Source of the DNA: Lachnospiraceae bacterium AM48-27BH
GTDB taxonomy: Bacteria; Bacillota; Clostridia; Lachnospirales; Lachnospiraceae
Assembly: GCA_003478355.1 (NCBI GenBank)
Contig: QUFC01000004.1
Location: 1 to 64,000, forward strand
Direction: 5' to 3'
Length of the DNA stretch: 64,000 nt
Made by a program: the position numbers and the translations under genes
Part shown: positions 1-64,000 of the stretch, one piece after another
Position numbering within the stretch: position 1 is the stretch's first letter
Layout: the number at the start of each line of letters is the position of its first letter
The notes under the pieces: generated by a model
Databases searched by the model: none
What the model was told of the DNA's origin: nothing
Seen by the model: the letters and a program-made list of their open reading frames with translations, nothing else

Positions 1-871
1 TGAGACTGCCCAGGGTATTTTCGTAAACTTCAAGAATGTACAGAGAACTTCCCGTAAGAAGATCCCATTTGGTATCGGCCAGATCGGTAAGTCCTTCCGT
101 AATGAGATCACACCTGGTAACTTCACCTTCCGTACCAGAGAGTTCGAGCAGATGGAGTTAGAGTTCTTCTGTGAGCCAGGTACCGATCTTGAGTGGTTCC
201 AGTACTGGAGAGGCTTCTGCCGTGACTGGTTACTGTCCTTAGGCATCAAAGAAGACGAGATGCGTCTCCGTGATCATTCTCCAGAGGAGCTTTGCTTCTA
301 TAGTAAAGGAACTACCGATATCGAGTTCCTGTTCCCATTCGGCTGGGGCGAGTTATGGGGTATCGCAGACCGTACTGACTATGACCTGACTCAGCATCAG
401 AACGTATCTGGTCAGGATATGACTTATTTTGATGATGAGAAGAAGGAAAAATACGTACCATACGTTGTTGAGCCATCTCTGGGTGCTGACCGTGTAACTT
501 TAGCATTCCTGTGCGCAGCTTACGATGAGGAAGAGATCGGTGAAGGCGACGTCCGTACCGTTCTTCATTTCCATCCGGCACTGGCACCTGTAAAGGTTGG
601 CGTGCTTCCATTGTCCAAGAAGTTAAATGAGGGCGCTGAGAAGGTATACGCAGAGCTTTGCAAATATTATAACTGCGAGTTTGATGACAGAGGCAACATC
701 GGTAAGAGATACAGAAGACAGGATGAGATCGGTACTCCATTCTGCGTGACCTACGACTTCGATTCCGAGACTGATGGCGCAGTGACCGTCCGTGACCGTG
801 ACACCATGGAACAGGTTCGTATTCCGATCAGTGAACTGAAGAGCTACTTTGAGGAGAAATTCAATTTCTAA
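1..871 (+). CDS. glyQS: glycine--tRNA ligase, alpha2 type (5' partial)
   Basis: Class II aminoacyl-tRNA synthetase that charges tRNA-Gly in the cytoplasm. The frame is open from base 2 and enters from outside the window. The first visible residues, [10 protein letters not shown], followed by [19 protein letters not shown], are the motif 2 region of the homodimeric (alpha2) bacterial/archaeal-type enzyme. Further on come the class II motif 3 region (around [10 protein letters not shown]) and the C-terminal anticodon-binding domain (from [11 protein letters not shown], with [17 protein letters not shown]). About 289 residues are present, roughly the C-terminal 60% of a normal ~460-residue enzyme. 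It ends at a TAA and is followed 23 bases later by a strong hairpin terminator. Nothing is unusual about it. Identification is secure from sequence motifs; only the N-terminus is missing. Confidence 0.95.
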
Positions 872-894
872 AAGAAATGTCATATAATAAAGAT

Positions 895-930
895 GGGCGA
901 GTGAAAATTAATTGTTATTTTCACTCGCCC
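895..930. terminator. bidirectional terminator between glyQS and the Rpn-family gene
   Basis: A perfect 14-bp stem (GGGCGAGTGAAAAT at 895-908 pairs with 917-930) closes an 8-base loop. The stem's A/T-rich inner end and the short T-rich flank would let it end transcription of glyQS and of the convergent gene on the minus strand. Confidence 0.85.
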
Positions 931-936
931 TTCCTG

Positions 937-1854
937 TTATCGGGTTTGATGGTAGCCTGCTTTGTGGAGTGCTTCTAAAAATTCTTCCACAGACATGTTC
1001 AGCTTTTTAGCACCAAGTTCGACAGGGATATCACCATCCTGAACTAAAGAGTAGATAGTTTCGAAGGAGCCTTTCCGGATTCCATTCTGCTCTCCAGCTT
1101 CCCAGCTTTCCCTCAATTCCTCTTCCCGCTCTTTTTCTTCGATGATACGCTGTTTTTCTTCATCATATTCAGTCAAAAACACTTCGATCACCTCCATCTT
1201 ATTTTTATACAAAATCTCTGCCAGAATCCCTTTTCTAATGCACTCATCAACAGCCTGTCTCATAGCTTCTTCTTTGTCATCAGCCTGCTGGAGTTGCTTG
1301 CGCACCAGGTCTATGAATTGGGCATATTCTTTCAGCTTCTGGCATTGCGCCATCAATGCGGCATTTTTCTCTACATTGATATTGATCATGTCCGCGACGA
1401 TTTCCACTGCAGGCTGCTTATGTCTTTTTTCACCGCCTTTGGTAAAGAAAGCGTCCGACAACCGAAGCTCCATCCGCTCCGGCATATCTTTTTCACCATT
1501 GTAGAAAACGATATATTGCGGAAATGGAAGCTTCTTCTGCTTGCTGCTGTAGAGATTAACTCCGTATTTTTCGATGTACTGCTGATATAACTGAGCAAAA
1601 TATCCTAGTCCTCGCGCAGGCATGTTAGGGTTAAAAGTGCTCTGATGTTCCCATAAATTCAAAAGATCACTCAAAAGAAACGCCACATCATTCTTCATAT
1701 GGACATAAATAACGTCTTCGATCGTCATGATCTCCAGTTCATCGGGATTATCGTAATCACTGCCATTTACGGCATTGTAAAGATCCAGCAGATCTTCTTT
1801 TTCCCGAAAAACAATGCGAAATAGCCGGTCTTTGTACTTCCTGTTCACTTTCAT
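937..1854 (-). CDS. Rpn-family recombination-promoting nuclease/putative transposase
   Basis: A 305-residue protein of the PD-(D/E)XK nuclease/transposase-like family common in Lachnospiraceae. The N-terminal KYKDRLFR and FREKEDLLDLYNAVNG block, the NDVAFLLSD segment and the EHQSTFNPNMPARG motif (E-x-Q of the nuclease core) are diagnostic. A charged coiled-coil stretch (DEEKQRIIEEKEREEELRE) and a small C-terminal helix pair (ELGAKKLNMSVEEFLEAL) follow. I chose the ATG at 1854, because family members start just before KYKDRLF; an in-frame ATG at 1878 is an alternative, and the longer upstream reading frame has no family similarity. The family is tied to RecA-independent recombination in E. coli; the role here is unknown. 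It is convergent with glyQS and stands alone. Confidence 0.88.
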   Translation of the reverse strand: MKVNRKYKDRLFRIVFREKEDLLDLYNAVNGSDYDNPDELEIMTIEDVIYVHMKNDVAFLLSDLLNLWEHQSTFNPNMPARGLGYFAQLYQQYIEKYGVNLYSSKQKKLPFPQYIVFYNGEKDMPERMELRLSDAFFTKGGEKRHKQPAVEIVADMININVEKNAALMAQCQKLKEYAQFIDLVRKQLQQADDKEEAMRQAVDECIRKGILAEILYKNKMEVIEVFLTEYDEEKQRIIEEKEREEELRESWEAGEQNGIRKGSFETIYSLVQDGDIPVELGAKKLNMSVEEFLEALHKAGYHQTR

Positions 1855-2043
1855 AATAAAATGATTTTCTCCCTTCATTATAACGATTTTCTGTAACAAA
1901 TTCAATCTTGGATTTTCGGTCAAAGGACCTGCGAAGGATGCTTTACACATCCCAGAATTACTGATGTTACTTAAAAGTAAAACTAGATTAATAGAATGTT
2001 GAATCGATTCTTTTCTATTATAATGGATTCTTTCCATCATTGC

Positions 2044-2105
2044 AACCATAATCACCGGGCAGCGATAACCACAATCACTGGGTAATGATAACCATCCGGT
2101 ATGAT
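2044..2105. repeat. imperfect 23-nt tandem repeat in the intergenic region
   Basis: Two and a half units of a roughly 23-base sequence beginning AACCA and ending GAT lie at 2044-2066, 2067-2089 and (partial) 2090-2105. They sit in the 519-base gap between the divergent Rpn gene and surface protein A. No gene is seen in this gap; the rest holds a promoter and a leader hairpin for protein A. Confidence 0.5.
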
Positions 2106-2226
2106 ACAAGAAGAAAAAAGACAGGAAGAAGATAGAAAAAAGATGGAAAACAGTCGATTTATCGACGGTTAGAAACGAATGACGCAAAAATAGACATGAA
2201 AATATCAAATTTATCCCTGTCGAATA

Positions 2227-2256
2227 TTGACGTATCGCCCCAAAAAGAGATAAAAT
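2227..2256 (+). promoter_or_regulatory. candidate sigma-A promoter for the surface protein/rotary ATPase locus
   Basis: TTGACG at 2227-2232 and TAAAAT at 2251-2256 are separated by 18 bases, a good match to a -35/-10 pair. The transcript would begin about 110 bases upstream of the protein A start codon. It is the only convincing promoter I see before the run of tightly spaced genes that follows. Confidence 0.55.
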
Positions 2257-2284
2257 AAAATAGACTATATAGAGTCCAGGCCAG

Positions 2285-2319
2285 AGAATCCATAGAAAAG
2301 AAATTATGGGTTCTATTTT
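2285..2319 (+). promoter_or_regulatory. leader hairpin upstream of surface protein A
   Basis: A 10-bp stem (2285-2294 with 2305-2314, one G-U pair) with a 10-base loop is followed by ATTTTT. It could be a weak attenuator or an mRNA-stabilising leader structure. It matches no riboswitch that I recognise. Confidence 0.4.
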
Positions 2320-2373
2320 TGGAAAATTATGGAAATTTAGGAAATAGGGAAATAAGAAAGGAAGAAAAAGACC

Positions 2374-5300
2374 ATGCTTAAGAGAACTATATTTTCTTAT
2401 ATAGTACCTGTGGCGGCAGTGGCAGCGTTTATTGGCGGTGGTGTAGGACTGGCAGGAAGGAATACCAGCTCTTTTAATGGAGATGGCTATGTCCTGACAG
2501 CAGCAGATGAGAGCGCCAACGGAGGAGTGGTGGAAACTGTCGGAGCAGCAGAACCAACCAGCGTTTATTTTTCAGCAGGAACCAAGTACCGCGTGCAGTA
2601 TCCATCCACTGCGGTATTTAAAGATATTGAAGGCTCCAAACAGAAGATCAATTTTGACAGCTTCATCCATTATGGGGATGATTCTATCAGTGCACTGACT
2701 TCAGGTGTTCTGGTGAATATGGATGATCTGGGAACCGGTGTGGTCAATCACTACGGTACAGATGCCAATGTCGTATTGGTATCCGATGGAGACGGCTATT
2801 ATGTGGAGAATAACGGGAACCAGGTTTCTTTTACAAACTTTATGTGGAAACTGTCGGACACCCGTTTTTTGCTGTCCTCTCCATCCCTGGCATTGACACT
2901 GCCGGATGGTTCCAGCCAGAAGGTCAGCGGCTATGTGGAAGCGGAGTATGTCGAGGATGGAGTCATCCGTCTGACCAGCCATGACGCTTCCTGGATGGTA
3001 GTCGCAGACGGAACTGCTGCAGAATTTTCTGATGGTATCAGCTATGATTTTGGCGATAAGATCGTGAAGGATTCCGCAGGAAATAACCGCATGACATTCC
3101 AGGAACTGTTACTGAACGCAGATGATAATATCAAGGTCCAGTCTGCGGAAGAGTGGGTGGCACCGGAATTTGATTTCAGCGTAGAAGACGGTAAAGACGG
3201 AGCAGCCGGAGAGGCCGGAGCAGCCGGAGCAGCGGGAGCTGCTGGTGAAACTGGCGCAGCCGGAGCAGAAGGAGAAGAAGGACTGGAAGGTAAAGCCGGA
3301 GCTATGGGTGAAGAAGGAGAATCCGGTAGCGATGGCAGGACCGGTACTTCTGGTTCCAATGGTAAAGGCGGAGATTCCGGTACCAACGGTGGTAATGGTA
3401 ATAATGGTAATAATGGTAAATTGTTCGATACCGAGACCAAGTATCAGGCTTATTTCAATATTACCGAGTATGAGATGGACGCAGGTTCCCTGACGGTTAC
3501 CTTTACGGTAACGGATGAAGACGCGGTGCTGTCGCCGGAGAGTGGTAAAATTGTTCTGCAGAATCCGAATGGCTCTGCGGTTGAGTGGACTTCCCCAGAT
3601 GGCAGCTTAGTGTATACACCAGATGCGAATATTACGTTCGATGGCGATGCAACTTATAAGGTTCAGTGGAACAACTTAAATCCGGACACTCAGTATCGTC
3701 TGGTTATTTCATCCGGTTATGAGCTTCAGAATGGAACTGGTACCAGAGATTATATCAATCGTACATTCTATACGGACAGTACCGGACTTCAGTTAGATAA
3801 GATAGAAGCAGCTGATGATGGATTCACCATGAAGGTAACAAAGAAGAGTTTTTCTACTTCTTCCTCCATGCGGGTGGTGATTTCGAATAGTTCAGGGCAA
3901 GATCTATTATATAAGACCATAAGCAGCAGCGATTTTAGTGATGGAAAACTGGAATTAGACAGTACTCTATTTGATCTGGCAGATGGAGGCGGTATGACCA
4001 ATACAGCCCTTAAGTCCAATACCTCCTATACGATCCGTCTGGATAATATGGTAGGAAGCCAGGCGATTCCAACAGGTAATACGCAGACTTGGAAAACTCT
4101 GAAGAAGACACCTGTCATTAAATCCTCCAAACCAACCGGATATGCAGTAGAGTCCCAATATTTCAGCTTATATCTGGATGATGTAGAGGATAATGATAAT
4201 GCGATTCAGGGATATCGTTTTGAAATCTATACACCAGGTGGTACAAAGCCGGTAAGAACGATCAATTCTGCAAAGAGAACCGATGTGGCGGCATATGTGG
4301 ATGACGCAAATAGTACACTTCCGGATGACCAGAAGCTTCAACGCGGCGTGAAGTATCAGGTGAAGGTTGTTGTGATCTATTATGATAATGAAAAAACGGC
4401 AGAGATCGAGTCCGCCATGTCTGATCAGTTTATTATGAGCGATGCAGGAGGAATATCTGTTGTGTTTCAGAGAGATACCACAGATACCTCTGGGGATCAG
4501 ACAAAGTTAAAAGGTGATGTGATCATCAATCCTGGTAACTATAAAATCGCAGTAACAGAAAAATATCCTATGGAGATCCGGGTAGATGGAATCAATTTCT
4601 ACAAGGATTATAAGACTGTGAAAAACATCAGTGATTTGATCCGCAGTGCAGATACGGGATCCTATATCTACAATTTAAATCTCCAGGGTTTGAAAGCAGA
4701 TTCTTCTTATACGATTTCTGTATGGGGCTATATTGAAGAAACTCCAGGATCAGAAATCTATATTTACCGGAACTTAGGAAGCTATGTAGCAACCACAACC
4801 GCACTGGATACCATCCAGTTAGAGATGGCAGCAGCAGGTAATGGTTCCGCTCTTGGCGCTTATATTTATTTAGGACCGGCTAACGATGAGACAGACCCAA
4901 ATAACTACAGCACAACACTGAAATCCATCAAGGCAGTGGAAGTAAAACTGTATCTTGGCGCAACCGCCAATGATGATGACAGCAATATGGTTGGCGAACC
5001 TGCGATCGCAGTAGCAGATAACAGTCAGCCGGGCGTTCCATATACGAATTACATTGCTTCTACGTATTATGGAAAGAAAGGCCGTGAGGAGAACCGGATC
5101 TATTTTGATGAGAGCACTTTTGGTATGACATCAGCCAGCCTGACTGCATCCCAGTACTGCGTAAAGGTATCGGCAATTTATGACTATACCAAGTATTATC
5201 CATATGACAATGGAGAGAACCTAAGTGGTTATGCCAATGAGATTCCGATTTCCAAGAGCAGTATCACCAGCCTGACTATGAATGTAACCAACCGTCTGCC

Positions 5301-8300
5301 GGATTTCCCGAACCCGCAGAATAACGGTGTAACAGCAACTCCGATCAAATATGGTGACTTAAATAACCTCGGTATTACTTACAAGGGTTCCGATGCTGGT
5401 AAGTATCAGGATGATACCATTGTTGGATACCGGCTGCAGGCAAATTATGATAATACCGGTGATCTGGCTAAATCTGTCACTTACTATGCAGTGACACAGG
5501 CAGATCTCAATGCTTATGATGCAGACACCAATGCAAACAGGGCAGATGATGTGACACTGTGGAGGGAGGCACATACAGAACGGACTACACCGTGGATGAA
5601 ACTGACGTATCCGGTGAAAAAAGGAAGCCTGGCGCCTTCTGCCATTCAGGTTCTGTTCTTTGATCAGAATAAGGTTACCAGTGCAGATGCATCTGTGGCA
5701 GATATTACAGAAAATCTGACAAACACCGAAATTGAAAATAACAAGAATGAGGATAATGGTATTGCACCGAAGTATATTAACGGAAGCATTCCAACCTTCT
5801 TCGCAACGAAGCTGGGACGTGGATGGCATTATGTATTTGCCTATAAGACACGTCTGGAATATCAGGGAAGCACAGAATATGTATATCCGAATGGCTATAC
5901 AGGACGATTTGTCGCAGGACAGACATTGTTGAATTCTGGTATTCAGGATACACCAAAACAGCAGACAACACTCGAAATGTCCTTAAAGAACAATGGACTG
6001 GATGATGCAACGAATAGTACCGGATGGGCGGAGTGGAGTTATTCTTATACAGATATTGATGAAAGCATTCCGAACGAGGGGGGACTGTTCAGTGCATGGG
6101 ATGCAAGAAGTACTGGGTCTTCCAGTATTTTAAATGCAGCTCATACGAATGACACCGGAAGTACCGGAAAAGTAGGTGTAACCACCAAAGGAAGCTTTAC
6201 TTATTTGATCAATAAGCGTCAGCTTCTTTATAATACAGGGGACAGATTTTCTGATACGGATACCAATGATCCAGAAGTAACGGAATACAATCTGGTAAAC
6301 CATGTATATACCAGACTGATTGATACGGATGTTCTGGCAGATAAGCAGATGCAGTTGGTTGTTCCCGCCAGCAATGCAGGTAATATTGCCACCTTCAGCT
6401 TTAATTTCTCTACAGATATCGCAAAAGAGATGGCGAGCCGTTTGACGTTACTGCGGATTACTGCATACGATGCGACAACCAAAAAACCGGTTGATGGATC
6501 TATGCAGTCTTATGAAAAATTTGACGGAACTGATGTCAACGGTCATCCATATGTAACCTATGATCTTTCCAAAGCTGGAAATCAGGGGGCAAAGGTCATT
6601 TTCAAAGCAACGATTGATTATGATACCGGAAAGATGGGAAGTGACCAGTATGATCAGAATAAGACTTATGCAATCCAGAATGCTACAAATGGAAGATATA
6701 TTCTGTGGAGATATGTATCCGTTGGTAATAATATGTATCCGTTGAATCAGAACAGCTATGATTATGCCGGATATAATGAGTATACAGTTACGGAAACGAC
6801 ATCAACCTCCCAGACAAAGGCAGATACGGCATGGACGATCAAGAACCATTTCAATCAGCTTCCAACTGGTGCAACGGAAGAAAATTATCCGACGCCGGTC
6901 ATGAACCTGAAAAAGACAGAGAGCGGTCTGATGGAGGTGGACAACCGTGGCATGTATCCGATCTTAAAAGAGGTGGGAAGCAAAGAACTGACCCTGAAGG
7001 ATACAGCAGATATCAGCAAGGATCAGGTTGTTACGATTCCATCGCTGACTCCATCAGTAAGCAACTGGTGGGCTAATGTAGGTCTGACAACCATTAATAC
7101 CACATTTACCACCAACTCCTACGAGATGATCAAGGAGACAACTCCGGCTGGAATGACGGAGCCAGGTCATTATATTCATGTGAGAGTCACCCAGGTGGAT
7201 GGTAGTAAAAATGAAATTGAGGGAACAACACAGAATCACTATATTAAGCTGAATAACCAGGATACTGCAAGATCATATTCGGATACATTCACTGATTTAG
7301 AGTCAGGTAAGCAATATAAGATCGAACTGTATTGTGTACAGGCAGGAACGGATGACAGCAATCAGGAGATCCTGATCTGGGATACCTCTTCTGGAAGCCA
7401 GGGATCAGCAGCCCAGAAGTATGTTACTCTGTATTCGGGAATGGAGATCAAGAATGCAGCGGTTACATCCGTCCGATATAATTCTTATGAAGACAAAGAG
7501 ATGGATCTGACTTATTCCATGGATCTGGCGACCGGATTTGATATTCAGTATTCCATTTATAAGAAAGCTCAGAGCAGCGAACAGGATACACCGATTCTGG
7601 GACCGGAGGCTACCATGGATCTGATGGGGTATAAGAAAAATGATGATGGAATCTGGGTGAGAAAGAATAATCCGGATGTACATTGGGACCTGAAGCTGAA
7701 TATGACTGAGACATTGACCTTTGCACCGGGCTGTGCAGTGCTTCCGGGCGGTGATTATGTTCTCCGGATCTGGGCGCTGGATCAGAACCAGCAGGTTTTA
7801 GGAACCGCTGATGTGGACTTTACCTGGTCCCCATTATCCGCACCATCCTTCTATGTGGAGACGACGGCTCTTTCCGATGGTACTGCATTAAGTGTTAAGT
7901 TTAATCCAGTTGATCCTTATAAGACCATTGCAGGTGGACGGTATTATGTGGCTGTATGGGATGAAAACAACAACTTAAAGGATCTTTATGGTGTAGGCGA
8001 GAATCCTGTCAATGATCCGAAGCTTATCGTTCCCAACAGTGGAGAGGATAATTCACCGCAGACGATTAAAATAACCGGACTGGAGGCAGGCAAATCTTAT
8101 AAGATTTCCTTCTATGGAGCAACCGATCTTTCCAATACAGGAAAAACTGCATTGGATCTGGGAAGTACTGTAGAGGCAGCCAAAGCGCAGTTATCAGGTA
8201 TGAATGCAGCACAGCTGAAAGGTATCACCTTGTATGAGACCACGCAGGCAACCCTTCAGTCATGGGGTGGACGTTATTCCAGAACCTCCTTTGGCTTTAA

Positions 8301-8598
8301 CAGCAGCCGAAGCCTGATGATCTACTTATTTGAGGCCAGCGGTCTGGATAAGATCACCAAGATCGAGGTCAGTGTTTACAGTGGTGTGGAAGGAAAGAGC
8401 TGGACCTATACCGTAACAAGACCGGAGAATGGTTCTCTGTTCAGTCTGGTAACCGGAAGTACCGTCAACTATCAGGCGGTCATCCCGACGACACTTACGA
8501 CATCGGGATCGTACCAGATCACCAGGGCGAACTTCTATACAGAAACATCAGAAACAGAACCGGCATTCTATCTGACTGGCGATGCAGTCATGCCGTAA
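2374..8598 (+). CDS. giant surface protein A: membrane anchor, head domain, collagen-like stalk, FN3-like array
   Basis: A 2,074-residue exported protein that I do not recognise by name. A hydrophobic segment at about residues 8-28 (IVPVAAVAAFIGGGVGLAG) is a signal or signal anchor. Residues 60-270 form a beta-rich head domain that resembles the heads of proteins B, C and D (shared KLSDxxF strand with B). Residues 275-349 are a collagen-like Gly-X-Y run rich in Ala, Glu, Asn and Ser but lacking proline. From 350 to the end there are many beta modules with fibronectin-III-like strands (for example LNPDTQYRLVI, LKADSSYTISVWGY, LEAGKSYKISFYG). There is no C-terminal membrane helix or LPXTG motif. 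The start ATG has an AAAGGAAG ribosome site. It is the first gene of the rotary-ATPase locus, 27 bases before protein B. Function is unknown; an extracellular fibre or adhesin is inferred. Confidence 0.85.
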   Translation: MLKRTIFSYIVPVAAVAAFIGGGVGLAGRNTSSFNGDGYVLTAADESANGGVVETVGAAEPTSVYFSAGTKYRVQYPSTAVFKDIEGSKQKINFDSFIHYGDDSISALTSGVLVNMDDLGTGVVNHYGTDANVVLVSDGDGYYVENNGNQVSFTNFMWKLSDTRFLLSSPSLALTLPDGSSQKVSGYVEAEYVEDGVIRLTSHDASWMVVADGTAAEFSDGISYDFGDKIVKDSAGNNRMTFQELLLNADDNIKVQSAEEWVAPEFDFSVEDGKDGAAGEAGAAGAAGAAGETGAAGAEGEEGLEGKAGAMGEEGESGSDGRTGTSGSNGKGGDSGTNGGNGNNGNNGKLFDTETKYQAYFNITEYEMDAGSLTVTFTVTDEDAVLSPESGKIVLQNPNGSAVEWTSPDGSLVYTPDANITFDGDATYKVQWNNLNPDTQYRLVISSGYELQNGTGTRDYINRTFYTDSTGLQLDKIEAADDGFTMKVTKKSFSTSSSMRVVISNSSGQDLLYKTISSSDFSDGKLELDSTLFDLADGGGMTNTALKSNTSYTIRLDNMVGSQAIPTGNTQTWKTLKKTPVIKSSKPTGYAVESQYFSLYLDDVEDNDNAIQGYRFEIYTPGGTKPVRTINSAKRTDVAAYVDDANSTLPDDQKLQRGVKYQVKVVVIYYDNEKTAEIESAMSDQFIMSDAGGISVVFQRDTTDTSGDQTKLKGDVIINPGNYKIAVTEKYPMEIRVDGINFYKDYKTVKNISDLIRSADTGSYIYNLNLQGLKADSSYTISVWGYIEETPGSEIYIYRNLGSYVATTTALDTIQLEMAAAGNGSALGAYIYLGPANDETDPNNYSTTLKSIKAVEVKLYLGATANDDDSNMVGEPAIAVADNSQPGVPYTNYIASTYYGKKGREENRIYFDESTFGMTSASLTASQYCVKVSAIYDYTKYYPYDNGENLSGYANEIPISKSSITSLTMNVTNRLPDFPNPQNNGVTATPIKYGDLNNLGITYKGSDAGKYQDDTIVGYRLQANYDNTGDLAKSVTYYAVTQADLNAYDADTNANRADDVTLWREAHTERTTPWMKLTYPVKKGSLAPSAIQVLFFDQNKVTSADASVADITENLTNTEIENNKNEDNGIAPKYINGSIPTFFATKLGRGWHYVFAYKTRLEYQGSTEYVYPNGYTGRFVAGQTLLNSGIQDTPKQQTTLEMSLKNNGLDDATNSTGWAEWSYSYTDIDESIPNEGGLFSAWDARSTGSSSILNAAHTNDTGSTGKVGVTTKGSFTYLINKRQLLYNTGDRFSDTDTNDPEVTEYNLVNHVYTRLIDTDVLADKQMQLVVPASNAGNIATFSFNFSTDIAKEMASRLTLLRITAYDATTKKPVDGSMQSYEKFDGTDVNGHPYVTYDLSKAGNQGAKVIFKATIDYDTGKMGSDQYDQNKTYAIQNATNGRYILWRYVSVGNNMYPLNQNSYDYAGYNEYTVTETTSTSQTKADTAWTIKNHFNQLPTGATEENYPTPVMNLKKTESGLMEVDNRGMYPILKEVGSKELTLKDTADISKDQVVTIPSLTPSVSNWWANVGLTTINTTFTTNSYEMIKETTPAGMTEPGHYIHVRVTQVDGSKNEIEGTTQNHYIKLNNQDTARSYSDTFTDLESGKQYKIELYCVQAGTDDSNQEILIWDTSSGSQGSAAQKYVTLYSGMEIKNAAVTSVRYNSYEDKEMDLTYSMDLATGFDIQYSIYKKAQSSEQDTPILGPEATMDLMGYKKNDDGIWVRKNNPDVHWDLKLNMTETLTFAPGCAVLPGGDYVLRIWALDQNQQVLGTADVDFTWSPLSAPSFYVETTALSDGTALSVKFNPVDPYKTIAGGRYYVAVWDENNNLKDLYGVGENPVNDPKLIVPNSGEDNSPQTIKITGLEAGKSYKISFYGATDLSNTGKTALDLGSTVEAAKAQLSGMNAAQLKGITLYETTQATLQSWGGRYSRTSFGFNSSRSLMIYLFEASGLDKITKIEVSVYSGVEGKSWTYTVTRPENGSLFSLVTGSTVNYQAVIPTTLTTSGSYQITRANFYTETSETEPAFYLTGDAVMP

Positions 8599-8625
8599 TC
8601 ATCGGGGCGCAATGAGGAGGAAAAC

Positions 8626-10566
8626 ATGGCAAGAAAATTAAATAGGAAAGCGAAAAGGTCATTTGCCATATTCACGGTTTCCGTTCTGGCTTCCGTAGGC
8701 ATGTTCTCCACGGCAGTTGTTACCACTACCCGCGCGCAGGCAGAGCGTTTTGCTCTGACTGCCGGGACGGTAGTTTATGACAATGAGTTCCGTCAGGTGG
8801 ATTTTGGCCAGGAAGGACGGTTATACCGGGACTGGGATAAGACCTATAAGCTGATTGATGAAAACAAGAAAGAATACAATTTAGGCCGCCAGACGGTGGT
8901 CTATGAACCGGCTAACAGCACCTTATCCATCTATGGAGGCGGTTACCGCTTTAACGGCGATGGAACCGTGGTACAGCTGGAAAGCAAATATCAGGTCAAC
9001 GACTTATCAGAATCTGGTTTTTACAAGCTGTCAGATCGTAAATTTGTCATGACAGGAGACAATATCCGTGATGATCAGGGAGCGGTCCAGACTTCTGGAT
9101 GGGCGTATCTGGTCGGTGATAAATCTGGAAATGTACAGGTCATTAACGAGAACCTGGACATGAAGGTGCTGGATTCCAAATACTTTGATAATGGCAATAT
9201 GAGATTTACCATCAAGGACGAGACCTTGGATCTGGGATTGGACCGCACGGTTAATCTGGCTCAGGTGATGGGCTCCTTACAGGTGGTAGAAGATCCATAT
9301 AATTTAGGACAGAAAGTATACGCCTACACCATCCGTGGCGGCGATGGCGGTTCCGGTGGTATCGGTGGAACTGGTGGAACCGGTGGTATCGGCGGAACCG
9401 GTGGCCGTGGCGGCGATGGCGGCCTTGGCGGATACGGCGGAAATGGTGGAACCGGTGGCGCTGGTGGAACCGGAGGTAACGGTGGTACTGGTGGAGCCGG
9501 TGGAAACGGTGGATCTGGCGGATCTGGCGGAAACGGTGGATCTGGTGGTAATGGTGGTAATGGTGGTGATCTGGATAACTCCGGACAGCAGGCAGTACAG
9601 GGACGACAGTCTATGGGACTGCGTCAGATCACAGCTGCTTCCAATTACGCAGATGTTACCTTTAAGATCTCCGACCCATTCGGCTATTATGGAGTCATTG
9701 ACCTGGCAATTTATGAGGTAAGTGATGATATGGATGATGCTCTTCCGGTAGATTCCATTTCTGTCAGTCCAGATGATACTGAGTACCGTTTCAAGAAGGG
9801 ACTGAAACCAGAAACCAAGTATGAAGTGGTCATCGGATATGTGCCAGAAGGAGAAGAAGAGTTCCGTAAAATGGATACCATGAGATTCTGGACAGAATCC
9901 GTAGAAAGCGCATTGAAGATTGAATTGCTAAGTGTGGATGAGATCGGATATTACGCAAAGGTGGCAGATGCTTACGATCAGGCAGAAGTGCGGCTGTGTC
10001 TCTATGATGACAGCGGCAGCATGTCAAAAGAGGTAGCTGTGGATACCGCAGAGCTTTATGGTGATGCCGGTGCATCAGGAACTATGGAGCGTCCAACGGA
10101 TGACACCCAGTTCCAGTATTACCGCTTCGAATTACAGGTAAAGGGAAGTGATGGAAACTGGAATACGATCCGCTCCACAAAGGTCCGCAATCCGAATACG
10201 TCTTCAAACAACTCTGGCAGTGGGAGCAGTTCGACCAGCGGAGGAACCACAACAGGAGGAACTACGACAGGTGGAACCACGACTGGAGGAACGACAACCG
10301 GTGGTTCTGCTTCCGGCAATTCTTTGACGATCAGCAACGATGCGGTGAACGCCGTTTCTGCTGATGATGAGACAGAAGATACAAGTCATCTGTTACCATC
10401 AGCTGAGAACGTCGAGAATCAGAAAACAGGTCAGACAGATAACCAGACAGATCAGCAGTCAGACAACGCAGAGAATGATCTGGCTGTGCAGGATCTGGAA
10501 GCATCAGGCAACAGTCAGGAATCCGGTCAGAAGACTGACACAGACAACAAAGCAGTACAGCCATAG
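8626..10566 (+). CDS. surface protein B: signal peptide, head domain, poly-GGX stalk, FN3-like domains
   Basis: A 646-residue exported protein. It has a basic N-terminus and hydrophobic segment (FAIFTVSVLASVGMFSTAVV), with a possible signal peptidase site after TRAQA near residue 39. Residues 40-237 are a head domain like that of protein A (GFYKLSDRKFVMTG versus MWKLSDTRFLLSS in A). Residues about 238-316 are almost pure Gly-Gly-X triplets (X is T, S, N, I, A, D, L), which suggests a polyglycine-II-type bundle. Two FN3-like modules follow (LKPETKYEVVIGY). After these comes a GGTTT x4 linker and an acidic, Gln/Asn/Thr-rich tail without an anchor. The start has AGGAGGAAAAC. It lies between protein A and the c-like subunit gene, in the position where an F-type operon would carry the a-subunit gene. 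Function is unknown. Confidence 0.85.
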   Translation: MARKLNRKAKRSFAIFTVSVLASVGMFSTAVVTTTRAQAERFALTAGTVVYDNEFRQVDFGQEGRLYRDWDKTYKLIDENKKEYNLGRQTVVYEPANSTLSIYGGGYRFNGDGTVVQLESKYQVNDLSESGFYKLSDRKFVMTGDNIRDDQGAVQTSGWAYLVGDKSGNVQVINENLDMKVLDSKYFDNGNMRFTIKDETLDLGLDRTVNLAQVMGSLQVVEDPYNLGQKVYAYTIRGGDGGSGGIGGTGGTGGIGGTGGRGGDGGLGGYGGNGGTGGAGGTGGNGGTGGAGGNGGSGGSGGNGGSGGNGGNGGDLDNSGQQAVQGRQSMGLRQITAASNYADVTFKISDPFGYYGVIDLAIYEVSDDMDDALPVDSISVSPDDTEYRFKKGLKPETKYEVVIGYVPEGEEEFRKMDTMRFWTESVESALKIELLSVDEIGYYAKVADAYDQAEVRLCLYDDSGSMSKEVAVDTAELYGDAGASGTMERPTDDTQFQYYRFELQVKGSDGNWNTIRSTKVRNPNTSSNNSGSGSSSTSGGTTTGGTTTGGTTTGGTTTGGSASGNSLTISNDAVNAVSADDETEDTSHLLPSAENVENQKTGQTDNQTDQQSDNAENDLAVQDLEASGNSQESGQKTDTDNKAVQP

Positions 10567-10597
10567 GGCTGAAAAAGTAACCGGGGAAGGCGACTGA

Positions 10598-10879
<282 letters not shown>

Positions 10880-10881
10880 AT

Positions 10882-11673
10882 ATGCAATATATACTTATCT
10901 TTCTTGCAGTACTGGCAGTGATCCTGTGTATGAATGTATTTATCTTTCTGGCAGTCCGTCAGGCGGCGGATAAGGTGAAAGAACAGGTGGAAGGGCGTTT
11001 TATGGATGAGCTGTCATCCTTTGATGAGCTTTATGAACAGAAGGCAGCCAGACTGCAGAAATTAAAAGAGGAGCAGGAGCTGTTAAACAGCAACATTTTC
11101 CAGAAGAAAACGGATCATGAGAAAAAGACAGAGGCGAAGGCAGAAGCACCGGTAAGGACTGCTGGGAATAAAGGCTTCGATATTCCAGTATCCAGAACGG
11201 CAAATCCGGAATTTTTTAAAGAGTACCGTTATGTGCGGGATCGTTTTCGGGTGAATGCCAGAGATCTGGTGGAGGCGGTTTTAAAGCTTCCTGCAGATGA
11301 AGAGATGAAGAGGGGAAATCTGGCGGCGAAGGCCCTGGAGGTCCTTTCACAGGAAACCGCTTTTTCCATGTCCACTCTGGAAGGTGAGGAACAGCTGCAG
11401 CTGATTGGCGAGGCACTTCCAGAAGAGTGCCATTGCCTGCTTAAGATGTATCTTGAGGAACTGGAAACAGAAGAAAAACAAGATCAGTTCTGTGCGATTG
11501 GTTTCTGGGAATATTTAGGGACCACCAAAGCCCTGTACAGCGGCGATGTGGCAGTATATACTCCGGATCCGGATGCGCTGGCTGGTGAGCCTGTAACCCT
11601 GATCCAGGATGAGACCATCTGCGAAGGAGTCCGGGTCCGCAGAGGAAGCCGGATGTATGATTTTAGTATATGA
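10882..11673 (+). CDS. F-type b-like stator subunit with delta-like C-terminus
   Basis: A 263-residue protein. An N-terminal membrane helix (residues 3-25, ILIFLAVLAVILCMNVFIFL) is followed by a charged coiled coil (about 30-70) and a flexible Lys/Glu/Ala linker, as in subunit b. The last ~140 residues are helical and end in TLIQDETICEGVRVRRGSR. This resembles the C-terminal strand motif of F-type delta subunits (an I-x-GG-x-x-V-R-x-G pattern), so I read it as a b-delta fusion or b with a delta-like cap. Its position between c and alpha matches the b-delta slot of atp operons. It would be the peripheral stalk that holds the alpha/beta hexamer at the membrane. The fold assignment of the C-terminus is an inference from pattern and gene order. 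Confidence 0.72.
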   Translation: MQYILIFLAVLAVILCMNVFIFLAVRQAADKVKEQVEGRFMDELSSFDELYEQKAARLQKLKEEQELLNSNIFQKKTDHEKKTEAKAEAPVRTAGNKGFDIPVSRTANPEFFKEYRYVRDRFRVNARDLVEAVLKLPADEEMKRGNLAAKALEVLSQETAFSMSTLEGEEQLQLIGEALPEECHCLLKMYLEELETEEKQDQFCAIGFWEYLGTTKALYSGDVAVYTPDPDALAGEPVTLIQDETICEGVRVRRGSRMYDFSI

Positions 11674-11876
11674 GATACCAGGGTCAAAAGGTCAGAAGTT
11701 CGACGCAAGCTTGCTTGCAGGAGAATTTTTGACCTTGGGACCCGCACAAACATGAGTAAGTAGCCATTTTTCAAGGAAAAATGAGCGGATTACGAATGTT
11801 TTGAAGATTGCGGAAGCACATAGTGCGGAGCAATCTGGTATCAGAGGGGGCAAAAGATTTTTGACCCCAACATCAT
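11674..11876. repeat. hairpin-rich dispersed repeat inside the rotary ATPase locus
   Basis: The 225-base gap between the b/delta-like and alpha-like genes holds no gene but several inverted repeats. GATACCAGGGTCAAAAG marks the left end. CATTTTTC/GAAAAATG forms a small hairpin near 11764-11783. GATTGC/GCAATC pair at 11806-11811 and 11830-11835. A GGGG...CCCC hairpin lies at 11846-11868. The right half (GATTGC to GACCCCAACATC) recurs at 28572 and, inverted, at 57597, with a fragment at 60319. It is the only large spacer in the operon. Confidence 0.65.
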
Positions 11877-11898
11877 TTAAGGAAGGAAAAGCAAGGCA

Positions 11899-13233
11899 AT
11901 GGGCGAGTATATCAAAAACCAGGTAGATAAAAAGATTGATGCGATCAAGGAACAGAAAAATATCTATGCCGTGGGCCTGGTTACTTCCGTTACGGAGTAT
12001 GTTCTTACGGTAAAAGGACTGGAAAATGTAGCATATATGGAGAAGGTCCTGATCGATGGAGTCAGCGAGGGGTATGTCAATTCCATCCGTCAGACTGATA
12101 TCCGTGTAACTGTGGTACGTCAGCGGGGACCGATCTATATAGGAAGCCAGGTTACGGGAACAGGAGAGTCTTATAAAGCCTTTTATTCTCCTTCCAGTAT
12201 TTCCCATGTGGTCGATATCTTCGGCAATGACCGGATGACGGATGGCATTTTTGAGGATGCAGAACCGATTGAGATCGAGAACGAGCCGATCCCGATCATG
12301 GACCGTGGGACGGTAAAACGTCCGTTAGAGACGGGAATTGCCGGAATTGATCTGATCTATCCGATCGGTAAAGGCCAGAGACAGCTGATCATCGGTGATA
12401 AAAAGACAGGAAAGACCCAGATCGCCTTAGATGCTATCGCCAACCAGGCGGGCAAGGATGTGATCTGTATCTATGTGACCATTGGAAAGACTAAGAAGAA
12501 TGTCAAAAGAGTTTACCAGGAATTAATGGCTCGTGGGGCCATGAAATATACCATGATCGTGGCAGCTTTCAATGATGATAAGCCTCCGGTCATGTATCTG
12601 ACTCCTTATGTGGCAGCGACCATCGCAGAAAAGCTGATGATGGAAGGAAAGGATGTCCTTCTGGTGTTAGATGACTTAAAGCACCATGCAGATGTACACC
12701 GTCAGATCAGCCTTCTTCTGGGCAATGTACCGGGACGAGAGGCATATCCGCCGGATATTTTCTATACCCATTCCAGACTGTTAGAGCGTGGATGCCAGCA
12801 TCTGTGCGGCGGTTCTGTGACGATTCTGCCGATCGTAGAGACCAGAGGCGGTGATATTACCGGATATATTCCGACGAACATCATTTCCATTACGGACGGT
12901 CAGATCGTGCTGTCTAAGAAGAACTTCGATAAAGGACAGAAACCGGCGATCCATTATGGACTCAGTGTTTCCCGTCTGGGCGGCGCGGTTCAGACTGCGG
13001 ATATGAAAAAACTGGGTGCAGTGGTCCGCCGTGAGCTGCTGACCTATCTGGAGACCAGAGAGGTATATGAGATGGCTAATATGGATGAGATGAGCAAAGA
13101 GATGCGGGCGCGTCTTATGCGTGGAGCCAGGATTGTAGAGGGACTGACCCAGTATAAATACCAGGCAATTTCTTCCGAAAACTGTATTCAGAAGTTTAAG
13201 GCTATCATGGAGGGAGACTATGAGCATTCGTAA
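11899..13233 (+). CDS. F1-like ATPase alpha (non-catalytic) subunit
   Basis: A 444-residue homologue of AtpA, shorter than the usual ~500 at both ends. The beta-barrel is at about 20-90. Walker A GDKKTGKT is at 166-173 (AtpA: GDRQTGKT) and Walker B VLLVLDDL at 253-260. PGREAYPPDIFYTHSRLLER at 278-297 is almost identical to true alpha subunits. ETRGGDITGYIPTN follows, and SVSRLGG carries the Arg finger at R359. The catalytic GER motif of beta is replaced by IGKTKKN, as expected for a non-catalytic subunit. It would alternate with the beta-like subunit in a cytoplasmic hexamer. The start has AAGGAAGG. It overlaps the gamma-like gene by 14 bases, suggesting coupled translation. It belongs to this specialised complex rather than the housekeeping ATP synthase, judging by its neighbours. 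Confidence 0.93.
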   Translation: MGEYIKNQVDKKIDAIKEQKNIYAVGLVTSVTEYVLTVKGLENVAYMEKVLIDGVSEGYVNSIRQTDIRVTVVRQRGPIYIGSQVTGTGESYKAFYSPSSISHVVDIFGNDRMTDGIFEDAEPIEIENEPIPIMDRGTVKRPLETGIAGIDLIYPIGKGQRQLIIGDKKTGKTQIALDAIANQAGKDVICIYVTIGKTKKNVKRVYQELMARGAMKYTMIVAAFNDDKPPVMYLTPYVAATIAEKLMMEGKDVLLVLDDLKHHADVHRQISLLLGNVPGREAYPPDIFYTHSRLLERGCQHLCGGSVTILPIVETRGGDITGYIPTNIISITDGQIVLSKKNFDKGQKPAIHYGLSVSRLGGAVQTADMKKLGAVVRRELLTYLETREVYEMANMDEMSKEMRARLMRGARIVEGLTQYKYQAISSENCIQKFKAIMEGDYEHS

Positions 13234-14035
13234 CATTGTAAAGGTTATGAATTTCCATGCGCTGATCCGTGTTGACAACGCCAAAAGAAAAGCGGACAAA
13301 TACCGGATGATGGAAGAACAGCTTTACCGGATGATGGATGTGATCATGAATAACCGGAACCTGATCCTGGATAAAAAGGTCATGGAACCGAATCCCAATG
13401 CACCGGAGATCCAGATCTACATAGGCAGTGATTTCGGCTTCTGCAGCAACTACAATTCCCAGATGAATGAGCGGTTGAACAGAGCCGGTGCGGATGCAGA
13501 GAAGATCCTGATCGGAAGAAAGCTGATCAGCCATGAGGATCAGAAAATTGCCATCCGGACCACTGCCGGGGATCTGGAGAGAAATCTGCCGGAGATCCGT
13601 CAGTTTTTAGAGACACGGATACGGGAGAGAAGCTGTTCGAAGATCAGCATCATTTATAACCATTATGAAAACACAACCACCATTTATGCCAAGAATCTGA
13701 CCGTATATCCGGTTACCAGGAGAGAAGAGTCCGGCCAGAAAACGGATGGGACCCAGAAGAATAATTCCCTGGATTATACAGGAGATTTTGCGGTGGAGGG
13801 TGATATCAACCAGCTGATGATGCAGCTGATTTCATCTTATGTAAACTACGAACTTCTGCTGGCATTGGTAAACAGCCGTGCAGCCGAGAATATTCTCAGA
13901 CAGAATGCCACAACCGATTCTTTGAAAAAGATCGATGAGATGGAAGAAGAGCGGGTCATGGAAGAACGGAGAGAGATCCGCGGCAAGGAATTCCAGAAAG
14001 TAGTTGACAACTATGTGAAGAAAAAAATGTATTAA
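13220..14035 (+). CDS. F1-like ATPase gamma (rotor shaft) subunit
   Basis: A 271-residue gamma-subunit homologue that would form the central shaft between the alpha/beta hexamer and the c-like ring. The Rossmann-like core begins with IQIYIGSDFGFCSNYNSQ (canonical SDRGLCGGFN). The C-terminal helix carries VNSRAAENILRQNAT (canonical SRASENAARQNAM) and continues as a long charged helix to KKKMY. The N-terminal helix (IVKVMNFHALIRVDNAKRK) lacks the conserved KSIKNTQKITKAMEMVA pattern, so the shaft surface that faces the catalytic subunits has diverged. The start ATG has GGAGGGAG and lies inside the alpha-like gene. The next gene starts 16 bases downstream. Identification is firm from the two conserved blocks and gene order. 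Confidence 0.88.
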   Translation: MSIRNIVKVMNFHALIRVDNAKRKADKYRMMEEQLYRMMDVIMNNRNLILDKKVMEPNPNAPEIQIYIGSDFGFCSNYNSQMNERLNRAGADAEKILIGRKLISHEDQKIAIRTTAGDLERNLPEIRQFLETRIRERSCSKISIIYNHYENTTTIYAKNLTVYPVTRREESGQKTDGTQKNNSLDYTGDFAVEGDINQLMMQLISSYVNYELLLALVNSRAAENILRQNATTDSLKKIDEMEEERVMEERREIRGKEFQKVVDNYVKKKMY

Positions 14036-14042
14036 CGAATGA

Positions 14043-15686
<1,644 letters not shown>

Positions 15687-15697
<11 letters not shown>

Positions 15698-16289
15698 CTG
15701 GGCAGGTTATGTGCTGTATTTTAAAGATTTTATCGTGGTGACTGCCCTGGTGGGAACTGCGTTTACCATATGGTTCGCAGTCCTCACCAGGAGGTTTTCC
15801 TGGAAAAAACGAAACAGAGCGATCTACGGGGCTCTTTTGAACCGCAGCGACAGGGAACTGGTCTGCGTGTCTGCGATTCTGATGCAGTGGCTGTTTGTAT
15901 TTTCAGCGGCGGTCTGCGGTACAGAGGTAGAATTGCCTCATCTGATGTTCCTGCTCCTGATACCTCTTATAAAATTGGGAGCTGGAATGGGAATGGGTAT
16001 CTGGTTCCGGGATTTTTTAAATGGCGGCCTTTTATTTGGTACGCTGTTGGTGGCCAATATCTTATCCGGATATCTGAAGGAGACCCGATTTAATATATTT
16101 GTAGTGGTCATTTTGGTACTGTTAAAGGTATTTGCGGTATTCTATGAGACCTATTTTGGAATGAAAGATATGTTTGTATGCTTTAGCCGCAGAAGCGGAG
16201 AAGAAAAACGGGAGGAGGCACAGGAGGATGGGCTTGAATTTGAAAAAGAAGGCGCAGGATCTGCCGCAGGAGACGGAACAGAAGCCTAG
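15687..16289 (+). CDS. five-helix membrane protein of the rotary ATPase locus (possible a-subunit replacement)
   Basis: A 200-residue membrane protein that I do not recognise. Predicted helices lie at about 9-33, 57-80, 84-105, 111-130 and 134-156. A highly charged Glu/Lys/Arg-rich cytoplasmic tail follows (about 160-200). Polar residues in or near the membrane include Lys in PLIKLGAGMGMG and Arg after it in IWFRDF, plus KETRF before the last helix. The canonical a-subunit motif with its essential Arg in a long helix is not evident. It may be a divergent stator that faces the c-like ring, or an adaptor linking motor and surface proteins. AGAGGA precedes the start, and the gene overlaps both epsilon and protein C genes, which implies tight co-translation. 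Confidence 0.75.
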
Positions 16290-17022
16290 ATCAAGAAAAG
16301 CGAAATCCAGAAAGAAAAGCGGGCCCGGCTTCAACAAACGGGATCTGCTGGTTACAGCCGGAGTGATGGTTGTAGCTGCGCTGGTCATTGTTCTGGCGCT
16401 GCAATTCCGGAAACGTGTGGATACGGTGTCTGTGGTAGATGGGGCTTACCAGTATTTTGGAGAACAGAAGCTGTCTTATTCGGGAAAAACTACCATTCAC
16501 TATGAGGATGGGCAGGCTACGTTAAAGGACAGCTCCGGTGAACACGTGCTGGATCATAAACCGTTATACACCAACGATCAGGAGCTGATTCTTCCGGTGG
16601 CCTATGCCTGGTATGATATCAGCAGCGGCCGGATCTATCGTCTGGAGCATTTCAGTACCGTTACGATGGAAGGAAACCAGATCGTGCTGAAGGATGGCGA
16701 TAAGAAAAAAGAAGGAGCCGGCGGTTTTATCTATGACGGCCAGAATACGTATCTTTTCTTAGAACGTGCGGAAGTGACCGTGGGAGAGCAGACCGTGAAC
16801 CTTCCGGCTATGTCCTATGTGGTGTCACAGTATGGAAATACCTTGCAGTATTATGCAGTGGGAAGTGATAAGAGCGTTGTGATCCAGGCAGAAGGGGCAG
16901 ACCAGATTGCCAGATTTGGCAATGGGGATGTTCTGAATCTTGGAACAGATACGCTGAATAAAGCCAACGGAAGCTGGCAGCTTCTGGTGGCAGATCCAAG
17001 CATCATGGATCGAATGGATTAA
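16228..17022 (+). CDS. surface protein C: small single-pass membrane protein with head domain
   Basis: A 264-residue bitopic protein. A Lys/Arg-rich cytoplasmic segment (1-37) precedes a membrane helix (about 38-60, LLVTAGVMVVAALVIVLALQF), then a ~200-residue extracytoplasmic beta-rich domain. Its strand order (VSVVDGAYQYFG at the start, TYLFLERAEVTVGEQTVNLP, YVVSQYGNTLQYY, FGNGDVLNLGTD near the end) resembles the membrane-proximal heads of A, B and D, so C looks like a head domain without a stalk or fibre. I chose the ATG at 16228, which has GGAGGAGG nine bases upstream; an earlier in-frame ATG at 16174 lacks a good site. It overlaps the five-helix gene by 62 bases and precedes giant protein D by 27 bases. 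Confidence 0.8.
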   Translation: MGLNLKKKAQDLPQETEQKPRSRKAKSRKKSGPGFNKRDLLVTAGVMVVAALVIVLALQFRKRVDTVSVVDGAYQYFGEQKLSYSGKTTIHYEDGQATLKDSSGEHVLDHKPLYTNDQELILPVAYAWYDISSGRIYRLEHFSTVTMEGNQIVLKDGDKKKEGAGGFIYDGQNTYLFLERAEVTVGEQTVNLPAMSYVVSQYGNTLQYYAVGSDKSVVIQAEGADQIARFGNGDVLNLGTDTLNKANGSWQLLVADPSIMDRMD

Positions 17023-17049
17023 AGTCGGTCAGGAAAGGAGAACAATGGC

Positions 17050-20000
17050 ATGAAGAAAATCTTGGGAATGGCTGGATTGCTGATCGCGGCAGTCATTTTT
17101 GCCTATACATTCCGGTTAAAAACCGTAGGCTACCTGGATACTTCTGTTATGGCAGTGACAGACCGGCAGATGACAGGTACGCTGAAAGCGGGAATCTCAG
17201 ATCATGAGGACCGCAGGATCGTAACCTTACAGAAGTATCAGGCAGCGGAGCCTCTCTACAGCAGAGGCAACCGCTATTATCTGGGGCAGGAGAAGACACA
17301 GCTTGATATCTCCTACCCATTTTATGTTAACTCAGGAACTTCTCTGTATTTTATGACAGACCAGACGAAGCTGATCACCAGTGATTTTGCAGCCTTTGAT
17401 TCTTATAATGGACTGTTTCTGAGTGATGGAAAGGCGTATACCAGCTTAGACGGAAGTTCTGATATGATGGAGCTGGCTGACGAGGAAGAATATATCATGA
17501 CTTCCATCGGCGGTGGAATCTATCAGAACCTGCAGCCGATGAAAGTAACCTCCGACAGTAAAGAGAACGATTATCGGTTAAACAGCTTTTTATATCTGGA
17601 TGACAACATGATCCGTGCTTATTGCTATGAGGATGATGCACTGGTGTATATGGAGAATCCAGTTTCGGTCAGCAGCCGTGTGTCGATCGGTTCCTTGAAT
17701 ATGAGCTATTCCGAGTTTCTGGGATATTTAAAGACTGCTGCAGGTAATTCTGATTTCAGTACCGGTATTGATATGGAACGACAGGATCAGCCGAATACAG
17801 ACTTAAACGAAGAGCGCAGCCATGAAGAGGGACAGCGTCAGACCGCTGATCCGAAGGTACAGGAAGCGCTTCCGGCAGATGTGGCGGAAGCTGCCAATGG
17901 AACATCGGGAGCAGTAGGTGGTGAAGTAGCTGCTCCAGCCAATGATGAGAAAGGCTTGAGTCCAGAAAATAGCAAGAATGGTGATGGCATCCTGGATAGC
18001 GGAGATTCAGACCAAAAGGGCTCTACGAGTGGCGAAGGTGACGAAGGCTCCGGTGGAAGCAGGGGAGACATTGGCGGCGGTGGTGATTCCGGCGGTTCCG
18101 GTGGCGGAAGCAATGGTGGAGGCTCTGACCGGAATGATGGTTCTTCCAGCGGTAGTTCCGACAGTGGTTCAGGAGCAGCCAATGGTTCTGATAATGGCAA
18201 TGGTTCCGGTGATGGCAATCAGGACGGCGGTAATCATGATGGCAACACCAGTGGCGGTAATGGCAGCAATGGCAGTCAGAACTCCGGTAATGGTTCTGGT
18301 CAGGGTCAGGGAACCGGTGGTGAAAAACCAAACAACCCAGATGACAAAGTGTTCCATGAGCCAAAAGTAACGATGGATGCGCCGGAGATGGGTGTTTATT
18401 ATCTGAAGTCATCCATTCATATTGATGACCCGGATGGACGTCTGGTACGAGTAATCATCCGTGCTTATTTAAACGGGAAGCAGGGCGGCCGTAAAAACTT
18501 AAAATCTGATGCAGATTTCAAGATCCAGAACCTGCGTCCAGGCGAAACCTACGAGATCAAGGGCGAGATGGTATACCGGAACGAGTTAGGCGTGAAGGTG
18601 ACTAAGCCGTTTATGGAGAATATCGAGGTAAAAACCAAAGACTTAGATACTCTGGCGCCTCTGACTCTGAATTTCGAGGATGCAGATACTTATGCGACTC
18701 AGAGTATTTCCATTAAAAATATGATTTTGACGGGACCGAAAGCAAAGGATGATTCGGATGAGGTTCTGATCACTTATGCTAACCGCGTGAAAGTAGTGGT
18801 AAAGGGATATGAAGATCAGGATGAGAATCTGGGAAGTACTTTGGTGCGGAAATTACGTCAGGGAGAAAAAGTCAGCTGGACCTCCGGAGAAGATTTTAAG
18901 TCCAACAGCAGCTATGAATATCGGGTTGATGTGCAGGACCGTTTCGGAAACAGCCTTCAGCTGACTGCTGACAGCCGGACAGAAGGACATACAAGGACCT
19001 GTAAGATTGCGCCTAAGGCAGCGATGTCTGAGATGGATAACCAGGTAGGCAGCCAGACAGTCGGTATTCAGTTAACGAATACGGATAAGGTATCTATGAC
19101 GAATCTGCGTTTGAAGATCACAGATTTAGAGGGTAAGGTACTTCCGGCTTTTGCAGGCTCAGACAGCTACTATTATCCATTGGATGCTTCTGCTTCCGAT
19201 CTGCAGCAGGTGGATATCACCATGCTTCCTACAGGAATTAATATTGTAGCAGTCGTAGAGGCAGATTTTGATCTGGGAGACAAACCGCAGGCCAATCTTC
19301 TGACTAAGAGGGAGATCGGAAGAATTTCTCTTTATACGGCTCCGATCAGCCGTCTTGGTTCTGTTTATACCAATATTACGACCGCTGATGTTACCGCATC
19401 ATCGGTAAATATGACATTTACCATCGATCAGGACAAGACGCTGGAAGGACTTCTGGAACTGATGACCCAGGCAAGAGTCCTGATCAGTGCACCAGACGGA
19501 ACCATTGTATACAACAGCATGGCAGATGCTGGAACGAAGGTTAGCGGCGTCAGCCAGTCATCGGAACTGACCAGTGGAAAGATCAGTGTTGGTCTGGCTT
19601 CCAATTATCTGTTTGATAAAGAACGGTTAAGCGGAGATGGATGGACAAAGGAAAATGATGATTCCTTCATCATCCAGAGATCTAATTCTGTCAGCAGTAT
19701 CCCACAGGTAAAGATATCCCAGCCATCAGGAAAAATCTGTGATAATCCATGGGAGGCTCTGAAATCAGGAGGAAGGGTAACACTGTCCTTCCCAAGAAAG
19801 AGCGACCAATTTGCAGCAGGTTCCTTTCAGTCCATGACCCAGTATCAGATCACAGTACAGGCAGTGGCAACCCAGGCGGGAATCAGCCATTCTGTAGGAT
19901 ATGCAGGAAACATCAGCAGCTTTAAGACATTAAGACAGGCTCCGGAGTTTGAATACAGTGACGCATTTACGATTGCTGATCAGTATTCCATCTATGGATT

Positions 20001-20343
20001 CCGGATCAATGACCCGGACGGCACGATCCCGGGCGGACAGGTGCAGATGCGTATCTCCACCAATGGTAGTGTGGTGATGGCCAGGAATTTAGCCACCAAT
20101 ACGCCTGAACCAGAAGATCTGGTGATCTCCGATCTGCGTCAGGGCAATACTTATCTGATCACCTTTATGACAACTTTGTACAATGAAGGCTACGATTCTT
20201 CCACTCAGGGAGAAAAGACCTTCAGTCAGCAGTTCCAGTTTACTGTTGGTGAGGAGGCTTCCGGTACCATTCAGTTAAATGGTCTGAATAACAATATGTT
20301 GTCTAAGATCCAGGTATCTATGGCAGGTAACAACGGCGCCTGA
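17050..20343 (+). CDS. giant surface protein D, N-terminal section (upstream of a frameshift)
   Basis: The first 1,097 residues of a giant exported protein. A hydrophobic anchor (about 4-20, ILGMAGLLIAAVIFAYTF) is followed by a head domain (25-235, with SIGGGIYQNLQPMKVTS and FLYLDDNMIRAYC strands resembling A-C). An acidic linker and a long Gly/Ser/Asn/Asp low-complexity stalk (about 320-430) come next, and then beta modules with FN3-like strands (LRPGETYEIKGEMVY, LRQGNTYLITFMTT). It ends at TGA right after AGNNGA. The next frame back (-1) continues without a stop as LIDYKYQVQVYGAAG, exactly where this module should go on, so this is not the true C-terminus. One extra C in GGCGCC would restore the frame. 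AAAGGAG precedes the start. Confidence 0.85.
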   Translation: MKKILGMAGLLIAAVIFAYTFRLKTVGYLDTSVMAVTDRQMTGTLKAGISDHEDRRIVTLQKYQAAEPLYSRGNRYYLGQEKTQLDISYPFYVNSGTSLYFMTDQTKLITSDFAAFDSYNGLFLSDGKAYTSLDGSSDMMELADEEEYIMTSIGGGIYQNLQPMKVTSDSKENDYRLNSFLYLDDNMIRAYCYEDDALVYMENPVSVSSRVSIGSLNMSYSEFLGYLKTAAGNSDFSTGIDMERQDQPNTDLNEERSHEEGQRQTADPKVQEALPADVAEAANGTSGAVGGEVAAPANDEKGLSPENSKNGDGILDSGDSDQKGSTSGEGDEGSGGSRGDIGGGGDSGGSGGGSNGGGSDRNDGSSSGSSDSGSGAANGSDNGNGSGDGNQDGGNHDGNTSGGNGSNGSQNSGNGSGQGQGTGGEKPNNPDDKVFHEPKVTMDAPEMGVYYLKSSIHIDDPDGRLVRVIIRAYLNGKQGGRKNLKSDADFKIQNLRPGETYEIKGEMVYRNELGVKVTKPFMENIEVKTKDLDTLAPLTLNFEDADTYATQSISIKNMILTGPKAKDDSDEVLITYANRVKVVVKGYEDQDENLGSTLVRKLRQGEKVSWTSGEDFKSNSSYEYRVDVQDRFGNSLQLTADSRTEGHTRTCKIAPKAAMSEMDNQVGSQTVGIQLTNTDKVSMTNLRLKITDLEGKVLPAFAGSDSYYYPLDASASDLQQVDITMLPTGINIVAVVEADFDLGDKPQANLLTKREIGRISLYTAPISRLGSVYTNITTADVTASSVNMTFTIDQDKTLEGLLELMTQARVLISAPDGTIVYNSMADAGTKVSGVSQSSELTSGKISVGLASNYLFDKERLSGDGWTKENDDSFIIQRSNSVSSIPQVKISQPSGKICDNPWEALKSGGRVTLSFPRKSDQFAAGSFQSMTQYQITVQAVATQAGISHSVGYAGNISSFKTLRQAPEFEYSDAFTIADQYSIYGFRINDPDGTIPGGQVQMRISTNGSVVMARNLATNTPEPEDLVISDLRQGNTYLITFMTTLYNEGYDSSTQGEKTFSQQFQFTVGEEASGTIQLNGLNNNMLSKIQVSMAGNNGA

Positions 20344-23300
20344 TCGATTATAAGTACCAGGTTCAGGTATACGGAGCAGCCGGCGTTGATACATCGAATA
20401 CCAAGGTACTTCAGAGCCTTCTGGAGACATGGGATTCTGATAAGCTTCCAATGAATATGGATGGTTTTACCAAGGAGTATGAGTATCAGTGTGAGAAAAA
20501 CTGGAAATATATCATGCGCCTGGTGGTCAATGTCCGTGGTTATCAGGTTATTCTGGATGATGTCAGCTTCACAACCGAGGGCGAGATCATTGCGATCACG
20601 ACATGGAAAGATTATACGGATAGCAATGGCAAGAAGGTTGATGGACTTTGCTCAGCTATGAATAAGAATAAGACCGGTAAGTTCGTAGTAACCCAGGATA
20701 TGGTAAAGGACAGCAATGACTGGGTAGGAAGCACAGTTGATCCATTTAATGGAACCCTGGATTTCCAGGGACATACCATGACGACGGAGGTTGTCAATGC
20801 AGACGGAAGCAAGACCTACTATGGAAAACCAATGTTTAGTGCCTTGGGCAGTGAAGGTGTGGTAGAGAACATCGTCTACGATTGGACCTGGGATAACAGC
20901 ATCTATGATTCTTATTCCAGCTTTTATCGGTGGACATCTCTGGTACAATGGAACTGGGGAACGATCCGTAACGTGAAGATAAACGTAAATATGAGGGGAC
21001 GTCAGTATGTCAGTGAATTAGGCGGCATTGTGTTTACGAACTATGCGTCCGGTGTCATTGAAAACTTTGTAGTAAGCCTTCAGAATGAGTACTATGTAAC
21101 CAAGAGCAGTGGACCAATCTGCTATAGTAACTATGGACAGATCCGCAATGGTTATGTGTATAGTGGAGGCACAGGAGGTACGAATGGTATTACTGCAGGA
21201 AGTGGTATTTACGGTGGTAATAGCTCTTCAAGCCGTGCTCATGTAGGTGCAATTGGATATAATTACGCAAGTGGTCTTGTAGAAGATGTATTCAGCTTGA
21301 TCAACATTTCCATTGAAACGGGTACTGACATGTTCTATGTAGGTGGAGTGGCAGGCTATAACGGCGGTATTGTCCGTAATTCTTTCTGGGTCGGAGATAT
21401 CTATTCCTATGGATATGATGAGAATCAGAAGCAGACAGTTTCTACCCTTTACCGGACTGGCGGAGGAATCGTAGGAACTAAGTCGGGAAGCGCTGTGGTG
21501 GAAAATCTGTACAACATTTCCCTTCAGCCGGATCCGATTGATTATGGTATGGATGTATCCCTGACCAAGAGGACGAGAAATTATGCTTCAACGGAAACCA
21601 TCTCCCGCTTATGGGATTTTGTATGGTATGAGTCCATGTTTAACTCTTCAGCAAATTTTGATGTGCGGGAGCAGTTGGATGCAGGATATTATCCAAAACT
21701 GCTGATGTCGGATGTGATGGGCGGTGTTCAGGATGATGTAAAACTTCCACCATCCAGCGGTGTGAATATCCCAACCTACATTTCCAATGTCGTGAAGGAG
21801 CAGGGAGCAGACTGGGCAGTGGTGGATCTGTATTTCAACAACCCGCATCTCCAGGAGATCAGGAAGCTGTATATTGAGAATCTGACAGCGGAGATTCTGG
21901 AGCAGCACAGTGAGTCCTCCTTCTATGTGGTAAAAGTTAAGCTGACAGATCCGAAGGTATTCCGGTCTTCTTACCGGTTGACTAACTTTGATTACCGGAT
22001 CACGGAGACCTCTGACAGCACCTCACTTGGTAATCCATCAGAAGCGGCAGTGATCAATGTAAAGATGTACAAACAGATCATAGAACCAGAAGACTGGGCG
22101 CAGATCGGACTTGATCCGGCCAGCAATTATCAGTTAGAGGCGGACTTAGACTTATCCGATGTTCTGACAGATCAGCTGGTGGTAAAAGGAAGCTTTACCG
22201 GTGAGTTAGATGGTAATGGATATACCATTTCCAATCTGTCTCCAAGTGGTAATTCTGCATACATCTTCGAGAAGGTATCCGGCGGAACGATCAAGGATCT
22301 GAACGTGGAGAATCTGGAGCTGGTGGTCAATGACAGCCAGCAGGCGAAGGTTGGCGCATTATATGGAGGATTTATCGGAACAGCAGAAAATGGAACAACG
22401 CTTGACCATATCCGTTTAGCGAATGTTACGATGAATGGAATGCCTGGAGCAGCCGGTTCCCTGGTGGGACAGGCCAGCAATACTTCTGTGACCAGCTGCC
22501 GGGCAGAGCAGGTGGTATTGACCACGGCTTCCTATACGGGCTCTTCCTTAAACATCGGAGGACTGCTTGGTTTGGTGCTTGATACATCGGTATCGAACTG
22601 CTATGTGTCTTCTCTGAATCTGACTGCGGCACAGGGCTTTGCATCGACTGGAATCGGTGGACTCATCGGCTCCACCAGTGGAAGTGGAACCGTATCGAAG
22701 GTATATGCGCATGGTAATATGAAGGTATCCTTCACTTCCGTGGGAGGTGTCATCGGACGAAGTGAAACGGATGTCACCAACGCATGGAGCATGATGGATA
22801 TTAACAGCAACATGGGACAGCTGGGTGGAATTGTCGGAGTCATGGGAAGTGGAATCCTTCAGAATACACTTTCCATCGGAGATCTGGCTACAGGCAATAC
22901 CAGTAATCTGGGACGTATCTACGGTGGTACTGCCAGTGGATCGGCACAGATTACGTTGACCAATGGTGTTGCATTTGATGGCCAGCTTTATGGAAATACG
23001 ACATCCTCTGTCCTGAAAGGCACGAATGCAACGGCGCTGGTAACGGCGGAAGAGCTGGAGACAGAGGTTCCGTATCGTGATCAGGCCCGTCTGGGAACTG
23101 GATTTGATATTACTGGCGAGGCAGGCGGTTATCCGGTGACTTCCGGTTATATGCCGATGCTGATGGACAGTGATGGCGGTATTCTGGCAGATCAGACTCC
23201 GGTTCTTCGAAAGGATGGAAGACTGAAGATCACCAATGTCAATCTGGCAGCCAACCAGCAGGGCAGCTATACGCTGATTGTCAATGCAGCTACCGGAGAC

Positions 23301-26300
23301 AGCAGCTTCCGCTTAAAGGGTGTGGAGTGTGATGCTTTTGAACTGAATGGAAGCTCTGGTGTACAGGATGACGCTAAGGATGGCATCGTAGGTCAGAAGT
23401 GGGTGATCCGGTATTCAGATGTGACTCTGAAGCAGTATCTCAGCACCTACGCTGTGACGGTTGTATTTGAAAATACCGAAGGGGTAGAACAGAGATTGTC
23501 CTATCAGCTGACCGGCAATTATTATCGTCGGATCTCGAATGCCAATGAATGGGTAAGTGTGATGTCCCAGTATGGACAGAACTTTGAGAACTTCGAGATT
23601 ACGAATAATATTGACCTGTCCCAGGTAAAACAGAGCGTGATCGAGGAACAGAATCTGGTGAATTTAAAGATCAACTCCTTAAGAAGCAGCTCAGGAGCAA
23701 ACTATACAGTCAAAGGTCTGCATTATAATGCGGTGGTTCAAAGTGAAGCCATGATCGCATCACTGTCTGGAACCATGGAAAATATCACATTTGAGGATAT
23801 TTCCATCAGTAACCGGTCCAAAGCTCTGGGTGGAAATAATGTGGGTCTGATCGGTCAGAATAACGGAACCATTCAGAATACAGTCTTCAAGAAAATCGTG
23901 GTAGACGGATACAGCGCCCAGAATGTAGGATGCGTAGGCAAGAATAATGGTGTGATCGATCAGGTTACGGTCCAGGATGTGAAGATCACCTCTGACCAGA
24001 ATGGAGCCCAGTATGTAGGAGGAATGGTCGGATATAACACAGGAACGGTTACCCATATCACAGCAGAGGGTACAGAACATGGAACGACTTACCGGGCTCA
24101 TTACAATGGCAATACGACTCCGCATATGGCAGACTACAGCTATGCTGTAGTTGGCAAGAATTATACCGGTGGTGTAATTGGATATTCCACTTCCGGATAC
24201 AGTGATATTGCCTTAAAAGCGGCCTATGTAAAAGGAAATAAGCACGTAGGAGGAATCTGTTCCTGGATCGAGGCAGTTGTGGCAGAGAACCTGACGGTAG
24301 GAGATCCGGAGGACATGACAAAAGCAGTCCGGATCGAAGGCAGCGACCAGTATGTAGGTGGAATTATTGGTAAAAGCGCTGGCAGTGCTGGTGAGGGAGT
24401 ATACAGCACGATTAAAAATGCGAAGCTGTATAATGCCTTTGTGATCGGAAAGGCCTATACCGGTGGAATCCTTGGTGGAACAGGAAAATGGTATATGAGA
24501 TCCTATGATTCCATGGTTGTCCATGCAACAATCAATGGCAGCGAGTATGTAGGCGGTATTGTCGGAAATTACAACTACAATTACAGAAACTATGTGGAAG
24601 ATTGCCGGATTAAGGGAACTTCTAATATAGGAGGTATCCAGGGCCAGAGCGGTGCCATTGGAGAGGGAATCAGAGTCCTGGGCTGTAACATCGAGGGAAG
24701 CGGAGACTCCGTAGGTGGTATTGTCGGAAATCATGGAAATGATTCTATCCGAAGCGCTTTGGTAGCCGACTGCGTGGTAAAGGGCAACCAGTATGTGGGA
24801 GGTGCAGCAGGAGATTCCAAAAATCCAATTTATGCAGTCAGTGTATGGAATACGAAGGTATCCGGACAAAGCATGGTTGGCGGACTTGCAGGGCGCGCGA
24901 TCGGATATGATTATTATCGGTGCAGCATTGATGCAGAGGTATCCGCAGACTTAAATAAAGCAGGTGGAGCTTTTGGCGAAATCCTTGGTTTTAACGGCAC
25001 GGATACCAACGCTTCCAGACAGAGGACAACGGCTTATAATTTAGTAATCGGGGGAACGGTATCAGCTGGTTCCATGGCAGGTGGTTTTGCCGGAGCCTAC
25101 AGTATTACACCGGCTCTTCTGGATATGAATGGTAATGTGAAAAATTCAGGAACTCCAAAACTGGAATCGAACCAGTATTACCGGATCACGTTGATGAATC
25201 AGGTAAGCTGTACCAGTGATGCGCAGTCGGATCAGGATACCTGCAGTGTATGGGCATATTTTACCCCGATCAACTCAGTTTCCAATCTGGTGCCAGGACA
25301 AGAAGGTTATACTTCTGCAATTCGTCTGAATGGTATCGAGAAAAAAGATGGAGGCAATGACGAAGGTGGAGCAGTATGGAGTGGCGTCAAAGTGACAGCG
25401 AAGTCTTCTGGTAACGAGATTTATCCGTTAAAGACGTATCTGTCCAATGATTTCCAGAGCTGGAGTGATGTGAAGTCTGATTCTGGCAAGTATAAGAAGA
25501 ACGTCGTTGCCGATATTGCGGATCTGAAGACAGAAGCGTTTTGGAAGAATAACCAGAGCATGAATAATAGTAATTATATGATTACCGGTAAAGTATCCGG
25601 TAAGTATAGTGCTGATGTGGTAACCGCAGGAAAAGCGCCTCTGTTCCACAATAACTGGTACATTGTTCAGAGTGAACGAGGGGCAGATGGACTGCCGATG
25701 TTGGATAAGGATGGAAAACCAACAGGAAATTATAAGAACCTATTGGCATTCCTGGATGGAAATGGAACCTATACGGCGATTGAAGGTGGAAACTATGTGA
25801 CCAGGAGTCTCCCGGTATTTGAGTTCCCGAAGGCAGGAGACACGGACTGGAAGGGCACCGGCACCACAACCTTAACCGCTGGTGAGAACCTGATGGTTTA
25901 TGCGTCTGATGTGGCTTCGCTTAACCTGGAAGTGGCAGATGAGGTGGTAGAGGCATCAGCTGGCGCAGTGGCCCAGAGCGGAACAGATGAACTGGTGCAG
26001 GCAGATACAGATCCGATCCTGTTGACTGTGTCCGATAGCCAGGGCGTGATCTTCGCAGCTCCGGTGACCCAGAAGGTATACACCATCCCGTATGACTTCT
26101 CCACAACCCTGACCGCAGAACTGACTCAGGGGGATGTGGTTCAGGAGTATGAGATCTCTGCGAGAAATCTGGTACATACGGTCATGAACTACGATGGAGA
26201 TTATTATTACATGACTGGAAGCGGTATCCGAAGCTCTGCATGGGCGGATGATACAACTGCTTCTAAGGCGAAGACAACGGCTTCTGGTGCGGCTGACAAG

Positions 26301-28445
26301 TCTGGAAACGCAGCAAAGACAGCGCTTTCCGGCGCAGCTGGCAATTCCGCATCCGCAGATCAGGAAGAAACCGTGGTTCAGGGCTTATGTGAAGGCCAGT
26401 TCTTAAATATGTGGGCTGGTAAGGCGCTGGATGTGAACGGTGACGTCTGGGATCTGACCTCCAGAACGGTGGAAGCACGTTCCGTAGTGGACCGTGATGC
26501 CATGGCAGCGAAAGCAGAAGCGGTGCTGAATGTGGCTGGTGGTCAGGCAGTCGCAGCATTTTCCATGGATGATGCAGCAGGAGTTGACGGAACCGATAGC
26601 GCAAATGGCACTCAGGATATGGTTGATGCCATGAAGCAGCTGGCAGACATCGAAAGTCAGCCATTATACCAGTTCCAGTATGGCGATACCACTTTGGAGG
26701 TTTACGGCAAAGATACCATTTCTGTAAAGGGCGGGGAAGAGAATACTCTGGACAGCTTGATTTACGTGAAGAATGGTTATCTGTACCCGGTAGACAATGA
26801 GCTGGATGCGGTAACGGGAGCAATTCTGGCGGACGCTTACGGTGATAATCGTTATCTGTCTGTATTGACCGGCGAAGGCGTGATCCAGGATCTGGGTAAT
26901 GACCTGACACTGCCAGACGGATTTAAGAACTGCAGCATCGCAGAACTGGCAGATAACTTAGCAAGCGATTCCAGAGTGGCGATCGGTCGTTACAAGAACG
27001 GTACTGCATTTGCATTTGATTACATCACAGGTAAGACGATTGATCTGTACGAGGATGAGTATGATACCGGCAATGATGTGGGAATCTTTGATTACGCAAA
27101 AGACTGGATCGTATCCAAGGCAGGTAGCTGGTTTGGTCTGAACAATTCCGGCTACAAAGGCGCCCAGAACATGATCGCCCAGTACCAGCAGGGTGGTTCC
27201 AATGGCATTCTTGGCCAGCTTCGTCAGATTGAACGTACCATTACCACATGGAAGGATGGAGCAGATACCACAGGAAATGCCGATAGCAAGGACGGAACTG
27301 CAAGTGGCGTTGATAACGCAGAAGGTACGGATGGAGCAGGTCTGACAGGCGATGCGGATCAGAATAGTGGTGCGGCTCAGACCGGTGGTTCCGAGCAGAA
27401 TCGTGGTTCGGATCAGAATGGTGCTTTGGATCAGAATAGCGGTTCAGATCAGAGTAAGACTGCAGATCAGGCTTCTGACCAGAAAGATAATACCGATCTG
27501 GCAGATGATTCCGACACCACAACCGTGGATGGCAGTCAGAACAGTCTGGGTGCAGCATCTGAGAAGAAAGCTTCTGAGAAAAAGGCTTCTGAAAAGGCAG
27601 ATGCCGACGCTGAGAAGGCAGATGCTCAGGAGAAAGACTCTAAGAACGCTGGAAATCAGGAACAGTCTGGAGATAAGGCGCAGACCGGAGTTCAGACTGA
27701 TGCAGAGAAATCGGATGCAGGACAGACCTCTGGTGACAGCCAGAGTAATCAGGCATCTGGAGCAGATCAGACTGCAAAGGATGGTCAGCAGGCTCAGGAG
27801 ATCAGCCAGTCTGAGAAGGAGCAGAAGACCGGGGCAGGAGACAAGACTGCATCGGATGAGAAATCAGAAACCGGTGATCCGACTGCAACAGGAAAGAAAT
27901 CAGAGTCCAGTGATCCGGCTGTAACAGGTGAGAAGACAGAAAGCAGTAATCCGGTTGTGACAGGCGAGAAGACAGAAACCGGTGATCAGGCTGTGACAGG
28001 CGAGAAGTCAGAAGCTGTTGATCCGGCTGCAGCAGGCCAGAAAGCCGAAGCTGGTGACCAGGCTGTATCCGGTCAGACAGATGCAGATAAGACTACATCC
28101 GCCGGTGAAACGACAGAGACCGCAGCTGATGGCACAAAAGTCCAGCAGTCCCAGGCAAAGGCAAAGGATCAGCTGGTAACCATCTACAATGCGGATACCA
28201 AGTCCTACGAGGTTTATGACGTAGAAGACTTCCTTTCCAGTCCAAAGAGCGAGATCGCGACCATCAGCGAGAAAGTGAAAGAGCTGACGAAACAGGGGCT
28301 GATCAATAACGCTACGGACTTAAAGGCAGAGGATACCATAACGGATACTAACCGCTATGGAATCTGGATCTACTGTGGAATCGCAGCAGCGATCCTCCTT
28401 CTGTTAGGCTATCTTGCCGACCGGAAGCGGAGACAGTGGAAGTAA
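20343..28445 (+). CDS. giant surface protein D, C-terminal section: GLUG-like beta array, repeats, C-terminal membrane anchor
   Basis: About 2,700 residues that continue the preceding section in the -1 frame. There is no ribosome site or signal peptide at the first ATG (20451), so this part is not an independent gene. Its core is a long array of GLUG-like repeats built on YVGGIVG / YTGGVIGY / NVGCVGKNNG, spaced about 30-60 residues apart. This pattern usually forms a beta-helix or spike. The last ~500 residues change to Asp/Gln/Asn/Lys/Glu low complexity with a 12-residue repeat. They end in a membrane helix (IWIYCGIAAAILLLLGYLA) and basic tail DRKRRQWK. With an anchor at each end, the ~3,800-residue protein could form a loop from the membrane, or the N-terminal segment may be a cleaved signal. 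A terminator follows at 28471. Confidence 0.82.
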   Translation: MDYKYQVQVYGAAGVDTSNTKVLQSLLETWDSDKLPMNMDGFTKEYEYQCEKNWKYIMRLVVNVRGYQVILDDVSFTTEGEIIAITTWKDYTDSNGKKVDGLCSAMNKNKTGKFVVTQDMVKDSNDWVGSTVDPFNGTLDFQGHTMTTEVVNADGSKTYYGKPMFSALGSEGVVENIVYDWTWDNSIYDSYSSFYRWTSLVQWNWGTIRNVKINVNMRGRQYVSELGGIVFTNYASGVIENFVVSLQNEYYVTKSSGPICYSNYGQIRNGYVYSGGTGGTNGITAGSGIYGGNSSSSRAHVGAIGYNYASGLVEDVFSLINISIETGTDMFYVGGVAGYNGGIVRNSFWVGDIYSYGYDENQKQTVSTLYRTGGGIVGTKSGSAVVENLYNISLQPDPIDYGMDVSLTKRTRNYASTETISRLWDFVWYESMFNSSANFDVREQLDAGYYPKLLMSDVMGGVQDDVKLPPSSGVNIPTYISNVVKEQGADWAVVDLYFNNPHLQEIRKLYIENLTAEILEQHSESSFYVVKVKLTDPKVFRSSYRLTNFDYRITETSDSTSLGNPSEAAVINVKMYKQIIEPEDWAQIGLDPASNYQLEADLDLSDVLTDQLVVKGSFTGELDGNGYTISNLSPSGNSAYIFEKVSGGTIKDLNVENLELVVNDSQQAKVGALYGGFIGTAENGTTLDHIRLANVTMNGMPGAAGSLVGQASNTSVTSCRAEQVVLTTASYTGSSLNIGGLLGLVLDTSVSNCYVSSLNLTAAQGFASTGIGGLIGSTSGSGTVSKVYAHGNMKVSFTSVGGVIGRSETDVTNAWSMMDINSNMGQLGGIVGVMGSGILQNTLSIGDLATGNTSNLGRIYGGTASGSAQITLTNGVAFDGQLYGNTTSSVLKGTNATALVTAEELETEVPYRDQARLGTGFDITGEAGGYPVTSGYMPMLMDSDGGILADQTPVLRKDGRLKITNVNLAANQQGSYTLIVNAATGDSSFRLKGVECDAFELNGSSGVQDDAKDGIVGQKWVIRYSDVTLKQYLSTYAVTVVFENTEGVEQRLSYQLTGNYYRRISNANEWVSVMSQYGQNFENFEITNNIDLSQVKQSVIEEQNLVNLKINSLRSSSGANYTVKGLHYNAVVQSEAMIASLSGTMENITFEDISISNRSKALGGNNVGLIGQNNGTIQNTVFKKIVVDGYSAQNVGCVGKNNGVIDQVTVQDVKITSDQNGAQYVGGMVGYNTGTVTHITAEGTEHGTTYRAHYNGNTTPHMADYSYAVVGKNYTGGVIGYSTSGYSDIALKAAYVKGNKHVGGICSWIEAVVAENLTVGDPEDMTKAVRIEGSDQYVGGIIGKSAGSAGEGVYSTIKNAKLYNAFVIGKAYTGGILGGTGKWYMRSYDSMVVHATINGSEYVGGIVGNYNYNYRNYVEDCRIKGTSNIGGIQGQSGAIGEGIRVLGCNIEGSGDSVGGIVGNHGNDSIRSALVADCVVKGNQYVGGAAGDSKNPIYAVSVWNTKVSGQSMVGGLAGRAIGYDYYRCSIDAEVSADLNKAGGAFGEILGFNGTDTNASRQRTTAYNLVIGGTVSAGSMAGGFAGAYSITPALLDMNGNVKNSGTPKLESNQYYRITLMNQVSCTSDAQSDQDTCSVWAYFTPINSVSNLVPGQEGYTSAIRLNGIEKKDGGNDEGGAVWSGVKVTAKSSGNEIYPLKTYLSNDFQSWSDVKSDSGKYKKNVVADIADLKTEAFWKNNQSMNNSNYMITGKVSGKYSADVVTAGKAPLFHNNWYIVQSERGADGLPMLDKDGKPTGNYKNLLAFLDGNGTYTAIEGGNYVTRSLPVFEFPKAGDTDWKGTGTTTLTAGENLMVYASDVASLNLEVADEVVEASAGAVAQSGTDELVQADTDPILLTVSDSQGVIFAAPVTQKVYTIPYDFSTTLTAELTQGDVVQEYEISARNLVHTVMNYDGDYYYMTGSGIRSSAWADDTTASKAKTTASGAADKSGNAAKTALSGAAGNSASADQEETVVQGLCEGQFLNMWAGKALDVNGDVWDLTSRTVEARSVVDRDAMAAKAEAVLNVAGGQAVAAFSMDDAAGVDGTDSANGTQDMVDAMKQLADIESQPLYQFQYGDTTLEVYGKDTISVKGGEENTLDSLIYVKNGYLYPVDNELDAVTGAILADAYGDNRYLSVLTGEGVIQDLGNDLTLPDGFKNCSIAELADNLASDSRVAIGRYKNGTAFAFDYITGKTIDLYEDEYDTGNDVGIFDYAKDWIVSKAGSWFGLNNSGYKGAQNMIAQYQQGGSNGILGQLRQIERTITTWKDGADTTGNADSKDGTASGVDNAEGTDGAGLTGDADQNSGAAQTGGSEQNRGSDQNGALDQNSGSDQSKTADQASDQKDNTDLADDSDTTTVDGSQNSLGAASEKKASEKKASEKADADAEKADAQEKDSKNAGNQEQSGDKAQTGVQTDAEKSDAGQTSGDSQSNQASGADQTAKDGQQAQEISQSEKEQKTGAGDKTASDEKSETGDPTATGKKSESSDPAVTGEKTESSNPVVTGEKTETGDQAVTGEKSEAVDPAAAGQKAEAGDQAVSGQTDADKTTSAGETTETAADGTKVQQSQAKAKDQLVTIYNADTKSYEVYDVEDFLSSPKSEIATISEKVKELTKQGLINNATDLKAEDTITDTNRYGIWIYCGIAAAILLLLGYLADRKRRQWK
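27861..28076 (+). repeat. six 36-nt in-frame tandem repeats encoding 12-residue units
   Basis: Six consecutive units of 36 bases encode variants of K-S/T-E-x-x-D/N-P/Q-x-V-T-G-E (for example KSESSDPAVTGE, KTESSNPVVTGE, KTETGDQAVTGE). They sit in the wall-spanning low-complexity part of giant protein D and could vary in copy number by slippage. Confidence 0.8.
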
Positions 28446-28470
28446 GGGAATAAGAGTCTGGTAAATTCAA

Positions 28471-28522
28471 AATGGCTTTGATAGATACTTGAAATATTAG
28501 TACGCTGTCAAAGCCATTTTTT
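28471..28522 (+). terminator. terminator of the surface protein/rotary ATPase locus
   Basis: AATGGCTTTGA at 28471-28481 pairs perfectly with 28508-28518, leaving a 26-base loop, and a run of T follows. It lies 25 bases after the stop codon of giant protein D. Confidence 0.8.
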
Positions 28523-28571
28523 ATGTAAAAGACCGCACGATTTTGGTAGAATGGTAATAGGATTATTATGA

Positions 28572-28613
28572 GGATTGCGGGAACACGCAGTGCAGAGCAA
28601 TCCGGTATCAGAG
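28572..28613. repeat. dispersed repeat, second copy (core)
   Basis: GGATTGC/GCAATCC inverted repeat (28572-28578 and 28597-28603) followed by GGTATCAGAG, matching the right half of the element at 11806-11845. The GGGGTCAAAA palindrome is missing here. It lies just upstream of mobA. Confidence 0.6.
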
Positions 28614-28634
28614 ATATCATATGGGGGGTGGATT

Positions 28635-29234
28635 ATGAGGGAGAAACAATGTATGACAGCTGTTTTACTGGCAGGTGGAAAATCCAGCCGTATGGGGTAT
28701 CATCCGAAGCAGCAGCTGATGCTTGATGGGGAAAGCTTCCAGACCCGGATTCTGAAGCAGCTTCAAGGGTTTGGTGAGATTGCAATTTCAAGACGAAAAG
28801 AAAATGAAGAGAATGCAGAGGATATGCCCTATCCGCTTTGGCAGGATCAGATTCCGGGTCTTGGTCCACTGGGAGGAATGTTCAGTTGTTTACAGCGGGC
28901 GGCTTATGAGACAGTGTTTTTCGTGGCCTGTGATTATCCGATGATGACTACGGAATGTATGGATTTCCTGATCGGGCAGATGGAAGAGGAGGACGACTGT
29001 GTGATTCCGGTGGTGAATGGGAGAATCCATCCGGTGTGTGCAGTTTATCGGAAACGGATTTGTCCGGTGTTGGAAGAGCAGATCAACAATGGAGAACTGG
29101 CAGTGAAAAAACTGTTAAAAAGATTACAGGTTCATGATGTGGAAATGCCGGAGGCTTATGAGCGGTGTTTTCGGAATGTCAATACGCCGGAGGAGTATGA
29201 AAAAATAAAAAGTGAAGAATCTAAAATTATTTAA
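28635..29234 (+). CDS. mobA: molybdenum cofactor guanylyltransferase-like protein
   Basis: A 199-residue nucleotidyltransferase of the MobA family, which attaches GMP (or another nucleotide) to molybdopterin. AVLLAGGKSSRMGYHPK at the start is the nucleotide-binding LAGGxSxRMG signature. DQIPGLGPLGG, the metal-site ACDYP (CDxP) and GRIHPVCAVY (HP-CA-VY) complete the family pattern. I chose ATG at 28635 with a GGGGGG-type site; upstream codons belong to the dispersed repeat. It is separated from the main Moco genes (37-43 kb) by the oxidoreductase module that probably consumes the cofactor, which supports a shared pathway. The length is normal. Confidence 0.9.
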   Translation: MREKQCMTAVLLAGGKSSRMGYHPKQQLMLDGESFQTRILKQLQGFGEIAISRRKENEENAEDMPYPLWQDQIPGLGPLGGMFSCLQRAAYETVFFVACDYPMMTTECMDFLIGQMEEEDDCVIPVVNGRIHPVCAVYRKRICPVLEEQINNGELAVKKLLKRLQVHDVEMPEAYERCFRNVNTPEEYEKIKSEESKII

Positions 29235-29318
29235 TGAAATTTTTTGCAAAGAGTAGTAAAATGTTTATAAGGAGATGAAGACATAGGGAGGAAAATGTAG
29301 TAATTGAGCGGGGGTAAA

Positions 29319-29984
29319 ATGAAAAATAGTGAAATAAAATTAACAGGAGTGGATCGATTGATCTTAAAATCGTATTCCAGTATGTTGGATGGCTTGTCCA
29401 AGTATTTAGGAACAGGTTATGAGATGGTATTACATAGTTTGGAAGATTTTTCTCATTCTGCAATCAAGGTGATCAATGGTTATCACACAGGCCGCCAGGA
29501 GGGGGCACCCATTACAGATTTGGCATTAAAGATGTTAGAGGAACTTCAGAATAACAGAAGTGCCATGGAGGTTATTTATTTTAGTAAGAATAAGCAGGGA
29601 GAACCACTGAAATCTGCTACAATTGCTATCAAAGGAGAACATGACAGAATTATTGGATTATTGTGCATTAACTTTTATCTGAATACTCCACTGCAGGAAT
29701 TTATGCACGAAATGTTTGTGGGAAATATTCATATGGATTCTGATAACAATGAAGAAACTTATTCTTCTAATAGCAAAGAATTGATAGAGGAAACCTTGAA
29801 CACCATTAAGAAAGAGGTCTATAATGATGCTTCTGTTTCAGTAGCTAAGAAGAATAAAGAAATTGTAAAAAGGGCTTATGAGAAGGGAATTTACAATTTA
29901 AAGGATTCTGTTCAGATCACAGCTAATATATTGATGATGAGTAAGAACACGGTATATATGCATCTTAGAAATCTTGAAAAATAA
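29319..29984 (+). CDS. YheO/DauR-type transcriptional regulator (PAS-like domain plus HTH)
   Basis: A 221-residue cytoplasmic regulator. Residues about 12-115 match the YheO-like PAS domain: YLGTGYEMVLHSLEDFSHSAIKVINGYHTGR and GEPLKSATIAIKGEHDRIIGLLCINF are its hallmark. The last ~65 residues contain the DauR-type HTH (KKNKEIVKRAYEKGIYNLKDSV, ILMMSKNTVYMHLRNLEK). Relatives control amino-acid catabolism genes next to RidA and PLP enzymes, which fits the neighbours here. The ATG at 29319 has GGGGG four bases upstream. A terminator follows, so it is transcribed separately from ridA, which has its own promoter. Confidence 0.88.
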   Translation: MKNSEIKLTGVDRLILKSYSSMLDGLSKYLGTGYEMVLHSLEDFSHSAIKVINGYHTGRQEGAPITDLALKMLEELQNNRSAMEVIYFSKNKQGEPLKSATIAIKGEHDRIIGLLCINFYLNTPLQEFMHEMFVGNIHMDSDNNEETYSSNSKELIEETLNTIKKEVYNDASVSVAKKNKEIVKRAYEKGIYNLKDSVQITANILMMSKNTVYMHLRNLEK

Positions 29985-29997
29985 AGAAAACGAGGAA

Positions 29998-30039
29998 ATG
30001 CACTGTTTTTGGTACACATTGAAAGCAGTGTATTTTTTT
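29998..30039 (+). terminator. terminator after the YheO-type regulator
   Basis: ATGCACTG at 29998-30005 pairs with CAGTGTAT at 30026-30033 (one wobble), followed by seven T. Confidence 0.65.
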
Positions 30040-30085
30040 GTAATTAAATAAAAAATTAGAACATAAAAAACATTAAAAAATTTTA

Positions 30086-30114
30086 TTGACTAAACAAAAA
30101 TAATGCGCTATTAT
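30086..30114 (+). promoter_or_regulatory. promoter of the ridA-to-molybdoenzyme operon
   Basis: TTGACT at 30086-30091 and TATTAT at 30109-30114 with a 17-base spacer, about 35 bases upstream of the ridA start codon. The surroundings are very A/T rich. A likely target of the adjacent regulator. Confidence 0.7.
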
Positions 30115-30152
30115 ATAAATATGAGAAAAAGTTCACAAAAGGAGGGAAAATA

Positions 30153-30536
30153 ATGAACGAAAGTTTATTAAAAGTTTCTACGGAGAAGGCACCAGCAGCA
30201 ATTGGTCCTTATTCCCAGGCAGTTATAGCAGGAGGGGTATTATATACTTCTGGACAGATTCCGGTAAATCCTGAAACCAATGCAATCGCAGGGGATACGA
30301 TTGAAGAGCAGGCTGAACAGGTCATGAAGAATCTGGGCGCAGTTTTAACAGAAGCAGGTACTACATTTGAAAAGGTAGTCAAAACAACCTGCTTTATTGC
30401 AGATATGGGGGATTTTGCTAAATTTAATGAGATTTACGCAAAGTATTTTACCGAGAAACCAGCAAGAAGCTGCGTGGCAGTGAAGACATTGCCGAAAAAT
30501 GTATTGTGTGAGGTTGAAGTAATTGCAGTTGTGTAA
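30153..30536 (+). CDS. ridA: RidA family enamine/imine deaminase
   Basis: A 127-residue YjgF/YER057c/UK114-family protein, normal in length. The pattern [25 protein letters not shown] at the start, [23 protein letters not shown] in the middle and [25 protein letters not shown] at the end is the family signature. The Arg of PARSCV is the substrate-carboxylate-binding residue. RidA hydrolyses 2-aminoacrylate and similar reactive enamines released by PLP lyases, forming pyruvate and ammonia. That matches the PLP C-S lyase-like gene two positions downstream. AAAGGAGGG precedes the ATG. Confidence 0.96.
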
Positions 30537-30577
30537 ACCGTAATTCAAACGAGAAGGGAAAGGGATATTTCAATACT

Positions 30578-32023
30578 ATGGAGAACAATAAAGTGATTGA
30601 GAAAAAAAGGCCGCATTTTTTGGAAGCTATCTCGATGTTAGTGGTACTGTTGGCATTAGTAGTATATTCTGTAAAATTGGATATTTCAATCATTCCGGCC
30701 ATGATGATTGCAATTGTATGGTCTATGGCAATTGCATATCGCTGTGGTTATCGGTGGAATGATATTATGGGTCCGGTTTATGAAAGAGAAAAAGGAGTTG
30801 TGGAAGTATTCCTGATCATTTTACTGATCGGTGCTTTCGTTGCTTCCATGATTTTCTCTGGAACAATTCCAACGATCATTTATTATCTGATTAAAATTAT
30901 TAATCCGACATTGATGGTTGTGTTATCATTCCTGATTACAGCAATCGTTTCGGTCATCATCGGTACTTCCTGGGGAACTGCAGGTACAGTTGGTGTGATC
31001 ATGTTGGCAATTGCACAGAGTATGGGCGTACCGCTTCCATTAGTAGCCGGTGCAGTTGCGTCTGGTTCCCATGTTGGACAGCTTTGCTCTCCAATGGCGG
31101 ATACTTCTAACGTAGCAGCTGGATTTGCAGATGTTGATACCATGACAATGATTAAACGTATGGCTTACTATACAGTACCAACCATTATTTTAGCGATCGT
31201 TGCCTATACCGTATTAGGATTTGCAAATGGATCTTCCGCAGCAGACCTGTCTCAGGTCGACGTGATCCGTCAGGAGATCAGCAGTGTATTTAATACCAAT
31301 GTACTGGTTATTCTGCCAATGGTATTTGTATTTGCACTGACCTTTACGAAAAAACCAATTTTAATGACTTTAGGTCTGGCTTCTTTAATTGGTATTGTGT
31401 TTGGTATGATCTTTAATGGTTTTTCCTTTGGTGCTGGATTAGACGCAATTTATAACGGATTCACTTTAGCAGGAACAGCAGGGATCGCAGAAGATGGATA
31501 TAGCTCCATTTTCTTAAATCTTTGCAACCGTGGTGGCGCAATGAGTATGATTAATGCAGCTCTGATCGTAATTGTAGCATCTATGTACGGAACTGTATTA
31601 ATGGAGATTAAAGCCCTGGATGTAATCGCAGATACGATCTTCGCAAAGGTAAAGAGCAGAGTATTATTAAATGCTTCCGCAGTTGTATTAGCTGGATTAA
31701 TCGTAGGATTAACTTCCAGTTCTTTCCTGGCAGGTATGATGCCAAAAGACTTATTCCTTAAGAAGTTTGAGGATGAGGGTATGGATAGCATGGATCTGGT
31801 TTCTACAGCCGTTTCTGCAAGTACCCAGTATCTGACCTGTATTCCATGGTGTGATACTGCAATTTTCTTGGCAGCAATTTCCGGAGTTTCTACGATTGCC
31901 GCATTACCGTATAACTTCTTTGGATGGGGCTGTTCTGTAATGGCAATTATTTTATCGGTTGTTGGTATCGGATTTAAAAATGGTAAACGTTTTTTCAAAT
32001 TAGAGAGTACAAAAGCAGAATAA
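30578..32023 (+). CDS. NhaC family Na+/H+ antiporter-type transporter
   Basis: A 481-residue integral membrane protein with about 11-12 predicted helices. The blocks GTSWGTAGTVGV, GSHVGQLCSPMADTSNVAAG and the later LTSSSFLAGMMPKDLF are typical of the NhaC family. Members exchange Na+ for H+ or for organic acids such as malate and lactate. In this operon (RidA, PLP lyase, oxidoreductases) it may move a substrate or product of the pathway rather than serve general pH control; that is inference. It lies 41 bases after ridA and 29 bases before the aminotransferase-like gene. Confidence 0.88.
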   Translation: MENNKVIEKKRPHFLEAISMLVVLLALVVYSVKLDISIIPAMMIAIVWSMAIAYRCGYRWNDIMGPVYEREKGVVEVFLIILLIGAFVASMIFSGTIPTIIYYLIKIINPTLMVVLSFLITAIVSVIIGTSWGTAGTVGVIMLAIAQSMGVPLPLVAGAVASGSHVGQLCSPMADTSNVAAGFADVDTMTMIKRMAYYTVPTIILAIVAYTVLGFANGSSAADLSQVDVIRQEISSVFNTNVLVILPMVFVFALTFTKKPILMTLGLASLIGIVFGMIFNGFSFGAGLDAIYNGFTLAGTAGIAEDGYSSIFLNLCNRGGAMSMINAALIVIVASMYGTVLMEIKALDVIADTIFAKVKSRVLLNASAVVLAGLIVGLTSSSFLAGMMPKDLFLKKFEDEGMDSMDLVSTAVSASTQYLTCIPWCDTAIFLAAISGVSTIAALPYNFFGWGCSVMAIILSVVGIGFKNGKRFFKLESTKAE

Positions 32024-32052
32024 TCGTGTAAAGTGAAGAAAGAAGGATATTT

Positions 32053-33222
32053 ATGATCGATTTTGATTTACCGTTGAACCGGAGAAATACAAATACTTGG
32101 AAGTGGGACGGCGAAGGAAAAGGTGCTCAGTTTCCAATGGGAACTGCAGATATGGATTTCCGCATGCCAGAAGAAATAAGAGCAGCGATCCATGAAAAAG
32201 TAGATCAGTGTATTTTATCTTACGCTTGCGACAAAAGTTATTTTGGAAAGGCATTTGCAAAGTACCAGAAGAAACGCTATGGATTGGATATTAAACCAGA
32301 AGAAGTAATGCCTGGTACGGCTTTAATGGCTGTATTTAAGGTGATTCTGGAGGCATTTACTGCTGCTGGAGATGGTGTGATTGTACAGACTCCTGTGTTC
32401 GGACCGATTTATACAGTTACGAAGAATAACGGAAGAATGTTATTTGATAATGCCTTGTTATACAATCGGGAAGAAGGCACCTGGTCCATCAATTTTGAAG
32501 AATTAGAAGAGATGGCAAAGAATCCTCGCGTGAGAATGTTGGTGATCTGTAATCCGGGTAATCCTTGTACAAGAGGATTTACAAAGGAAGAGATGCAGAG
32601 AATGTATGACATCTGTAATGCAAATGATGTGATTGTCCTCAGTGATGAGATTCATTCGGATGTGTATTATGATGGCAGAAAACATGTGTCTATCTTAAGT
32701 GTATGTGATGCAGAGAAGAATAACTGCGTTGTATTGACCAGTTCCGGCAAGGTATTCGGAGTCCCTGGACTGAAGACAGCAGCAGTTGTGATCCAGAATA
32801 AGAAGTTAAGAGACAGGTATGGCATTGCATCGACGAATGCACGTATGGATGTTGTTGATCTTGGATTGGTTGCTTCCACAGCAGGCTATGAGCATTGCGA
32901 GGGATATATCCTTGAACTGCAGCAATATCTGCAGAAAAACAAAGATTATATCGTTGACTGGTTTGCAAAGAATGATATTAAAGTAAAACTTACAAAACCA
33001 GAAGCATCTTATCTGTTCTGGCTTGATTTCCAGGATTGGAAGATGAATTGTCAGGAATTGACGGATCTCTTAGGTGAGTACGGAATTGTATTCTCAGCAG
33101 GAGATGAATTTGGCGGTGATCACAACGAAGGCTTTATGAGAATGAACATCGCTACCAGATACGAGCAGGTGGTTGGAGCGCTCGAGCAATTGAAAAAATG
33201 TTATGAAGAGAAAATAAAGTAA
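32053..33222 (+). CDS. MalY/PatB family PLP-dependent C-S lyase / aminotransferase
   Basis: A 389-residue fold-type I PLP enzyme. NTNTWKWDG at the N-terminus and FPMGTADMDFRMPEEI are the MalY/PatB (cystathionine beta-lyase-like) start. VICNPGNPCTRGFTKEE and VLSDEIHSDVYYDGRKH carry the PLP-contacting Asn and Asp-Tyr. The Schiff-base lysine is expected in SSGKVFGVPGLKT, where PatB enzymes usually have SPSKTFNLAGL. A C-terminal Arg in RMNIATR would bind the substrate carboxylate. Such enzymes cleave C-S bonds of cystathionine or S-substituted cysteines to a thiol, pyruvate and ammonia via 2-aminoacrylate. RidA in the same operon fits this chemistry. The exact substrate is unknown. Confidence 0.88.
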   Translation: MIDFDLPLNRRNTNTWKWDGEGKGAQFPMGTADMDFRMPEEIRAAIHEKVDQCILSYACDKSYFGKAFAKYQKKRYGLDIKPEEVMPGTALMAVFKVILEAFTAAGDGVIVQTPVFGPIYTVTKNNGRMLFDNALLYNREEGTWSINFEELEEMAKNPRVRMLVICNPGNPCTRGFTKEEMQRMYDICNANDVIVLSDEIHSDVYYDGRKHVSILSVCDAEKNNCVVLTSSGKVFGVPGLKTAAVVIQNKKLRDRYGIASTNARMDVVDLGLVASTAGYEHCEGYILELQQYLQKNKDYIVDWFAKNDIKVKLTKPEASYLFWLDFQDWKMNCQELTDLLGEYGIVFSAGDEFGGDHNEGFMRMNIATRYEQVVGALEQLKKCYEEKIK

Positions 33223-33230
33223 TATGAAGG

Positions 33231-33275
33231 ATTACAGCATGAGTTATTGGCAAAAACTGATACTCATGCTGTAAT
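33231..33275 (+). terminator. strong hairpin between the PLP enzyme and the FAD oxidoreductase genes
   Basis: A perfect 14-bp inverted repeat (ATTACAGCATGAGT at 33231-33244 with 33262-33275). It is followed by TGTTTCTC rather than a clean T run, so it may be a partial terminator or processing site within the operon. Confidence 0.55.
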
Positions 33276-33320
33276 GTTTCTCTTAGACTAGAAAATTTTA
33301 TAATGATAAAAAGGAGCATT

Positions 33321-34568
33321 ATGAAAAAAATCGTAATCATCGGAAACAGTGCAGCTGGACTCAGTGCATTGGAAAATTTCCGAAAACATGACCAGGAGAG
33401 TCAGGTTACCGTCATATCAAAAGAAGGAAAACTACCATATTCAAGAGTACTGATTCCTTATATTTTAAGAAAAAAGATATCATATGCCGGAATTCATATT
33501 TGCCCTGAAGATTATTTTGAAAAATATCATGCCGAAATGATCTGTGCTGAAGTGATCGGCATTGACATAGAAAAACAGACAGTAAAGACAGAGCAAACAG
33601 AGTATCCATATGATGAATTATTAATCGCAACCGGTTCATATGCAGTATCTCCTCCAATTGAAGGAATCAATCAGGAGGGAGTTTTTCATATGTGGACTCA
33701 GAGTGATTTAGACCATCTGATTCCATATTTTGATCACTCTAAGAAGGTCTGCGTGATCGGTTCCGGGTTTGTTGCTTTGCAGGCAGCATGGGCTGCGAGA
33801 TACAGAGGACTGGATGTGGTGGTTCTTGAGTTGATGGACCGTATTATGCCGAGTGTCCTGGATGAAGAGGGAGCAAGACTTCTGACAGAAAAGATCAGGG
33901 AGAAGGGAGTCGATCTAAGAACCGGAGTTTCTACACAGAGATTTGAAAAAATGGATGATGGAACATTCAAGATCCATTTAGCAGGTGGTGAGGAAATTGA
34001 AGCTGACTTCGTGATCGTGGGAACCGGTGTCAGATCTAATATTGGATTTTTAAAAGATACCGACATTCAGACAGAACGAGGAATTTTAGTGGATTCTCAT
34101 ATGAGAACGAACATTCCTAATATTTATGCAGCTGGAGATGTTGCAGCGGGACCAACCACATTTGGTGATGAACATCTGATCCATGCGTTATGGCCAACAG
34201 CATGTGAAATGGGAAAAACAGCTGGAAAAAATATGGCTGGGATCGATTTTGAGTATGAAGGCAGTTTGAACATGAATGTAACAGAAATGTATGGTGTGAC
34301 TGTTGCTTCTATGGGTAAATTTTATGATGCAGATGCGGATCAGACGTATGTGTTTGACGAAACAGCAGGATATGGATATTTGAAAATCTGCTATAAAGAT
34401 GATAAGGTTGTTGGAGCTTGTCTGGTAGGAAGCAGTGATGCGGTTAAAATTTTTGGAAAGATGAGACCGATCATTCGTAAGAAGGAGTCCATCGAGTGTA
34501 AACCGGAAGAAATCTTTGATTATATCAATAAAACAACGTTTAATGAGATGTGGAGAAAAGGATTATGA
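33321..34568 (+). CDS. FAD-dependent NAD(P)H oxidoreductase (nitrite reductase/rubredoxin reductase type)
   Basis: A 415-residue pyridine nucleotide-disulphide oxidoreductase-like flavoprotein. KKIVIIGNSAAGLSALE at 2-18 is the FAD Rossmann motif, and KVCVIGSGFVALQAAWAARYRG near 143-164 is the NAD(P) Rossmann motif. NIYAAGDVA around 265-275 is the second FAD contact. It lacks redox-active Cys pairs, as in NirB/NasB N-domains and rubredoxin reductases. ATG at 33321 follows AAGGAG. It shares a 4-base ATGA overlap with the ferredoxin gene. It probably passes electrons from NAD(P)H through that ferredoxin to the molybdoenzyme. Confidence 0.9.
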   Translation: MKKIVIIGNSAAGLSALENFRKHDQESQVTVISKEGKLPYSRVLIPYILRKKISYAGIHICPEDYFEKYHAEMICAEVIGIDIEKQTVKTEQTEYPYDELLIATGSYAVSPPIEGINQEGVFHMWTQSDLDHLIPYFDHSKKVCVIGSGFVALQAAWAARYRGLDVVVLELMDRIMPSVLDEEGARLLTEKIREKGVDLRTGVSTQRFEKMDDGTFKIHLAGGEEIEADFVIVGTGVRSNIGFLKDTDIQTERGILVDSHMRTNIPNIYAAGDVAAGPTTFGDEHLIHALWPTACEMGKTAGKNMAGIDFEYEGSLNMNVTEMYGVTVASMGKFYDADADQTYVFDETAGYGYLKICYKDDKVVGACLVGSSDAVKIFGKMRPIIRKKESIECKPEEIFDYINKTTFNEMWRKGL

Positions 34569-35041
34569 AGACGATAACAATAGATCCAAGAAAATGTGTT
34601 GGTTGCCGCAACTGTGAAATGGCGTGTGCATTTGAAAAAAGCCAGAGTTCCTGTGAAGTGGAATTTGCAAATATTCGTATTAATGATTATATTAAAGAGC
34701 GCTTTGTTGTACCGATGACTTGTTTCCACTGTGAGGAAGCGTGGTGTATGAAAGTATGTCCGGCACATGCAATCAGCCGTGATGAAAAGACAAATGCAGT
34801 TGTATTAGATCAGGAAAAGTGTGCAGGTTGCAAGATGTGCATTTTAGCATGTCCATATGGAAATATCCATTTTGACCATGTGAAATTAGTCAGCCATAAA
34901 TGTGATCTGTGTGGTGGAGATCCAAGATGTGTAACGCATTGTATCAGTGGCGCACTGCAGTTTGAGGATGTGGAGGATGCTGTGACGAGAAAACGTTACA
35001 GAATCGATATGCAGATAGAGGATTTGACAAAGCGAGGTTAA
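34565..35041 (+). CDS. 4Fe-4S ferredoxin-type electron transfer subunit
   Basis: A 158-residue protein in the HycB/DmsB-like ferredoxin family. There are four Cys clusters: CVGCRNCEMAC near residue 12; CFHCEEAWCMKVCP near 60; CAGCKMCILACP near 86; and CDLCGGDPRCVTHC near 113. This pattern binds up to four [4Fe-4S] clusters. No signal or Tat motif is present, so the complex is cytoplasmic. The start ATG overlaps the stop of the FAD protein, and the stop overlaps the start of the molybdoenzyme by one base, so the three genes form one translational unit. It is likely the electron wire between flavoprotein and Mo enzyme. Confidence 0.93.
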   Translation: MKTITIDPRKCVGCRNCEMACAFEKSQSSCEVEFANIRINDYIKERFVVPMTCFHCEEAWCMKVCPAHAISRDEKTNAVVLDQEKCAGCKMCILACPYGNIHFDHVKLVSHKCDLCGGDPRCVTHCISGALQFEDVEDAVTRKRYRIDMQIEDLTKRG

Positions 35042-37109
35042 TGAAAATGGGAGAGAAAAAGATCTGTAAATCAATATGCAGAATGTGCGGTTCCGGCTGT
35101 GGAATCGAGGTGACTGTAGAGGATAATAAAGTTGTAAGAATCAGTGGCGACAAGGACAATCATATCAACAGAGGCAGGATCTGTATTAAAGGAAGCAGTG
35201 CCGTTACATGGCTGAATCTGCCGGAGCGTCTGACGAAACCTCTGAAAAAAACAGCAGATGGTTTTGTTGAGATTCCATTAGAGCAGGCGATGGATGAAAT
35301 TGCCGAGAAGATGCTGGAATTGCAGAAAAAGTATGGAAAGCAGGCTGTGGCAGGCTGGAAGGGAGAAGGAACGGGATTCGACCAGAATGAGGGCCTGATG
35401 CGTAGATTTAATACAGCGATTGGTTCTCCAAACTATTTTAGTAATAACACCCAGTGTAATGCCGGTAGATTTATTGCATTCCATTTAAATTATGGATGTT
35501 GGCCACAGGCAGATTTCCGAAACACCAATCTGGCAATCTTCTGGGGAACGAACTCACCTGCGGCACATTCCTATTGGACCCAGGACCTGAATGAAGGAAG
35601 AGAAAAGGGTGCCAAATCCATTGTCGTGGATGTCAAATATAATGAGCAGGCGAGAATCGCAGATTTGTTTGTTGTGATTCGCCTGGTACTGATGCAGTAT
35701 TAGGATACTGTATCATCAACGAAATGATCGAGAAACAGATCGTTAATATGGAGTTTATTGAAAAATATACGATTGGTTTTGATGAACTGAAAGAGTATGC
35801 AAAACAGTTTACGAAGGAGTACACAAGTGAAGTGACTGGTGTTCCTGTAGAGACGATTGATCAGATGGTACAGATGATTAAAGAGGCAGGACATAAAGTC
35901 TGCAGCTGGCCGGGATGTGGTCTGGAGCACCAGTCCAATGGTGTTTCCAACAGCCGTGTCACATCCATGATTGACTGTCTTGTCGGTGCGATTGACCAGA
36001 AGGGCGGTATGCTGATCAATGAGAATCATAAGAGAAATGCTTTGACACTCTATGATGAGGTGAAGTTTGATATCGAGCCGATTGGTCGTTCTAAGTATCC
36101 GATTTTTGAACATTTCAGAAAAGAAAGCCATACACTGATGTTAATGGATACAATTCTGACAGGCAAGTATGAAGGAAAGGATTATCCGTTTAAAGGGCTG
36201 GTCCTGACAGCAGGAGATCCGGTTATGACAGAGGCGAATTCTGCAAAGACAAGAAAGGCCCTGAGCAGCCTGGAATTATTTGTAGTAAAGGATCTGTTCA
36301 TGACTGAAACGGCAAAACTTGCAGATTATGTGCTTCCAGCTGCTTCCAATTTCGAACGGGATGAGTTATACTTTAATGGAATCGAGCAATCTGCATATTT
36401 GGCAGCAAAATGCATCGAGAGTGATCTTCAAACCGAGTATGAATTTTACAAGGGGTTAGCAGATCGAATGGGTGCAGGTTCTTACTTCCCATGGAAGGAT
36501 GAGAAAGAACTGATTAACTATATCATGGAGCCAAGTGGATATGATTATGATTATTTGAAAGCCCATCCGAGTGGAGTTCAGGCCTGCCCAGTACGCTATA
36601 TGAAGCACGAAGAGCGTTTCAATGCAGGAGAAAAGCCATTTCCAACTCCAACTGGCAAGATTGAGCTCAGTTCTACATTATTAAAACAATATGGATATCC
36701 AGGAATCCCTACGATTGACAATATTCCATCTTATGTCAAAGAAAAGGATGAAGAATATCCGTGGGCATGTACTACTGGTGCAAGAAAAGTATATTATTTC
36801 CACGGAAGATATCGCAATATTCCTCAGATCAAGAAGGCACATCCATATGGCGTTGCGGAGATGAACGATGAGGATGCAAAAATGCTACAGTTAAAAGAGG
36901 GCGACAAGATCCGAGTTACCTCCAGAATCGGTCAGATTGAGATCCCGGTACACATTATGGAGTATGGCACAATGGCAAAGGGAGCAATTCAGATCACTCA
37001 CGGATATCTGGAAGCAAATGCAAACTTATTGACAGATGATACAGATTGTTGCCCAATTAGTGGTTTCCCATCCCTCAAATGTGTCAATGTCAAGATTGAA
37101 AAGATTTAA
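35041..37109 (+). CDS. molybdopterin oxidoreductase (DMSO reductase superfamily), one frameshift
   Basis: A Mo/W-bisMGD enzyme of about 689 residues after correcting one frameshift. The N-terminal CxxCxxxC (C13, C16, C20) and C48 bind a [4Fe-4S] cluster. NNTQCNAGR places a candidate Mo-ligand Cys at about 139. The first frame ends at 35703 with DLFVVIRLVLMQY. One extra C at about 35682 gives RPGTDAVLGYCIINEM, the canonical RPGTD motif, and joins it to the downstream frame (MIEKQIVNMEF to the end). The C-terminal MopB domain includes GARKVYYFHGRYRN and ITHGYLEANAN. No Tat signal is present, so it is cytoplasmic. Its substrate is unknown; a sulfoxide-type substrate is one possibility given the C-S lyase in the operon. 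Confidence 0.85.
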
Positions 37110-37149
37110 ATAATTAAAATCAGATAAATAATAAAAAGGCTCTGAAGTC

Positions 37150-37397
37150 GAATTATCTAAAAAATCCAGTCAGTCAAATGAACCAGGCTGCCATGGATTT
37201 CATGATATGAGACCGCAAACATCAAGAGTTCACGAGAACTTTTGATCAGTAGCCAGGCAGCGGCGGAAACGCTTCTGCATTCCGTTATTTGAAAAGGAGC
37301 AGATATAGAAAAACCTGTTTTTGGCAATGACAAAGACAAGGTATTTTTGATGTACAGAAAATCCGCCTTTTCAGAGACAAAGGGCGGATTTTTTATA
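37150..37397 (+). promoter_or_regulatory. structured leader with terminator upstream of the Moco genes (candidate Moco riboswitch)
   Basis: The 303-base gap before the MPT-binding gene has no coding sequence but clear RNA structure. There is an AAGAGTTC/GAACTTTT hairpin near 37224-37243. CCAGGCTGCC near 37182 and CCAGGCAGC near 37253 could make long-range pairs. A hairpin at 37257-37278 is capped by a GAAA tetraloop (GNRA type). It ends in an intrinsic terminator: AAAATCCGCC at 37358-37367 pairs with 37383-37392, followed by T. The gene context and GNRA loop fit the Moco/Tuco RNA class, but I cannot confirm its consensus by eye. Confidence 0.5.
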
Positions 37398-37412
37398 TAA
37401 CAGGAGGAAACC

Positions 37413-38435
37413 ATGAAACTGATCAAAACAGAAGACGCAGTGGGCCATGTTTTATGCCATGACATGACCCAGATCATCCGTGGCGTGACCAAGGACGCAC
37501 GGTTTCGGAAAGGGCATATTGTTACGGAGGAGGACATTCCGGTGTTATTATCCATGGGTAAGGAAAACCTCTACGTGTGGGAGAAACATGAAAACATGCT
37601 TCATGAGGATGAGGCGGTAGAGTACCTGCGGCGGATCTGTTCGGGAGAGCATGTCGCTTCTGGCAGTCCGAAGGAAGGGAAGATCGACCTTACGGCGGCC
37701 TGTGACGGGGTTTTAAAGATCGATACGGAGAAGCTGTATCAGGTCAATTCCCTTGGGGAGATGATGATCGCCACCAGACATTCCTATACTCCGGTGAAAA
37801 AAGGCATGAAGATTGCAGGAACCCGGATCATTCCACTGGTGATCGAGAAAGAAAAGATGGAAGAAGCAGAAAGAAAAGCAGGTCCGGTGCCGATCATGGA
37901 GGTTGTGCCATATCAGTTAAAAACGGCGGGTCTGATCACGACAGGAAATGAGGTGAAGAAAGGGATCATCAAGGATACATTTTCGGAAGTGGTCATAGAA
38001 AAATTAAAACAATATGGTATTGAAGTGGTGGAACACACCTATCCGGGAGATTCTGACGAAGCCATTTGCCGGGACATTGCCATGATGAGGGAAAAGCAGG
38101 TGGATATGATCCTTTGTACCGGCGGCATGAGTGTGGATCCGGATGATAAGACGCCGGGCGCCATTAGGAAATCCGGGGCAGAGATCGTCACCTACGGTGC
38201 ACCGGTTCTGCCGGGAGCCATGTTTTTGTTGGGGTACTTTGAGAATGGAACGCCGGTGATGGGACTGCCTGGATGTGTGATGTATGCAAAAAGCACGATT
38301 TTTGATATCATGCTGCCGAGGATCGCGGCAGGCATGAAGGTGTCGAAGGAAGATATCTGGGCGCTGGGCAATGGCGGTCTGTGCCTGGGCTGTGATCCGT
38401 GCAGATACCCGGATTGTGCCTTTGGAAAGGTGTGA
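37413..38435 (+). CDS. molybdopterin-binding protein (MoeA/MogA-like domain) with Cys-rich tail
   Basis: A 340-residue protein with a MoCF-biosynthesis domain. After an N-terminal region (KTEDAVGHVLCHDMTQI), the segment AGLITTGNEVKKGIIKDTF, ILCTGGMSVDPDDKTPGAI and the GAPVLPGAMFLLGY block match the MPT-binding fold of MoeA/CinA-type proteins. It is shorter than MoeA, which is encoded next door. The C-terminus GGLCLGCDPCRYPDCAFGK contains four clustered cysteines that could hold a metal or Fe-S centre. AGGAGG precedes the ATG. It is probably involved in metal insertion or MPT handling. It is 4 bases from moeA and begins the Moco operon behind a structured leader. Confidence 0.85.
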   Translation: MKLIKTEDAVGHVLCHDMTQIIRGVTKDARFRKGHIVTEEDIPVLLSMGKENLYVWEKHENMLHEDEAVEYLRRICSGEHVASGSPKEGKIDLTAACDGVLKIDTEKLYQVNSLGEMMIATRHSYTPVKKGMKIAGTRIIPLVIEKEKMEEAERKAGPVPIMEVVPYQLKTAGLITTGNEVKKGIIKDTFSEVVIEKLKQYGIEVVEHTYPGDSDEAICRDIAMMREKQVDMILCTGGMSVDPDDKTPGAIRKSGAEIVTYGAPVLPGAMFLLGYFENGTPVMGLPGCVMYAKSTIFDIMLPRIAAGMKVSKEDIWALGNGGLCLGCDPCRYPDCAFGKV

Positions 38436-38439
38436 AAAT

Positions 38440-39660
38440 ATGAAGGAAAACTGGGAGATCTTGCAAAATAGAATTCCGTTGGAAGAGGCTGTGGAACGGA
38501 TCTATGAAGCGGTAAAACCACTTGAAGAAACAGAATGTGATCTGGAAGCGGCAGATGGAACGATTTTATCAGAGAGCTACCAGGCACAGTATGACCAGCC
38601 GCCATTTCCAAGATCGCCTTTGGATGGATACGCCCTGCGGGGAGAAGAGACCAAAGGAGCGTCAAGAGAGCATCCGGTGGTATTTCCGGTGGTTGATCAA
38701 TTATGCGCCGGTGACCGGAGTAATATCTGTGTAAACCCGGGACAGGCCGTGAGGATCATGACCGGAGCCATGATTCCTGAAGGTGCCAATGCGGTGATAC
38801 GGCAGGAGGATACGGATCTTGGAGAAAAACAGGTTTCCATCTGGGAAGAGGTGAAGCCTTATGGAAATTATTGTTTTCAGGGAGAGGATTATCACGCAGG
38901 GGACATTCTGGTGAAGGAAGGAACCCGTCTGGATTATATCTCCATCGGAATTCTGGCCAGCGGTGGAAAAAAACGGGTAAAGGTAAGGAAAATCCCCCGG
39001 ATTTCCCTGATCACCACAGGAAATGAACTGATCGAGCCCGGGGAGCCGATGAATTGCGGGAAGATTTATAATACCAATCAATATCTGATCCGGTCAAGAC
39101 TGCGGGAATGGGGAATTTCATGCAGGACCATACAGATTGCTGATGATGCAGCCAGCGTGGAAAGGGCAATCCTGTCAGAGCTGGAGCAGTCGGATGGGGT
39201 GATCACGACAGGCGGTGTGTCTGTGGGAGAAAAGGATATTTTAAATGAAGTGCTTCCGAGGATCAGTGATCGGATCCTGTTTGGCGGGCTGGAAGTAAAA
39301 CCGGGCTCTCCATCCAAATGTGCGATTGTAAATGGGAAACCATTGCTGGCGCTTTCGGGGAACCCGTTTGCGGCAGCAGCAGTGTTGGAACTGCTTGGCA
39401 GACCGATGGTCAGTGCGCTGATGGGAAGCCGGTGGCTGGAATGTAAGCACCAGACTGCAGAAATGGAAAGAGATTTCCTGAAAAAATCTCCGCAAAGAAG
39501 GTTTTTAAGGGGATTCTATGAAAATGGAAGCGTGTATATTTCAGAAGGCCATAGTTCCGGGCAGATCCGGTCATTTGCGGGATGTAACTGTATGATCGAT
39601 ATTCCGAAGGGATCAGAAGCGTTAAAAAAAGGCGAAAAGGTGAATATCTGGATGCTGTAA
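38440..39660 (+). CDS. moeA: molybdopterin molybdotransferase MoeA
   Basis: A 406-residue MoeA that inserts molybdate into adenylylated molybdopterin. PPFPRSPLDGYALRG carries the conserved substrate-loop pattern (canonical P-x-F-x-x-S-x-x-DGYA), GAMIPEGANAVIRQEDT is the Mo-site region, and SLITTGNELIEPGEP and ITTGGVSVGEKDIL form the MPT-binding domain. VKPGSPSKCAIVNGKPLLALSGNPFAA is the MoeA motif. I chose ATG at 38440, with AAAGGTG upstream; the earlier in-frame ATG lies inside the previous gene. The length is normal for the family. Confidence 0.95.
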   Translation: MKENWEILQNRIPLEEAVERIYEAVKPLEETECDLEAADGTILSESYQAQYDQPPFPRSPLDGYALRGEETKGASREHPVVFPVVDQLCAGDRSNICVNPGQAVRIMTGAMIPEGANAVIRQEDTDLGEKQVSIWEEVKPYGNYCFQGEDYHAGDILVKEGTRLDYISIGILASGGKKRVKVRKIPRISLITTGNELIEPGEPMNCGKIYNTNQYLIRSRLREWGISCRTIQIADDAASVERAILSELEQSDGVITTGGVSVGEKDILNEVLPRISDRILFGGLEVKPGSPSKCAIVNGKPLLALSGNPFAAAAVLELLGRPMVSALMGSRWLECKHQTAEMERDFLKKSPQRRFLRGFYENGSVYISEGHSSGQIRSFAGCNCMIDIPKGSEALKKGEKVNIWML

Positions 39661-39775
39661 GTCTCTGGCAGTACTGGGAGTTAGTACTGAGAGCCAGGGT
39701 TACTGTCTGGATATGGCGCAGATAGTAAAGAAAATGAATGTGACAGGATTCAAATGAAAATAGGAGAGCAGGTTC

Positions 39776-40810
39776 ATGGAAGCAAAGTTCAATCATTTTG
39801 ACCATAATGGCAATGCTGTGATGGTGGATGTGTCCGACAAAGCGGTTACAGAGCGGACAGCGGTTGCCAGCGGAAAGATCCGGGTCAATGACGCGGTGAT
39901 GCAGGCGATCTTACAGGGAACAGCAAAGAAGGGGGATGTGCTGGGGGTGGCGAGAGTGGCAGGGATCATGGCCACCAAACAGACCTCCAGTCTGATCCCC
40001 ATGTGCCATCTGCTGTGCCTGAATAAGAGCACCATAGATTTTGAGATTGAGGAAGGGCAGGGGCTGATCAAGGCCATCTGTACGGTGAAGGTGTCGGGAA
40101 AAACGGGCGTGGAAATGGAGGCGCTGATGGGCGTCAATGTCACGCTGCTGACGATTTACGATATGTGCAAGGCTATGGACCGGGCTATGGAGATCACGGA
40201 CGTCCATCTGGAGCATAAAGAGGGTGGAAAATCCGGAATCTATGACCGGAAAGAGCGGAAGAAGCCGCTGGTGGTCAGTATCTGCGGATGCAAGAATTCC
40301 GGGAAAACGACGTTTATTGAAAGATTGCTTCCGATTTTGACTCAAAAACAGGTGAAAACTGCGGTGGTGAAGCATGATGGCCACAGTTTTGAGCCAGATG
40401 TGGAGGGAACCGACAGTTACCGGATCAGAAAAGCCGGAGCCTGTGCAACAGCGGTGTTCTGCGATACCCACAGCATGGTGGTGAAACAGAAAGCCGGTAC
40501 GGTGGAGGACATGCTGGAAGCGGTGGATGAAGCAGATCTGGTGCTGCTGGAGGGTGGAAAAAACTGGGATTTTCCCAAAATTGAGCTGGTGAGAAAAGGC
40601 AATTCAGAACGGCTGGCAGGAAATGGGCGGAATCTGCTGGCGGTGGCAACGGATATAGAAGGCTTTCAGGTAGAAAAAGCGGCATTGGGAACGTGTGGGA
40701 CAGTTTCTGAAGATGGTTCAGAGGTTCCGGTGATTGCCTTAGACGATTACAAAAAAGCCGCAGATCTGATCCTGGAGCTTCTGGCTGGCGGTCAGGAGGC
40801 GCAGCCATGA
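39776..40810 (+). CDS. moaC: MoaC-MobB fusion: cyclic pyranopterin monophosphate synthase and MGD biosynthesis GTPase
   Basis: A 344-residue two-domain protein. Residues 1-158 are Moa[36 protein letters not shown] and [26 protein letters not shown] hold the catalytic His/Asp/Lys region. MoaC converts the MoaA product to cPMP. Residues about 163-344 are Mob[20 protein letters not shown] is the P-loop, then [23 protein letters not shown] and [17 protein letters not shown]. MobB is a GTP-binding helper of MobA. The domains are joined by a short basic linker. A hairpin-rich 115-base spacer separates it from moeA, and it overlaps moaA by 4 bases (ATGA). Confidence 0.93.
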
Positions 40811-41777
40811 GAGATCAGTGGAACCGGGAAATCGATTACCTGCGGATCTCCATCACGGATCGCTGTAATCTTCGGTGCCGATACTGTATGCCGGAAGAGG
40901 GCGTGACCTGGTTTGAACATTCCCAGATATTGACGTATGAGGAGATTATCCGGCTATGCAGGATTTTTTATGAGCTGGGGATCTGCAAGGTGAAGGTGAC
41001 CGGAGGCGAGCCGTTGGTGCGAAAGGGCGTGCCGTGGCTGATCCGGGCATTGAAAGAGTCGTGTCACATGGAGCAGGTGACATTGACCACCAATGGGGTG
41101 CTGTTAAAGGAACAGATCGGTGGACTGGTGGAGGCTGGACTGGACGGTGTGAACATCAGCCTTGATACCCTGAACCGGGAAAAATTCCTGGAGATCACCA
41201 GAAGAGACCAGCTCTCAGAGGCATTAGATGGACTCTCAGAGGCATTAAGGTATCCGGAGCTGAACGTCAAGGTCAACTGTGTGCCTGCAGCATACAATCT
41301 GGATGAAGTGACCGCCATCGCAGGACTGGCAAAGGATGATCCTCTGACAGTGCGGTTCATCGAACTGATGCCCATCGGCCAGGGACGGAACAAGGATGGA
41401 ATTTCGGAAGAGAAGATTCTGGGGCTGCTGGAGCAGAAGTATGGTGTTCTTTGCCCTTATGATGGGAACATGGGTAATGGGCCTGCCCATTATTATGAGC
41501 TCCTGGATTTCGGGGAAAGATCGGCTTCATCAGCGCCATTTCCCATAAATTCTGCGGAGAGTGCAACCGGGTGCGGCTGACCTCGGACGGTGGATTTAAG
41601 ACCTGTCTCCAGTACGGGGAGACCCTGGATCTGAGGAGTCTGCTGCGGAGCGGGGGGTCGGATACAGAAATTCGGGAGCAGCTTGAGAAGGAAATCCAGA
41701 AAAAGCCTCAGTGCCATCATTTTGAAAAACAGGTAGAAAATATAGAAAAACAAAATATGTCAAAAATAGGAGGTTAG
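40807..41777 (+). CDS. moaA: GTP 3',8-cyclase MoaA, one frameshift
   Basis: A radical SAM enzyme that starts molybdopterin synthesis from GTP, about 323 residues when corrected. C20-x3-C24-x2-C27 in [15 protein letters not shown] binds the SAM cluster. [12 protein letters not shown] and [10 protein letters not shown] are further family motifs. The upstream frame ends at 41580 in a non-family tail. One extra C at about 41502 (CTCCTGG to CTCCCTGG) gives [16 protein letters not shown] and joins the C-terminal part [20 protein letters not shown], with the second Fe-S cluster Cys. Without this repair the enzyme would lack its substrate-binding cluster. It overlaps moaC-mobB by 4 bases, and the MOSC gene follows 5 bases after the corrected stop. 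Confidence 0.9.
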
Positions 41778-41782
41778 GTAAG

Positions 41783-42226
41783 ATGGGAAAGGTAATGGCC
41801 ATCTGTATCAGCGAGATCCGCGGTGTACAGAAGAAAAATGTTCATACAGCCAGACTGATTGAAAACTGGGGTGTGGAGCATGACGCTCATGCGGGAAACT
41901 GGCACCGTCAGGTGTCCTTATTGTCCTACGAGACCATCCAGGACTTCAATCGCCAGGGTGCCGGTGTGATCGATGGTGCTTTTGGGGAAAATCTGGTGGT
42001 CAGTGGATATGATTTTACAAAAATGAAGATTGGAACCAGATTCTGCTGCGGCGATGTGATTCTGGAACTGACCCAGATCGGCAAAGAGTGCCATAATGGA
42101 TGCGAGATTTTCAAAAAAATGGGTAAATGTATTATGCCGACCAACGGCGTATTTACGAAAGTGATCCACGGGGGCGTCATTTCCGAAGGGGATGCTTTTG
42201 ATGTGATCGGGAAAGGAGAGAACTGA
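41783..42226 (+). CDS. MOSC domain-containing protein
   Basis: A 147-residue single-domain MOSC protein. VEHDAHAGNWHRQVSLLSYE, GAFGENLVVSGYDF, ELTQIGKECHNGCEIFKKMGKCIMP and GVFTKVIHGG match small MOSC proteins of Moco clusters. The Cys of GKECH corresponds to the conserved MOSC cysteine that can ligate Mo or carry sulfur. Known MOSC domains deliver sulfur to, or bind, the Moco. AGGAGG precedes the ATG. It lies between moaA and mogA in one operon. Confidence 0.93.
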   Translation: MGKVMAICISEIRGVQKKNVHTARLIENWGVEHDAHAGNWHRQVSLLSYETIQDFNRQGAGVIDGAFGENLVVSGYDFTKMKIGTRFCCGDVILELTQIGKECHNGCEIFKKMGKCIMPTNGVFTKVIHGGVISEGDAFDVIGKGEN

Positions 42227-42231
42227 TCCAT

Positions 42232-42723
42232 ATGTACCGAGTTGCAATTATCACCCTCAGCGACACCGCCTCCAAAGGAGAGCGGATCGACGAGAGCGGC
42301 AGAGTGATCGCTGAGATTGTCCGGAACGAGGGCTATGAAGTGGTATTTCAGAAGATTATCCCCGATGAGGGGGCGATGCTGGAAGCGTTGTTATGTGGTC
42401 TTGCAGACAACAATGAGGCGGACCTGATCTTAACCACCGGTGGAACCGGATTTTCCAAACGGGACAACACGCCGGAGGCCACCAAACGGGTGATCGAGAG
42501 AGAAACACCGGGCATTTCCGAGGCTATGCGTTACTGTTCCTTACAGGTGACGCCGAGAGGAATGTTGTCCAGAGGAGTGTCAGGAATCCGCAAAGACGCG
42601 TTGATCGTCAATCTGCCTGGAAGTCCCAAGGCAGTGAGAGAATGTCTGGAGTATGCGATTGGAGCGCTGGGCCACGGTCTTGATATCTTGAAAGGCAGTG
42701 CCACCAACTGTGCTGCAAAATAG
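42232..42723 (+). CDS. mogA: MogA/MoaB family molybdopterin adenylyltransferase
   Basis: A 163-residue MPT-binding enzyme that adenylates molybdopterin before MoeA acts. VAIITLSDTASKGERIDESG at the start, LILTTGGTGFSKRDNTPEAT, and PGISEAMRYCSL are the signature blocks. SRGVSGIRKDALIVNLPGSPKAVRE is the C-terminal family motif. It starts 5 bases after the MOSC gene. MPT synthase genes (moaD, moaE) are not in this window. The gene symbol could equally be moaB. Confidence 0.94.
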   Translation: MYRVAIITLSDTASKGERIDESGRVIAEIVRNEGYEVVFQKIIPDEGAMLEALLCGLADNNEADLILTTGGTGFSKRDNTPEATKRVIERETPGISEAMRYCSLQVTPRGMLSRGVSGIRKDALIVNLPGSPKAVRECLEYAIGALGHGLDILKGSATNCAAK

Positions 42724-42797
42724 TAAAAATAATGGAAATGAATCGCTTAACGAGCTGGTGAATGGAAGATAAGAAAAGGACAAGAAGAGATTGGGTT

Positions 42798-43700
42798 ATG
42801 GGAAAAACATGGAAAAAGGGAATGGCGGCTGTGATGACAGCTGTGATGGTATCCGGAGTGTTAGCAGGCTGCGGATCAGGAGCAGGACAGAAGACAGAAA
42901 CGGCTGCAACTGAGACAGCGCAGACCGGAACTGCAGCTGAGGCGGCAAGGGACGAGACTACCGCTGCGGAAAGCAGCGTGGCAGCGACGGAAGTGGCTGA
43001 GGAGACCGAGATCTTAGTGGCAGCAGCAGCCAGCTTAAAGAACGCATATGAGGAAGAGCTGATCCCAATGTTTGAGGAGCAGTATCCAGGCGTGACGGTG
43101 AAAGGCACCTATGACAGCTCAGGCAAACTGCAGACCCAGATCGAGGAGGGCTTGGAGGCAGACGTATTTATGTCTGCTGCGAAAAAGCAGATGAAGGCAT
43201 TGGATGAGGAAAGCATGATCGACAGTGATTCCATCGTAGACCTTCTGGAAAATAAGATCGTTCTGATCGTTCCAACTGGCAGCGACAAAGGAATCCAGTC
43301 TTTTGAGGATATTGTAAAAGCAGACAGCATCGCTTTGGGCGATCCGGCCAGTGTTCCGGCAGGTCAGTATTCCGAGGAAGCCCTGACGAATTTGGGGCTG
43401 TGGGACCAGATCCAGGACAAGACCAGCTTCGGAACCAATGTGACTGAGGTATTAAACCAGGTGGCAGCAGGCAGCGCTGACGCAGGTATCGTTTACGCAA
43501 CAGACGCTGCAAGTATGGCAGACCAGGTGGAGGTTGTGGCAGAGGCTCCGGAGGGAAGCTTAAAGACCAAGGTGATCTATCCGGTGGCAGTGGTAAAAGA
43601 CAGCGCTAACGCAGAGGTGGCAGTAAACTTTGTGGAATTTTTAACAAGCGATGAGGTTATGGAGGTATTTGAGGCATACGGCTTCAGCAAAGAAGAATAA
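42798..43700 (+). CDS. modA: molybdate ABC transporter substrate-binding lipoprotein ModA
   Basis: About 300 residues. The N-terminal membrane segment ends in a lipobox (VSGVLAGC), so it is a lipoprotein anchored outside the membrane. An Ala/Thr/Glu-rich linker leads to the binding domain: EILVAAAASLKNAYEEELIPMFEEQYPGV and TYDSSGKLQTQIEEGLEADVFMSAAKKQM are the ModA oxyanion-site motifs. GDPASVPAGQYSEEAL and ADAGIVYATDA complete it. I chose ATG at 42798, which gives a normal signal peptide; an ATG at 42762 is possible. No strong ribosome site is visible. It captures molybdate or tungstate for the downstream permease. Confidence 0.93.
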   Translation: MGKTWKKGMAAVMTAVMVSGVLAGCGSGAGQKTETAATETAQTGTAAEAARDETTAAESSVAATEVAEETEILVAAAASLKNAYEEELIPMFEEQYPGVTVKGTYDSSGKLQTQIEEGLEADVFMSAAKKQMKALDEESMIDSDSIVDLLENKIVLIVPTGSDKGIQSFEDIVKADSIALGDPASVPAGQYSEEALTNLGLWDQIQDKTSFGTNVTEVLNQVAAGSADAGIVYATDAASMADQVEVVAEAPEGSLKTKVIYPVAVVKDSANAEVAVNFVEFLTSDEVMEVFEAYGFSKEE

Positions 43701-43716
43701 AGAGGAGGGAATGATC

Positions 43717-44388
43717 ATGGACTGGTCTCCGATTCTGATATCTATGAGGACAGCGAGCCTGTCCATCGTGTTTACATTTTTTATGGGGATTCTGGCTGCC
43801 TGGATGGTGGTCCGGATCTCCCATCCTCTGATGAAAACCATTCTGGATGGTATTTTCACCATTCCGCTGGTGCTTCCGCCGACGGTAGCGGGATTCTTCC
43901 TGCTGTATGTGTTTGGGGTGAAACGGCCGGTTGGTCAGTTTTTTCTGGAGTATTTCAGCGTAAAGATCGCATTTTCCTGGGGGGCTACGGTGCTGGCAGC
44001 AGTGGTCATGTCATTTCCGTTGATGTACCGGTCGGCCAGAGGCGCCTTTGAGCAGGTGGACGATACCCTGGTACAGGCGGCAAGAACCTTAGGTATGGGA
44101 GAATGGACCATTTTCCGGAAGGTGCTGTTGGCCAATGCGGTGCCTGGCGTGGTCAGCGGCGGCGTGCTGGCGTTCGCAAGAGGGCTTGGCGAGTTTGGCG
44201 CTACGGCTATGATCGCAGGCAATATCGCAGGAAAGACCAGAACTCTTCCTATGGCGGTATACTCGGAGGTAGCGGCCGGCAATATGGAAGCCGCTTATTC
44301 GTATGTGGCGATCATTGTGGTGATCGCATTTTTATCGGTATTTCTGATGAATGGTGTCATGTGGTACAGCCAGAAAAAGAGCCGGTAG
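43717..44388 (+). CDS. modB: molybdate ABC transporter permease ModB
   Basis: A 223-residue permease with about five membrane helices. LPPTVAGFFLLYVFG, FPLMYRSARGAFEQVDDTLVQAARTLGMGEW (the EAA loop that contacts ModC) and ARGLGEFGATAMIAGNIAGKTRTLP are ModB signatures. ATG at 43717 has GAGGAGG eight bases upstream, better spaced than the in-frame ATG at 43711. It ends directly against the ModC reading frame. Confidence 0.95.
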   Translation: MDWSPILISMRTASLSIVFTFFMGILAAWMVVRISHPLMKTILDGIFTIPLVLPPTVAGFFLLYVFGVKRPVGQFFLEYFSVKIAFSWGATVLAAVVMSFPLMYRSARGAFEQVDDTLVQAARTLGMGEWTIFRKVLLANAVPGVVSGGVLAFARGLGEFGATAMIAGNIAGKTRTLPMAVYSEVAAGNMEAAYSYVAIIVVIAFLSVFLMNGVMWYSQKKSR

Positions 44389-44406
44389 ATGGGAGAGATC
44401 GTACCT

Positions 44407-45501
44407 ATGAAAGAACAACGGCTACAGACAAGACTGGACGTAGAGATCCAGAAACAGTTAAAACGGTTCCGTCTGGATGTAAAATTGCAGGCAGGCGGTG
44501 GGTGTCTGGGTATTTTAGGGCCGTCTGGCTGTGGAAAAAGCATGACGTTAAAATCCATCGCCGGGATCGTGACACCGGATGAGGGGCTGATTTCCATTCA
44601 GAAGGGAACAGAACAGAGAATCCTGTTTGATAAAAGTCAAAAGGTTAACATAAAACCACAGAAACGAAGAATCGGATATTTATTTCAGAATTATGCGTTG
44701 TTTCCCAATATGACTGTTCAGGAAAATATCGCTGCGGGACTGGATGGGGATGTGAAAAATCCAAAGGTCGGGGAAATGATCGGGCGGTTTGGGCTTTCCG
44801 GACTGGAAAAGCAATATCCGGGACAGCTTTCCGGTGGCCAGCAGCAGAGAACAGCACTGGCGCGGATTCTGGCTTATGAGCCGGCTGCACTGCTGCTGGA
44901 CGAGCCGTTTTCGGCGATGGATGCGTATCTGAAGGAGCGGCTGCGGCTGGAGCTGAAAAAGACCCTTTCGGAGTATGAGGGCGTGTCCGTGATGGTGACC
45001 CATGACCGGGATGAGGCTTTTCAGCTTTGTGATCACCTGCTTCTGATGGAAGAGGGACGGGTGATCGCGGCAGGTGAGACCAAAGCGGTGTTTGCAGATC
45101 CGGGGACGTGGCAGGCGGCCAGGCTGACTGGGTGCAAGAATCTGTCCAGGATTGAAAAGATTGGTTCCAGGAAGATCCGGGCATTGGACTGGGATGGTCT
45201 GGAGCTGGTGACGGCGCAGGAGGTGGGCGATGAGATAGAGGCTGTTGGAATCCGGGCCCATGATTTTGAACCATTAAGCAGCGGGGAAGCACTGGAATGG
45301 GAGAAAAGAGAGGATGCGAACCTGATTCCGGTGGAAGATGCGGAAATCTCGGAGATGCCGTTTGAGTGGTATGTGACCATGAAGAATCATCTTTGGTGGA
45401 AGCTTGAGAAGACGATCCATGTGCATGAAAGTGCCGGACTGGTGCCGGAATATCTGAGGATCAGCCCGGAGGCGATCGTGTTGTTGAGGACAGATCACTA
45501 G
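44407..45501 (+). CDS. modC: molybdate ABC transporter ATP-binding protein ModC
   Basis: A 364-residue ABC ATPase. Walker A is GPSGCGKSMT, the Q-loop YLFQNYALFPNMTV, the signature [15 protein letters not shown], Walker B LLLDEPFSAMD and the switch HD is VTHDRDEAF. The C-terminal ~130 residues form a TOBE/MOP-like regulatory domain (VGIRAHDFEPL), as in ModC. GGGAGAG lies nine bases before the ATG at 44407; the ATG at 44389 just after modB is an alternative start. It powers molybdate uptake for the Moco genes upstream and ends the operon at a terminator. Confidence 0.93.
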   Translation: MKEQRLQTRLDVEIQKQLKRFRLDVKLQAGGGCLGILGPSGCGKSMTLKSIAGIVTPDEGLISIQKGTEQRILFDKSQKVNIKPQKRRIGYLFQNYALFPNMTVQENIAAGLDGDVKNPKVGEMIGRFGLSGLEKQYPGQLSGGQQQRTALARILAYEPAALLLDEPFSAMDAYLKERLRLELKKTLSEYEGVSVMVTHDRDEAFQLCDHLLLMEEGRVIAAGETKAVFADPGTWQAARLTGCKNLSRIEKIGSRKIRALDWDGLELVTAQEVGDEIEAVGIRAHDFEPLSSGEALEWEKREDANLIPVEDAEISEMPFEWYVTMKNHLWWKLEKTIHVHESAGLVPEYLRISPEAIVLLRTDH

Positions 45502-45518
45502 GATAGAAAATTGATAAA

Positions 45519-45557
45519 AAAACGCCGTCGATCCATAACTGGATCAGACGGCGTTTT
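45519..45557. terminator. bidirectional terminator between modC and the PopT-like gene
   Basis: AAAACGCCGTC at 45519-45529 pairs perfectly with 45547-45557; inside it GATCC pairs with GGATC. A/T tracts flank both sides, and the genes converge here. Confidence 0.88.
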
Positions 45558-45580
45558 GTGCGCATGGTATTTCTCTGTGT

Positions 45581-46465
45581 TTACGCTTCTCCCATTTTTA
45601 AAGTAAGGACCGCTCCGGCTGCGGCAAGAACAACTCCTAAGATCACAGAGCCAATCGTGAGACTGGATAACTGGCTGAATAATCCGGTGTTGTAGAAGAT
45701 CGCAAATGGGGATGCGATGATCAGTCCAAGGATGGCACAGTAAGTCTGAATTCCGAATTTCTCAAACAGGAAGGTGATCAGCTTGGCAATCAGGAAGATA
45801 CCAAGGAGAACGCCGATCCCGAATGGAATTAAAAGGCAGGCGCCGTGGATAAGTCCGGGCATATCAAAGGCCTTTAAGGAATCTAAGAAGCCCTTGATGG
45901 TGTTGATGACGGCATAGTAGTAACCCAGGATCATCATGACCATGGAGCCGCTGACACCGGGGATAACCATGGTGGCGGAGGCGACGACGCCGACTAAGAA
46001 CAACAGGATCATGGTCATGGGGGTCACGGTAAAGCTGGTAAGCACATCCTGGTTATTTTTGAGCATCGGCAGGAATGCACAGATGGCAAAGAACAGGATA
46101 AAGGCTACGGCACCGCTGATACCGATGGATTTTTTCTGCGTGCGAAGCTCCTTACGAAGTGCCTGGAACAGCACAGGGAGTCCTCCTAAGATCAGTCCTA
46201 CGAAAGTCATACAGGTCACAAAGGTGTGATGGCTTAACAGGTACTCGATGGCGTAGGTGAAGCCTACGATGCCGATCCCGCAGCCGATGAGCAGTGGCAG
46301 CAGGGTGCGGACACTGGATCTCCAGTCCTTTAACAGGTTGGAGACAGAACCGATCAGTTTGTCATAGATGCCAAGGGATACCGCCATGGTACCTCCACTG
46401 ACACCAGGGATAATGTTGGCAATGCCGATCATGATCCCCTTTAAAATATCCGTAAAAAAGGTCAT
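45581..46465 (-). CDS. DUF368 family polyprenyl-phosphate transporter (PopT-like)
   Basis: A 294-residue integral membrane protein of the DUF368 family, recently linked to undecaprenyl-phosphate recycling across the membrane. GIANIIPGVSGGTMAVSLGIYD at the N-terminus and VASATMVIPGVSGSMVMMILGYY in the middle are the twin PGVSG repeats that define the family. About eight membrane helices are visible. The start ATG at 46465 follows TTAGGAGGAATT on the minus strand. It converges with modC. The lipid-carrier role would support cell wall and teichoic acid synthesis. Confidence 0.93.
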   Translation of the reverse strand: MTFFTDILKGIMIGIANIIPGVSGGTMAVSLGIYDKLIGSVSNLLKDWRSSVRTLLPLLIGCGIGIVGFTYAIEYLLSHHTFVTCMTFVGLILGGLPVLFQALRKELRTQKKSIGISGAVAFILFFAICAFLPMLKNNQDVLTSFTVTPMTMILLFLVGVVASATMVIPGVSGSMVMMILGYYYAVINTIKGFLDSLKAFDMPGLIHGACLLIPFGIGVLLGIFLIAKLITFLFEKFGIQTYCAILGLIIASPFAIFYNTGLFSQLSSLTIGSVILGVVLAAAGAVLTLKMGEA

Positions 46466-46564
46466 TTGAATTCCTCCTAAATTCTGGGAAGCCATGAAAA
46501 TAGAAAGCTTCCTGACAGTCTTCCTTATTATAGTGGGTGGAGCCGGAGATGTCAATAAACGCGG

Positions 46565-46643
46565 GCGAAACGAAAAATGATTTTATGGACGAAACGAAAA
46601 ATGATTCATTACAGTTCATGTCGTGCATAAATGTCGTGCATAA
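46565..46643. repeat. short direct repeats upstream of the zinc-ribbon membrane protein gene
   Basis: An 18-base unit (CGAAACGAAAAATGATT core) occurs at 46565-46582 and 46589-46606. A perfect 13-base tandem pair (ATGTCGTGCATAA) lies at 46618-46630 and 46631-46643. They sit between the divergent popT-like and 46723 genes and might be regulator sites. Confidence 0.6.
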
Positions 46644-46722
46644 ATGATTTCCATGGAGACAACCAGGGGATAGTTGTGGTAAAATAGAGGGTAGGAGCTA
46701 GAAAAAAGTCGGAGGTGAGACG

Positions 46723-47595
46723 ATGAAGCAAAAATACTGTCCATACTGTGACCAGAAAATGAAAATCAGCCACTATTGCCAGGAGTGTCGCAGGATCGTG
46801 TGGCAGCCATATGAGCAGAACGTGGATTATTATCTGAATGAACGGCATCCGCAGTCTGAGAAAAACTGTCTGTATCATGATAACACGAAGCAGCCGGAGA
46901 AGATGGGGAAGACAAAGCCCAATGTCCCAAAGCCATTGTCGGTGTTTATGATTGTGATCGGGCTGTGTGTTGCGTGCAATATTTTAGGCGGTATTTTTAT
47001 GGTGGGACGGAGTGCATTTTACGGCATATCGGATATGCTTTCTGAGCTAAATCGTCCAGACGAGTCTGTTTCTTCCTATCAGGAACTGACGGATGAAGAG
47101 GTAAAGGAGATCGGAGTGGCCTGCAATACCCAGGGGCATTATGATGTGGATCTGGAAGAGGCAGCCAGTGTGCTGCAGGATGCTTTCCATACGATGGGGT
47201 ATTCCTGGGATATGTATCCGTATAGTTATAATGAGACCGACGGGGAATACAGCTGGTATCAGACAGAATACGATTACCATGTGGACACGGATGATGAAAG
47301 CGCGAATGGAACTACCATTGAAATCTGTGCGGACACTGCCACTGGACAGCTTCATGGAATCTATATCTGGAGCGAGGACGAAAAGCATTTTTTGGATATG
47401 GCAGATATTGCCGTAGAAACCATGAAAACTCTGGGCCTTCTTCCAGGAGCCCCGGAAGGCAGGACTTTGTATGCAGAGTCCCTGGAGTATAACCCATATG
47501 AAAGCAGCGAGCCCCGGTATGGCGCAGAGATCGTGGGAGAACCGGGCGGTGGAGGCGATTACTATCAGCTGCGGATCATGGCTCCAGAACAGTAG
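46723..47595 (+). CDS. uncharacterised membrane protein with N-terminal zinc ribbon
   Basis: A 290-residue protein that I do not recognise. CPYC at 6-9 and CQEC at 19-22 form a zinc ribbon of the kind found on small Firmicutes membrane proteins. A basic linker and one membrane helix (about 72-95, FMIVIGLCVACNILGGIFMV) follow. The remaining ~190 residues would be outside the cell; they are acidic and rich in Tyr and aromatic residues, with no family motif seen. GGAGGTGA precedes the ATG. It stands alone before a tRNA gene. A sensor or envelope role is possible but not shown. Confidence 0.75.
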   Translation: MKQKYCPYCDQKMKISHYCQECRRIVWQPYEQNVDYYLNERHPQSEKNCLYHDNTKQPEKMGKTKPNVPKPLSVFMIVIGLCVACNILGGIFMVGRSAFYGISDMLSELNRPDESVSSYQELTDEEVKEIGVACNTQGHYDVDLEEAASVLQDAFHTMGYSWDMYPYSYNETDGEYSWYQTEYDYHVDTDDESANGTTIEICADTATGQLHGIYIWSEDEKHFLDMADIAVETMKTLGLLPGAPEGRTLYAESLEYNPYESSEPRYGAEIVGEPGGGGDYYQLRIMAPEQ

Positions 47596-47670
47596 AACGA
47601 ATCGTTTACCAGCTGTTTCCCGCATCATACGGCCATAAAAAAACGGCCATAAAAAATCGGAAAAACAGTA

Positions 47671-47698
47671 TTGAATTTTTGTAAAAAAGTGGTAATAT
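47671..47698 (+). promoter_or_regulatory. promoter of the tRNA-Val gene
   Basis: TTGAAT at 47671-47676 and TAATAT at 47693-47698 with a 16-base spacer, ending 7 bases before the mature tRNA. Confidence 0.6.
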
Positions 47699-47705
47699 AA
47701 GCAGT

Positions 47706-47778
47706 GGAGGCATAGCTCAGCTGGGAGAGCACATGCATCACACGCATGGGGTCGCAGGTTCGAGCCCTGTTGTCTCCA
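47706..47778 (+). tRNA. tRNA-Val (anticodon CAC)
   Basis: A 73-base cloverleaf. The acceptor GGAGGCA pairs with TGTCTCC (one G-U). The D arm is GCTC/GAGC, the anticodon stem CATGC/GCATG encloses the loop ATCACAC with anticodon CAC, and the T arm is GCAGG-TTCGAGC-CCTGT. The discriminator base is A, and CCA is not encoded. The anticodon reads GTG codons. A terminator follows. Confidence 0.93.
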
Positions 47779-47791
47779 TGAAAATAATAGG

Positions 47792-47834
47792 ATCCGAACC
47801 TTTTATCTGTGGATAATGGGTTCGGATTTATTTT
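47792..47834 (+). terminator. terminator of the tRNA-Val gene
   Basis: ATCCGAACC at 47792-47800 pairs with GGTTCGGAT at 47819-47827, followed by TTATTTTTAT. Confidence 0.8.
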
Positions 47835-47985
47835 TATATTTAAAAGTCAGATTTCGGGGAATTGCCAGGTTTTCCAAAAGATGGAACATGGACAGTAGAA
47901 TTTGAAGGAATTCAGCCATTCTGTTGCTGATTTACGGGATAAAAAATTCTAGAATAAAGAAAGAATGTGCGGGGAGGGAATCGTT

Positions 47986-49290
47986 ATGAAACCATGGGAG
48001 TACGGAACGCTTAGAGTCAGCGATAATCAAAGATATCTTTGCAATGGAGATCAGCCGTTTTTTTGGTTAGGGGATACAGCGTGGTTGTTATTCCAACAGT
48101 GCAGTATTGAGGAAAGCTATAGGTATCTGAAAAACCGTGCGGATAAAGGATTTACAGTGATTCAGGCGGTGCTTTTACATGAAGTTGGTGGAAAAACGGA
48201 GAGCAGTCTTGCAGATGCTGGTGGGGATGTAACAAAGAAAGAATTCTGGGAACATTGCGACCAGGTAATCAAAATGGCAGAAAATCTTGGACTTTACATG
48301 GGGCTGTTGCCGGCTTGGGGAGCAGTCGTGAAGCATGGTATTTTAAATACAGATAATGTGAATGAATATGTGCATTTTATTGCGGAGCGTTACAAAAACA
48401 GTCCAAATGTTATTTGGATTTTAGGTGGAGATATTCGTGGGGACGTGAATCCGGAGTTCTATCAAATGGAAGGAAGATTATTAAAAGAACTGACTCCGAA
48501 TAAACTGATTGGTTATCACCCATTTGGAAGATGTTCCTCTTCTATGTGGTTTCATAACGAGCCATGGCTGGATTTCAATATGTTCCAGTCTGGACATCGC
48601 CGTTATGATCAGGCGTCCTTAGGAGCATGGGATGATAATGCTATAAAAGAGGGATTCTTTGGGGAAGATAACTGGAGATATGTGGACCGGGATCTTGGTT
48701 ATCTGCCGAAAAAGCCGACAGTTGATGGAGAACCTTCTTATGAATGGATTTTACAGGGATTGCATGTGGTAACAGAGCCATATTGGAGAGAATGGGACGT
48801 TCGCCGATACGCTTATTGGTCTGTATTTGAAGGTTCCATGGGACATACATATGGAGATAATGCGATTCAGCAGTTTTATAATGATTTGACAAAGAAAGGT
48901 GCTTATGGTGTGCGGGAAGTGTGGCAGGAGGCTCTTCATCACGCTGGTTCCGGTCAGATGGGAATTATGCGTCGTCTGATGGAGTCTGTGGATTACCAGA
49001 ATGGACGTCCTGCGGAAGAATTGCTGCTGTCTGGACAGAAAGAACGGTATGAGAGGATTGCAGTATTTGCAGGCGCTGATTATGTATTTGCGTATGACTA
49101 TCTGGGCGGTGAATTTACTTTGGATTTGAAGCCGTATTCTGGAAAGAAACTTTCAGCATGGTGGTTTGATCCGGCAGATGGAGTGTATAGCTATCTGGGA
49201 GATTTTACCGAAAAAGAGCAGGTATGCGTCAAGCCGATCAATAAACAGAGAGAAGACAACGACTGGGTATTGGTGATTAAAGCAGAATAA
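47986..49290 (+). CDS. DUF4038 family glycoside hydrolase (apiosidase-like, GH140-type)
   Basis: A 434-residue cytoplasmic glycosidase-like protein. FFWLGDTAWLLFQQCSIEESYRYLKNRADKGFTVIQAV is the DUF4038 start of the TIM barrel. NVIWILGGDIRGD carries a candidate acid/base residue. DGEPSYEWI has the Glu that aligns with the nucleophile region, and YAYWSVFEGSMGHTYGDNAI follows. The last ~90 residues form the C-terminal beta domain usual for this family (FAYDYLGGEFTLDL, WWFDPADGVYSYLG). No signal peptide. Relatives remove apiose from pectic RG-II. ATG at 47986 follows GGGGAGGG. Substrate unproven. Confidence 0.85.
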   Translation: MKPWEYGTLRVSDNQRYLCNGDQPFFWLGDTAWLLFQQCSIEESYRYLKNRADKGFTVIQAVLLHEVGGKTESSLADAGGDVTKKEFWEHCDQVIKMAENLGLYMGLLPAWGAVVKHGILNTDNVNEYVHFIAERYKNSPNVIWILGGDIRGDVNPEFYQMEGRLLKELTPNKLIGYHPFGRCSSSMWFHNEPWLDFNMFQSGHRRYDQASLGAWDDNAIKEGFFGEDNWRYVDRDLGYLPKKPTVDGEPSYEWILQGLHVVTEPYWREWDVRRYAYWSVFEGSMGHTYGDNAIQQFYNDLTKKGAYGVREVWQEALHHAGSGQMGIMRRLMESVDYQNGRPAEELLLSGQKERYERIAVFAGADYVFAYDYLGGEFTLDLKPYSGKKLSAWWFDPADGVYSYLGDFTEKEQVCVKPINKQREDNDWVLVIKAE

Positions 49291-49323
49291 ATGTCAGCGA
49301 AAAATACGAGGGAGGAAACAAAG

Positions 49324-49527
49324 GTGAAATTGTATGATTTGAAAGTCAACTATCAGAAAAATCCCATGGGAATTCCAGAGGAAAACTGGCATGGAAAATG
49401 GTTGGCGTTAAAGTCTCCATCCGTTTTTTCGGGAATTTATGATGGTTTCAAGAAATGTTTCAAGGAATGTCCGGGAAAATACTTGCCATCCATATGGTTT
49501 GGTGTTAAAATATTACAGATGTGCTAA
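49324..49527 (+). pseudogene. truncated 5' remnant of a glycosidase gene (alpha-L-rhamnosidase-like N-terminus)
   Basis: A GTG start with GGGAGG upstream encodes KLYDLKVNYQKNPMGIPEEN. This resembles the N-terminal lead of GH78-type alpha-L-rhamnosidases (LKVNY-NPLGI pattern). After about 20-25 residues the similarity stops, and the reading frame ends within 67 codons. It follows the apiosidase-like gene closely, so it is probably what is left of a second enzyme of a plant-glycan operon after a deletion. The identity rests on a short stretch and is tentative. Confidence 0.45.
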
Positions 49528-49568
49528 ACCCAAAGGACGAAAGCAGAAGAAAAGAAGGAGAGTTAAAG

Positions 49569-50297
49569 ATGTCAGGACATTCGAAATTTGCCAATATTAA
49601 ACATAAAAAAGAGAGAAACGATGCTGCAAAGGGTAAAATCTTTACCGTAATCGGACGCGAGATCGCAGTAGCAGTAAAAGAGGGCGGTCCAGATCCGGCA
49701 AACAACAGCAAGCTCCGTGATGTGATCGCAAAAGCAAAAGCGAACAACATGCCAAACGATACCATCGACCGTGGTATTAAGAAAGCAGCTGGTGACGCAA
49801 ACTCCGTTAACTACGAAGTACTTACTTATGAAGGATATGGTCCTGGCGGTGTTGCGATCATCGTTGATACACTGACTGATAATAAGAACCGTACCGCAGC
49901 GAATGTAAGAAGCGCATTTACCAAGGGCGGCGGAAACGTAGGAACTCCGGGAAGTGTATCTTACATGTTTGATAAGAAAGGTCAGATCATCATCGACAAA
50001 GAAGAGTGCGAGATGGATGCTGATGAGCTGATGATGCTGGCTCTGGATGCAGGCGCTGAGGATTTCTCTGAGGAAGAGGACAGCTACGAAGTATACACAG
50101 CACCAGAAGATTTCAGCGCAGTTCGTGAAACTCTGGAGAAGGAAGGCGTTCCGATGCTGGAGGCAGACGTTACCATGATCCCGCAGACCTGGACAGAGTT
50201 AACGGACGAGGAGTCCATCAAGAAGATGAACCGTATCCTGGATCTGTTGGACGATGATGATGATGTACAGGCTGTATATCATAACTGGGATGAATAA
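49569..50297 (+). CDS. YebC/PmpR family DNA-binding regulatory protein
   Basis: A 242-residue protein of the YebC/TACO1 family. [53 protein letters not shown] and [14 protein letters not shown] are the classical blocks, and the acidic C-terminus [15 protein letters not shown] is typical. ATG at 49569 follows AAGGAGAG. Members act as transcription regulators or, as found recently, help ribosomes through proline stretches. A strong terminator and a palindromic repeat lie downstream. Confidence 0.96.
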
Positions 50298-50311
50298 TCA
50301 AAAGAAGATGA

Positions 50312-50338
50312 GTAACTATGAAGGTACTGAATAGTTAC
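50312..50338. repeat. 27-nt dispersed palindromic repeat, copy 1
   Basis: GTAACTAT and ATAGTTAC form a perfect 8-bp inverted repeat around GAAGGTACTGA. The same 27 bases occur at 55203-55229 (identical) and 54280-54306 (two differences). Confidence 0.8.
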
Positions 50339-50360
50339 GAAGGTGAAACATTAAGAGCAG

Positions 50361-50404
50361 ATGAAAAATCATCATGGTAATCCATGATGGTTTTTCATTT
50401 TTTG
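50361..50404 (+). terminator. terminator after the YebC-family gene
   Basis: A 17-bp stem (50361-50377 with 50382-50398, one G-T) with a TAAT loop, followed by a T-rich tail. Confidence 0.85.
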
Positions 50405-50556
50405 TGTTTTATTTCAGTGGGAGGTAGGTCCCCGACTGAGATAAACGCTCCGTGAGGATGCGCAAAAATCTTATTTGCCACCTAGCATTTTCAAAGCTTC
50501 TATGATAGAATTGACCCGTAAAATTTTCACAGAAATGTCAGGAAGGTAGAGGCAGG

Positions 50557-52476
50557 ATGATGAAAGCATTGAAAAGAGAGGCTTATTGGTTAGGCAGAAG
50601 CGTGATGATGTCGCTGCTGGTGAATCTGTTCATAGAGTCAGCCAGCAGGAAATCCATATTCGCAGCTGTAGGCTATCTGGTGCTGCATCCTGTCATTTTT
50701 TTGCTTAACGGTCTGATCGTGCTGCTCCCTTATATGCTTGTTTTTCTGACCAGAAGACGGTATTTTATTATGGTGGCGGTTTCCGCAGCCTGGTGTTGTG
50801 CCGGTGTTGTGAATGGATTCCTCCTGACCTTCCGGACAACGCCATTTACAGCGGCTGATTTAAGACTGATCAAGTATGCCCTGAATATGCTGACCATGTA
50901 TATGACATGGTGGCAGATCATTCTGGCTGCAGCAGGAATCATCGGTGCCGTTCTGGCCTGTGTCTGGTGTTACCGGAAAGCGCCAGTGATAGAGGAAGGT
51001 TTGAATTTGCCGGTAAAGGTGGCGGTGGCAGCTGCCAGTCTGGTGGTCGTGATCGGAACGGTCAGTCTTGCGATGGGAACAGGAGTTCTAGCGATCCACT
51101 TTGGCAATATTGGACAGGCGTTCCGCAGTTACGGATTTCCATACTGTTTTTCTGTTTCATTGTTTCACACAGGAATTTCGAAACCAAAAACTTATGATGT
51201 GGAAACCATGACCCAGATTGAAAAGGAACTGTCCGGGGAACAGGCATACACCTCGATCCAGGGGCAGAAGCCGAATGTGATCATGCTCCAGCTGGAGTCT
51301 TTTTTTGATCCGCTCCAATACCGGAATTATGAATTCCAGAATGATCCGGTGCCATTTTTCCGCTATCTGAAAGACAAATACCCGTCAGGCTATCTGTCGG
51401 TTCCGTCAGTGGGGGCAGGGACTGCCAATACAGAGTTTGAGTGTATTACAGCCATGAATCTGGACTTTTTCGGACCGGGAGAGTATCCATATAAGACGGT
51501 GCTTCAGAAAACATCGTGCGAGAGTGTGGCTTTTGATTTAAAGGAACTGGGATATGGAGCCCATGCGATCCATAATAATGAAGGAACCTTTTATGACCGG
51601 CATAAAGTATTTTCCCAATTAGGATTCGATACCTTTACGCCAATTGAATATATGTACAACGTGGAGCGAAATCCTACCGGATGGTGCAAGGACAAGATCC
51701 TGATCGGGGAAATTGAAAAAAATCTGAATTCCACAGATGGACCGGATTTTATTTATACCATTTCCGTGCAGGGGCACGGGGCATATCCAGATTTTGAGTA
51801 TTATTGCAGCCAGGTCAGTGAGATGGACCAGTTTATACAGAATCTGGTGTTTGCTTTAAATAGAAGAAAAGAACCTACAGTTTTGATCATGTATGGGGAT
51901 CATCTCCCTGGTTTTTCATGGGAAGCGGCAGATATGAAGAACAATTCCTTGTTCCAGACCCAGTATGTAGTCTGGAACAATCTGGGACTTCCGATCGTAC
52001 ATAGGACCGTGGAAGCCTATCAGTTAGCTTCTTATGTGTTGGAAATGCTGGATATCCATGAGGGAACCATGGTACGCTATCATCAGGGATATCTGACCGG
52101 ACAGATCGGAGATAAGCAGCAGTATCTGGATGATATGAAGCTTTTGGAATATGATATTTTATATGGCAAGCATGATATTTATGAGGGCAATAGTCCATTT
52201 CAGGCAACGAACCTCCATATGGGCATTGATCCCATTGAAGTGACGAAAGTGGTTTACGAGGAACCGGACCTTCTGATATTTGGTGAAAATTTTAACGAAT
52301 ATTCGAAGGTGTTCCTGGGGGACAAACAGTTAGAAACCACCTATGTATGGCCGGAACTGATCCTGGTGCGGGATGTTGCCAGGGATACCTATCGGAAAGA
52401 AAAAGATACACTGTCTGTAAAACAGGTGGGGAAAGACAAGGTTCCGCTGGGGGAGGCACAGATCCGGCTGCCATGA
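50557..52476 (+). CDS. LTA synthase family sulfatase-like protein
   Basis: A 639-residue membrane enzyme. Five helices span about residues 15-190, followed by an extracellular sulfatase-fold domain. GAGTANTEFE at about 287-296 carries the catalytic threonine (T289) of LtaS-type phosphoglycerol transferases. YGAHAIHNNEGTFYDRH, ISVQGHGAYPD and MYGDHLPGF hold the metal-binding residues. The last ~90 residues add a small beta domain (EVTKVVYEEPDLLIFGENF), perhaps IPT-like. It would build or decorate glycerol-phosphate teichoic acid using phosphatidylglycerol. Two ATGs (50557, 50560) share the same GGAAGG/GCAGG region. A LytTR regulator gene follows 9 bases later. Confidence 0.92.
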   Translation: MMKALKREAYWLGRSVMMSLLVNLFIESASRKSIFAAVGYLVLHPVIFLLNGLIVLLPYMLVFLTRRRYFIMVAVSAAWCCAGVVNGFLLTFRTTPFTAADLRLIKYALNMLTMYMTWWQIILAAAGIIGAVLACVWCYRKAPVIEEGLNLPVKVAVAAASLVVVIGTVSLAMGTGVLAIHFGNIGQAFRSYGFPYCFSVSLFHTGISKPKTYDVETMTQIEKELSGEQAYTSIQGQKPNVIMLQLESFFDPLQYRNYEFQNDPVPFFRYLKDKYPSGYLSVPSVGAGTANTEFECITAMNLDFFGPGEYPYKTVLQKTSCESVAFDLKELGYGAHAIHNNEGTFYDRHKVFSQLGFDTFTPIEYMYNVERNPTGWCKDKILIGEIEKNLNSTDGPDFIYTISVQGHGAYPDFEYYCSQVSEMDQFIQNLVFALNRRKEPTVLIMYGDHLPGFSWEAADMKNNSLFQTQYVVWNNLGLPIVHRTVEAYQLASYVLEMLDIHEGTMVRYHQGYLTGQIGDKQQYLDDMKLLEYDILYGKHDIYEGNSPFQATNLHMGIDPIEVTKVVYEEPDLLIFGENFNEYSKVFLGDKQLETTYVWPELILVRDVARDTYRKEKDTLSVKQVGKDKVPLGEAQIRLP

Positions 52477-52485
52477 GGGAGAAGC

Positions 52486-53193
52486 GTGCGCACAGTCATA
52501 TGCGATGATGATGAAAAGCTTTGCAGGATACTTCAGATATTTTTGGAGGAGTATGGAGAGAGCAGGGGAATTTCCGTGGATGTGGAGGTATTTTCGGACG
52601 GGGAAATTCTTTTGCAGCAATTAGAGACAGGAAAGCAGTATGATCTGTTATTTCTGGATATTATTATGAAACATGTAGATGGAATCCGGGTGGGAGAGTT
52701 TGTCCGCAATCGAATGGAAGACTTTCATACCCGGATTCTTTATATGTCCGGCAGTAAGGAGCATCTGCTGGAATTGTTTGACAGCCAGCCGGTTGGATTT
52801 TTGGAAAAGCCATTGACAAGGGAGAAAGTGAACTCCGGCATGGACCGGATTCTGCGGCAGATGGAGGAAAACAACTTTTGTTACCGGAGCGGAAGGATCT
52901 CCAGGCAGGTTCCATATCGGGAGATCCTGTATTATGAGAGCTGTGGCAGGAAAGTACTGGTGCATACAAATGACGGGATCTATGAATATTTTGGAAAATT
53001 GTCCCAGATCATGGACCAGGGGCTTCCGTCTAATTTTCTGTGTATCCACAAATCTTATATCGTTAACCTTGATCATGTGGGGGAGATCCATAGGGATTGT
53101 ATGTATCTTCCGGAGAAAAATCGATGGCTGTCTATCAGCAAGATCCATCGGAGACAGGTCGAGATCGCAGCAGAAGCGCATCGGACCATTTGA
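52486..53193 (+). CDS. LytTR family response regulator
   Basis: A 235-residue two-domain regulator with a GTG start. The receiver domain (1-120) has CDDDEKL with the acidic pocket, phospho-acceptor Asp in LLFLDIIM at about 61, and Lys in FLEKPL. The LytTR DNA-binding domain (about 135-232) shows IPYREILYYES-like strands, VHTNDGIYEY, FLCIHKSYIVNLDHV and KNRWLSISKIHRRQVE. No histidine kinase is adjacent. It starts 9 bases after the LTA synthase gene, so the two are likely co-transcribed and it may regulate envelope functions. A hairpin with T-rich flank lies at about 53210-53243. Confidence 0.93.
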   Translation: MRTVICDDDEKLCRILQIFLEEYGESRGISVDVEVFSDGEILLQQLETGKQYDLLFLDIIMKHVDGIRVGEFVRNRMEDFHTRILYMSGSKEHLLELFDSQPVGFLEKPLTREKVNSGMDRILRQMEENNFCYRSGRISRQVPYREILYYESCGRKVLVHTNDGIYEYFGKLSQIMDQGLPSNFLCIHKSYIVNLDHVGEIHRDCMYLPEKNRWLSISKIHRRQVEIAAEAHRTI

Positions 53194-53258
53194 ATTTGAG
53201 GATGGGAATGAAAAAAGGGGCTGGTTTTTATCAGTTCCCTTTTTCCACCTGAAAAAGG

Positions 53259-53915
53259 ATGAAAAAAGTTCATCCTTATCAAACTAAGACAATGATCGCA
53301 CGAGGGGTATTATGGAAGGATATTTCCTCCAGTTTGATCTCAGTTGTATTGGGTTATGTACTTGGATTTGTAATCGCACTTCCAGTAGCAATTATGATGG
53401 CCTGGTATAAACCGGTTCGTTTTATTGTTGAACCTTGGATCCAGTTCATCCGTAACATCCCACCACTTGCATATGTACCGTTGATCGTTATCGCAGCAGG
53501 TGTTGGTAGAAAACCACAGGTTATCGTTATTACAATCGCATGTTTCCTTACAATGTGTATCACGATCTATCAAGGTGTTATCAACGTCGATGAGACACTG
53601 ATCAAAGCAGCCAGAGTTCTTGGTGCAACGGATAAAGATATCTTTATCAGAGTGATTGCTCCGGCAACCTTACCATTCATCTTAACAGCCGTAAGACTTG
53701 GTGCTTCTGTAGCATTAACAACACTGATCGCAGCAGAATCTACCGGTGCAGTAGCAGGACTTGGAATGAGGATCCGTTCTTTAAACAACAGCTTTGAATC
53801 AGCACCAATGCTTTTATACATTATTATCATTGGTATTCTTGGTACCACAATTGAAAAACTGATCAAACATCTGGAAAGGAGACTGACATCATGGCAGGAG
53901 AAGAGAGAAATTTAA
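53259..53915 (+). pseudogene. NitT/TauT-type ABC transporter permease, 5' truncated
   Basis: A SsuC/TauC-like permease of which about 210 residues remain (family about 250-270). Similarity begins near ATARGVLWKD-like MIARGVLWKDISSSLISV at 53292 and runs through FIVEPWIQFIRNIPPLAYVPL and the EAA loop INVDETLIKAARVLGATDKDIF to the normal C-terminus. The upstream ~50 residues with the first helix are missing. The nominal start lies inside a hairpin (AAGGATGA/TCATCCTT at 53255-53277) and lacks a ribosome site. It is followed, with a 25-base overlap, by a truncated ATPase gene. Probably a dead remnant. Confidence 0.8.
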
Positions 53916-54265
53916 CAAATCGCGATGACAGCAGACCTGTTCGTGTAAAAGTTGATAATGTAAAGAAAATTTATAACGGAAGAAATGGCGAGATGGTAGC
54001 TTTAAACGGAGTTACACTCGATATCCACGATAATGAATTTATTTGTGTCGTAGGACCATCCGGATGTGGAAAATCCACTCTGTTAAATATTATCGCAGGT
54101 TTATTAGAGCCAACAAGCGGTGCAGTTTACTGTGATGGAAAAGAAGTAAAAGGAACTGGAACAGATCGTGGTGTTGTATTCCATCAGTATGTATTATTCC
54201 CATGGCTGACCGTAAAGAAAATACCAGTAACTAAAATAGAACAGATGGCAGGATGCTTGTTGTGA
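53891..54265 (+). pseudogene. NitT/TauT-type ABC transporter ATP-binding protein, 3' truncated
   Basis: 124 residues of an ABC ATPase. The N-terminus is intact: VKKIYNGRNGEMVALNGV, Walker A VGPSGCGKSTLLNIIAG and the Q-loop region GVVFHQYVLFPWLTV. Similarity stops at about residue 110. The signature LSGG, Walker B and switch His are absent, so it cannot hydrolyse ATP normally. The odd tail PVTKIEQMAGCLL and stop lie 14 bases before a 27-nt palindromic repeat, which hints that recombination at that repeat removed the rest. AAAGGAG precedes the ATG. Confidence 0.82.
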
Positions 54266-54279
54266 AAATAAGAAACAGC

Positions 54280-54306
54280 GTAACTATGAGGGTACTGAAT
54301 CGTTAC
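54280..54306. repeat. 27-nt dispersed palindromic repeat, copy 2
   Basis: Same unit as at 50312 with two changes (GAGGG for GAAGG, ATCGTTAC for ATAGTTAC). It lies immediately after the break in the ABC ATPase gene. Confidence 0.75.
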
Positions 54307-54361
54307 GAAACAGCTACCAAAAACGCAGCATAAAAGAAAAGGATTGTGGGGAGGGAAGAAG

Positions 54362-55036
54362 ATGTCGGAAAAGAAGAAAATACTGATCGCAGACGATTTT
54401 GAAATATTAAGAGAAGATCTGACAGAGCTGATCAATGATCAGAGGGATATGGAGGTTGTCGGTACTGCAGCGTCAGGAAAAGAAATTGTAAATCTTGCTA
54501 AGACAACAGACTACGATCTGATCCTGATGGATATTGAGATGGAGACGATGAATGCAGGGATTATTGCGACAGAGATGATCCGGGATCAAAATCCGGAAGC
54601 AGAAGTCATTTTTCTGACTGCCCATGAGACGAAGGAGATGATCGTGACGGCAATGGGAGCCGGCGCACAGGATTACCTGGTAAAGGGTTGTGAGGATGAG
54701 GAAATTTTATATCATATTCGCTGTGCCTTAAAAGGAAATCCGGTCATGTCAAATAAAATCCACGAGACGGTCATGCAGGAATATGCGAGATTACAGAAGA
54801 GCGAACGGAGTCTGCTTTATTTTATTAATAATATTTCCAAGATCACGTCAACGGAACGTGAGATGATCCGTTTCCTTTTACAGGGCTACAAGGTTCATGA
54901 AATTGCAGAAGCCCGTTGTGTGGAAGTCAGCACGATCAAGACCCAGATCAAAGGACTGCTTCGAAAGTTCGGATGCAGCCGTACAAAAAAGATCGTACAA
55001 ATGATCAGAGATTTAAATATAGAGCATCTGTTCTAA
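54362..55036 (+). CDS. LuxR/NarL-type response regulator
   Basis: A 224-residue regulator. The receiver domain (1-120) begins KKKILIADDFEILRE, has the phospho-Asp in YDLILMDIEME near residue 55, Thr in IFLTAHE and Lys in DYLVKG. The C-terminal HTH reads ITSTEREMIRFLLQGYKVHEIAEARCVEVSTIKTQIKGLLRKFG, a NarL-like four-helix domain. ATG at 54362 follows GGGAGGG. No kinase gene is adjacent. It is bounded by two palindromic repeats. Confidence 0.92.
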   Translation: MSEKKKILIADDFEILREDLTELINDQRDMEVVGTAASGKEIVNLAKTTDYDLILMDIEMETMNAGIIATEMIRDQNPEAEVIFLTAHETKEMIVTAMGAGAQDYLVKGCEDEEILYHIRCALKGNPVMSNKIHETVMQEYARLQKSERSLLYFINNISKITSTEREMIRFLLQGYKVHEIAEARCVEVSTIKTQIKGLLRKFGCSRTKKIVQMIRDLNIEHLF

Positions 55037-55142
55037 GCAGCAGATGCGTGTGGAAACAGACCTTTTGAGACTAAGAAAAAGAGAGGGACAGATTTTGGAT
55101 ATGATATGAAGATTTCCAGACCTGTCTTTTTGGATAAAGATA

Positions 55143-55193
55143 ACAAACGTTTGCGTAAATCTTAAGCAAACGTTTGTGAAAATATGCTATAAT
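55143..55193 (+). promoter_or_regulatory. double palindromic operator and -10 element upstream of the aldolase gene
   Basis: ACAAACGTTTGC at 55143-55154 and GCAAACGTTTGT at 55166-55177 are perfect inverted copies of each other. Each contains the palindrome CAAACGTTTG, similar to LacI-family operators. TATAAT follows at 55188-55193, so a bound repressor would cover the -35 region. Distance to the aldolase start codon is about 120 bases. Confidence 0.65.
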
Positions 55194-55202
55194 AAAAACA
55201 TC

Positions 55203-55229
55203 GTAACTATGAAGGTACTGAATAGTTAC
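55203..55229. repeat. 27-nt dispersed palindromic repeat, copy 3
   Basis: Identical in all 27 bases to copy 1 at 50312. It falls in the leader of the aldolase transcript. Confidence 0.8.
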
Positions 55230-55312
55230 AAAACATCAAAAGGAAATTCGGAGATAGGATTAAAAAACTCGAAAAGGCATAACAGAAATCAGAAAACAGG
55301 AGGAAAATTAAA

Positions 55313-56467
55313 ATGTTAGTACCAATGAGAGCAATTCTGGATGCAGCAGACAAAAATGATTATGCACAGGGGGCATTTAACGTAAATGCTGAGTGCCAGG
55401 CAAAAGCAGCGGTTGAGATCCATGAGCTGTTAAGAAGCCCTGCAATTATCCAGGGAGCAGATCTTGGAAACGGATTTATGGGTGGATGCACTGATTTTGC
55501 TAATTCTACATTAGAAGACAAAAAAGCAGGCGCAAAGAATATCGGAAACGCAGTAAAAAAATACGGCGAAGACAGCCCCATTCCGATTGCACTTCACTTA
55601 GACCACGGCAGAAACTTTGATTCCTGCGTAGCAGCGATCGAAGGCGGATATACAAGTGTTATGATCGACGGAAGTTCTCTTCCATTCGATGAAAACGTAG
55701 AATTAACTCGTGAAGTTGTAAAATATGCACACGAGAGAGGTATTACAGTAGAAGGTGAGCTTGGTGTGTTAGCAGGTGTGGAGGATCATGTATTTGCTGC
55801 AACAAGCACATACACCAATCCATTAAGCGCAATTGAGTTCTTCCGTAAAACAGGTGTTGATGCATTGGCGATCAGCTACGGAACGATGCATGGAGCAAAC
55901 AAAGGAAAGAATGCAGTGATCCGTAAAGAAATCGCGATCGCGATCAAAGAGTGCATGATGCATGAAGGAATCGAAGGATACTTAGTAAGCCATGGTTCTT
56001 CGACTGTTCCACAGTATATCGTAGAAGAGTTGAATGCACTTGGCAGTGAGATCACGAATGCATATGGTATTGATGTAAACCAGCTGGTAGAAGTAAGCCA
56101 TTGCGGCATTAACAAGATTAACGTTGATACAGACATTCGTCTTGCAGTTACAAGAAATATGAAAGAGCTTTTCGCAAAAGATGCAGCGCTTAGAAATAGT
56201 GCTTCTGTTGGTCAGATTTATGAGTTATTAGAGAAGAAGAAAGCAGCATATGATCCACGAGTATTTATCACACCAATCATGGATACGGTTATGTACGGCA
56301 ATGTTCCGGATGATGATGTTGCAAGAATCTGCAAATGCATCGAAGATGGTGTAAAAGAAGCAATCGCACCATTACTTGTAAAATTCGGAAGCTATGGAAA
56401 AGCACAGAAAGTAGAGCTTGTTACAATTGATGAGATGGCAGAGCGCTACAGAAAAGCAGGAATTTAA
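55313..56467 (+). CDS. class II (metal-dependent) fructose-bisphosphate aldolase family protein
   Basis: A 384-residue class II ketose-bisphosphate aldolase, longer than the ~285-residue short type. IALHLDHGRNFD has the zinc-binding and catalytic His-Asp. SVMIDGSSLPFDENV, VEGELGVLAGVEDH (metal Glu), YGTMHGANKG and YLVSHGSSTVP, and HCGINKINVDTDIRLA supply the remaining metal and phosphate-binding elements. Probable reaction: fructose 1,6-bisphosphate to DHAP and glyceraldehyde 3-phosphate. AGGAGG precedes the ATG. The upstream double operator suggests sugar-responsive control by a LacI-type repressor. A bidirectional terminator follows. Confidence 0.93.
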   Translation: MLVPMRAILDAADKNDYAQGAFNVNAECQAKAAVEIHELLRSPAIIQGADLGNGFMGGCTDFANSTLEDKKAGAKNIGNAVKKYGEDSPIPIALHLDHGRNFDSCVAAIEGGYTSVMIDGSSLPFDENVELTREVVKYAHERGITVEGELGVLAGVEDHVFAATSTYTNPLSAIEFFRKTGVDALAISYGTMHGANKGKNAVIRKEIAIAIKECMMHEGIEGYLVSHGSSTVPQYIVEELNALGSEITNAYGIDVNQLVEVSHCGINKINVDTDIRLAVTRNMKELFAKDAALRNSASVGQIYELLEKKKAAYDPRVFITPIMDTVMYGNVPDDDVARICKCIEDGVKEAIAPLLVKFGSYGKAQKVELVTIDEMAERYRKAGI

Positions 56468-56481
56468 TCTGGAATTAGAAA

Positions 56482-56507
56482 AAAGGGGCTGATTTCACAG
56501 CCCCTTT
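56482..56507. terminator. bidirectional terminator between the aldolase and ribU genes
   Basis: AAAGGGGCTG at 56482-56491 pairs with CAGCCCCTTT at 56498-56507 around a 6-base loop, A-rich on the left. The genes converge. Confidence 0.85.
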
Positions 56508-56510
56508 AAA

Positions 56511-57113
56511 TCAGCGTACAGCGTGAATGATCATACTGACCCGTTTATAGATCAGAGCGGTGATCAGGGAAACGATAAATCCTTTCACCAGGTTAAATGG
56601 AGCAACTGCCAGGAACACGAAGGTCCATACGTTGCAGATCGCCGGGTTAATGGCTGCACCGGCAGCGATGATGGTGTCTAATGGCATAAAGTTGGAGTAG
56701 AATGGCAGCATGACCAACGCATTTAAAACAGCGCCCACGACAGCCATGATCATGGTTCCTGCGACCATGCCGACGATGGCGCCTTTTTTGGTTTTCTTGA
56801 ATTGATAGATCAGTCCGGCTGGCAGAATCAGGGAACAACCGATGCAGACATTGGCAAATTCACCTACAAATCCGGTGGAAGTCGGTTTTAAGACTAATTT
56901 GACTAAGATTTTTACAAGCTCGATCACCGCGCCAGCCACAGGTCCTAAAGAGAAAGTACCGATCAGAACCGGGATCTCGCTGAGATCCAGAGTGTAAAAG
57001 GATGGAGCGATGAATGGAATCGGGAAGTCGAAAAGCATCAGGACGGCGCTCAAAGCACCGAACATGCCCATTAAGACGACATTTTTGATGGATAACAGAT
57101 TGTGTTGTTTCAT
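56511..57113 (-). CDS. ribU: riboflavin ECF transporter substrate-binding component RibU
   Basis: A 200-residue membrane protein with about six helices. The pattern AVLMLFDFPIPFIAPSFYTLDLSEIPVLIGTFSLGPVAGAVIELVKILVKL is the RibU S-component signature. GFVGEFANVCIGCSLILPAGLIY follows. It binds riboflavin and works with a shared EcfAA'T energising module, not encoded here. An FMN riboswitch on the same strand lies about 270 bases upstream, which confirms the substrate. The ATG at 57113 is preceded by AGGAGG-like TTAGGAGGATTATCTT. Confidence 0.95.
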   Translation of the reverse strand: MKQHNLLSIKNVVLMGMFGALSAVLMLFDFPIPFIAPSFYTLDLSEIPVLIGTFSLGPVAGAVIELVKILVKLVLKPTSTGFVGEFANVCIGCSLILPAGLIYQFKKTKKGAIVGMVAGTMIMAVVGAVLNALVMLPFYSNFMPLDTIIAAGAAINPAICNVWTFVFLAVAPFNLVKGFIVSLITALIYKRVSMIIHAVR

Positions 57114-57186
57114 AAGATAATCCTCCTAAATGAAATATGGTGCAACGATATGGAATCGTTACAAGGTAGTTAAGTTCATCGTGAGG

Positions 57187-57220
57187 ATGCTGTAAAAAAG
57201 AATGTGCCTTGGCACATTCT
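57187..57220 (-). terminator. second minus-strand hairpin terminator-like structure in the ribU leader
   Basis: GAATGTGCC at 57200-57208 pairs with 57211-57219. On the minus strand it is followed by TTTTTTAC. It lies between the riboswitch terminator and ribU. The surrounding 57187-57330 region has more hairpins (ATGTCATAGG/CCTATGACAT at 57288-57329) and GC-rich repeats. Confidence 0.55.
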
Positions 57221-57330
57221 TGCGCCGAGCGCGGTCGCTTGCGACATGTTTCTTTTTCGCGCGAGTGTGATCCCGCGGAGCGTTTTTTATGTCATAGGGC
57301 GAAGTTTCCTATGAAGCTTCCTATGACATA

Positions 57331-57357
57331 AAAAAACCCCGGGAAATAGACCCGGGG
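57331..57357 (-). terminator. riboswitch-controlled terminator in the ribU leader
   Basis: CCCCGGG at 57337-57343 pairs with CCCGGGG at 57351-57357. Read on the minus strand the hairpin is followed by six T (57336-57331). Placed directly after the FMN aptamer, it is the expected expression platform. Confidence 0.85.
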
Positions 57358-57385
57358 CATTATGGCATGCGAAAATACAGCAGTT

Positions 57386-57505
57386 CCTTCTCTCATCCAG
57401 ACTATACTGTCGGTTCTGGAATTACACCAGATCAGCTGTCATAAAAAACTATGGCAGGTCGCGGACTATACCGCCGGTGGGGAATCACACCCCGCCCCGA
57501 AGAAC
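57386..57505 (-). promoter_or_regulatory. FMN riboswitch (RFN element)
   Basis: On the minus strand the element reads TTCTTCGGGGCGGGGTG, ACCGGCGGTATAGTCCGCGA, CTGATCTGGTG, AACCGACAGTATAGTCTGGA and ends GAGAGAAGG. These are the conserved blocks of the FMN aptamer, including the twin GGTATAGTC/AGTATAGTC motifs and closing P1 stem. With FMN bound, the downstream terminator should form and reduce ribU expression. Confidence 0.96.
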
Positions 57506-57596
57506 TTATGAATTTGATGTAGGCAATTATAGTACATACGAAATGAAAAATCAAGTATTTTTATTTTTTGAATTTCAAACTATAATGATAACATGA

Positions 57597-57665
57597 CGTT
57601 GGGGTCAAAAGCTTTTGACCCCTCTGATACCGAATTGCAGGAATGTAGAGCAATCCATTGGAGTG
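57597..57665. repeat. dispersed repeat, third copy (inverted orientation)
   Basis: GGGGTCAAAAGCTTTTGACCCC, a perfect 22-bp palindrome, occupies 57601-57622. It is followed by TCTGATACC and an ATTGC/GCAAT inverted repeat. This is the reverse complement of the right half of the element at 11806-11876. It lies upstream of the cardiolipin synthase gene. Confidence 0.75.
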
Positions 57666-57704
57666 AACAGATTGTTTGGATTATAACGATAAAGGAGGGA
57701 TTCC

Positions 57705-59260
57705 ATGAAGAAGAAACTGAGAAGTCTGCTTCGGATCGTGTTTGGTCGGACAGCCTTTATGCTGTTATTTATCATGTTACAGCTGGCATTCTTTTTTGGA
57801 ATCGTTCACTGGATCAGCAGTGAGTATTCTCTGATCTCATACGCAGGACTTCATCTGTTAGGTACGCTGACCTGTATTTATATCTATAATAAGCCGGAAA
57901 ATCCAAGCTTTAAGCTTTCCTGGATCATTCCGGTGCTGGCATTTCCGGTTTTTGGAACGTTATTGTATCTTTATGTGGAATTGGAGATCAGTGGACGGAT
58001 CATTTCCAAACGGGCGAACCGGCTGGTGAAAGAATCACGGATCTATCTGCAGCAGGATCAGAAGGTGCTTTCCCATCTGGAAAATGAGGATGATCGTCTA
58101 AGTGGTTTGGTCAATTATGTGGGAGAGTTTGGTGGATTCCCTATTTATGAAAACTATACGGCAGAGTATTTTCCGAGTGGAGAGCAGAAGTTTGAACGGC
58201 TGAAGGAAGAGCTGGAAAAGGCACGGAAGTTCATTTTTATGGAGTATTTTATTGTAGAACACGGTGTTATGTGGGATACGATTCTGGAAATACTGGAAAG
58301 AAAGGCAAAAGAAGGGGTAGAAGTCCGGTTTATGTATGATGGCATGTGCTCTATCGCCCTTCTGCCATACCACTATCCGAAGATTTTGGAGGCCAAAGGC
58401 ATTCATTGCCATGCCTTTGCGCCCATTAAACCGGCATTATCCACGTATCAAAACAATCGTGACCATAGAAAGATCGTGGTCATTGACGGTCACACGGCAT
58501 TTACCGGCGGAGTTAATCTTGCAGACGAGTATATCAATGTGAAAGAACGTTTCGGCTATTGGAAGGATGTTGCCGTGATGATCAAGGGCGAAGCAGTAAA
58601 GAATTTCACGATCATGTTTTTGCAGATGTGGAATATCTGGGAGAAAACGCCGCTGGATTATGAAAAATACTTAAGCCATGATCTGCCGCAGCAGATCGAG
58701 GGGCGCAGATCTGAGGGCTTTGTGCTTCCTTATGGTGATTCTCCGCTGGATCATGAGCCGGTCGGGAAGATGGTCTATTTGGACATTCTAAATACAGCTA
58801 AGAAATATGTCCATATCATGACCCCATATCTGATCCTGGATGATGAGACGATCAATGCCCTGCGCTATGCTGCAAAACGGGGAGTGGATGTGAAGATCAT
58901 CATGCCGGATATCCCGGATAAGAAATATGCATTCCTTCTGGCACACACGTATTATCTGGAACTGATGGATGCAGGAGTGCAGATCTACCAGTTCCGGCCC
59001 GGATTTGTACATGCCAAGGTATTTACCAGTGATGATACGAGGCCGTGGTGGGCAGTATTAATCTGGATTTCAGAAGCCTGTACCATCATTTTGAGTGTGC
59101 AGCCTTCATGTATAAGAATCAGGTAGTAGGTGATATAGAGAATGATTTTCAGAGTACACTGGAGAAATGCCGCAGGATCGGACCGGAAGAGATTTTCCAT
59201 GCACCGTTATGGAAAAAATTGGCAGGCACGATATTGAAGCTGATCGCGCCAATGATGTAG
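57705..59260 (+). CDS. cls: cardiolipin synthase, one frameshift
   Basis: A phospholipase D-family enzyme of about 518 residues after correction. Two N-terminal membrane helices (about 15-60) include KLSWIIPVLAFPVFGTLLYLY. The first HKD motif is DHRKIVVIDGHTAFTGGVNLAD. The second is FVHAKVFTSDD. Right after it, at about 59040, the frame runs into PWWAVLIWISEAC and stops at 59126. One extra base gives AVVGSINLDFRSLYHHFE, the exact family continuation, and then runs to 59260 (HAPLWKKLAGTILKLIAPMM). It joins two phosphatidylglycerols to cardiolipin at the membrane. AAAGGAGGG precedes the ATG. A large terminator follows. Confidence 0.92.
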
Positions 59261-59313
59261 CGCCCAGAAAAAACAAGCGCCACCGTCCGGTGGCATTTGT
59301 TTTTTCTGGGGCG
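59260..59313 (+). terminator. terminator after cardiolipin synthase
   Basis: A long imperfect stem (GCGCCCAGAAAAAACAA with TTGTTTTTTCTGGGGCGC) encloses an inner GCCACC/GGTGGC hairpin. The descending arm contains the T run. It overlaps the end of the corrected cls frame. Confidence 0.75.
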
Positions 59314-59433
59314 CTAACGAACGGGTCGTCTGCGCCAGCAGACAATCGAGCGCGTAAAGCGCGTGCCCGTGAGTCTTACGCCATGGCTGACAACATCGTT
59401 ATATGGCGCTAACCAGAGTAAGAAAGAGAGGAA

Positions 59434-60303
59434 ATGACAACGATGATCAACGCAGCTTTAGTTCTGGAGGGCGGCTCCCTTCGCTGTATGTTTACATCCG
59501 GAGCGTTAGATGTTTTTGTGGAGCAGGGCATCGAAATGTCCTATGTGAACGGTGTTTCTGCAGGTTCCATGTGTGGGCTGAATTATATCGCCAGGCATGT
59601 AGGCAGGAATCTGGAGATCAATACCCACTATCTCCATGACCGCCGTTATATCAGTATGAAGAATATGCTGAAGAAACGGCTGATCTTCAATTTTGATTTT
59701 TTGTTTGGCGAGTTAAGCCACGAACTGGTGCCATTTGATTATGAGACATTTGAAAATTCCCAACAGATCTTCGAGGCGGTTGCTACCCGCTGTAAGACCG
59801 GAAAGCCTGAATATTTTACCAAAGGTAAATGCAGCGATATTTATAAGGCAGTGGAGGCTTCTTCCAGTATGCCCCTGTTATCCCGCATGGTGACTCTGGA
59901 TGGCAAAAAATATCTGGATGGCGGTATTTCCATGCCGATCGCCTATGAGCGCCCCATGGAGCTTGGATATGATAAGATCGTGCTGGTGCTGACACGGGAA
60001 CAGGGATACCGCAAGCACCAGGAGGGCAGATGGGTGAAGCGGGCTTATGACCGTTATTTTGCACCTCTTCCGAGTCTGCGCCAATCCCTGCGTGACATTC
60101 CGGAACGCTATAACCGGATCCAGGAGGAGTTAGACCGCCTGGAAGCAGAGGGAAGGATCTTTATCATCCGCCCGGACCGTCCGGTAGAGGTGTCCAGACT
60201 GGAGCAGGATGTTCATAAGATCCAGGCACTCTACGATGAGGGACGCCGGATCGCCCTGGAGCAGCTTCCGGCTTTAAAGAATTATCTGGAACTGCCACAG
60301 TAG
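59434..60303 (+). CDS. patatin-like phospholipase family protein
   Basis: A 289-residue patatin-domain lipase of the bacterial YjjU type. ALVLEGGSLRCMFTSGALD contains the oxyanion-hole GGSLR. GVSAGS (S42) is the nucleophile elbow GxSxG. YLDGGISMPIAYER gives the catalytic Asp (about D162) of the Ser-Asp dyad. A helical C-terminus (about 220-289) follows. No signal peptide, so it acts on lipids from the cytoplasm. The start has GAGAGG upstream; an ATG three codons later is possible. It follows cardiolipin synthase, a sensible lipid-metabolism partner, although a terminator lies between. Confidence 0.92.
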   Translation: MTTMINAALVLEGGSLRCMFTSGALDVFVEQGIEMSYVNGVSAGSMCGLNYIARHVGRNLEINTHYLHDRRYISMKNMLKKRLIFNFDFLFGELSHELVPFDYETFENSQQIFEAVATRCKTGKPEYFTKGKCSDIYKAVEASSSMPLLSRMVTLDGKKYLDGGISMPIAYERPMELGYDKIVLVLTREQGYRKHQEGRWVKRAYDRYFAPLPSLRQSLRDIPERYNRIQEELDRLEAEGRIFIIRPDRPVEVSRLEQDVHKIQALYDEGRRIALEQLPALKNYLELPQ

Positions 60304-60318
60304 AAAACTCAAAAAAAG

Positions 60319-60336
60319 ATGTTGGGGTCAAAAAGT
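60319..60336. repeat. dispersed repeat, truncated fourth copy
   Basis: GATGTTGGGGTCAAAAAG matches the end of the family element seen at 57597 and 11848-11876, then diverges. It lies in the 138-base gap before the SLH gene, which also holds a direct repeat (CAGAATGAACA twice near 60357-60379). Confidence 0.5.
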
Positions 60337-60441
60337 AATAAAAATAAAATTTCATCACAGAATGAACACAGAATGAACACAAACGCCTGTTAAAGTTATC
60401 GGCAGATAACTAGCAACGAACGGTTGAAAAGGAGTTTGTAG

Positions 60442-61542
60442 ATGAAAAAGACAGTGAGATTCATGACTTCCGTTGCCGCAGTTGCCGTAGCTACTGCGGC
60501 AATTCCATTTTCTGCGGAGGCGTCCAGTAACTTTGAGATGAGAAAAAAAGTGGTTACTTTAAGCGGTATCGTGATCAGCAAAGACACGAACCAGTACATA
60601 ACCAGAGGGGAATTTGCCAGAATGCTGGTCAACGCTTCTTCGTATAAAGAGTCTGCTTCAGCGACCACTTCCATGGCAGTTTTTAACGATGTTCTGGCAT
60701 CCAACGAGTATGCCTCTTATATTCGCATCGCGACCAATAACGGCTGGATGAAAGCCTATCTGGGCGGTCAGTTTAAGCCGGATCAGCAGATCACCCTTCA
60801 GGAGGCGGCAAGAGGCGTGTTAGCCCTTCTTGGCTACACCAACGATGATTTTGCAGGAGACCAGAATGGAGCCCGCTGGAATAAATATACAGCCCTGGAT
60901 CTTGGAAATGAGATCAGCAAACAGTCTGACGAGGTTCTGACCTGGACGGATGCGGTTAACCTGTTCTATAACACACTCTGCGCCGATACAAAGAATGGAA
61001 CGGCGTATGCGAAGACCTTAGGCTATGAGATGAGCTCTGATGGTGAGGTCAACGCCCTGTCCTTGATGGATAACACCATGAAAGGACCAAAGTTAGTGAA
61101 GAGAAGCCATCGGATGGACGATGCAGTGCCATTTGACTTATCGGACGCTACCTTCTATCTGGATGGTAAGATCTCCACGTTAAGCGCCGTAAAACAGGCA
61201 AAGGATAACGGATTTGTAGTTCTATATTACAACACCAACAGTAAGACTGTCTGGGCATACAGCTCCGAGGAGATCGGCGGTACCAATCAGACCGGTAAAG
61301 TGGCAATTGAAGGTGAGATCACCGGAATTTATTATAATTCTACCGATGTGATGACACCAAGCAGCCTCCAGCTTGACAATGATGAGAATGTTCAGTTTAA
61401 GCTGTCCAGCTCTGACGTTCAATTTGCATTTTCTATTTACGGAGATTACCAGGTCGGCGATAAAGTTGTCCTGATCTGTGACGCCACTACCAATGCAGAT
61501 GGCGATGTATCCTATACGGTTGTTGATTATGTAGAATATTAA
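60442..61542 (+). CDS. S-layer homology (SLH) domain-containing secreted protein
   Basis: A 366-residue exported protein. The signal peptide (1-27) ends in SAEA. YITRGEFARMLVNAS and the segment FNDVLASNEYASYIRIATNNGWMKAY, then FKPDQQITLQEAARGVLALLGY, form two SLH repeats (about 50-135) that would bind pyruvylated wall polymers. The rest (about 140-366) includes beta-rich repeats (GKISTLSAVKQAKDNGFVVLYY, EGEITGIYY) without a known family. AAAGGAG precedes the ATG. It is 13 bases before an efflux adaptor gene, so it may be part of, or exported with, that system. Confidence 0.88.
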   Translation: MKKTVRFMTSVAAVAVATAAIPFSAEASSNFEMRKKVVTLSGIVISKDTNQYITRGEFARMLVNASSYKESASATTSMAVFNDVLASNEYASYIRIATNNGWMKAYLGGQFKPDQQITLQEAARGVLALLGYTNDDFAGDQNGARWNKYTALDLGNEISKQSDEVLTWTDAVNLFYNTLCADTKNGTAYAKTLGYEMSSDGEVNALSLMDNTMKGPKLVKRSHRMDDAVPFDLSDATFYLDGKISTLSAVKQAKDNGFVVLYYNTNSKTVWAYSSEEIGGTNQTGKVAIEGEITGIYYNSTDVMTPSSLQLDNDENVQFKLSSSDVQFAFSIYGDYQVGDKVVLICDATTNADGDVSYTVVDYVEY

Positions 61543-61555
61543 GAGGTACGAAAAC

Positions 61556-63366
61556 ATGGCTAAATTCAAGTTCCCCATACATCTTCCAGATAACATCCGG
61601 GAAAAATTCCCAAAATTCCAAAAAAATGGTGGGAAGAAAAACTGGAAAAAACTGACCAGAAAACAGAAAGGAATCCGTATCGGAGCCGGGATCGCTGTAA
61701 TCCTGGTCGGCGGCATGATCATTTTTACGATGGGAAAAGGCAAGAAAGCCAGTGCAGAGGCTTCCGAGCAGCGGACAGCTACGGTTCAGCGCATGGATAT
61801 CACATCCTCTCTTTCTTCCTCCGGTACGTTATCTCCAAAGGATACTTACAGCATCACTTCTCTGGTTTCCGGTGAAGTCATTTCTGCGGATTTTGAGGAA
61901 GGCGACCAGGTGGAGAAGGGGCAGGTGCTTTATGTGATCGACTCTTCTTCCATGGAATCGGAGTTAAGCTCTGTCCAGAATTCTCTGGAGCGGAATCAGG
62001 AATCCTATGATCTGGCAGTGGAGGATTACAATGAGGCAGTGGAGAAATACAGTGGAAATACCTACAAATCCACAGAAAGCGGCTATATCAAGACTCTTTA
62101 CATAAAAGCAGGTGATAAAGTAGGAGCCAACACCCAGATCGCGGATATTTACAATGACAAACTCATGAAGCTGCGGGTACCATTTTTAAGCATGGACGCA
62201 GGGAATATCGGTGTAGGAAATCAGGGCGTGATCACGCTTTCTGACACGGGAGAACAGCTTTCCGGAACCGTGATCGCGGTGGCAAATATGGAAGAAACTC
62301 TGTCCGGCGGTCAGGTAGTCCGCTATGTCACATTCCAGGTGGAAAATCCTGGAGGACTGACAGAGAATATGTCTGCTTCGGCGCAGGTAGGCGATTTCCT
62401 GTGTGCTCAGGAGGGAACCTTCAGTGCAACCTTAGACAAGATAATGGTTGCAGATCTGGCTTCCAATGTGGAGGTAGAGAGTTTCCTGGTCAATGAAGGG
62501 GATTATGTCAGCAAGGGAAGTGCCATTTTCAAAATGACACAGAAAACAGGTGATAATCTGATCCGCAGCTACAAAGATGCCATGGATAAGGCTAAGGAAA
62601 GCTTAGAGTCTGCACAGAGCAAGCTGGAGAGTACCCAGGATAATTATGATAATTATACCATTACGGCCCCGATTTCCGGAACTGTGATCACTAAGACCGT
62701 GAAAGCAGGAGATAAGATCAACGCAGGCGGCAACAGCACGGTAACGCTGGCAACCATTTATGATCTGTCAGAGCTGACCTTTGAGATGTCTGTGGATGAA
62801 CTGGACGTGCAGAATGTCCAGGTAGGCCAGACGGTAGAAGTGACGGCGGATGCTTTTGAGAATCAGACCTTCAGCGGTAAAGTGACCAATGTCAGCCTTG
62901 CAAGCTCCTATTCCAACGGTGTGACCAACTATCCGGTAACAGTTACCATGGATGAGGTGGGAAGCCTGCTTCCGGGCATGAATGTGGATGGCAATATTAT
63001 CCTCGACCAGGCAGAGGATGCTTTAGTGATTCCGGTGGATGCCCTGATGCGTGGAAACAAGGTCTATGTGAAGGATGCTTCTGCTACAGAGCAGCAGGGC
63101 AATGTACCGGCTGGATTTAAGTCAGTGGATGTGGAGACCGGGCTTACCAATGATGATTATGTAGAGATCGTAAGCGGTTTATCGGAAGGCGATGAGGTCT
63201 ATGTGGCAGAATCCACGGTTTCCAGCAATCAGATGATGATGCCTGGCGGCGATATGGGCGGCATGGGCGGAGGTCCTGGCAGTGGCGGTCAGGGAGGTCC
63301 TGGCGGCGGAGGTCCAGGCGGCGGTGGCGGCCAGGGAGCCCGGGCGGTGGCGGCGGACGCCCATAA
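61556..63366 (+). CDS. MacA/HlyD-type efflux adaptor subunit, possible frameshift in the Gly-rich tail
   Basis: About 600 residues. A basic N-terminus and membrane helix (about 42-60, IRIGAGIAVILVGGMIIFTM) lead to a barrel-sandwich (lipoyl-like) domain (GEVISADFEEGDQVEKGQVLYVID), a coiled coil (SSMESELSSVQNSLERNQESYD), then further barrels (GTVITKTVKAGDKINAGG, SGKVTNVSLASSY, LLPGMNVDGNIILD). The tail is Gly/Met/Pro-rich. In the given frame it ends at 63394 with an odd Ala/Arg tail. One missing base near 63338 would give GGPGGGGGRP and stop at 63366, which looks natural. It works with the downstream ABC ATPase in MacAB-like export. Confidence 0.88.
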
Positions 63367-63455
63367 GACCGCAAGATCGTCCGCAGAACGTTAGGAATCA
63401 CAGGCAGAAATCCCCGGTGATTGAACAACTGATGTCATGCATTTGGAGGTAACAT

Positions 63456-64000
63456 ATGGCAGAGCCATTGATTGAATTAAAAAATATCTATAAGATTTAC
63501 CATATGGGTGATGAGGAGGTCCGGGCCAGCGATGGCGTCAGCCTCTCCATTGACCGGGGAGAGTTTGTGGCCATTGTCGGTAAATCCGGAAGTGGTAAAT
63601 CAACCCTGATGAATATCATCGGCGCCCTGGATGTGCCGACAGAGGGCGAATATATCTTAGGCGGCGAGGACGTCAGCGAGATGAGCGACGACCAGCTTGC
63701 GCAGATCCGGAATAAGATGATCGGATTTATTTTCCAGCAGTACAACCTGCTTCCTAAGCTGAATCTGTTGGAGAATGTGGAGCTGCCATTGTTATATGCC
63801 GGAGTGCCTGTCCAGGAGCGCAAGGAGCGGGCCTTAAAATCGTTAGCGAAGGTTGGACTGGAGGAAAAATGGAAAAACCTGCCCAACCAGTTATCCGGCG
63901 GCCAGCAGCAGAGGGTTTCCATTGCCAGGGCACTGGCGGGAGACCCGTCCCTGATCCTGGCGGATGAGCCCACCGGCGCGCTGGATTCCAGAACCAGCCG
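63456..64000 (+). CDS. MacB-type ABC transporter ATP-binding protein (3' partial)
   Basis: The first 181 residues of an ABC ATPase of the LolD/MacB group. [28 protein letters not shown] is the typical start. Walker [11 protein letters not shown]-loop [12 protein letters not shown], signature [15 protein letters not shown] and Walker [13 protein letters not shown] are all present. TTTGGAGGTAAC precedes the ATG at 63456. It runs off the window end. With the adaptor upstream it forms an exporter for peptides, lipids or drugs; the permease presumably follows outside the window. Confidence 0.95.

What the first reader, a model, noticed from the sequence alone, without database searches (positions are those of the whole stretch)
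2374..28445. A complete F1-type motor gene set embedded among giant surface proteins
Genes in the order c, b/delta, alpha, gamma, beta, epsilon (10634-15697) are flanked on both sides by exported proteins A and B upstream, and a five-helix protein, C and a ~3,800-residue protein D downstream. All spacings are short or overlapping apart from one repeat insertion. Subunit sequences keep the ATPase signatures, but the set lacks an ordinary a subunit. Housekeeping F-, V- and N-ATPase operons do not carry surface proteins. The nearest known concept is the mycoplasma F1-like ATPases associated with surface proteins or gliding. I infer an ATP-driven machine that moves, exports, folds or reshapes extracellular fibres.
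Basis: partly seen in the sequence, partly recalled or inferred. Interest (0 to 1): 0.95.

Follow-up and report, generated by a model that had tools for sequence, protein, structure and literature searches.

The report
Ion-path-less rotary ATPase driving surface proteins
A conserved gene set, scattered through Clostridia, Bacilli and a few other bacteria, encodes a relative of the ATP synthase whose ring-type membrane subunit has lost the residue that carries ions and which is encoded together with very large exported proteins, so it likely burns ATP to turn or pull structures on the cell surface instead of making ATP.

Summary
Window 2374-28445 holds A, B, c, b, alpha, gamma, beta, epsilon, a 5-helix protein (P5), C and D in one direction; D is split by one frame change here but is one ORF in five relatives. 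The set recurs, as far as contigs reach, in loci from Clostridia, Bacilli and a few Actinomycetota: every one of 72 loci with room carries surface genes. Profiles of b or B alone found the whole operon in two further genomes. Alpha forms its own clade, apart from ordinary F1 of the same genomes and from mycoplasma types 2 and 3; beta agrees with less support. Nucleotide-binding and arginine-finger motifs are intact. The c subunit keeps ring and loop signatures but has T, A, V, S or M where ordinary c, in the same genomes too, has its ion-binding Glu (78 of 78 sequences, four more found later). Pfam sees no subunit a in the set; P5 has a weakly a-like predicted fold. b ends in a delta-like domain. 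So this is an F1 motor with rotor and stalk kept and the ion path removed, tied to giant surface proteins. That it moves them is inferred. Mycoplasma F1-like X0 ATPases are the nearest analogue; their family cut-offs are not met. Ten paper searches gave no description.

The parts
2374..8598 (+). A: 2,074-aa exported protein; N-terminal TM or signal, membrane-proximal domain shared with B, collagen-like segment (about residues 273-348), fn3-like domain
   Evidence: (PF01391 35.7 bits, fn3 29.5 bits, both over cut-off)
8626..10566 (+). B: 646-aa exported protein; signal sequence, domain homologous to A's, GGx-repeat segment
   Evidence: profile comparison with A 97.8% without TM; strong hits in the same 3 of 398 genomes as b
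10634..10879 (+). c: 81-aa ring-type subunit; loop GRNPETK kept, ion-binding carboxylate replaced by T
10882..11673 (+). b: N-terminal TM, coiled-coil stalk, delta-like C-terminal domain
   Evidence: profile hits to delta genes in ordinary atp operons, best E 1.8e-6; hhalign 68.9% against 0.1% reversed
11674..11898 (+). intergenic insert, strongly self-complementary; pieces recur elsewhere in the window
11899..13233 (+). alpha: Walker A and arginine finger intact, short C-terminal domain
13220..14035 (+). gamma: rotor shaft
   Evidence: PF00231 3e-25
14046..15443 (+). beta: catalytic subunit, GGAGVGKT and GERSREG intact
15431..15697 (+). epsilon: short, N-terminal domain only; assignment rests on its place and weak similarity
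   Evidence: 14 bits; 2.9%
15687..16289 (+). P5: 5-helix membrane protein, candidate degenerate subunit a
   Evidence: AF2 pLDDT 91.5; Foldseek ranks ATP synthase Fo chains taken for subunit a first, E 0.29
16228..17022 (+). C: single-TM anchor and all-beta ectodomain (a longer TTG start at 16174 is possible)
   Evidence: AF2 pLDDT 90.3; no PDB fold match; no Pfam family; in ten relatives an ORF with 5-6 TM matching C stands for P5 and C
17050..20343 (+). D, first part: N-terminal TM, Gly/Ser/Asn-rich region; frame ends here
20451..28445 (+). D, second part, in another frame: giant extracellular region and C-terminal TM

Best explanation
The operon encodes a divergent F1-type ATPase with a ring-type c subunit that has lost its ion-binding residue, together with large exported proteins, and it likely uses ATP-driven rotation to move or mechanically cycle those surface proteins and would not pump ions or make ATP. 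Shown here: conserved nucleotide-binding and arginine-finger motifs in alpha and beta, a gamma, a c with ring and loop signatures but no carboxylate, a b with a delta-like end, no Pfam-recognisable subunit a in the set, and linkage to A, B, C and usually D. Inferred steps: (1) alpha3beta3 hydrolyses ATP and turns gamma-epsilon-c; (2) the b-delta stalk and P5 hold alpha3beta3 still, P5 standing where subunit a would be; (3) the c-ring turns in the membrane without ion coupling; (4) the membrane-proximal domains of A and B, perhaps also C and D, sit over the ring or over P5 and take up the torque; (5) long rods outside are turned, pulled or reset. D, with a hydrophobic segment at both ends in all six cases looked at, could be wound or tensioned if one end is on the rotor and the other on the stator.
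For: c: at the ion-binding column T 39, A 27, V 6, S 5, M 1 of 78 sequences (the window and 77 of 80 loci); none of four further copies is acidic there (G676, G1174; G002, G003; G1174's c equals L013's). In G002 and G003 the ordinary c has Glu 18 residues after the loop proline where the new c has Ser or Ala. The loop residues GRNPETK are invariant in the 16-row alignment. Catalysis: alpha Walker A 75 of 75, alpha arginine finger 75 of 75, beta Walker A 71 of 71, beta GERxREG 71 of 71, a Walker-B-like pattern in beta 70 of 71. Own clade: 17 new alphas, support 98/99; the ordinary F alphas of eight genomes that also give a new alpha to the tree lie outside. Linkage: A 57 of 61, B 63 of 65, C 65 of 68, D 54 of 63 loci with room; at least one of A, B, C, D in 72 of 72. 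In G002 and G003 the order is changed, but B and c are on the same contig and strand, about 10-14 kb downstream of alpha. Blind test: of 398 genomes of the phylum b hits 17 at E 0.001, three of them strongly (E 1e-73 or better), and B the same three strongly; the one not given to the search, G676, has the whole operon, as has G1174. An ORF with 5-6 TM that matches C replaces P5 and C in ten loci; two of the ten also match P5. Patchy presence, 4 of 299 genomes of the Kineothrix family, fits an accessory function.
Confidence: 0.6

Rival explanations
1. The motor energises binding and release by the surface proteins and not motion of cell or fibre: as proposed for mycoplasma type 3, ATP turnover would force surface receptors open to free a processed ligand.
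For: Type 3 F1-like X0 is needed for MIB-MIP function and co-purifies with it under cross-linking (PMC12994834, abstract, section 2.1 and first part of the discussion read); A has fn3-like and collagen-like parts as in adhesins.
Against: No protease domain and no family over cut-off that names a ligand in A, B, C or D (the collagen-like adhesin models match A far under their cut-offs).
Confidence: 0.2
2. An export or assembly machine: the ring unfolds or threads the giant proteins A-D across the membrane, like the type III secretion ATPases.
For: Distant kinship with FliI/SctN ATPases; candidate substrates encoded in the same operon.
Against: A, B, C and D have N-terminal TM or signal segments suited to Sec; gamma, b-delta and c of a rotary machine are kept, which an export ATPase does not need; no export-gate protein was recognised in the window operon.
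Confidence: 0.1
3. A static or regulatory complex: an ATP-sensing anchor for giant surface proteins without continuous rotation.
For: No ion load is needed; alpha in some Bacilli carries long acidic tails that could dock partners.
Against: Nucleotide-binding and arginine-finger motifs are kept in every sequence tested and gamma is kept, which is not expected of a scaffold.
Confidence: 0.08
4. An unusual but real ATP synthase or ion pump with a displaced ion site, or a decaying duplicate of the housekeeping operon.
For: Beta passes the NCBIfam atpD cut-off (475.6 against 462.85); 11 of 40 genomes have no other ATP synthase found; basic residues in P5; in Chakrabartyella the ordinary atp operon lies close upstream.
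Against: No acidic residue at the ion column in 78 of 78 sequences and a very hydrophobic TM2; no PF00119 in the window proteins scanned; uniform conservation over classes speaks against decay; ordinary subunit a is also present in 27 of 40 genomes.
Confidence: 0.02

Closest known systems
Mycoplasma type 3 F1-like X0 ATPase (MIB-MIP partner)
   Same: Extra F1-like alpha, beta, gamma, epsilon in one cluster with membrane and surface proteins; second to a genuine F1F0; experimentally tied to a surface system (PMC12994834 and PMC3369863, parts read)
   Different: There: a 12-TM protein, no homologue of b, alpha without the N-terminal helix (PMC12994834, section 2.1 and discussion), and no c among the seven genes listed. 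Here: c, b-delta, P5, four exported proteins; alpha aligns from residue 4-5 with F1 alpha N-termini; NCBIfam cut-offs not met
Mycoplasma type 2, G1-ATPase (gliding twin motor)
   Same: F1-like hexamer and gamma thought to send force through the membrane to giant surface proteins (passages of PMC11864180)
   Different: Reported in four mycoplasma species; beta with N-terminal extension, dimer, 12-TM protein. Scores 371 of 600 and 363 of 850 needed
F-type ATP synthase
   Same: alpha, beta, gamma, c, b and delta-like parts are homologous; nucleotide-binding motifs same
   Different: No ion-binding carboxylate in c, no PF00119 subunit a in the set, own clade, linked to exported proteins
N-ATPase (alternate F1F0)
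   Same: A second F-type operon beside the housekeeping one
   Different: N-type lacks delta and has atpR (PMC4154653 passages); scores 355 of 750 and 422 of 752 needed

Membership tests
F-type ATP synthase | homologous catalytic alpha/beta and gamma | tested here: met
F-type ATP synthase | c with ion-binding carboxylate in the second TM helix | tested here: not met
   0 of 78 sequences, with the ordinary c of G002 and G003 as control
F-type ATP synthase | subunit a with PF00119 in the set | tested here: not met
   no PF00119 match among the window's A, B, c, b, alpha, gamma, beta, epsilon, P5, C, D1, D2; P5 gives only HemY_N below cut-off
F-type ATP synthase | subunit a fold in P5 | tested here: inconclusive
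F-type ATP synthase | peripheral stalk with b and delta | tested here: met
   delta-like C-terminus of b, moderate strength
F-type ATP synthase | alpha/beta inside the F clade | tested here: not met
   separate group, 98/99 for alpha, 88 (SH-aLRT) for beta
Mycoplasma type 3 F1-like X0 | alpha/beta over NCBIfam cut-offs NF045936, NF045934 | tested here: not met
   294.5 of 520; 387.7 of 570
Mycoplasma type 3 F1-like X0 | 12-TM membrane protein in the cluster | tested here: not met
   by hydropathy the window operon has c with 2 TM, P5 with 4 (5 in the model), the others at most one at either end
Mycoplasma type 3 F1-like X0 | alpha sister to type 2/3 alpha | tested here: inconclusive
   AU p 0.567 for one clade with them, 0.503 for one clade with F
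Mycoplasma type 2 G1-ATPase | alpha/beta over NF045863, NF045858 | tested here: not met
   371.3 of 600; 363.4 of 850
N-ATPase | alpha/beta over TIGR03324, TIGR03305 | tested here: not met
   354.7 of 750.5; 422.1 of 752
Works like a mycoplasma F1-surface motor | ATP-dependent effect on partner surface proteins | not testable with these tools
   needs experiment

The most novel reading that the evidence does not exclude
A new class of rotary machine: an F-type ATPase from which the ion path was cut out on both sides (c without carboxylate, a-like P5 without a conserved arginine) while rotor, stator and catalysis were kept, so that the membrane ring became a mechanical drive shaft. It turns or winds giant extracellular proteins, with D as a loop of more than 3,000 residues tethered at both ends, like a rope on a winch, in bacteria that are not mycoplasmas.
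Probability: 0.33. Interest if true: 0.97.

Novelty: new variant of a known kind. Interest (0 to 1): 0.92.

Why it matters
Rotary ATPases are textbook ion machines; the known exceptions are the mycoplasma F1-like motors, whose route through the membrane is unsolved. This set keeps recognisable rotor and stalk parts and swaps only the ion path for surface proteins, so the open question of how F1 torque could cross a membrane to work outside becomes testable in organisms with cultured members (Kineothrix alysoides, Chakrabartyella piscis and Bifidobacterium colobi, by record title). It also warns annotators: some of these alphas are named 'F0F1 ATP synthase subunit alpha' in databases, so a genome could be credited with an ATP synthase that it does not have.

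Full report
What is in the window. On the + strand from 2374 to 28445 lie A (2,074 aa), B (646), c (81), b (263), alpha (444), gamma (271), beta (465), epsilon (88), P5 (200), C (about 264) and D. Pfam recognises c, alpha, gamma and beta, and in A a collagen-like and an fn3 match. b, epsilon, P5, B, C and both parts of D have no family over cut-off. D is interrupted by one frame change between 20341 and 20451. I describe it and did not mend it.

Conservation. An alpha alignment of 17 sequences was used for one scan of 84,980 species genomes; 150 stretches were confirmed and the best 80 kept. By record titles 75 of 80 are Bacillota (59 Clostridia), 3 Actinomycetota, 1 Mycoplasmatota and 1 without a rank. 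Most are MAGs; named isolates are Kineothrix alysoides, Chakrabartyella piscis and Bifidobacterium colobi. The Bifidobacterium copy has the GC of another region of the same assembly (0.597 against 0.589), which speaks against contamination.

Strict tally with single-query phmmer over loci whose flank would reach the gene: A 57 of 61, B 63 of 65, c 73 of 75, b 77 of 79, gamma 75 of 76, beta 74 of 74, epsilon 73 of 74, P5 49 of 72, C 65 of 68, D 54 of 63. At least one of A, B, C, D is present in 72 of 72 loci with room, and a surface ORF of 1,000 aa or more in 39 of 40 loci with 9 kb on each side (the exception, L004, has three of 735-769 aa, one cut by the contig piece). Of 54 fully covered loci 33 show the exact order A-B-c-b-alpha-gamma-beta-epsilon-P5-C-D. 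In eleven of the other 21 the only deviation is that P5 was not seen (L021, L022, L023, L027, L029, L034, L044, L053, L061, L062, L065); L028 lacks a match to P5 and A; L071 lacks a match to b; L063 to b, P5 and C; L009, L077 and L078 differ in P5 and in A or D; L056 and L069 end at C; L002 and L004 are rearranged. Next to L056's C comes ThiI. In ten loci an ORF of 371-416 aa with 5-6 TM that matches C stands for P5 and C; two of them also match P5. In L002 and L004's genomes c and B lie on the same contig, about 10-14 kb downstream of alpha. So parts move but stay together.

Blind tests. The b profile against 398 genomes of the Kineothrix phylum gives 17 matches at E 0.001; three are strong: G021 and G026, already known, and G676, not known. 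The B profile gives the same three plus one weak partial match. G676 has the full operon. In the family of Kineothrix 4 of 299 genomes hold b; the one new there, G1174, also has the full operon, though its c equals that of L013, so it may be the same species. The set is therefore rare, patchy and complete where looked at.

Not an ordinary F1. Alpha scores 433 with the nearest F-type model (cut-off 554) and far under the cut-offs for N-type, type 2 and type 3; beta just passes the atpD model (475.6 against 462.85), in keeping with 'F0F1 ATP synthase' names in databases. In an alpha tree of 40 rows the new sequences form one group (98/99). Ordinary F alphas, among them those of eight genomes that also give a new alpha to the tree (for example L088 and L033, both Kineothrix), type 3 (6 rows) and type 2 (4 rows) form their own groups; the order among the groups is unresolved (AU p 0.567 and 0.503). 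The beta tree (no type 2 rows) agrees with lower support (88). Walker A of alpha (75 of 75), arginine finger (75 of 75), Walker A of beta (71 of 71) and GERxREG of beta (71 of 71) are intact; a Walker-B-like pattern matched 70 of 71 and a DELSEED-like pattern 42 of 71.

The missing ion path. c keeps the glycine-rich first helix and an invariant loop GRNPETK (16 rows), and its profile matches solved c-rings, best 4bem, which I recall as Acetobacterium woodii. At the ion-binding column 78 of 78 sequences (window and 77 loci, some of them close relatives) have T, A, V, S or M; only L056 has an acidic residue anywhere in TM2, one place earlier. The best control is within genomes: G002 and G003 each encode an ordinary c with Glu 18 residues after the loop proline and a new c with Ser or Ala there. 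That loss of this carboxylate stops ion transport is established knowledge, recalled. No PF00119 subunit a is among the window proteins. Of 40 genomes 27 have a subunit a somewhere and 13 have none; 11 of those 13 have only two or three PF00006 matches in all, too few for a second alpha/beta pair. Most are MAGs of unknown completeness, so absence is provisional. In Chakrabartyella the ordinary atp operon lies close upstream on the same chromosome.

Stator and P5. The C-terminal 100 positions of the b profile hit the delta gene of ordinary atp operons (best E 1.8e-6), and profile comparison gives 68.9% against 0.1% for a reversed control. So b is likely a b-delta fusion. P5 is predicted with high confidence (pLDDT 91.5) as helix 13-35, short helix 41-51, hairpin 55-98, then two long helices 103-132 and 137-194. 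Foldseek puts ATP synthase Fo chains, which I take for subunit a from chain names and titles, at ranks 1-5 and 7 of 350,542 chains, with weak E (0.29-0.80). VIA Z for such chains is 8.4-9.8 over 139-156 residues, against up to 11.2 over roughly 104-127 residues for unrelated helix bundles. Sequence profiles see nothing. By my own motif matching (recalled a motif R-L-F-x-N) the arginine place would be column 120, hydrophobic in 39 of 39; but column 124 of the same helix is R or K in 7 of 39, and column 67 in TM2 is R or K in 31 of 39. So a conserved arginine on the fifth helix is absent, while single P5s may have one. I hold P5 as a degenerate subunit a at about 0.65.

Surface proteins. A and B share a domain after the N-terminal TM (97.8% without TM; reversed control 31% over one column), A-C 66% (control 2%), B-C 21% (3.5%), D not shown. 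Runs of twelve or more Gly-x-x occur in 20 of 45 A and 32 of 61 B tested, so such rods are common but not universal. None of 57 A or 64 B has a C-terminal TM; no LPxTG in the last 25 residues of 57 A. D has a hydrophobic segment at both ends in the window (first and second part) and in the five relatives looked at; in Chakrabartyella the N-terminal one looks like a cleavable signal. C is a TM anchor with an all-beta ectodomain (pLDDT 90.3) without a PDB match.

Mechanism and comparison. The parts fit an F1 motor with rotor and stalk but without ion load, coupled to the outside. Mycoplasma type 2 and type 3 show that F1-like ATPases can serve surface systems (PMC11864180, passages; PMC12994834, abstract, section 2.1 and first part of the discussion; PMC3369863, abstract and one section). 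Their clusters as described there have a 12-TM protein and no c or b, so the present set is not a member of either, but may work like them. I rate it a new variant of a known kind: the same principle, a different and more complete membrane sector, and a wide spread outside mycoplasmas.

Noticed in passing
L037, L045, L053, L056, L069 alpha C-termini: In these Bacilli alpha carries a 160-650-residue acidic, partly repeated tail ending in a common E-E-[VT]-[IL]-like motif, as if docking a cytoplasmic partner.
   Followed up: partly
L021, L022, L023, L027, L028, L029, L031, L032, L044, L067: One ORF of 371-416 aa with 5-6 TM matching C takes the place of P5 and C; L023 and L029 also match P5, which ties the 5-helix protein to the ectodomain protein.
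   Followed up: partly
window 11674-11898; also 28558-28613 and 57593-57638: A strongly self-complementary insert sits between b and alpha, with pieces of it elsewhere in the window; it may be a small repeat element.
   Followed up: partly
window 20341-20451: One frame change splits D in this sequence; it could be an assembly error, a mutation or phase variation.
   Followed up: partly
L026 (Bifidobacterium colobi record): An actinobacterial copy with host-like GC, suggesting transfer across phyla.
   Followed up: partly
L061 and L094 (Chakrabartyella piscis chromosome): The ordinary atp operon (about 631.5-638.5 kb) lies close upstream of the new operon, whose A is already open at 643.9 kb.
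   Followed up: no
L005 and L006 (same MAG, C.10_6): Two copies of the operon in one assembly.
   Followed up: no
window 937-2208: Minus-strand ORF just upstream of A; looks like a mobile-element nuclease or transposase-type protein by eye only.
   Followed up: no
window 32053-45501: Molybdenum cofactor genes, a formate-dehydrogenase-like oxidoreductase and a molybdate-type ABC transporter lie downstream, by eye from the translations.
   Followed up: no
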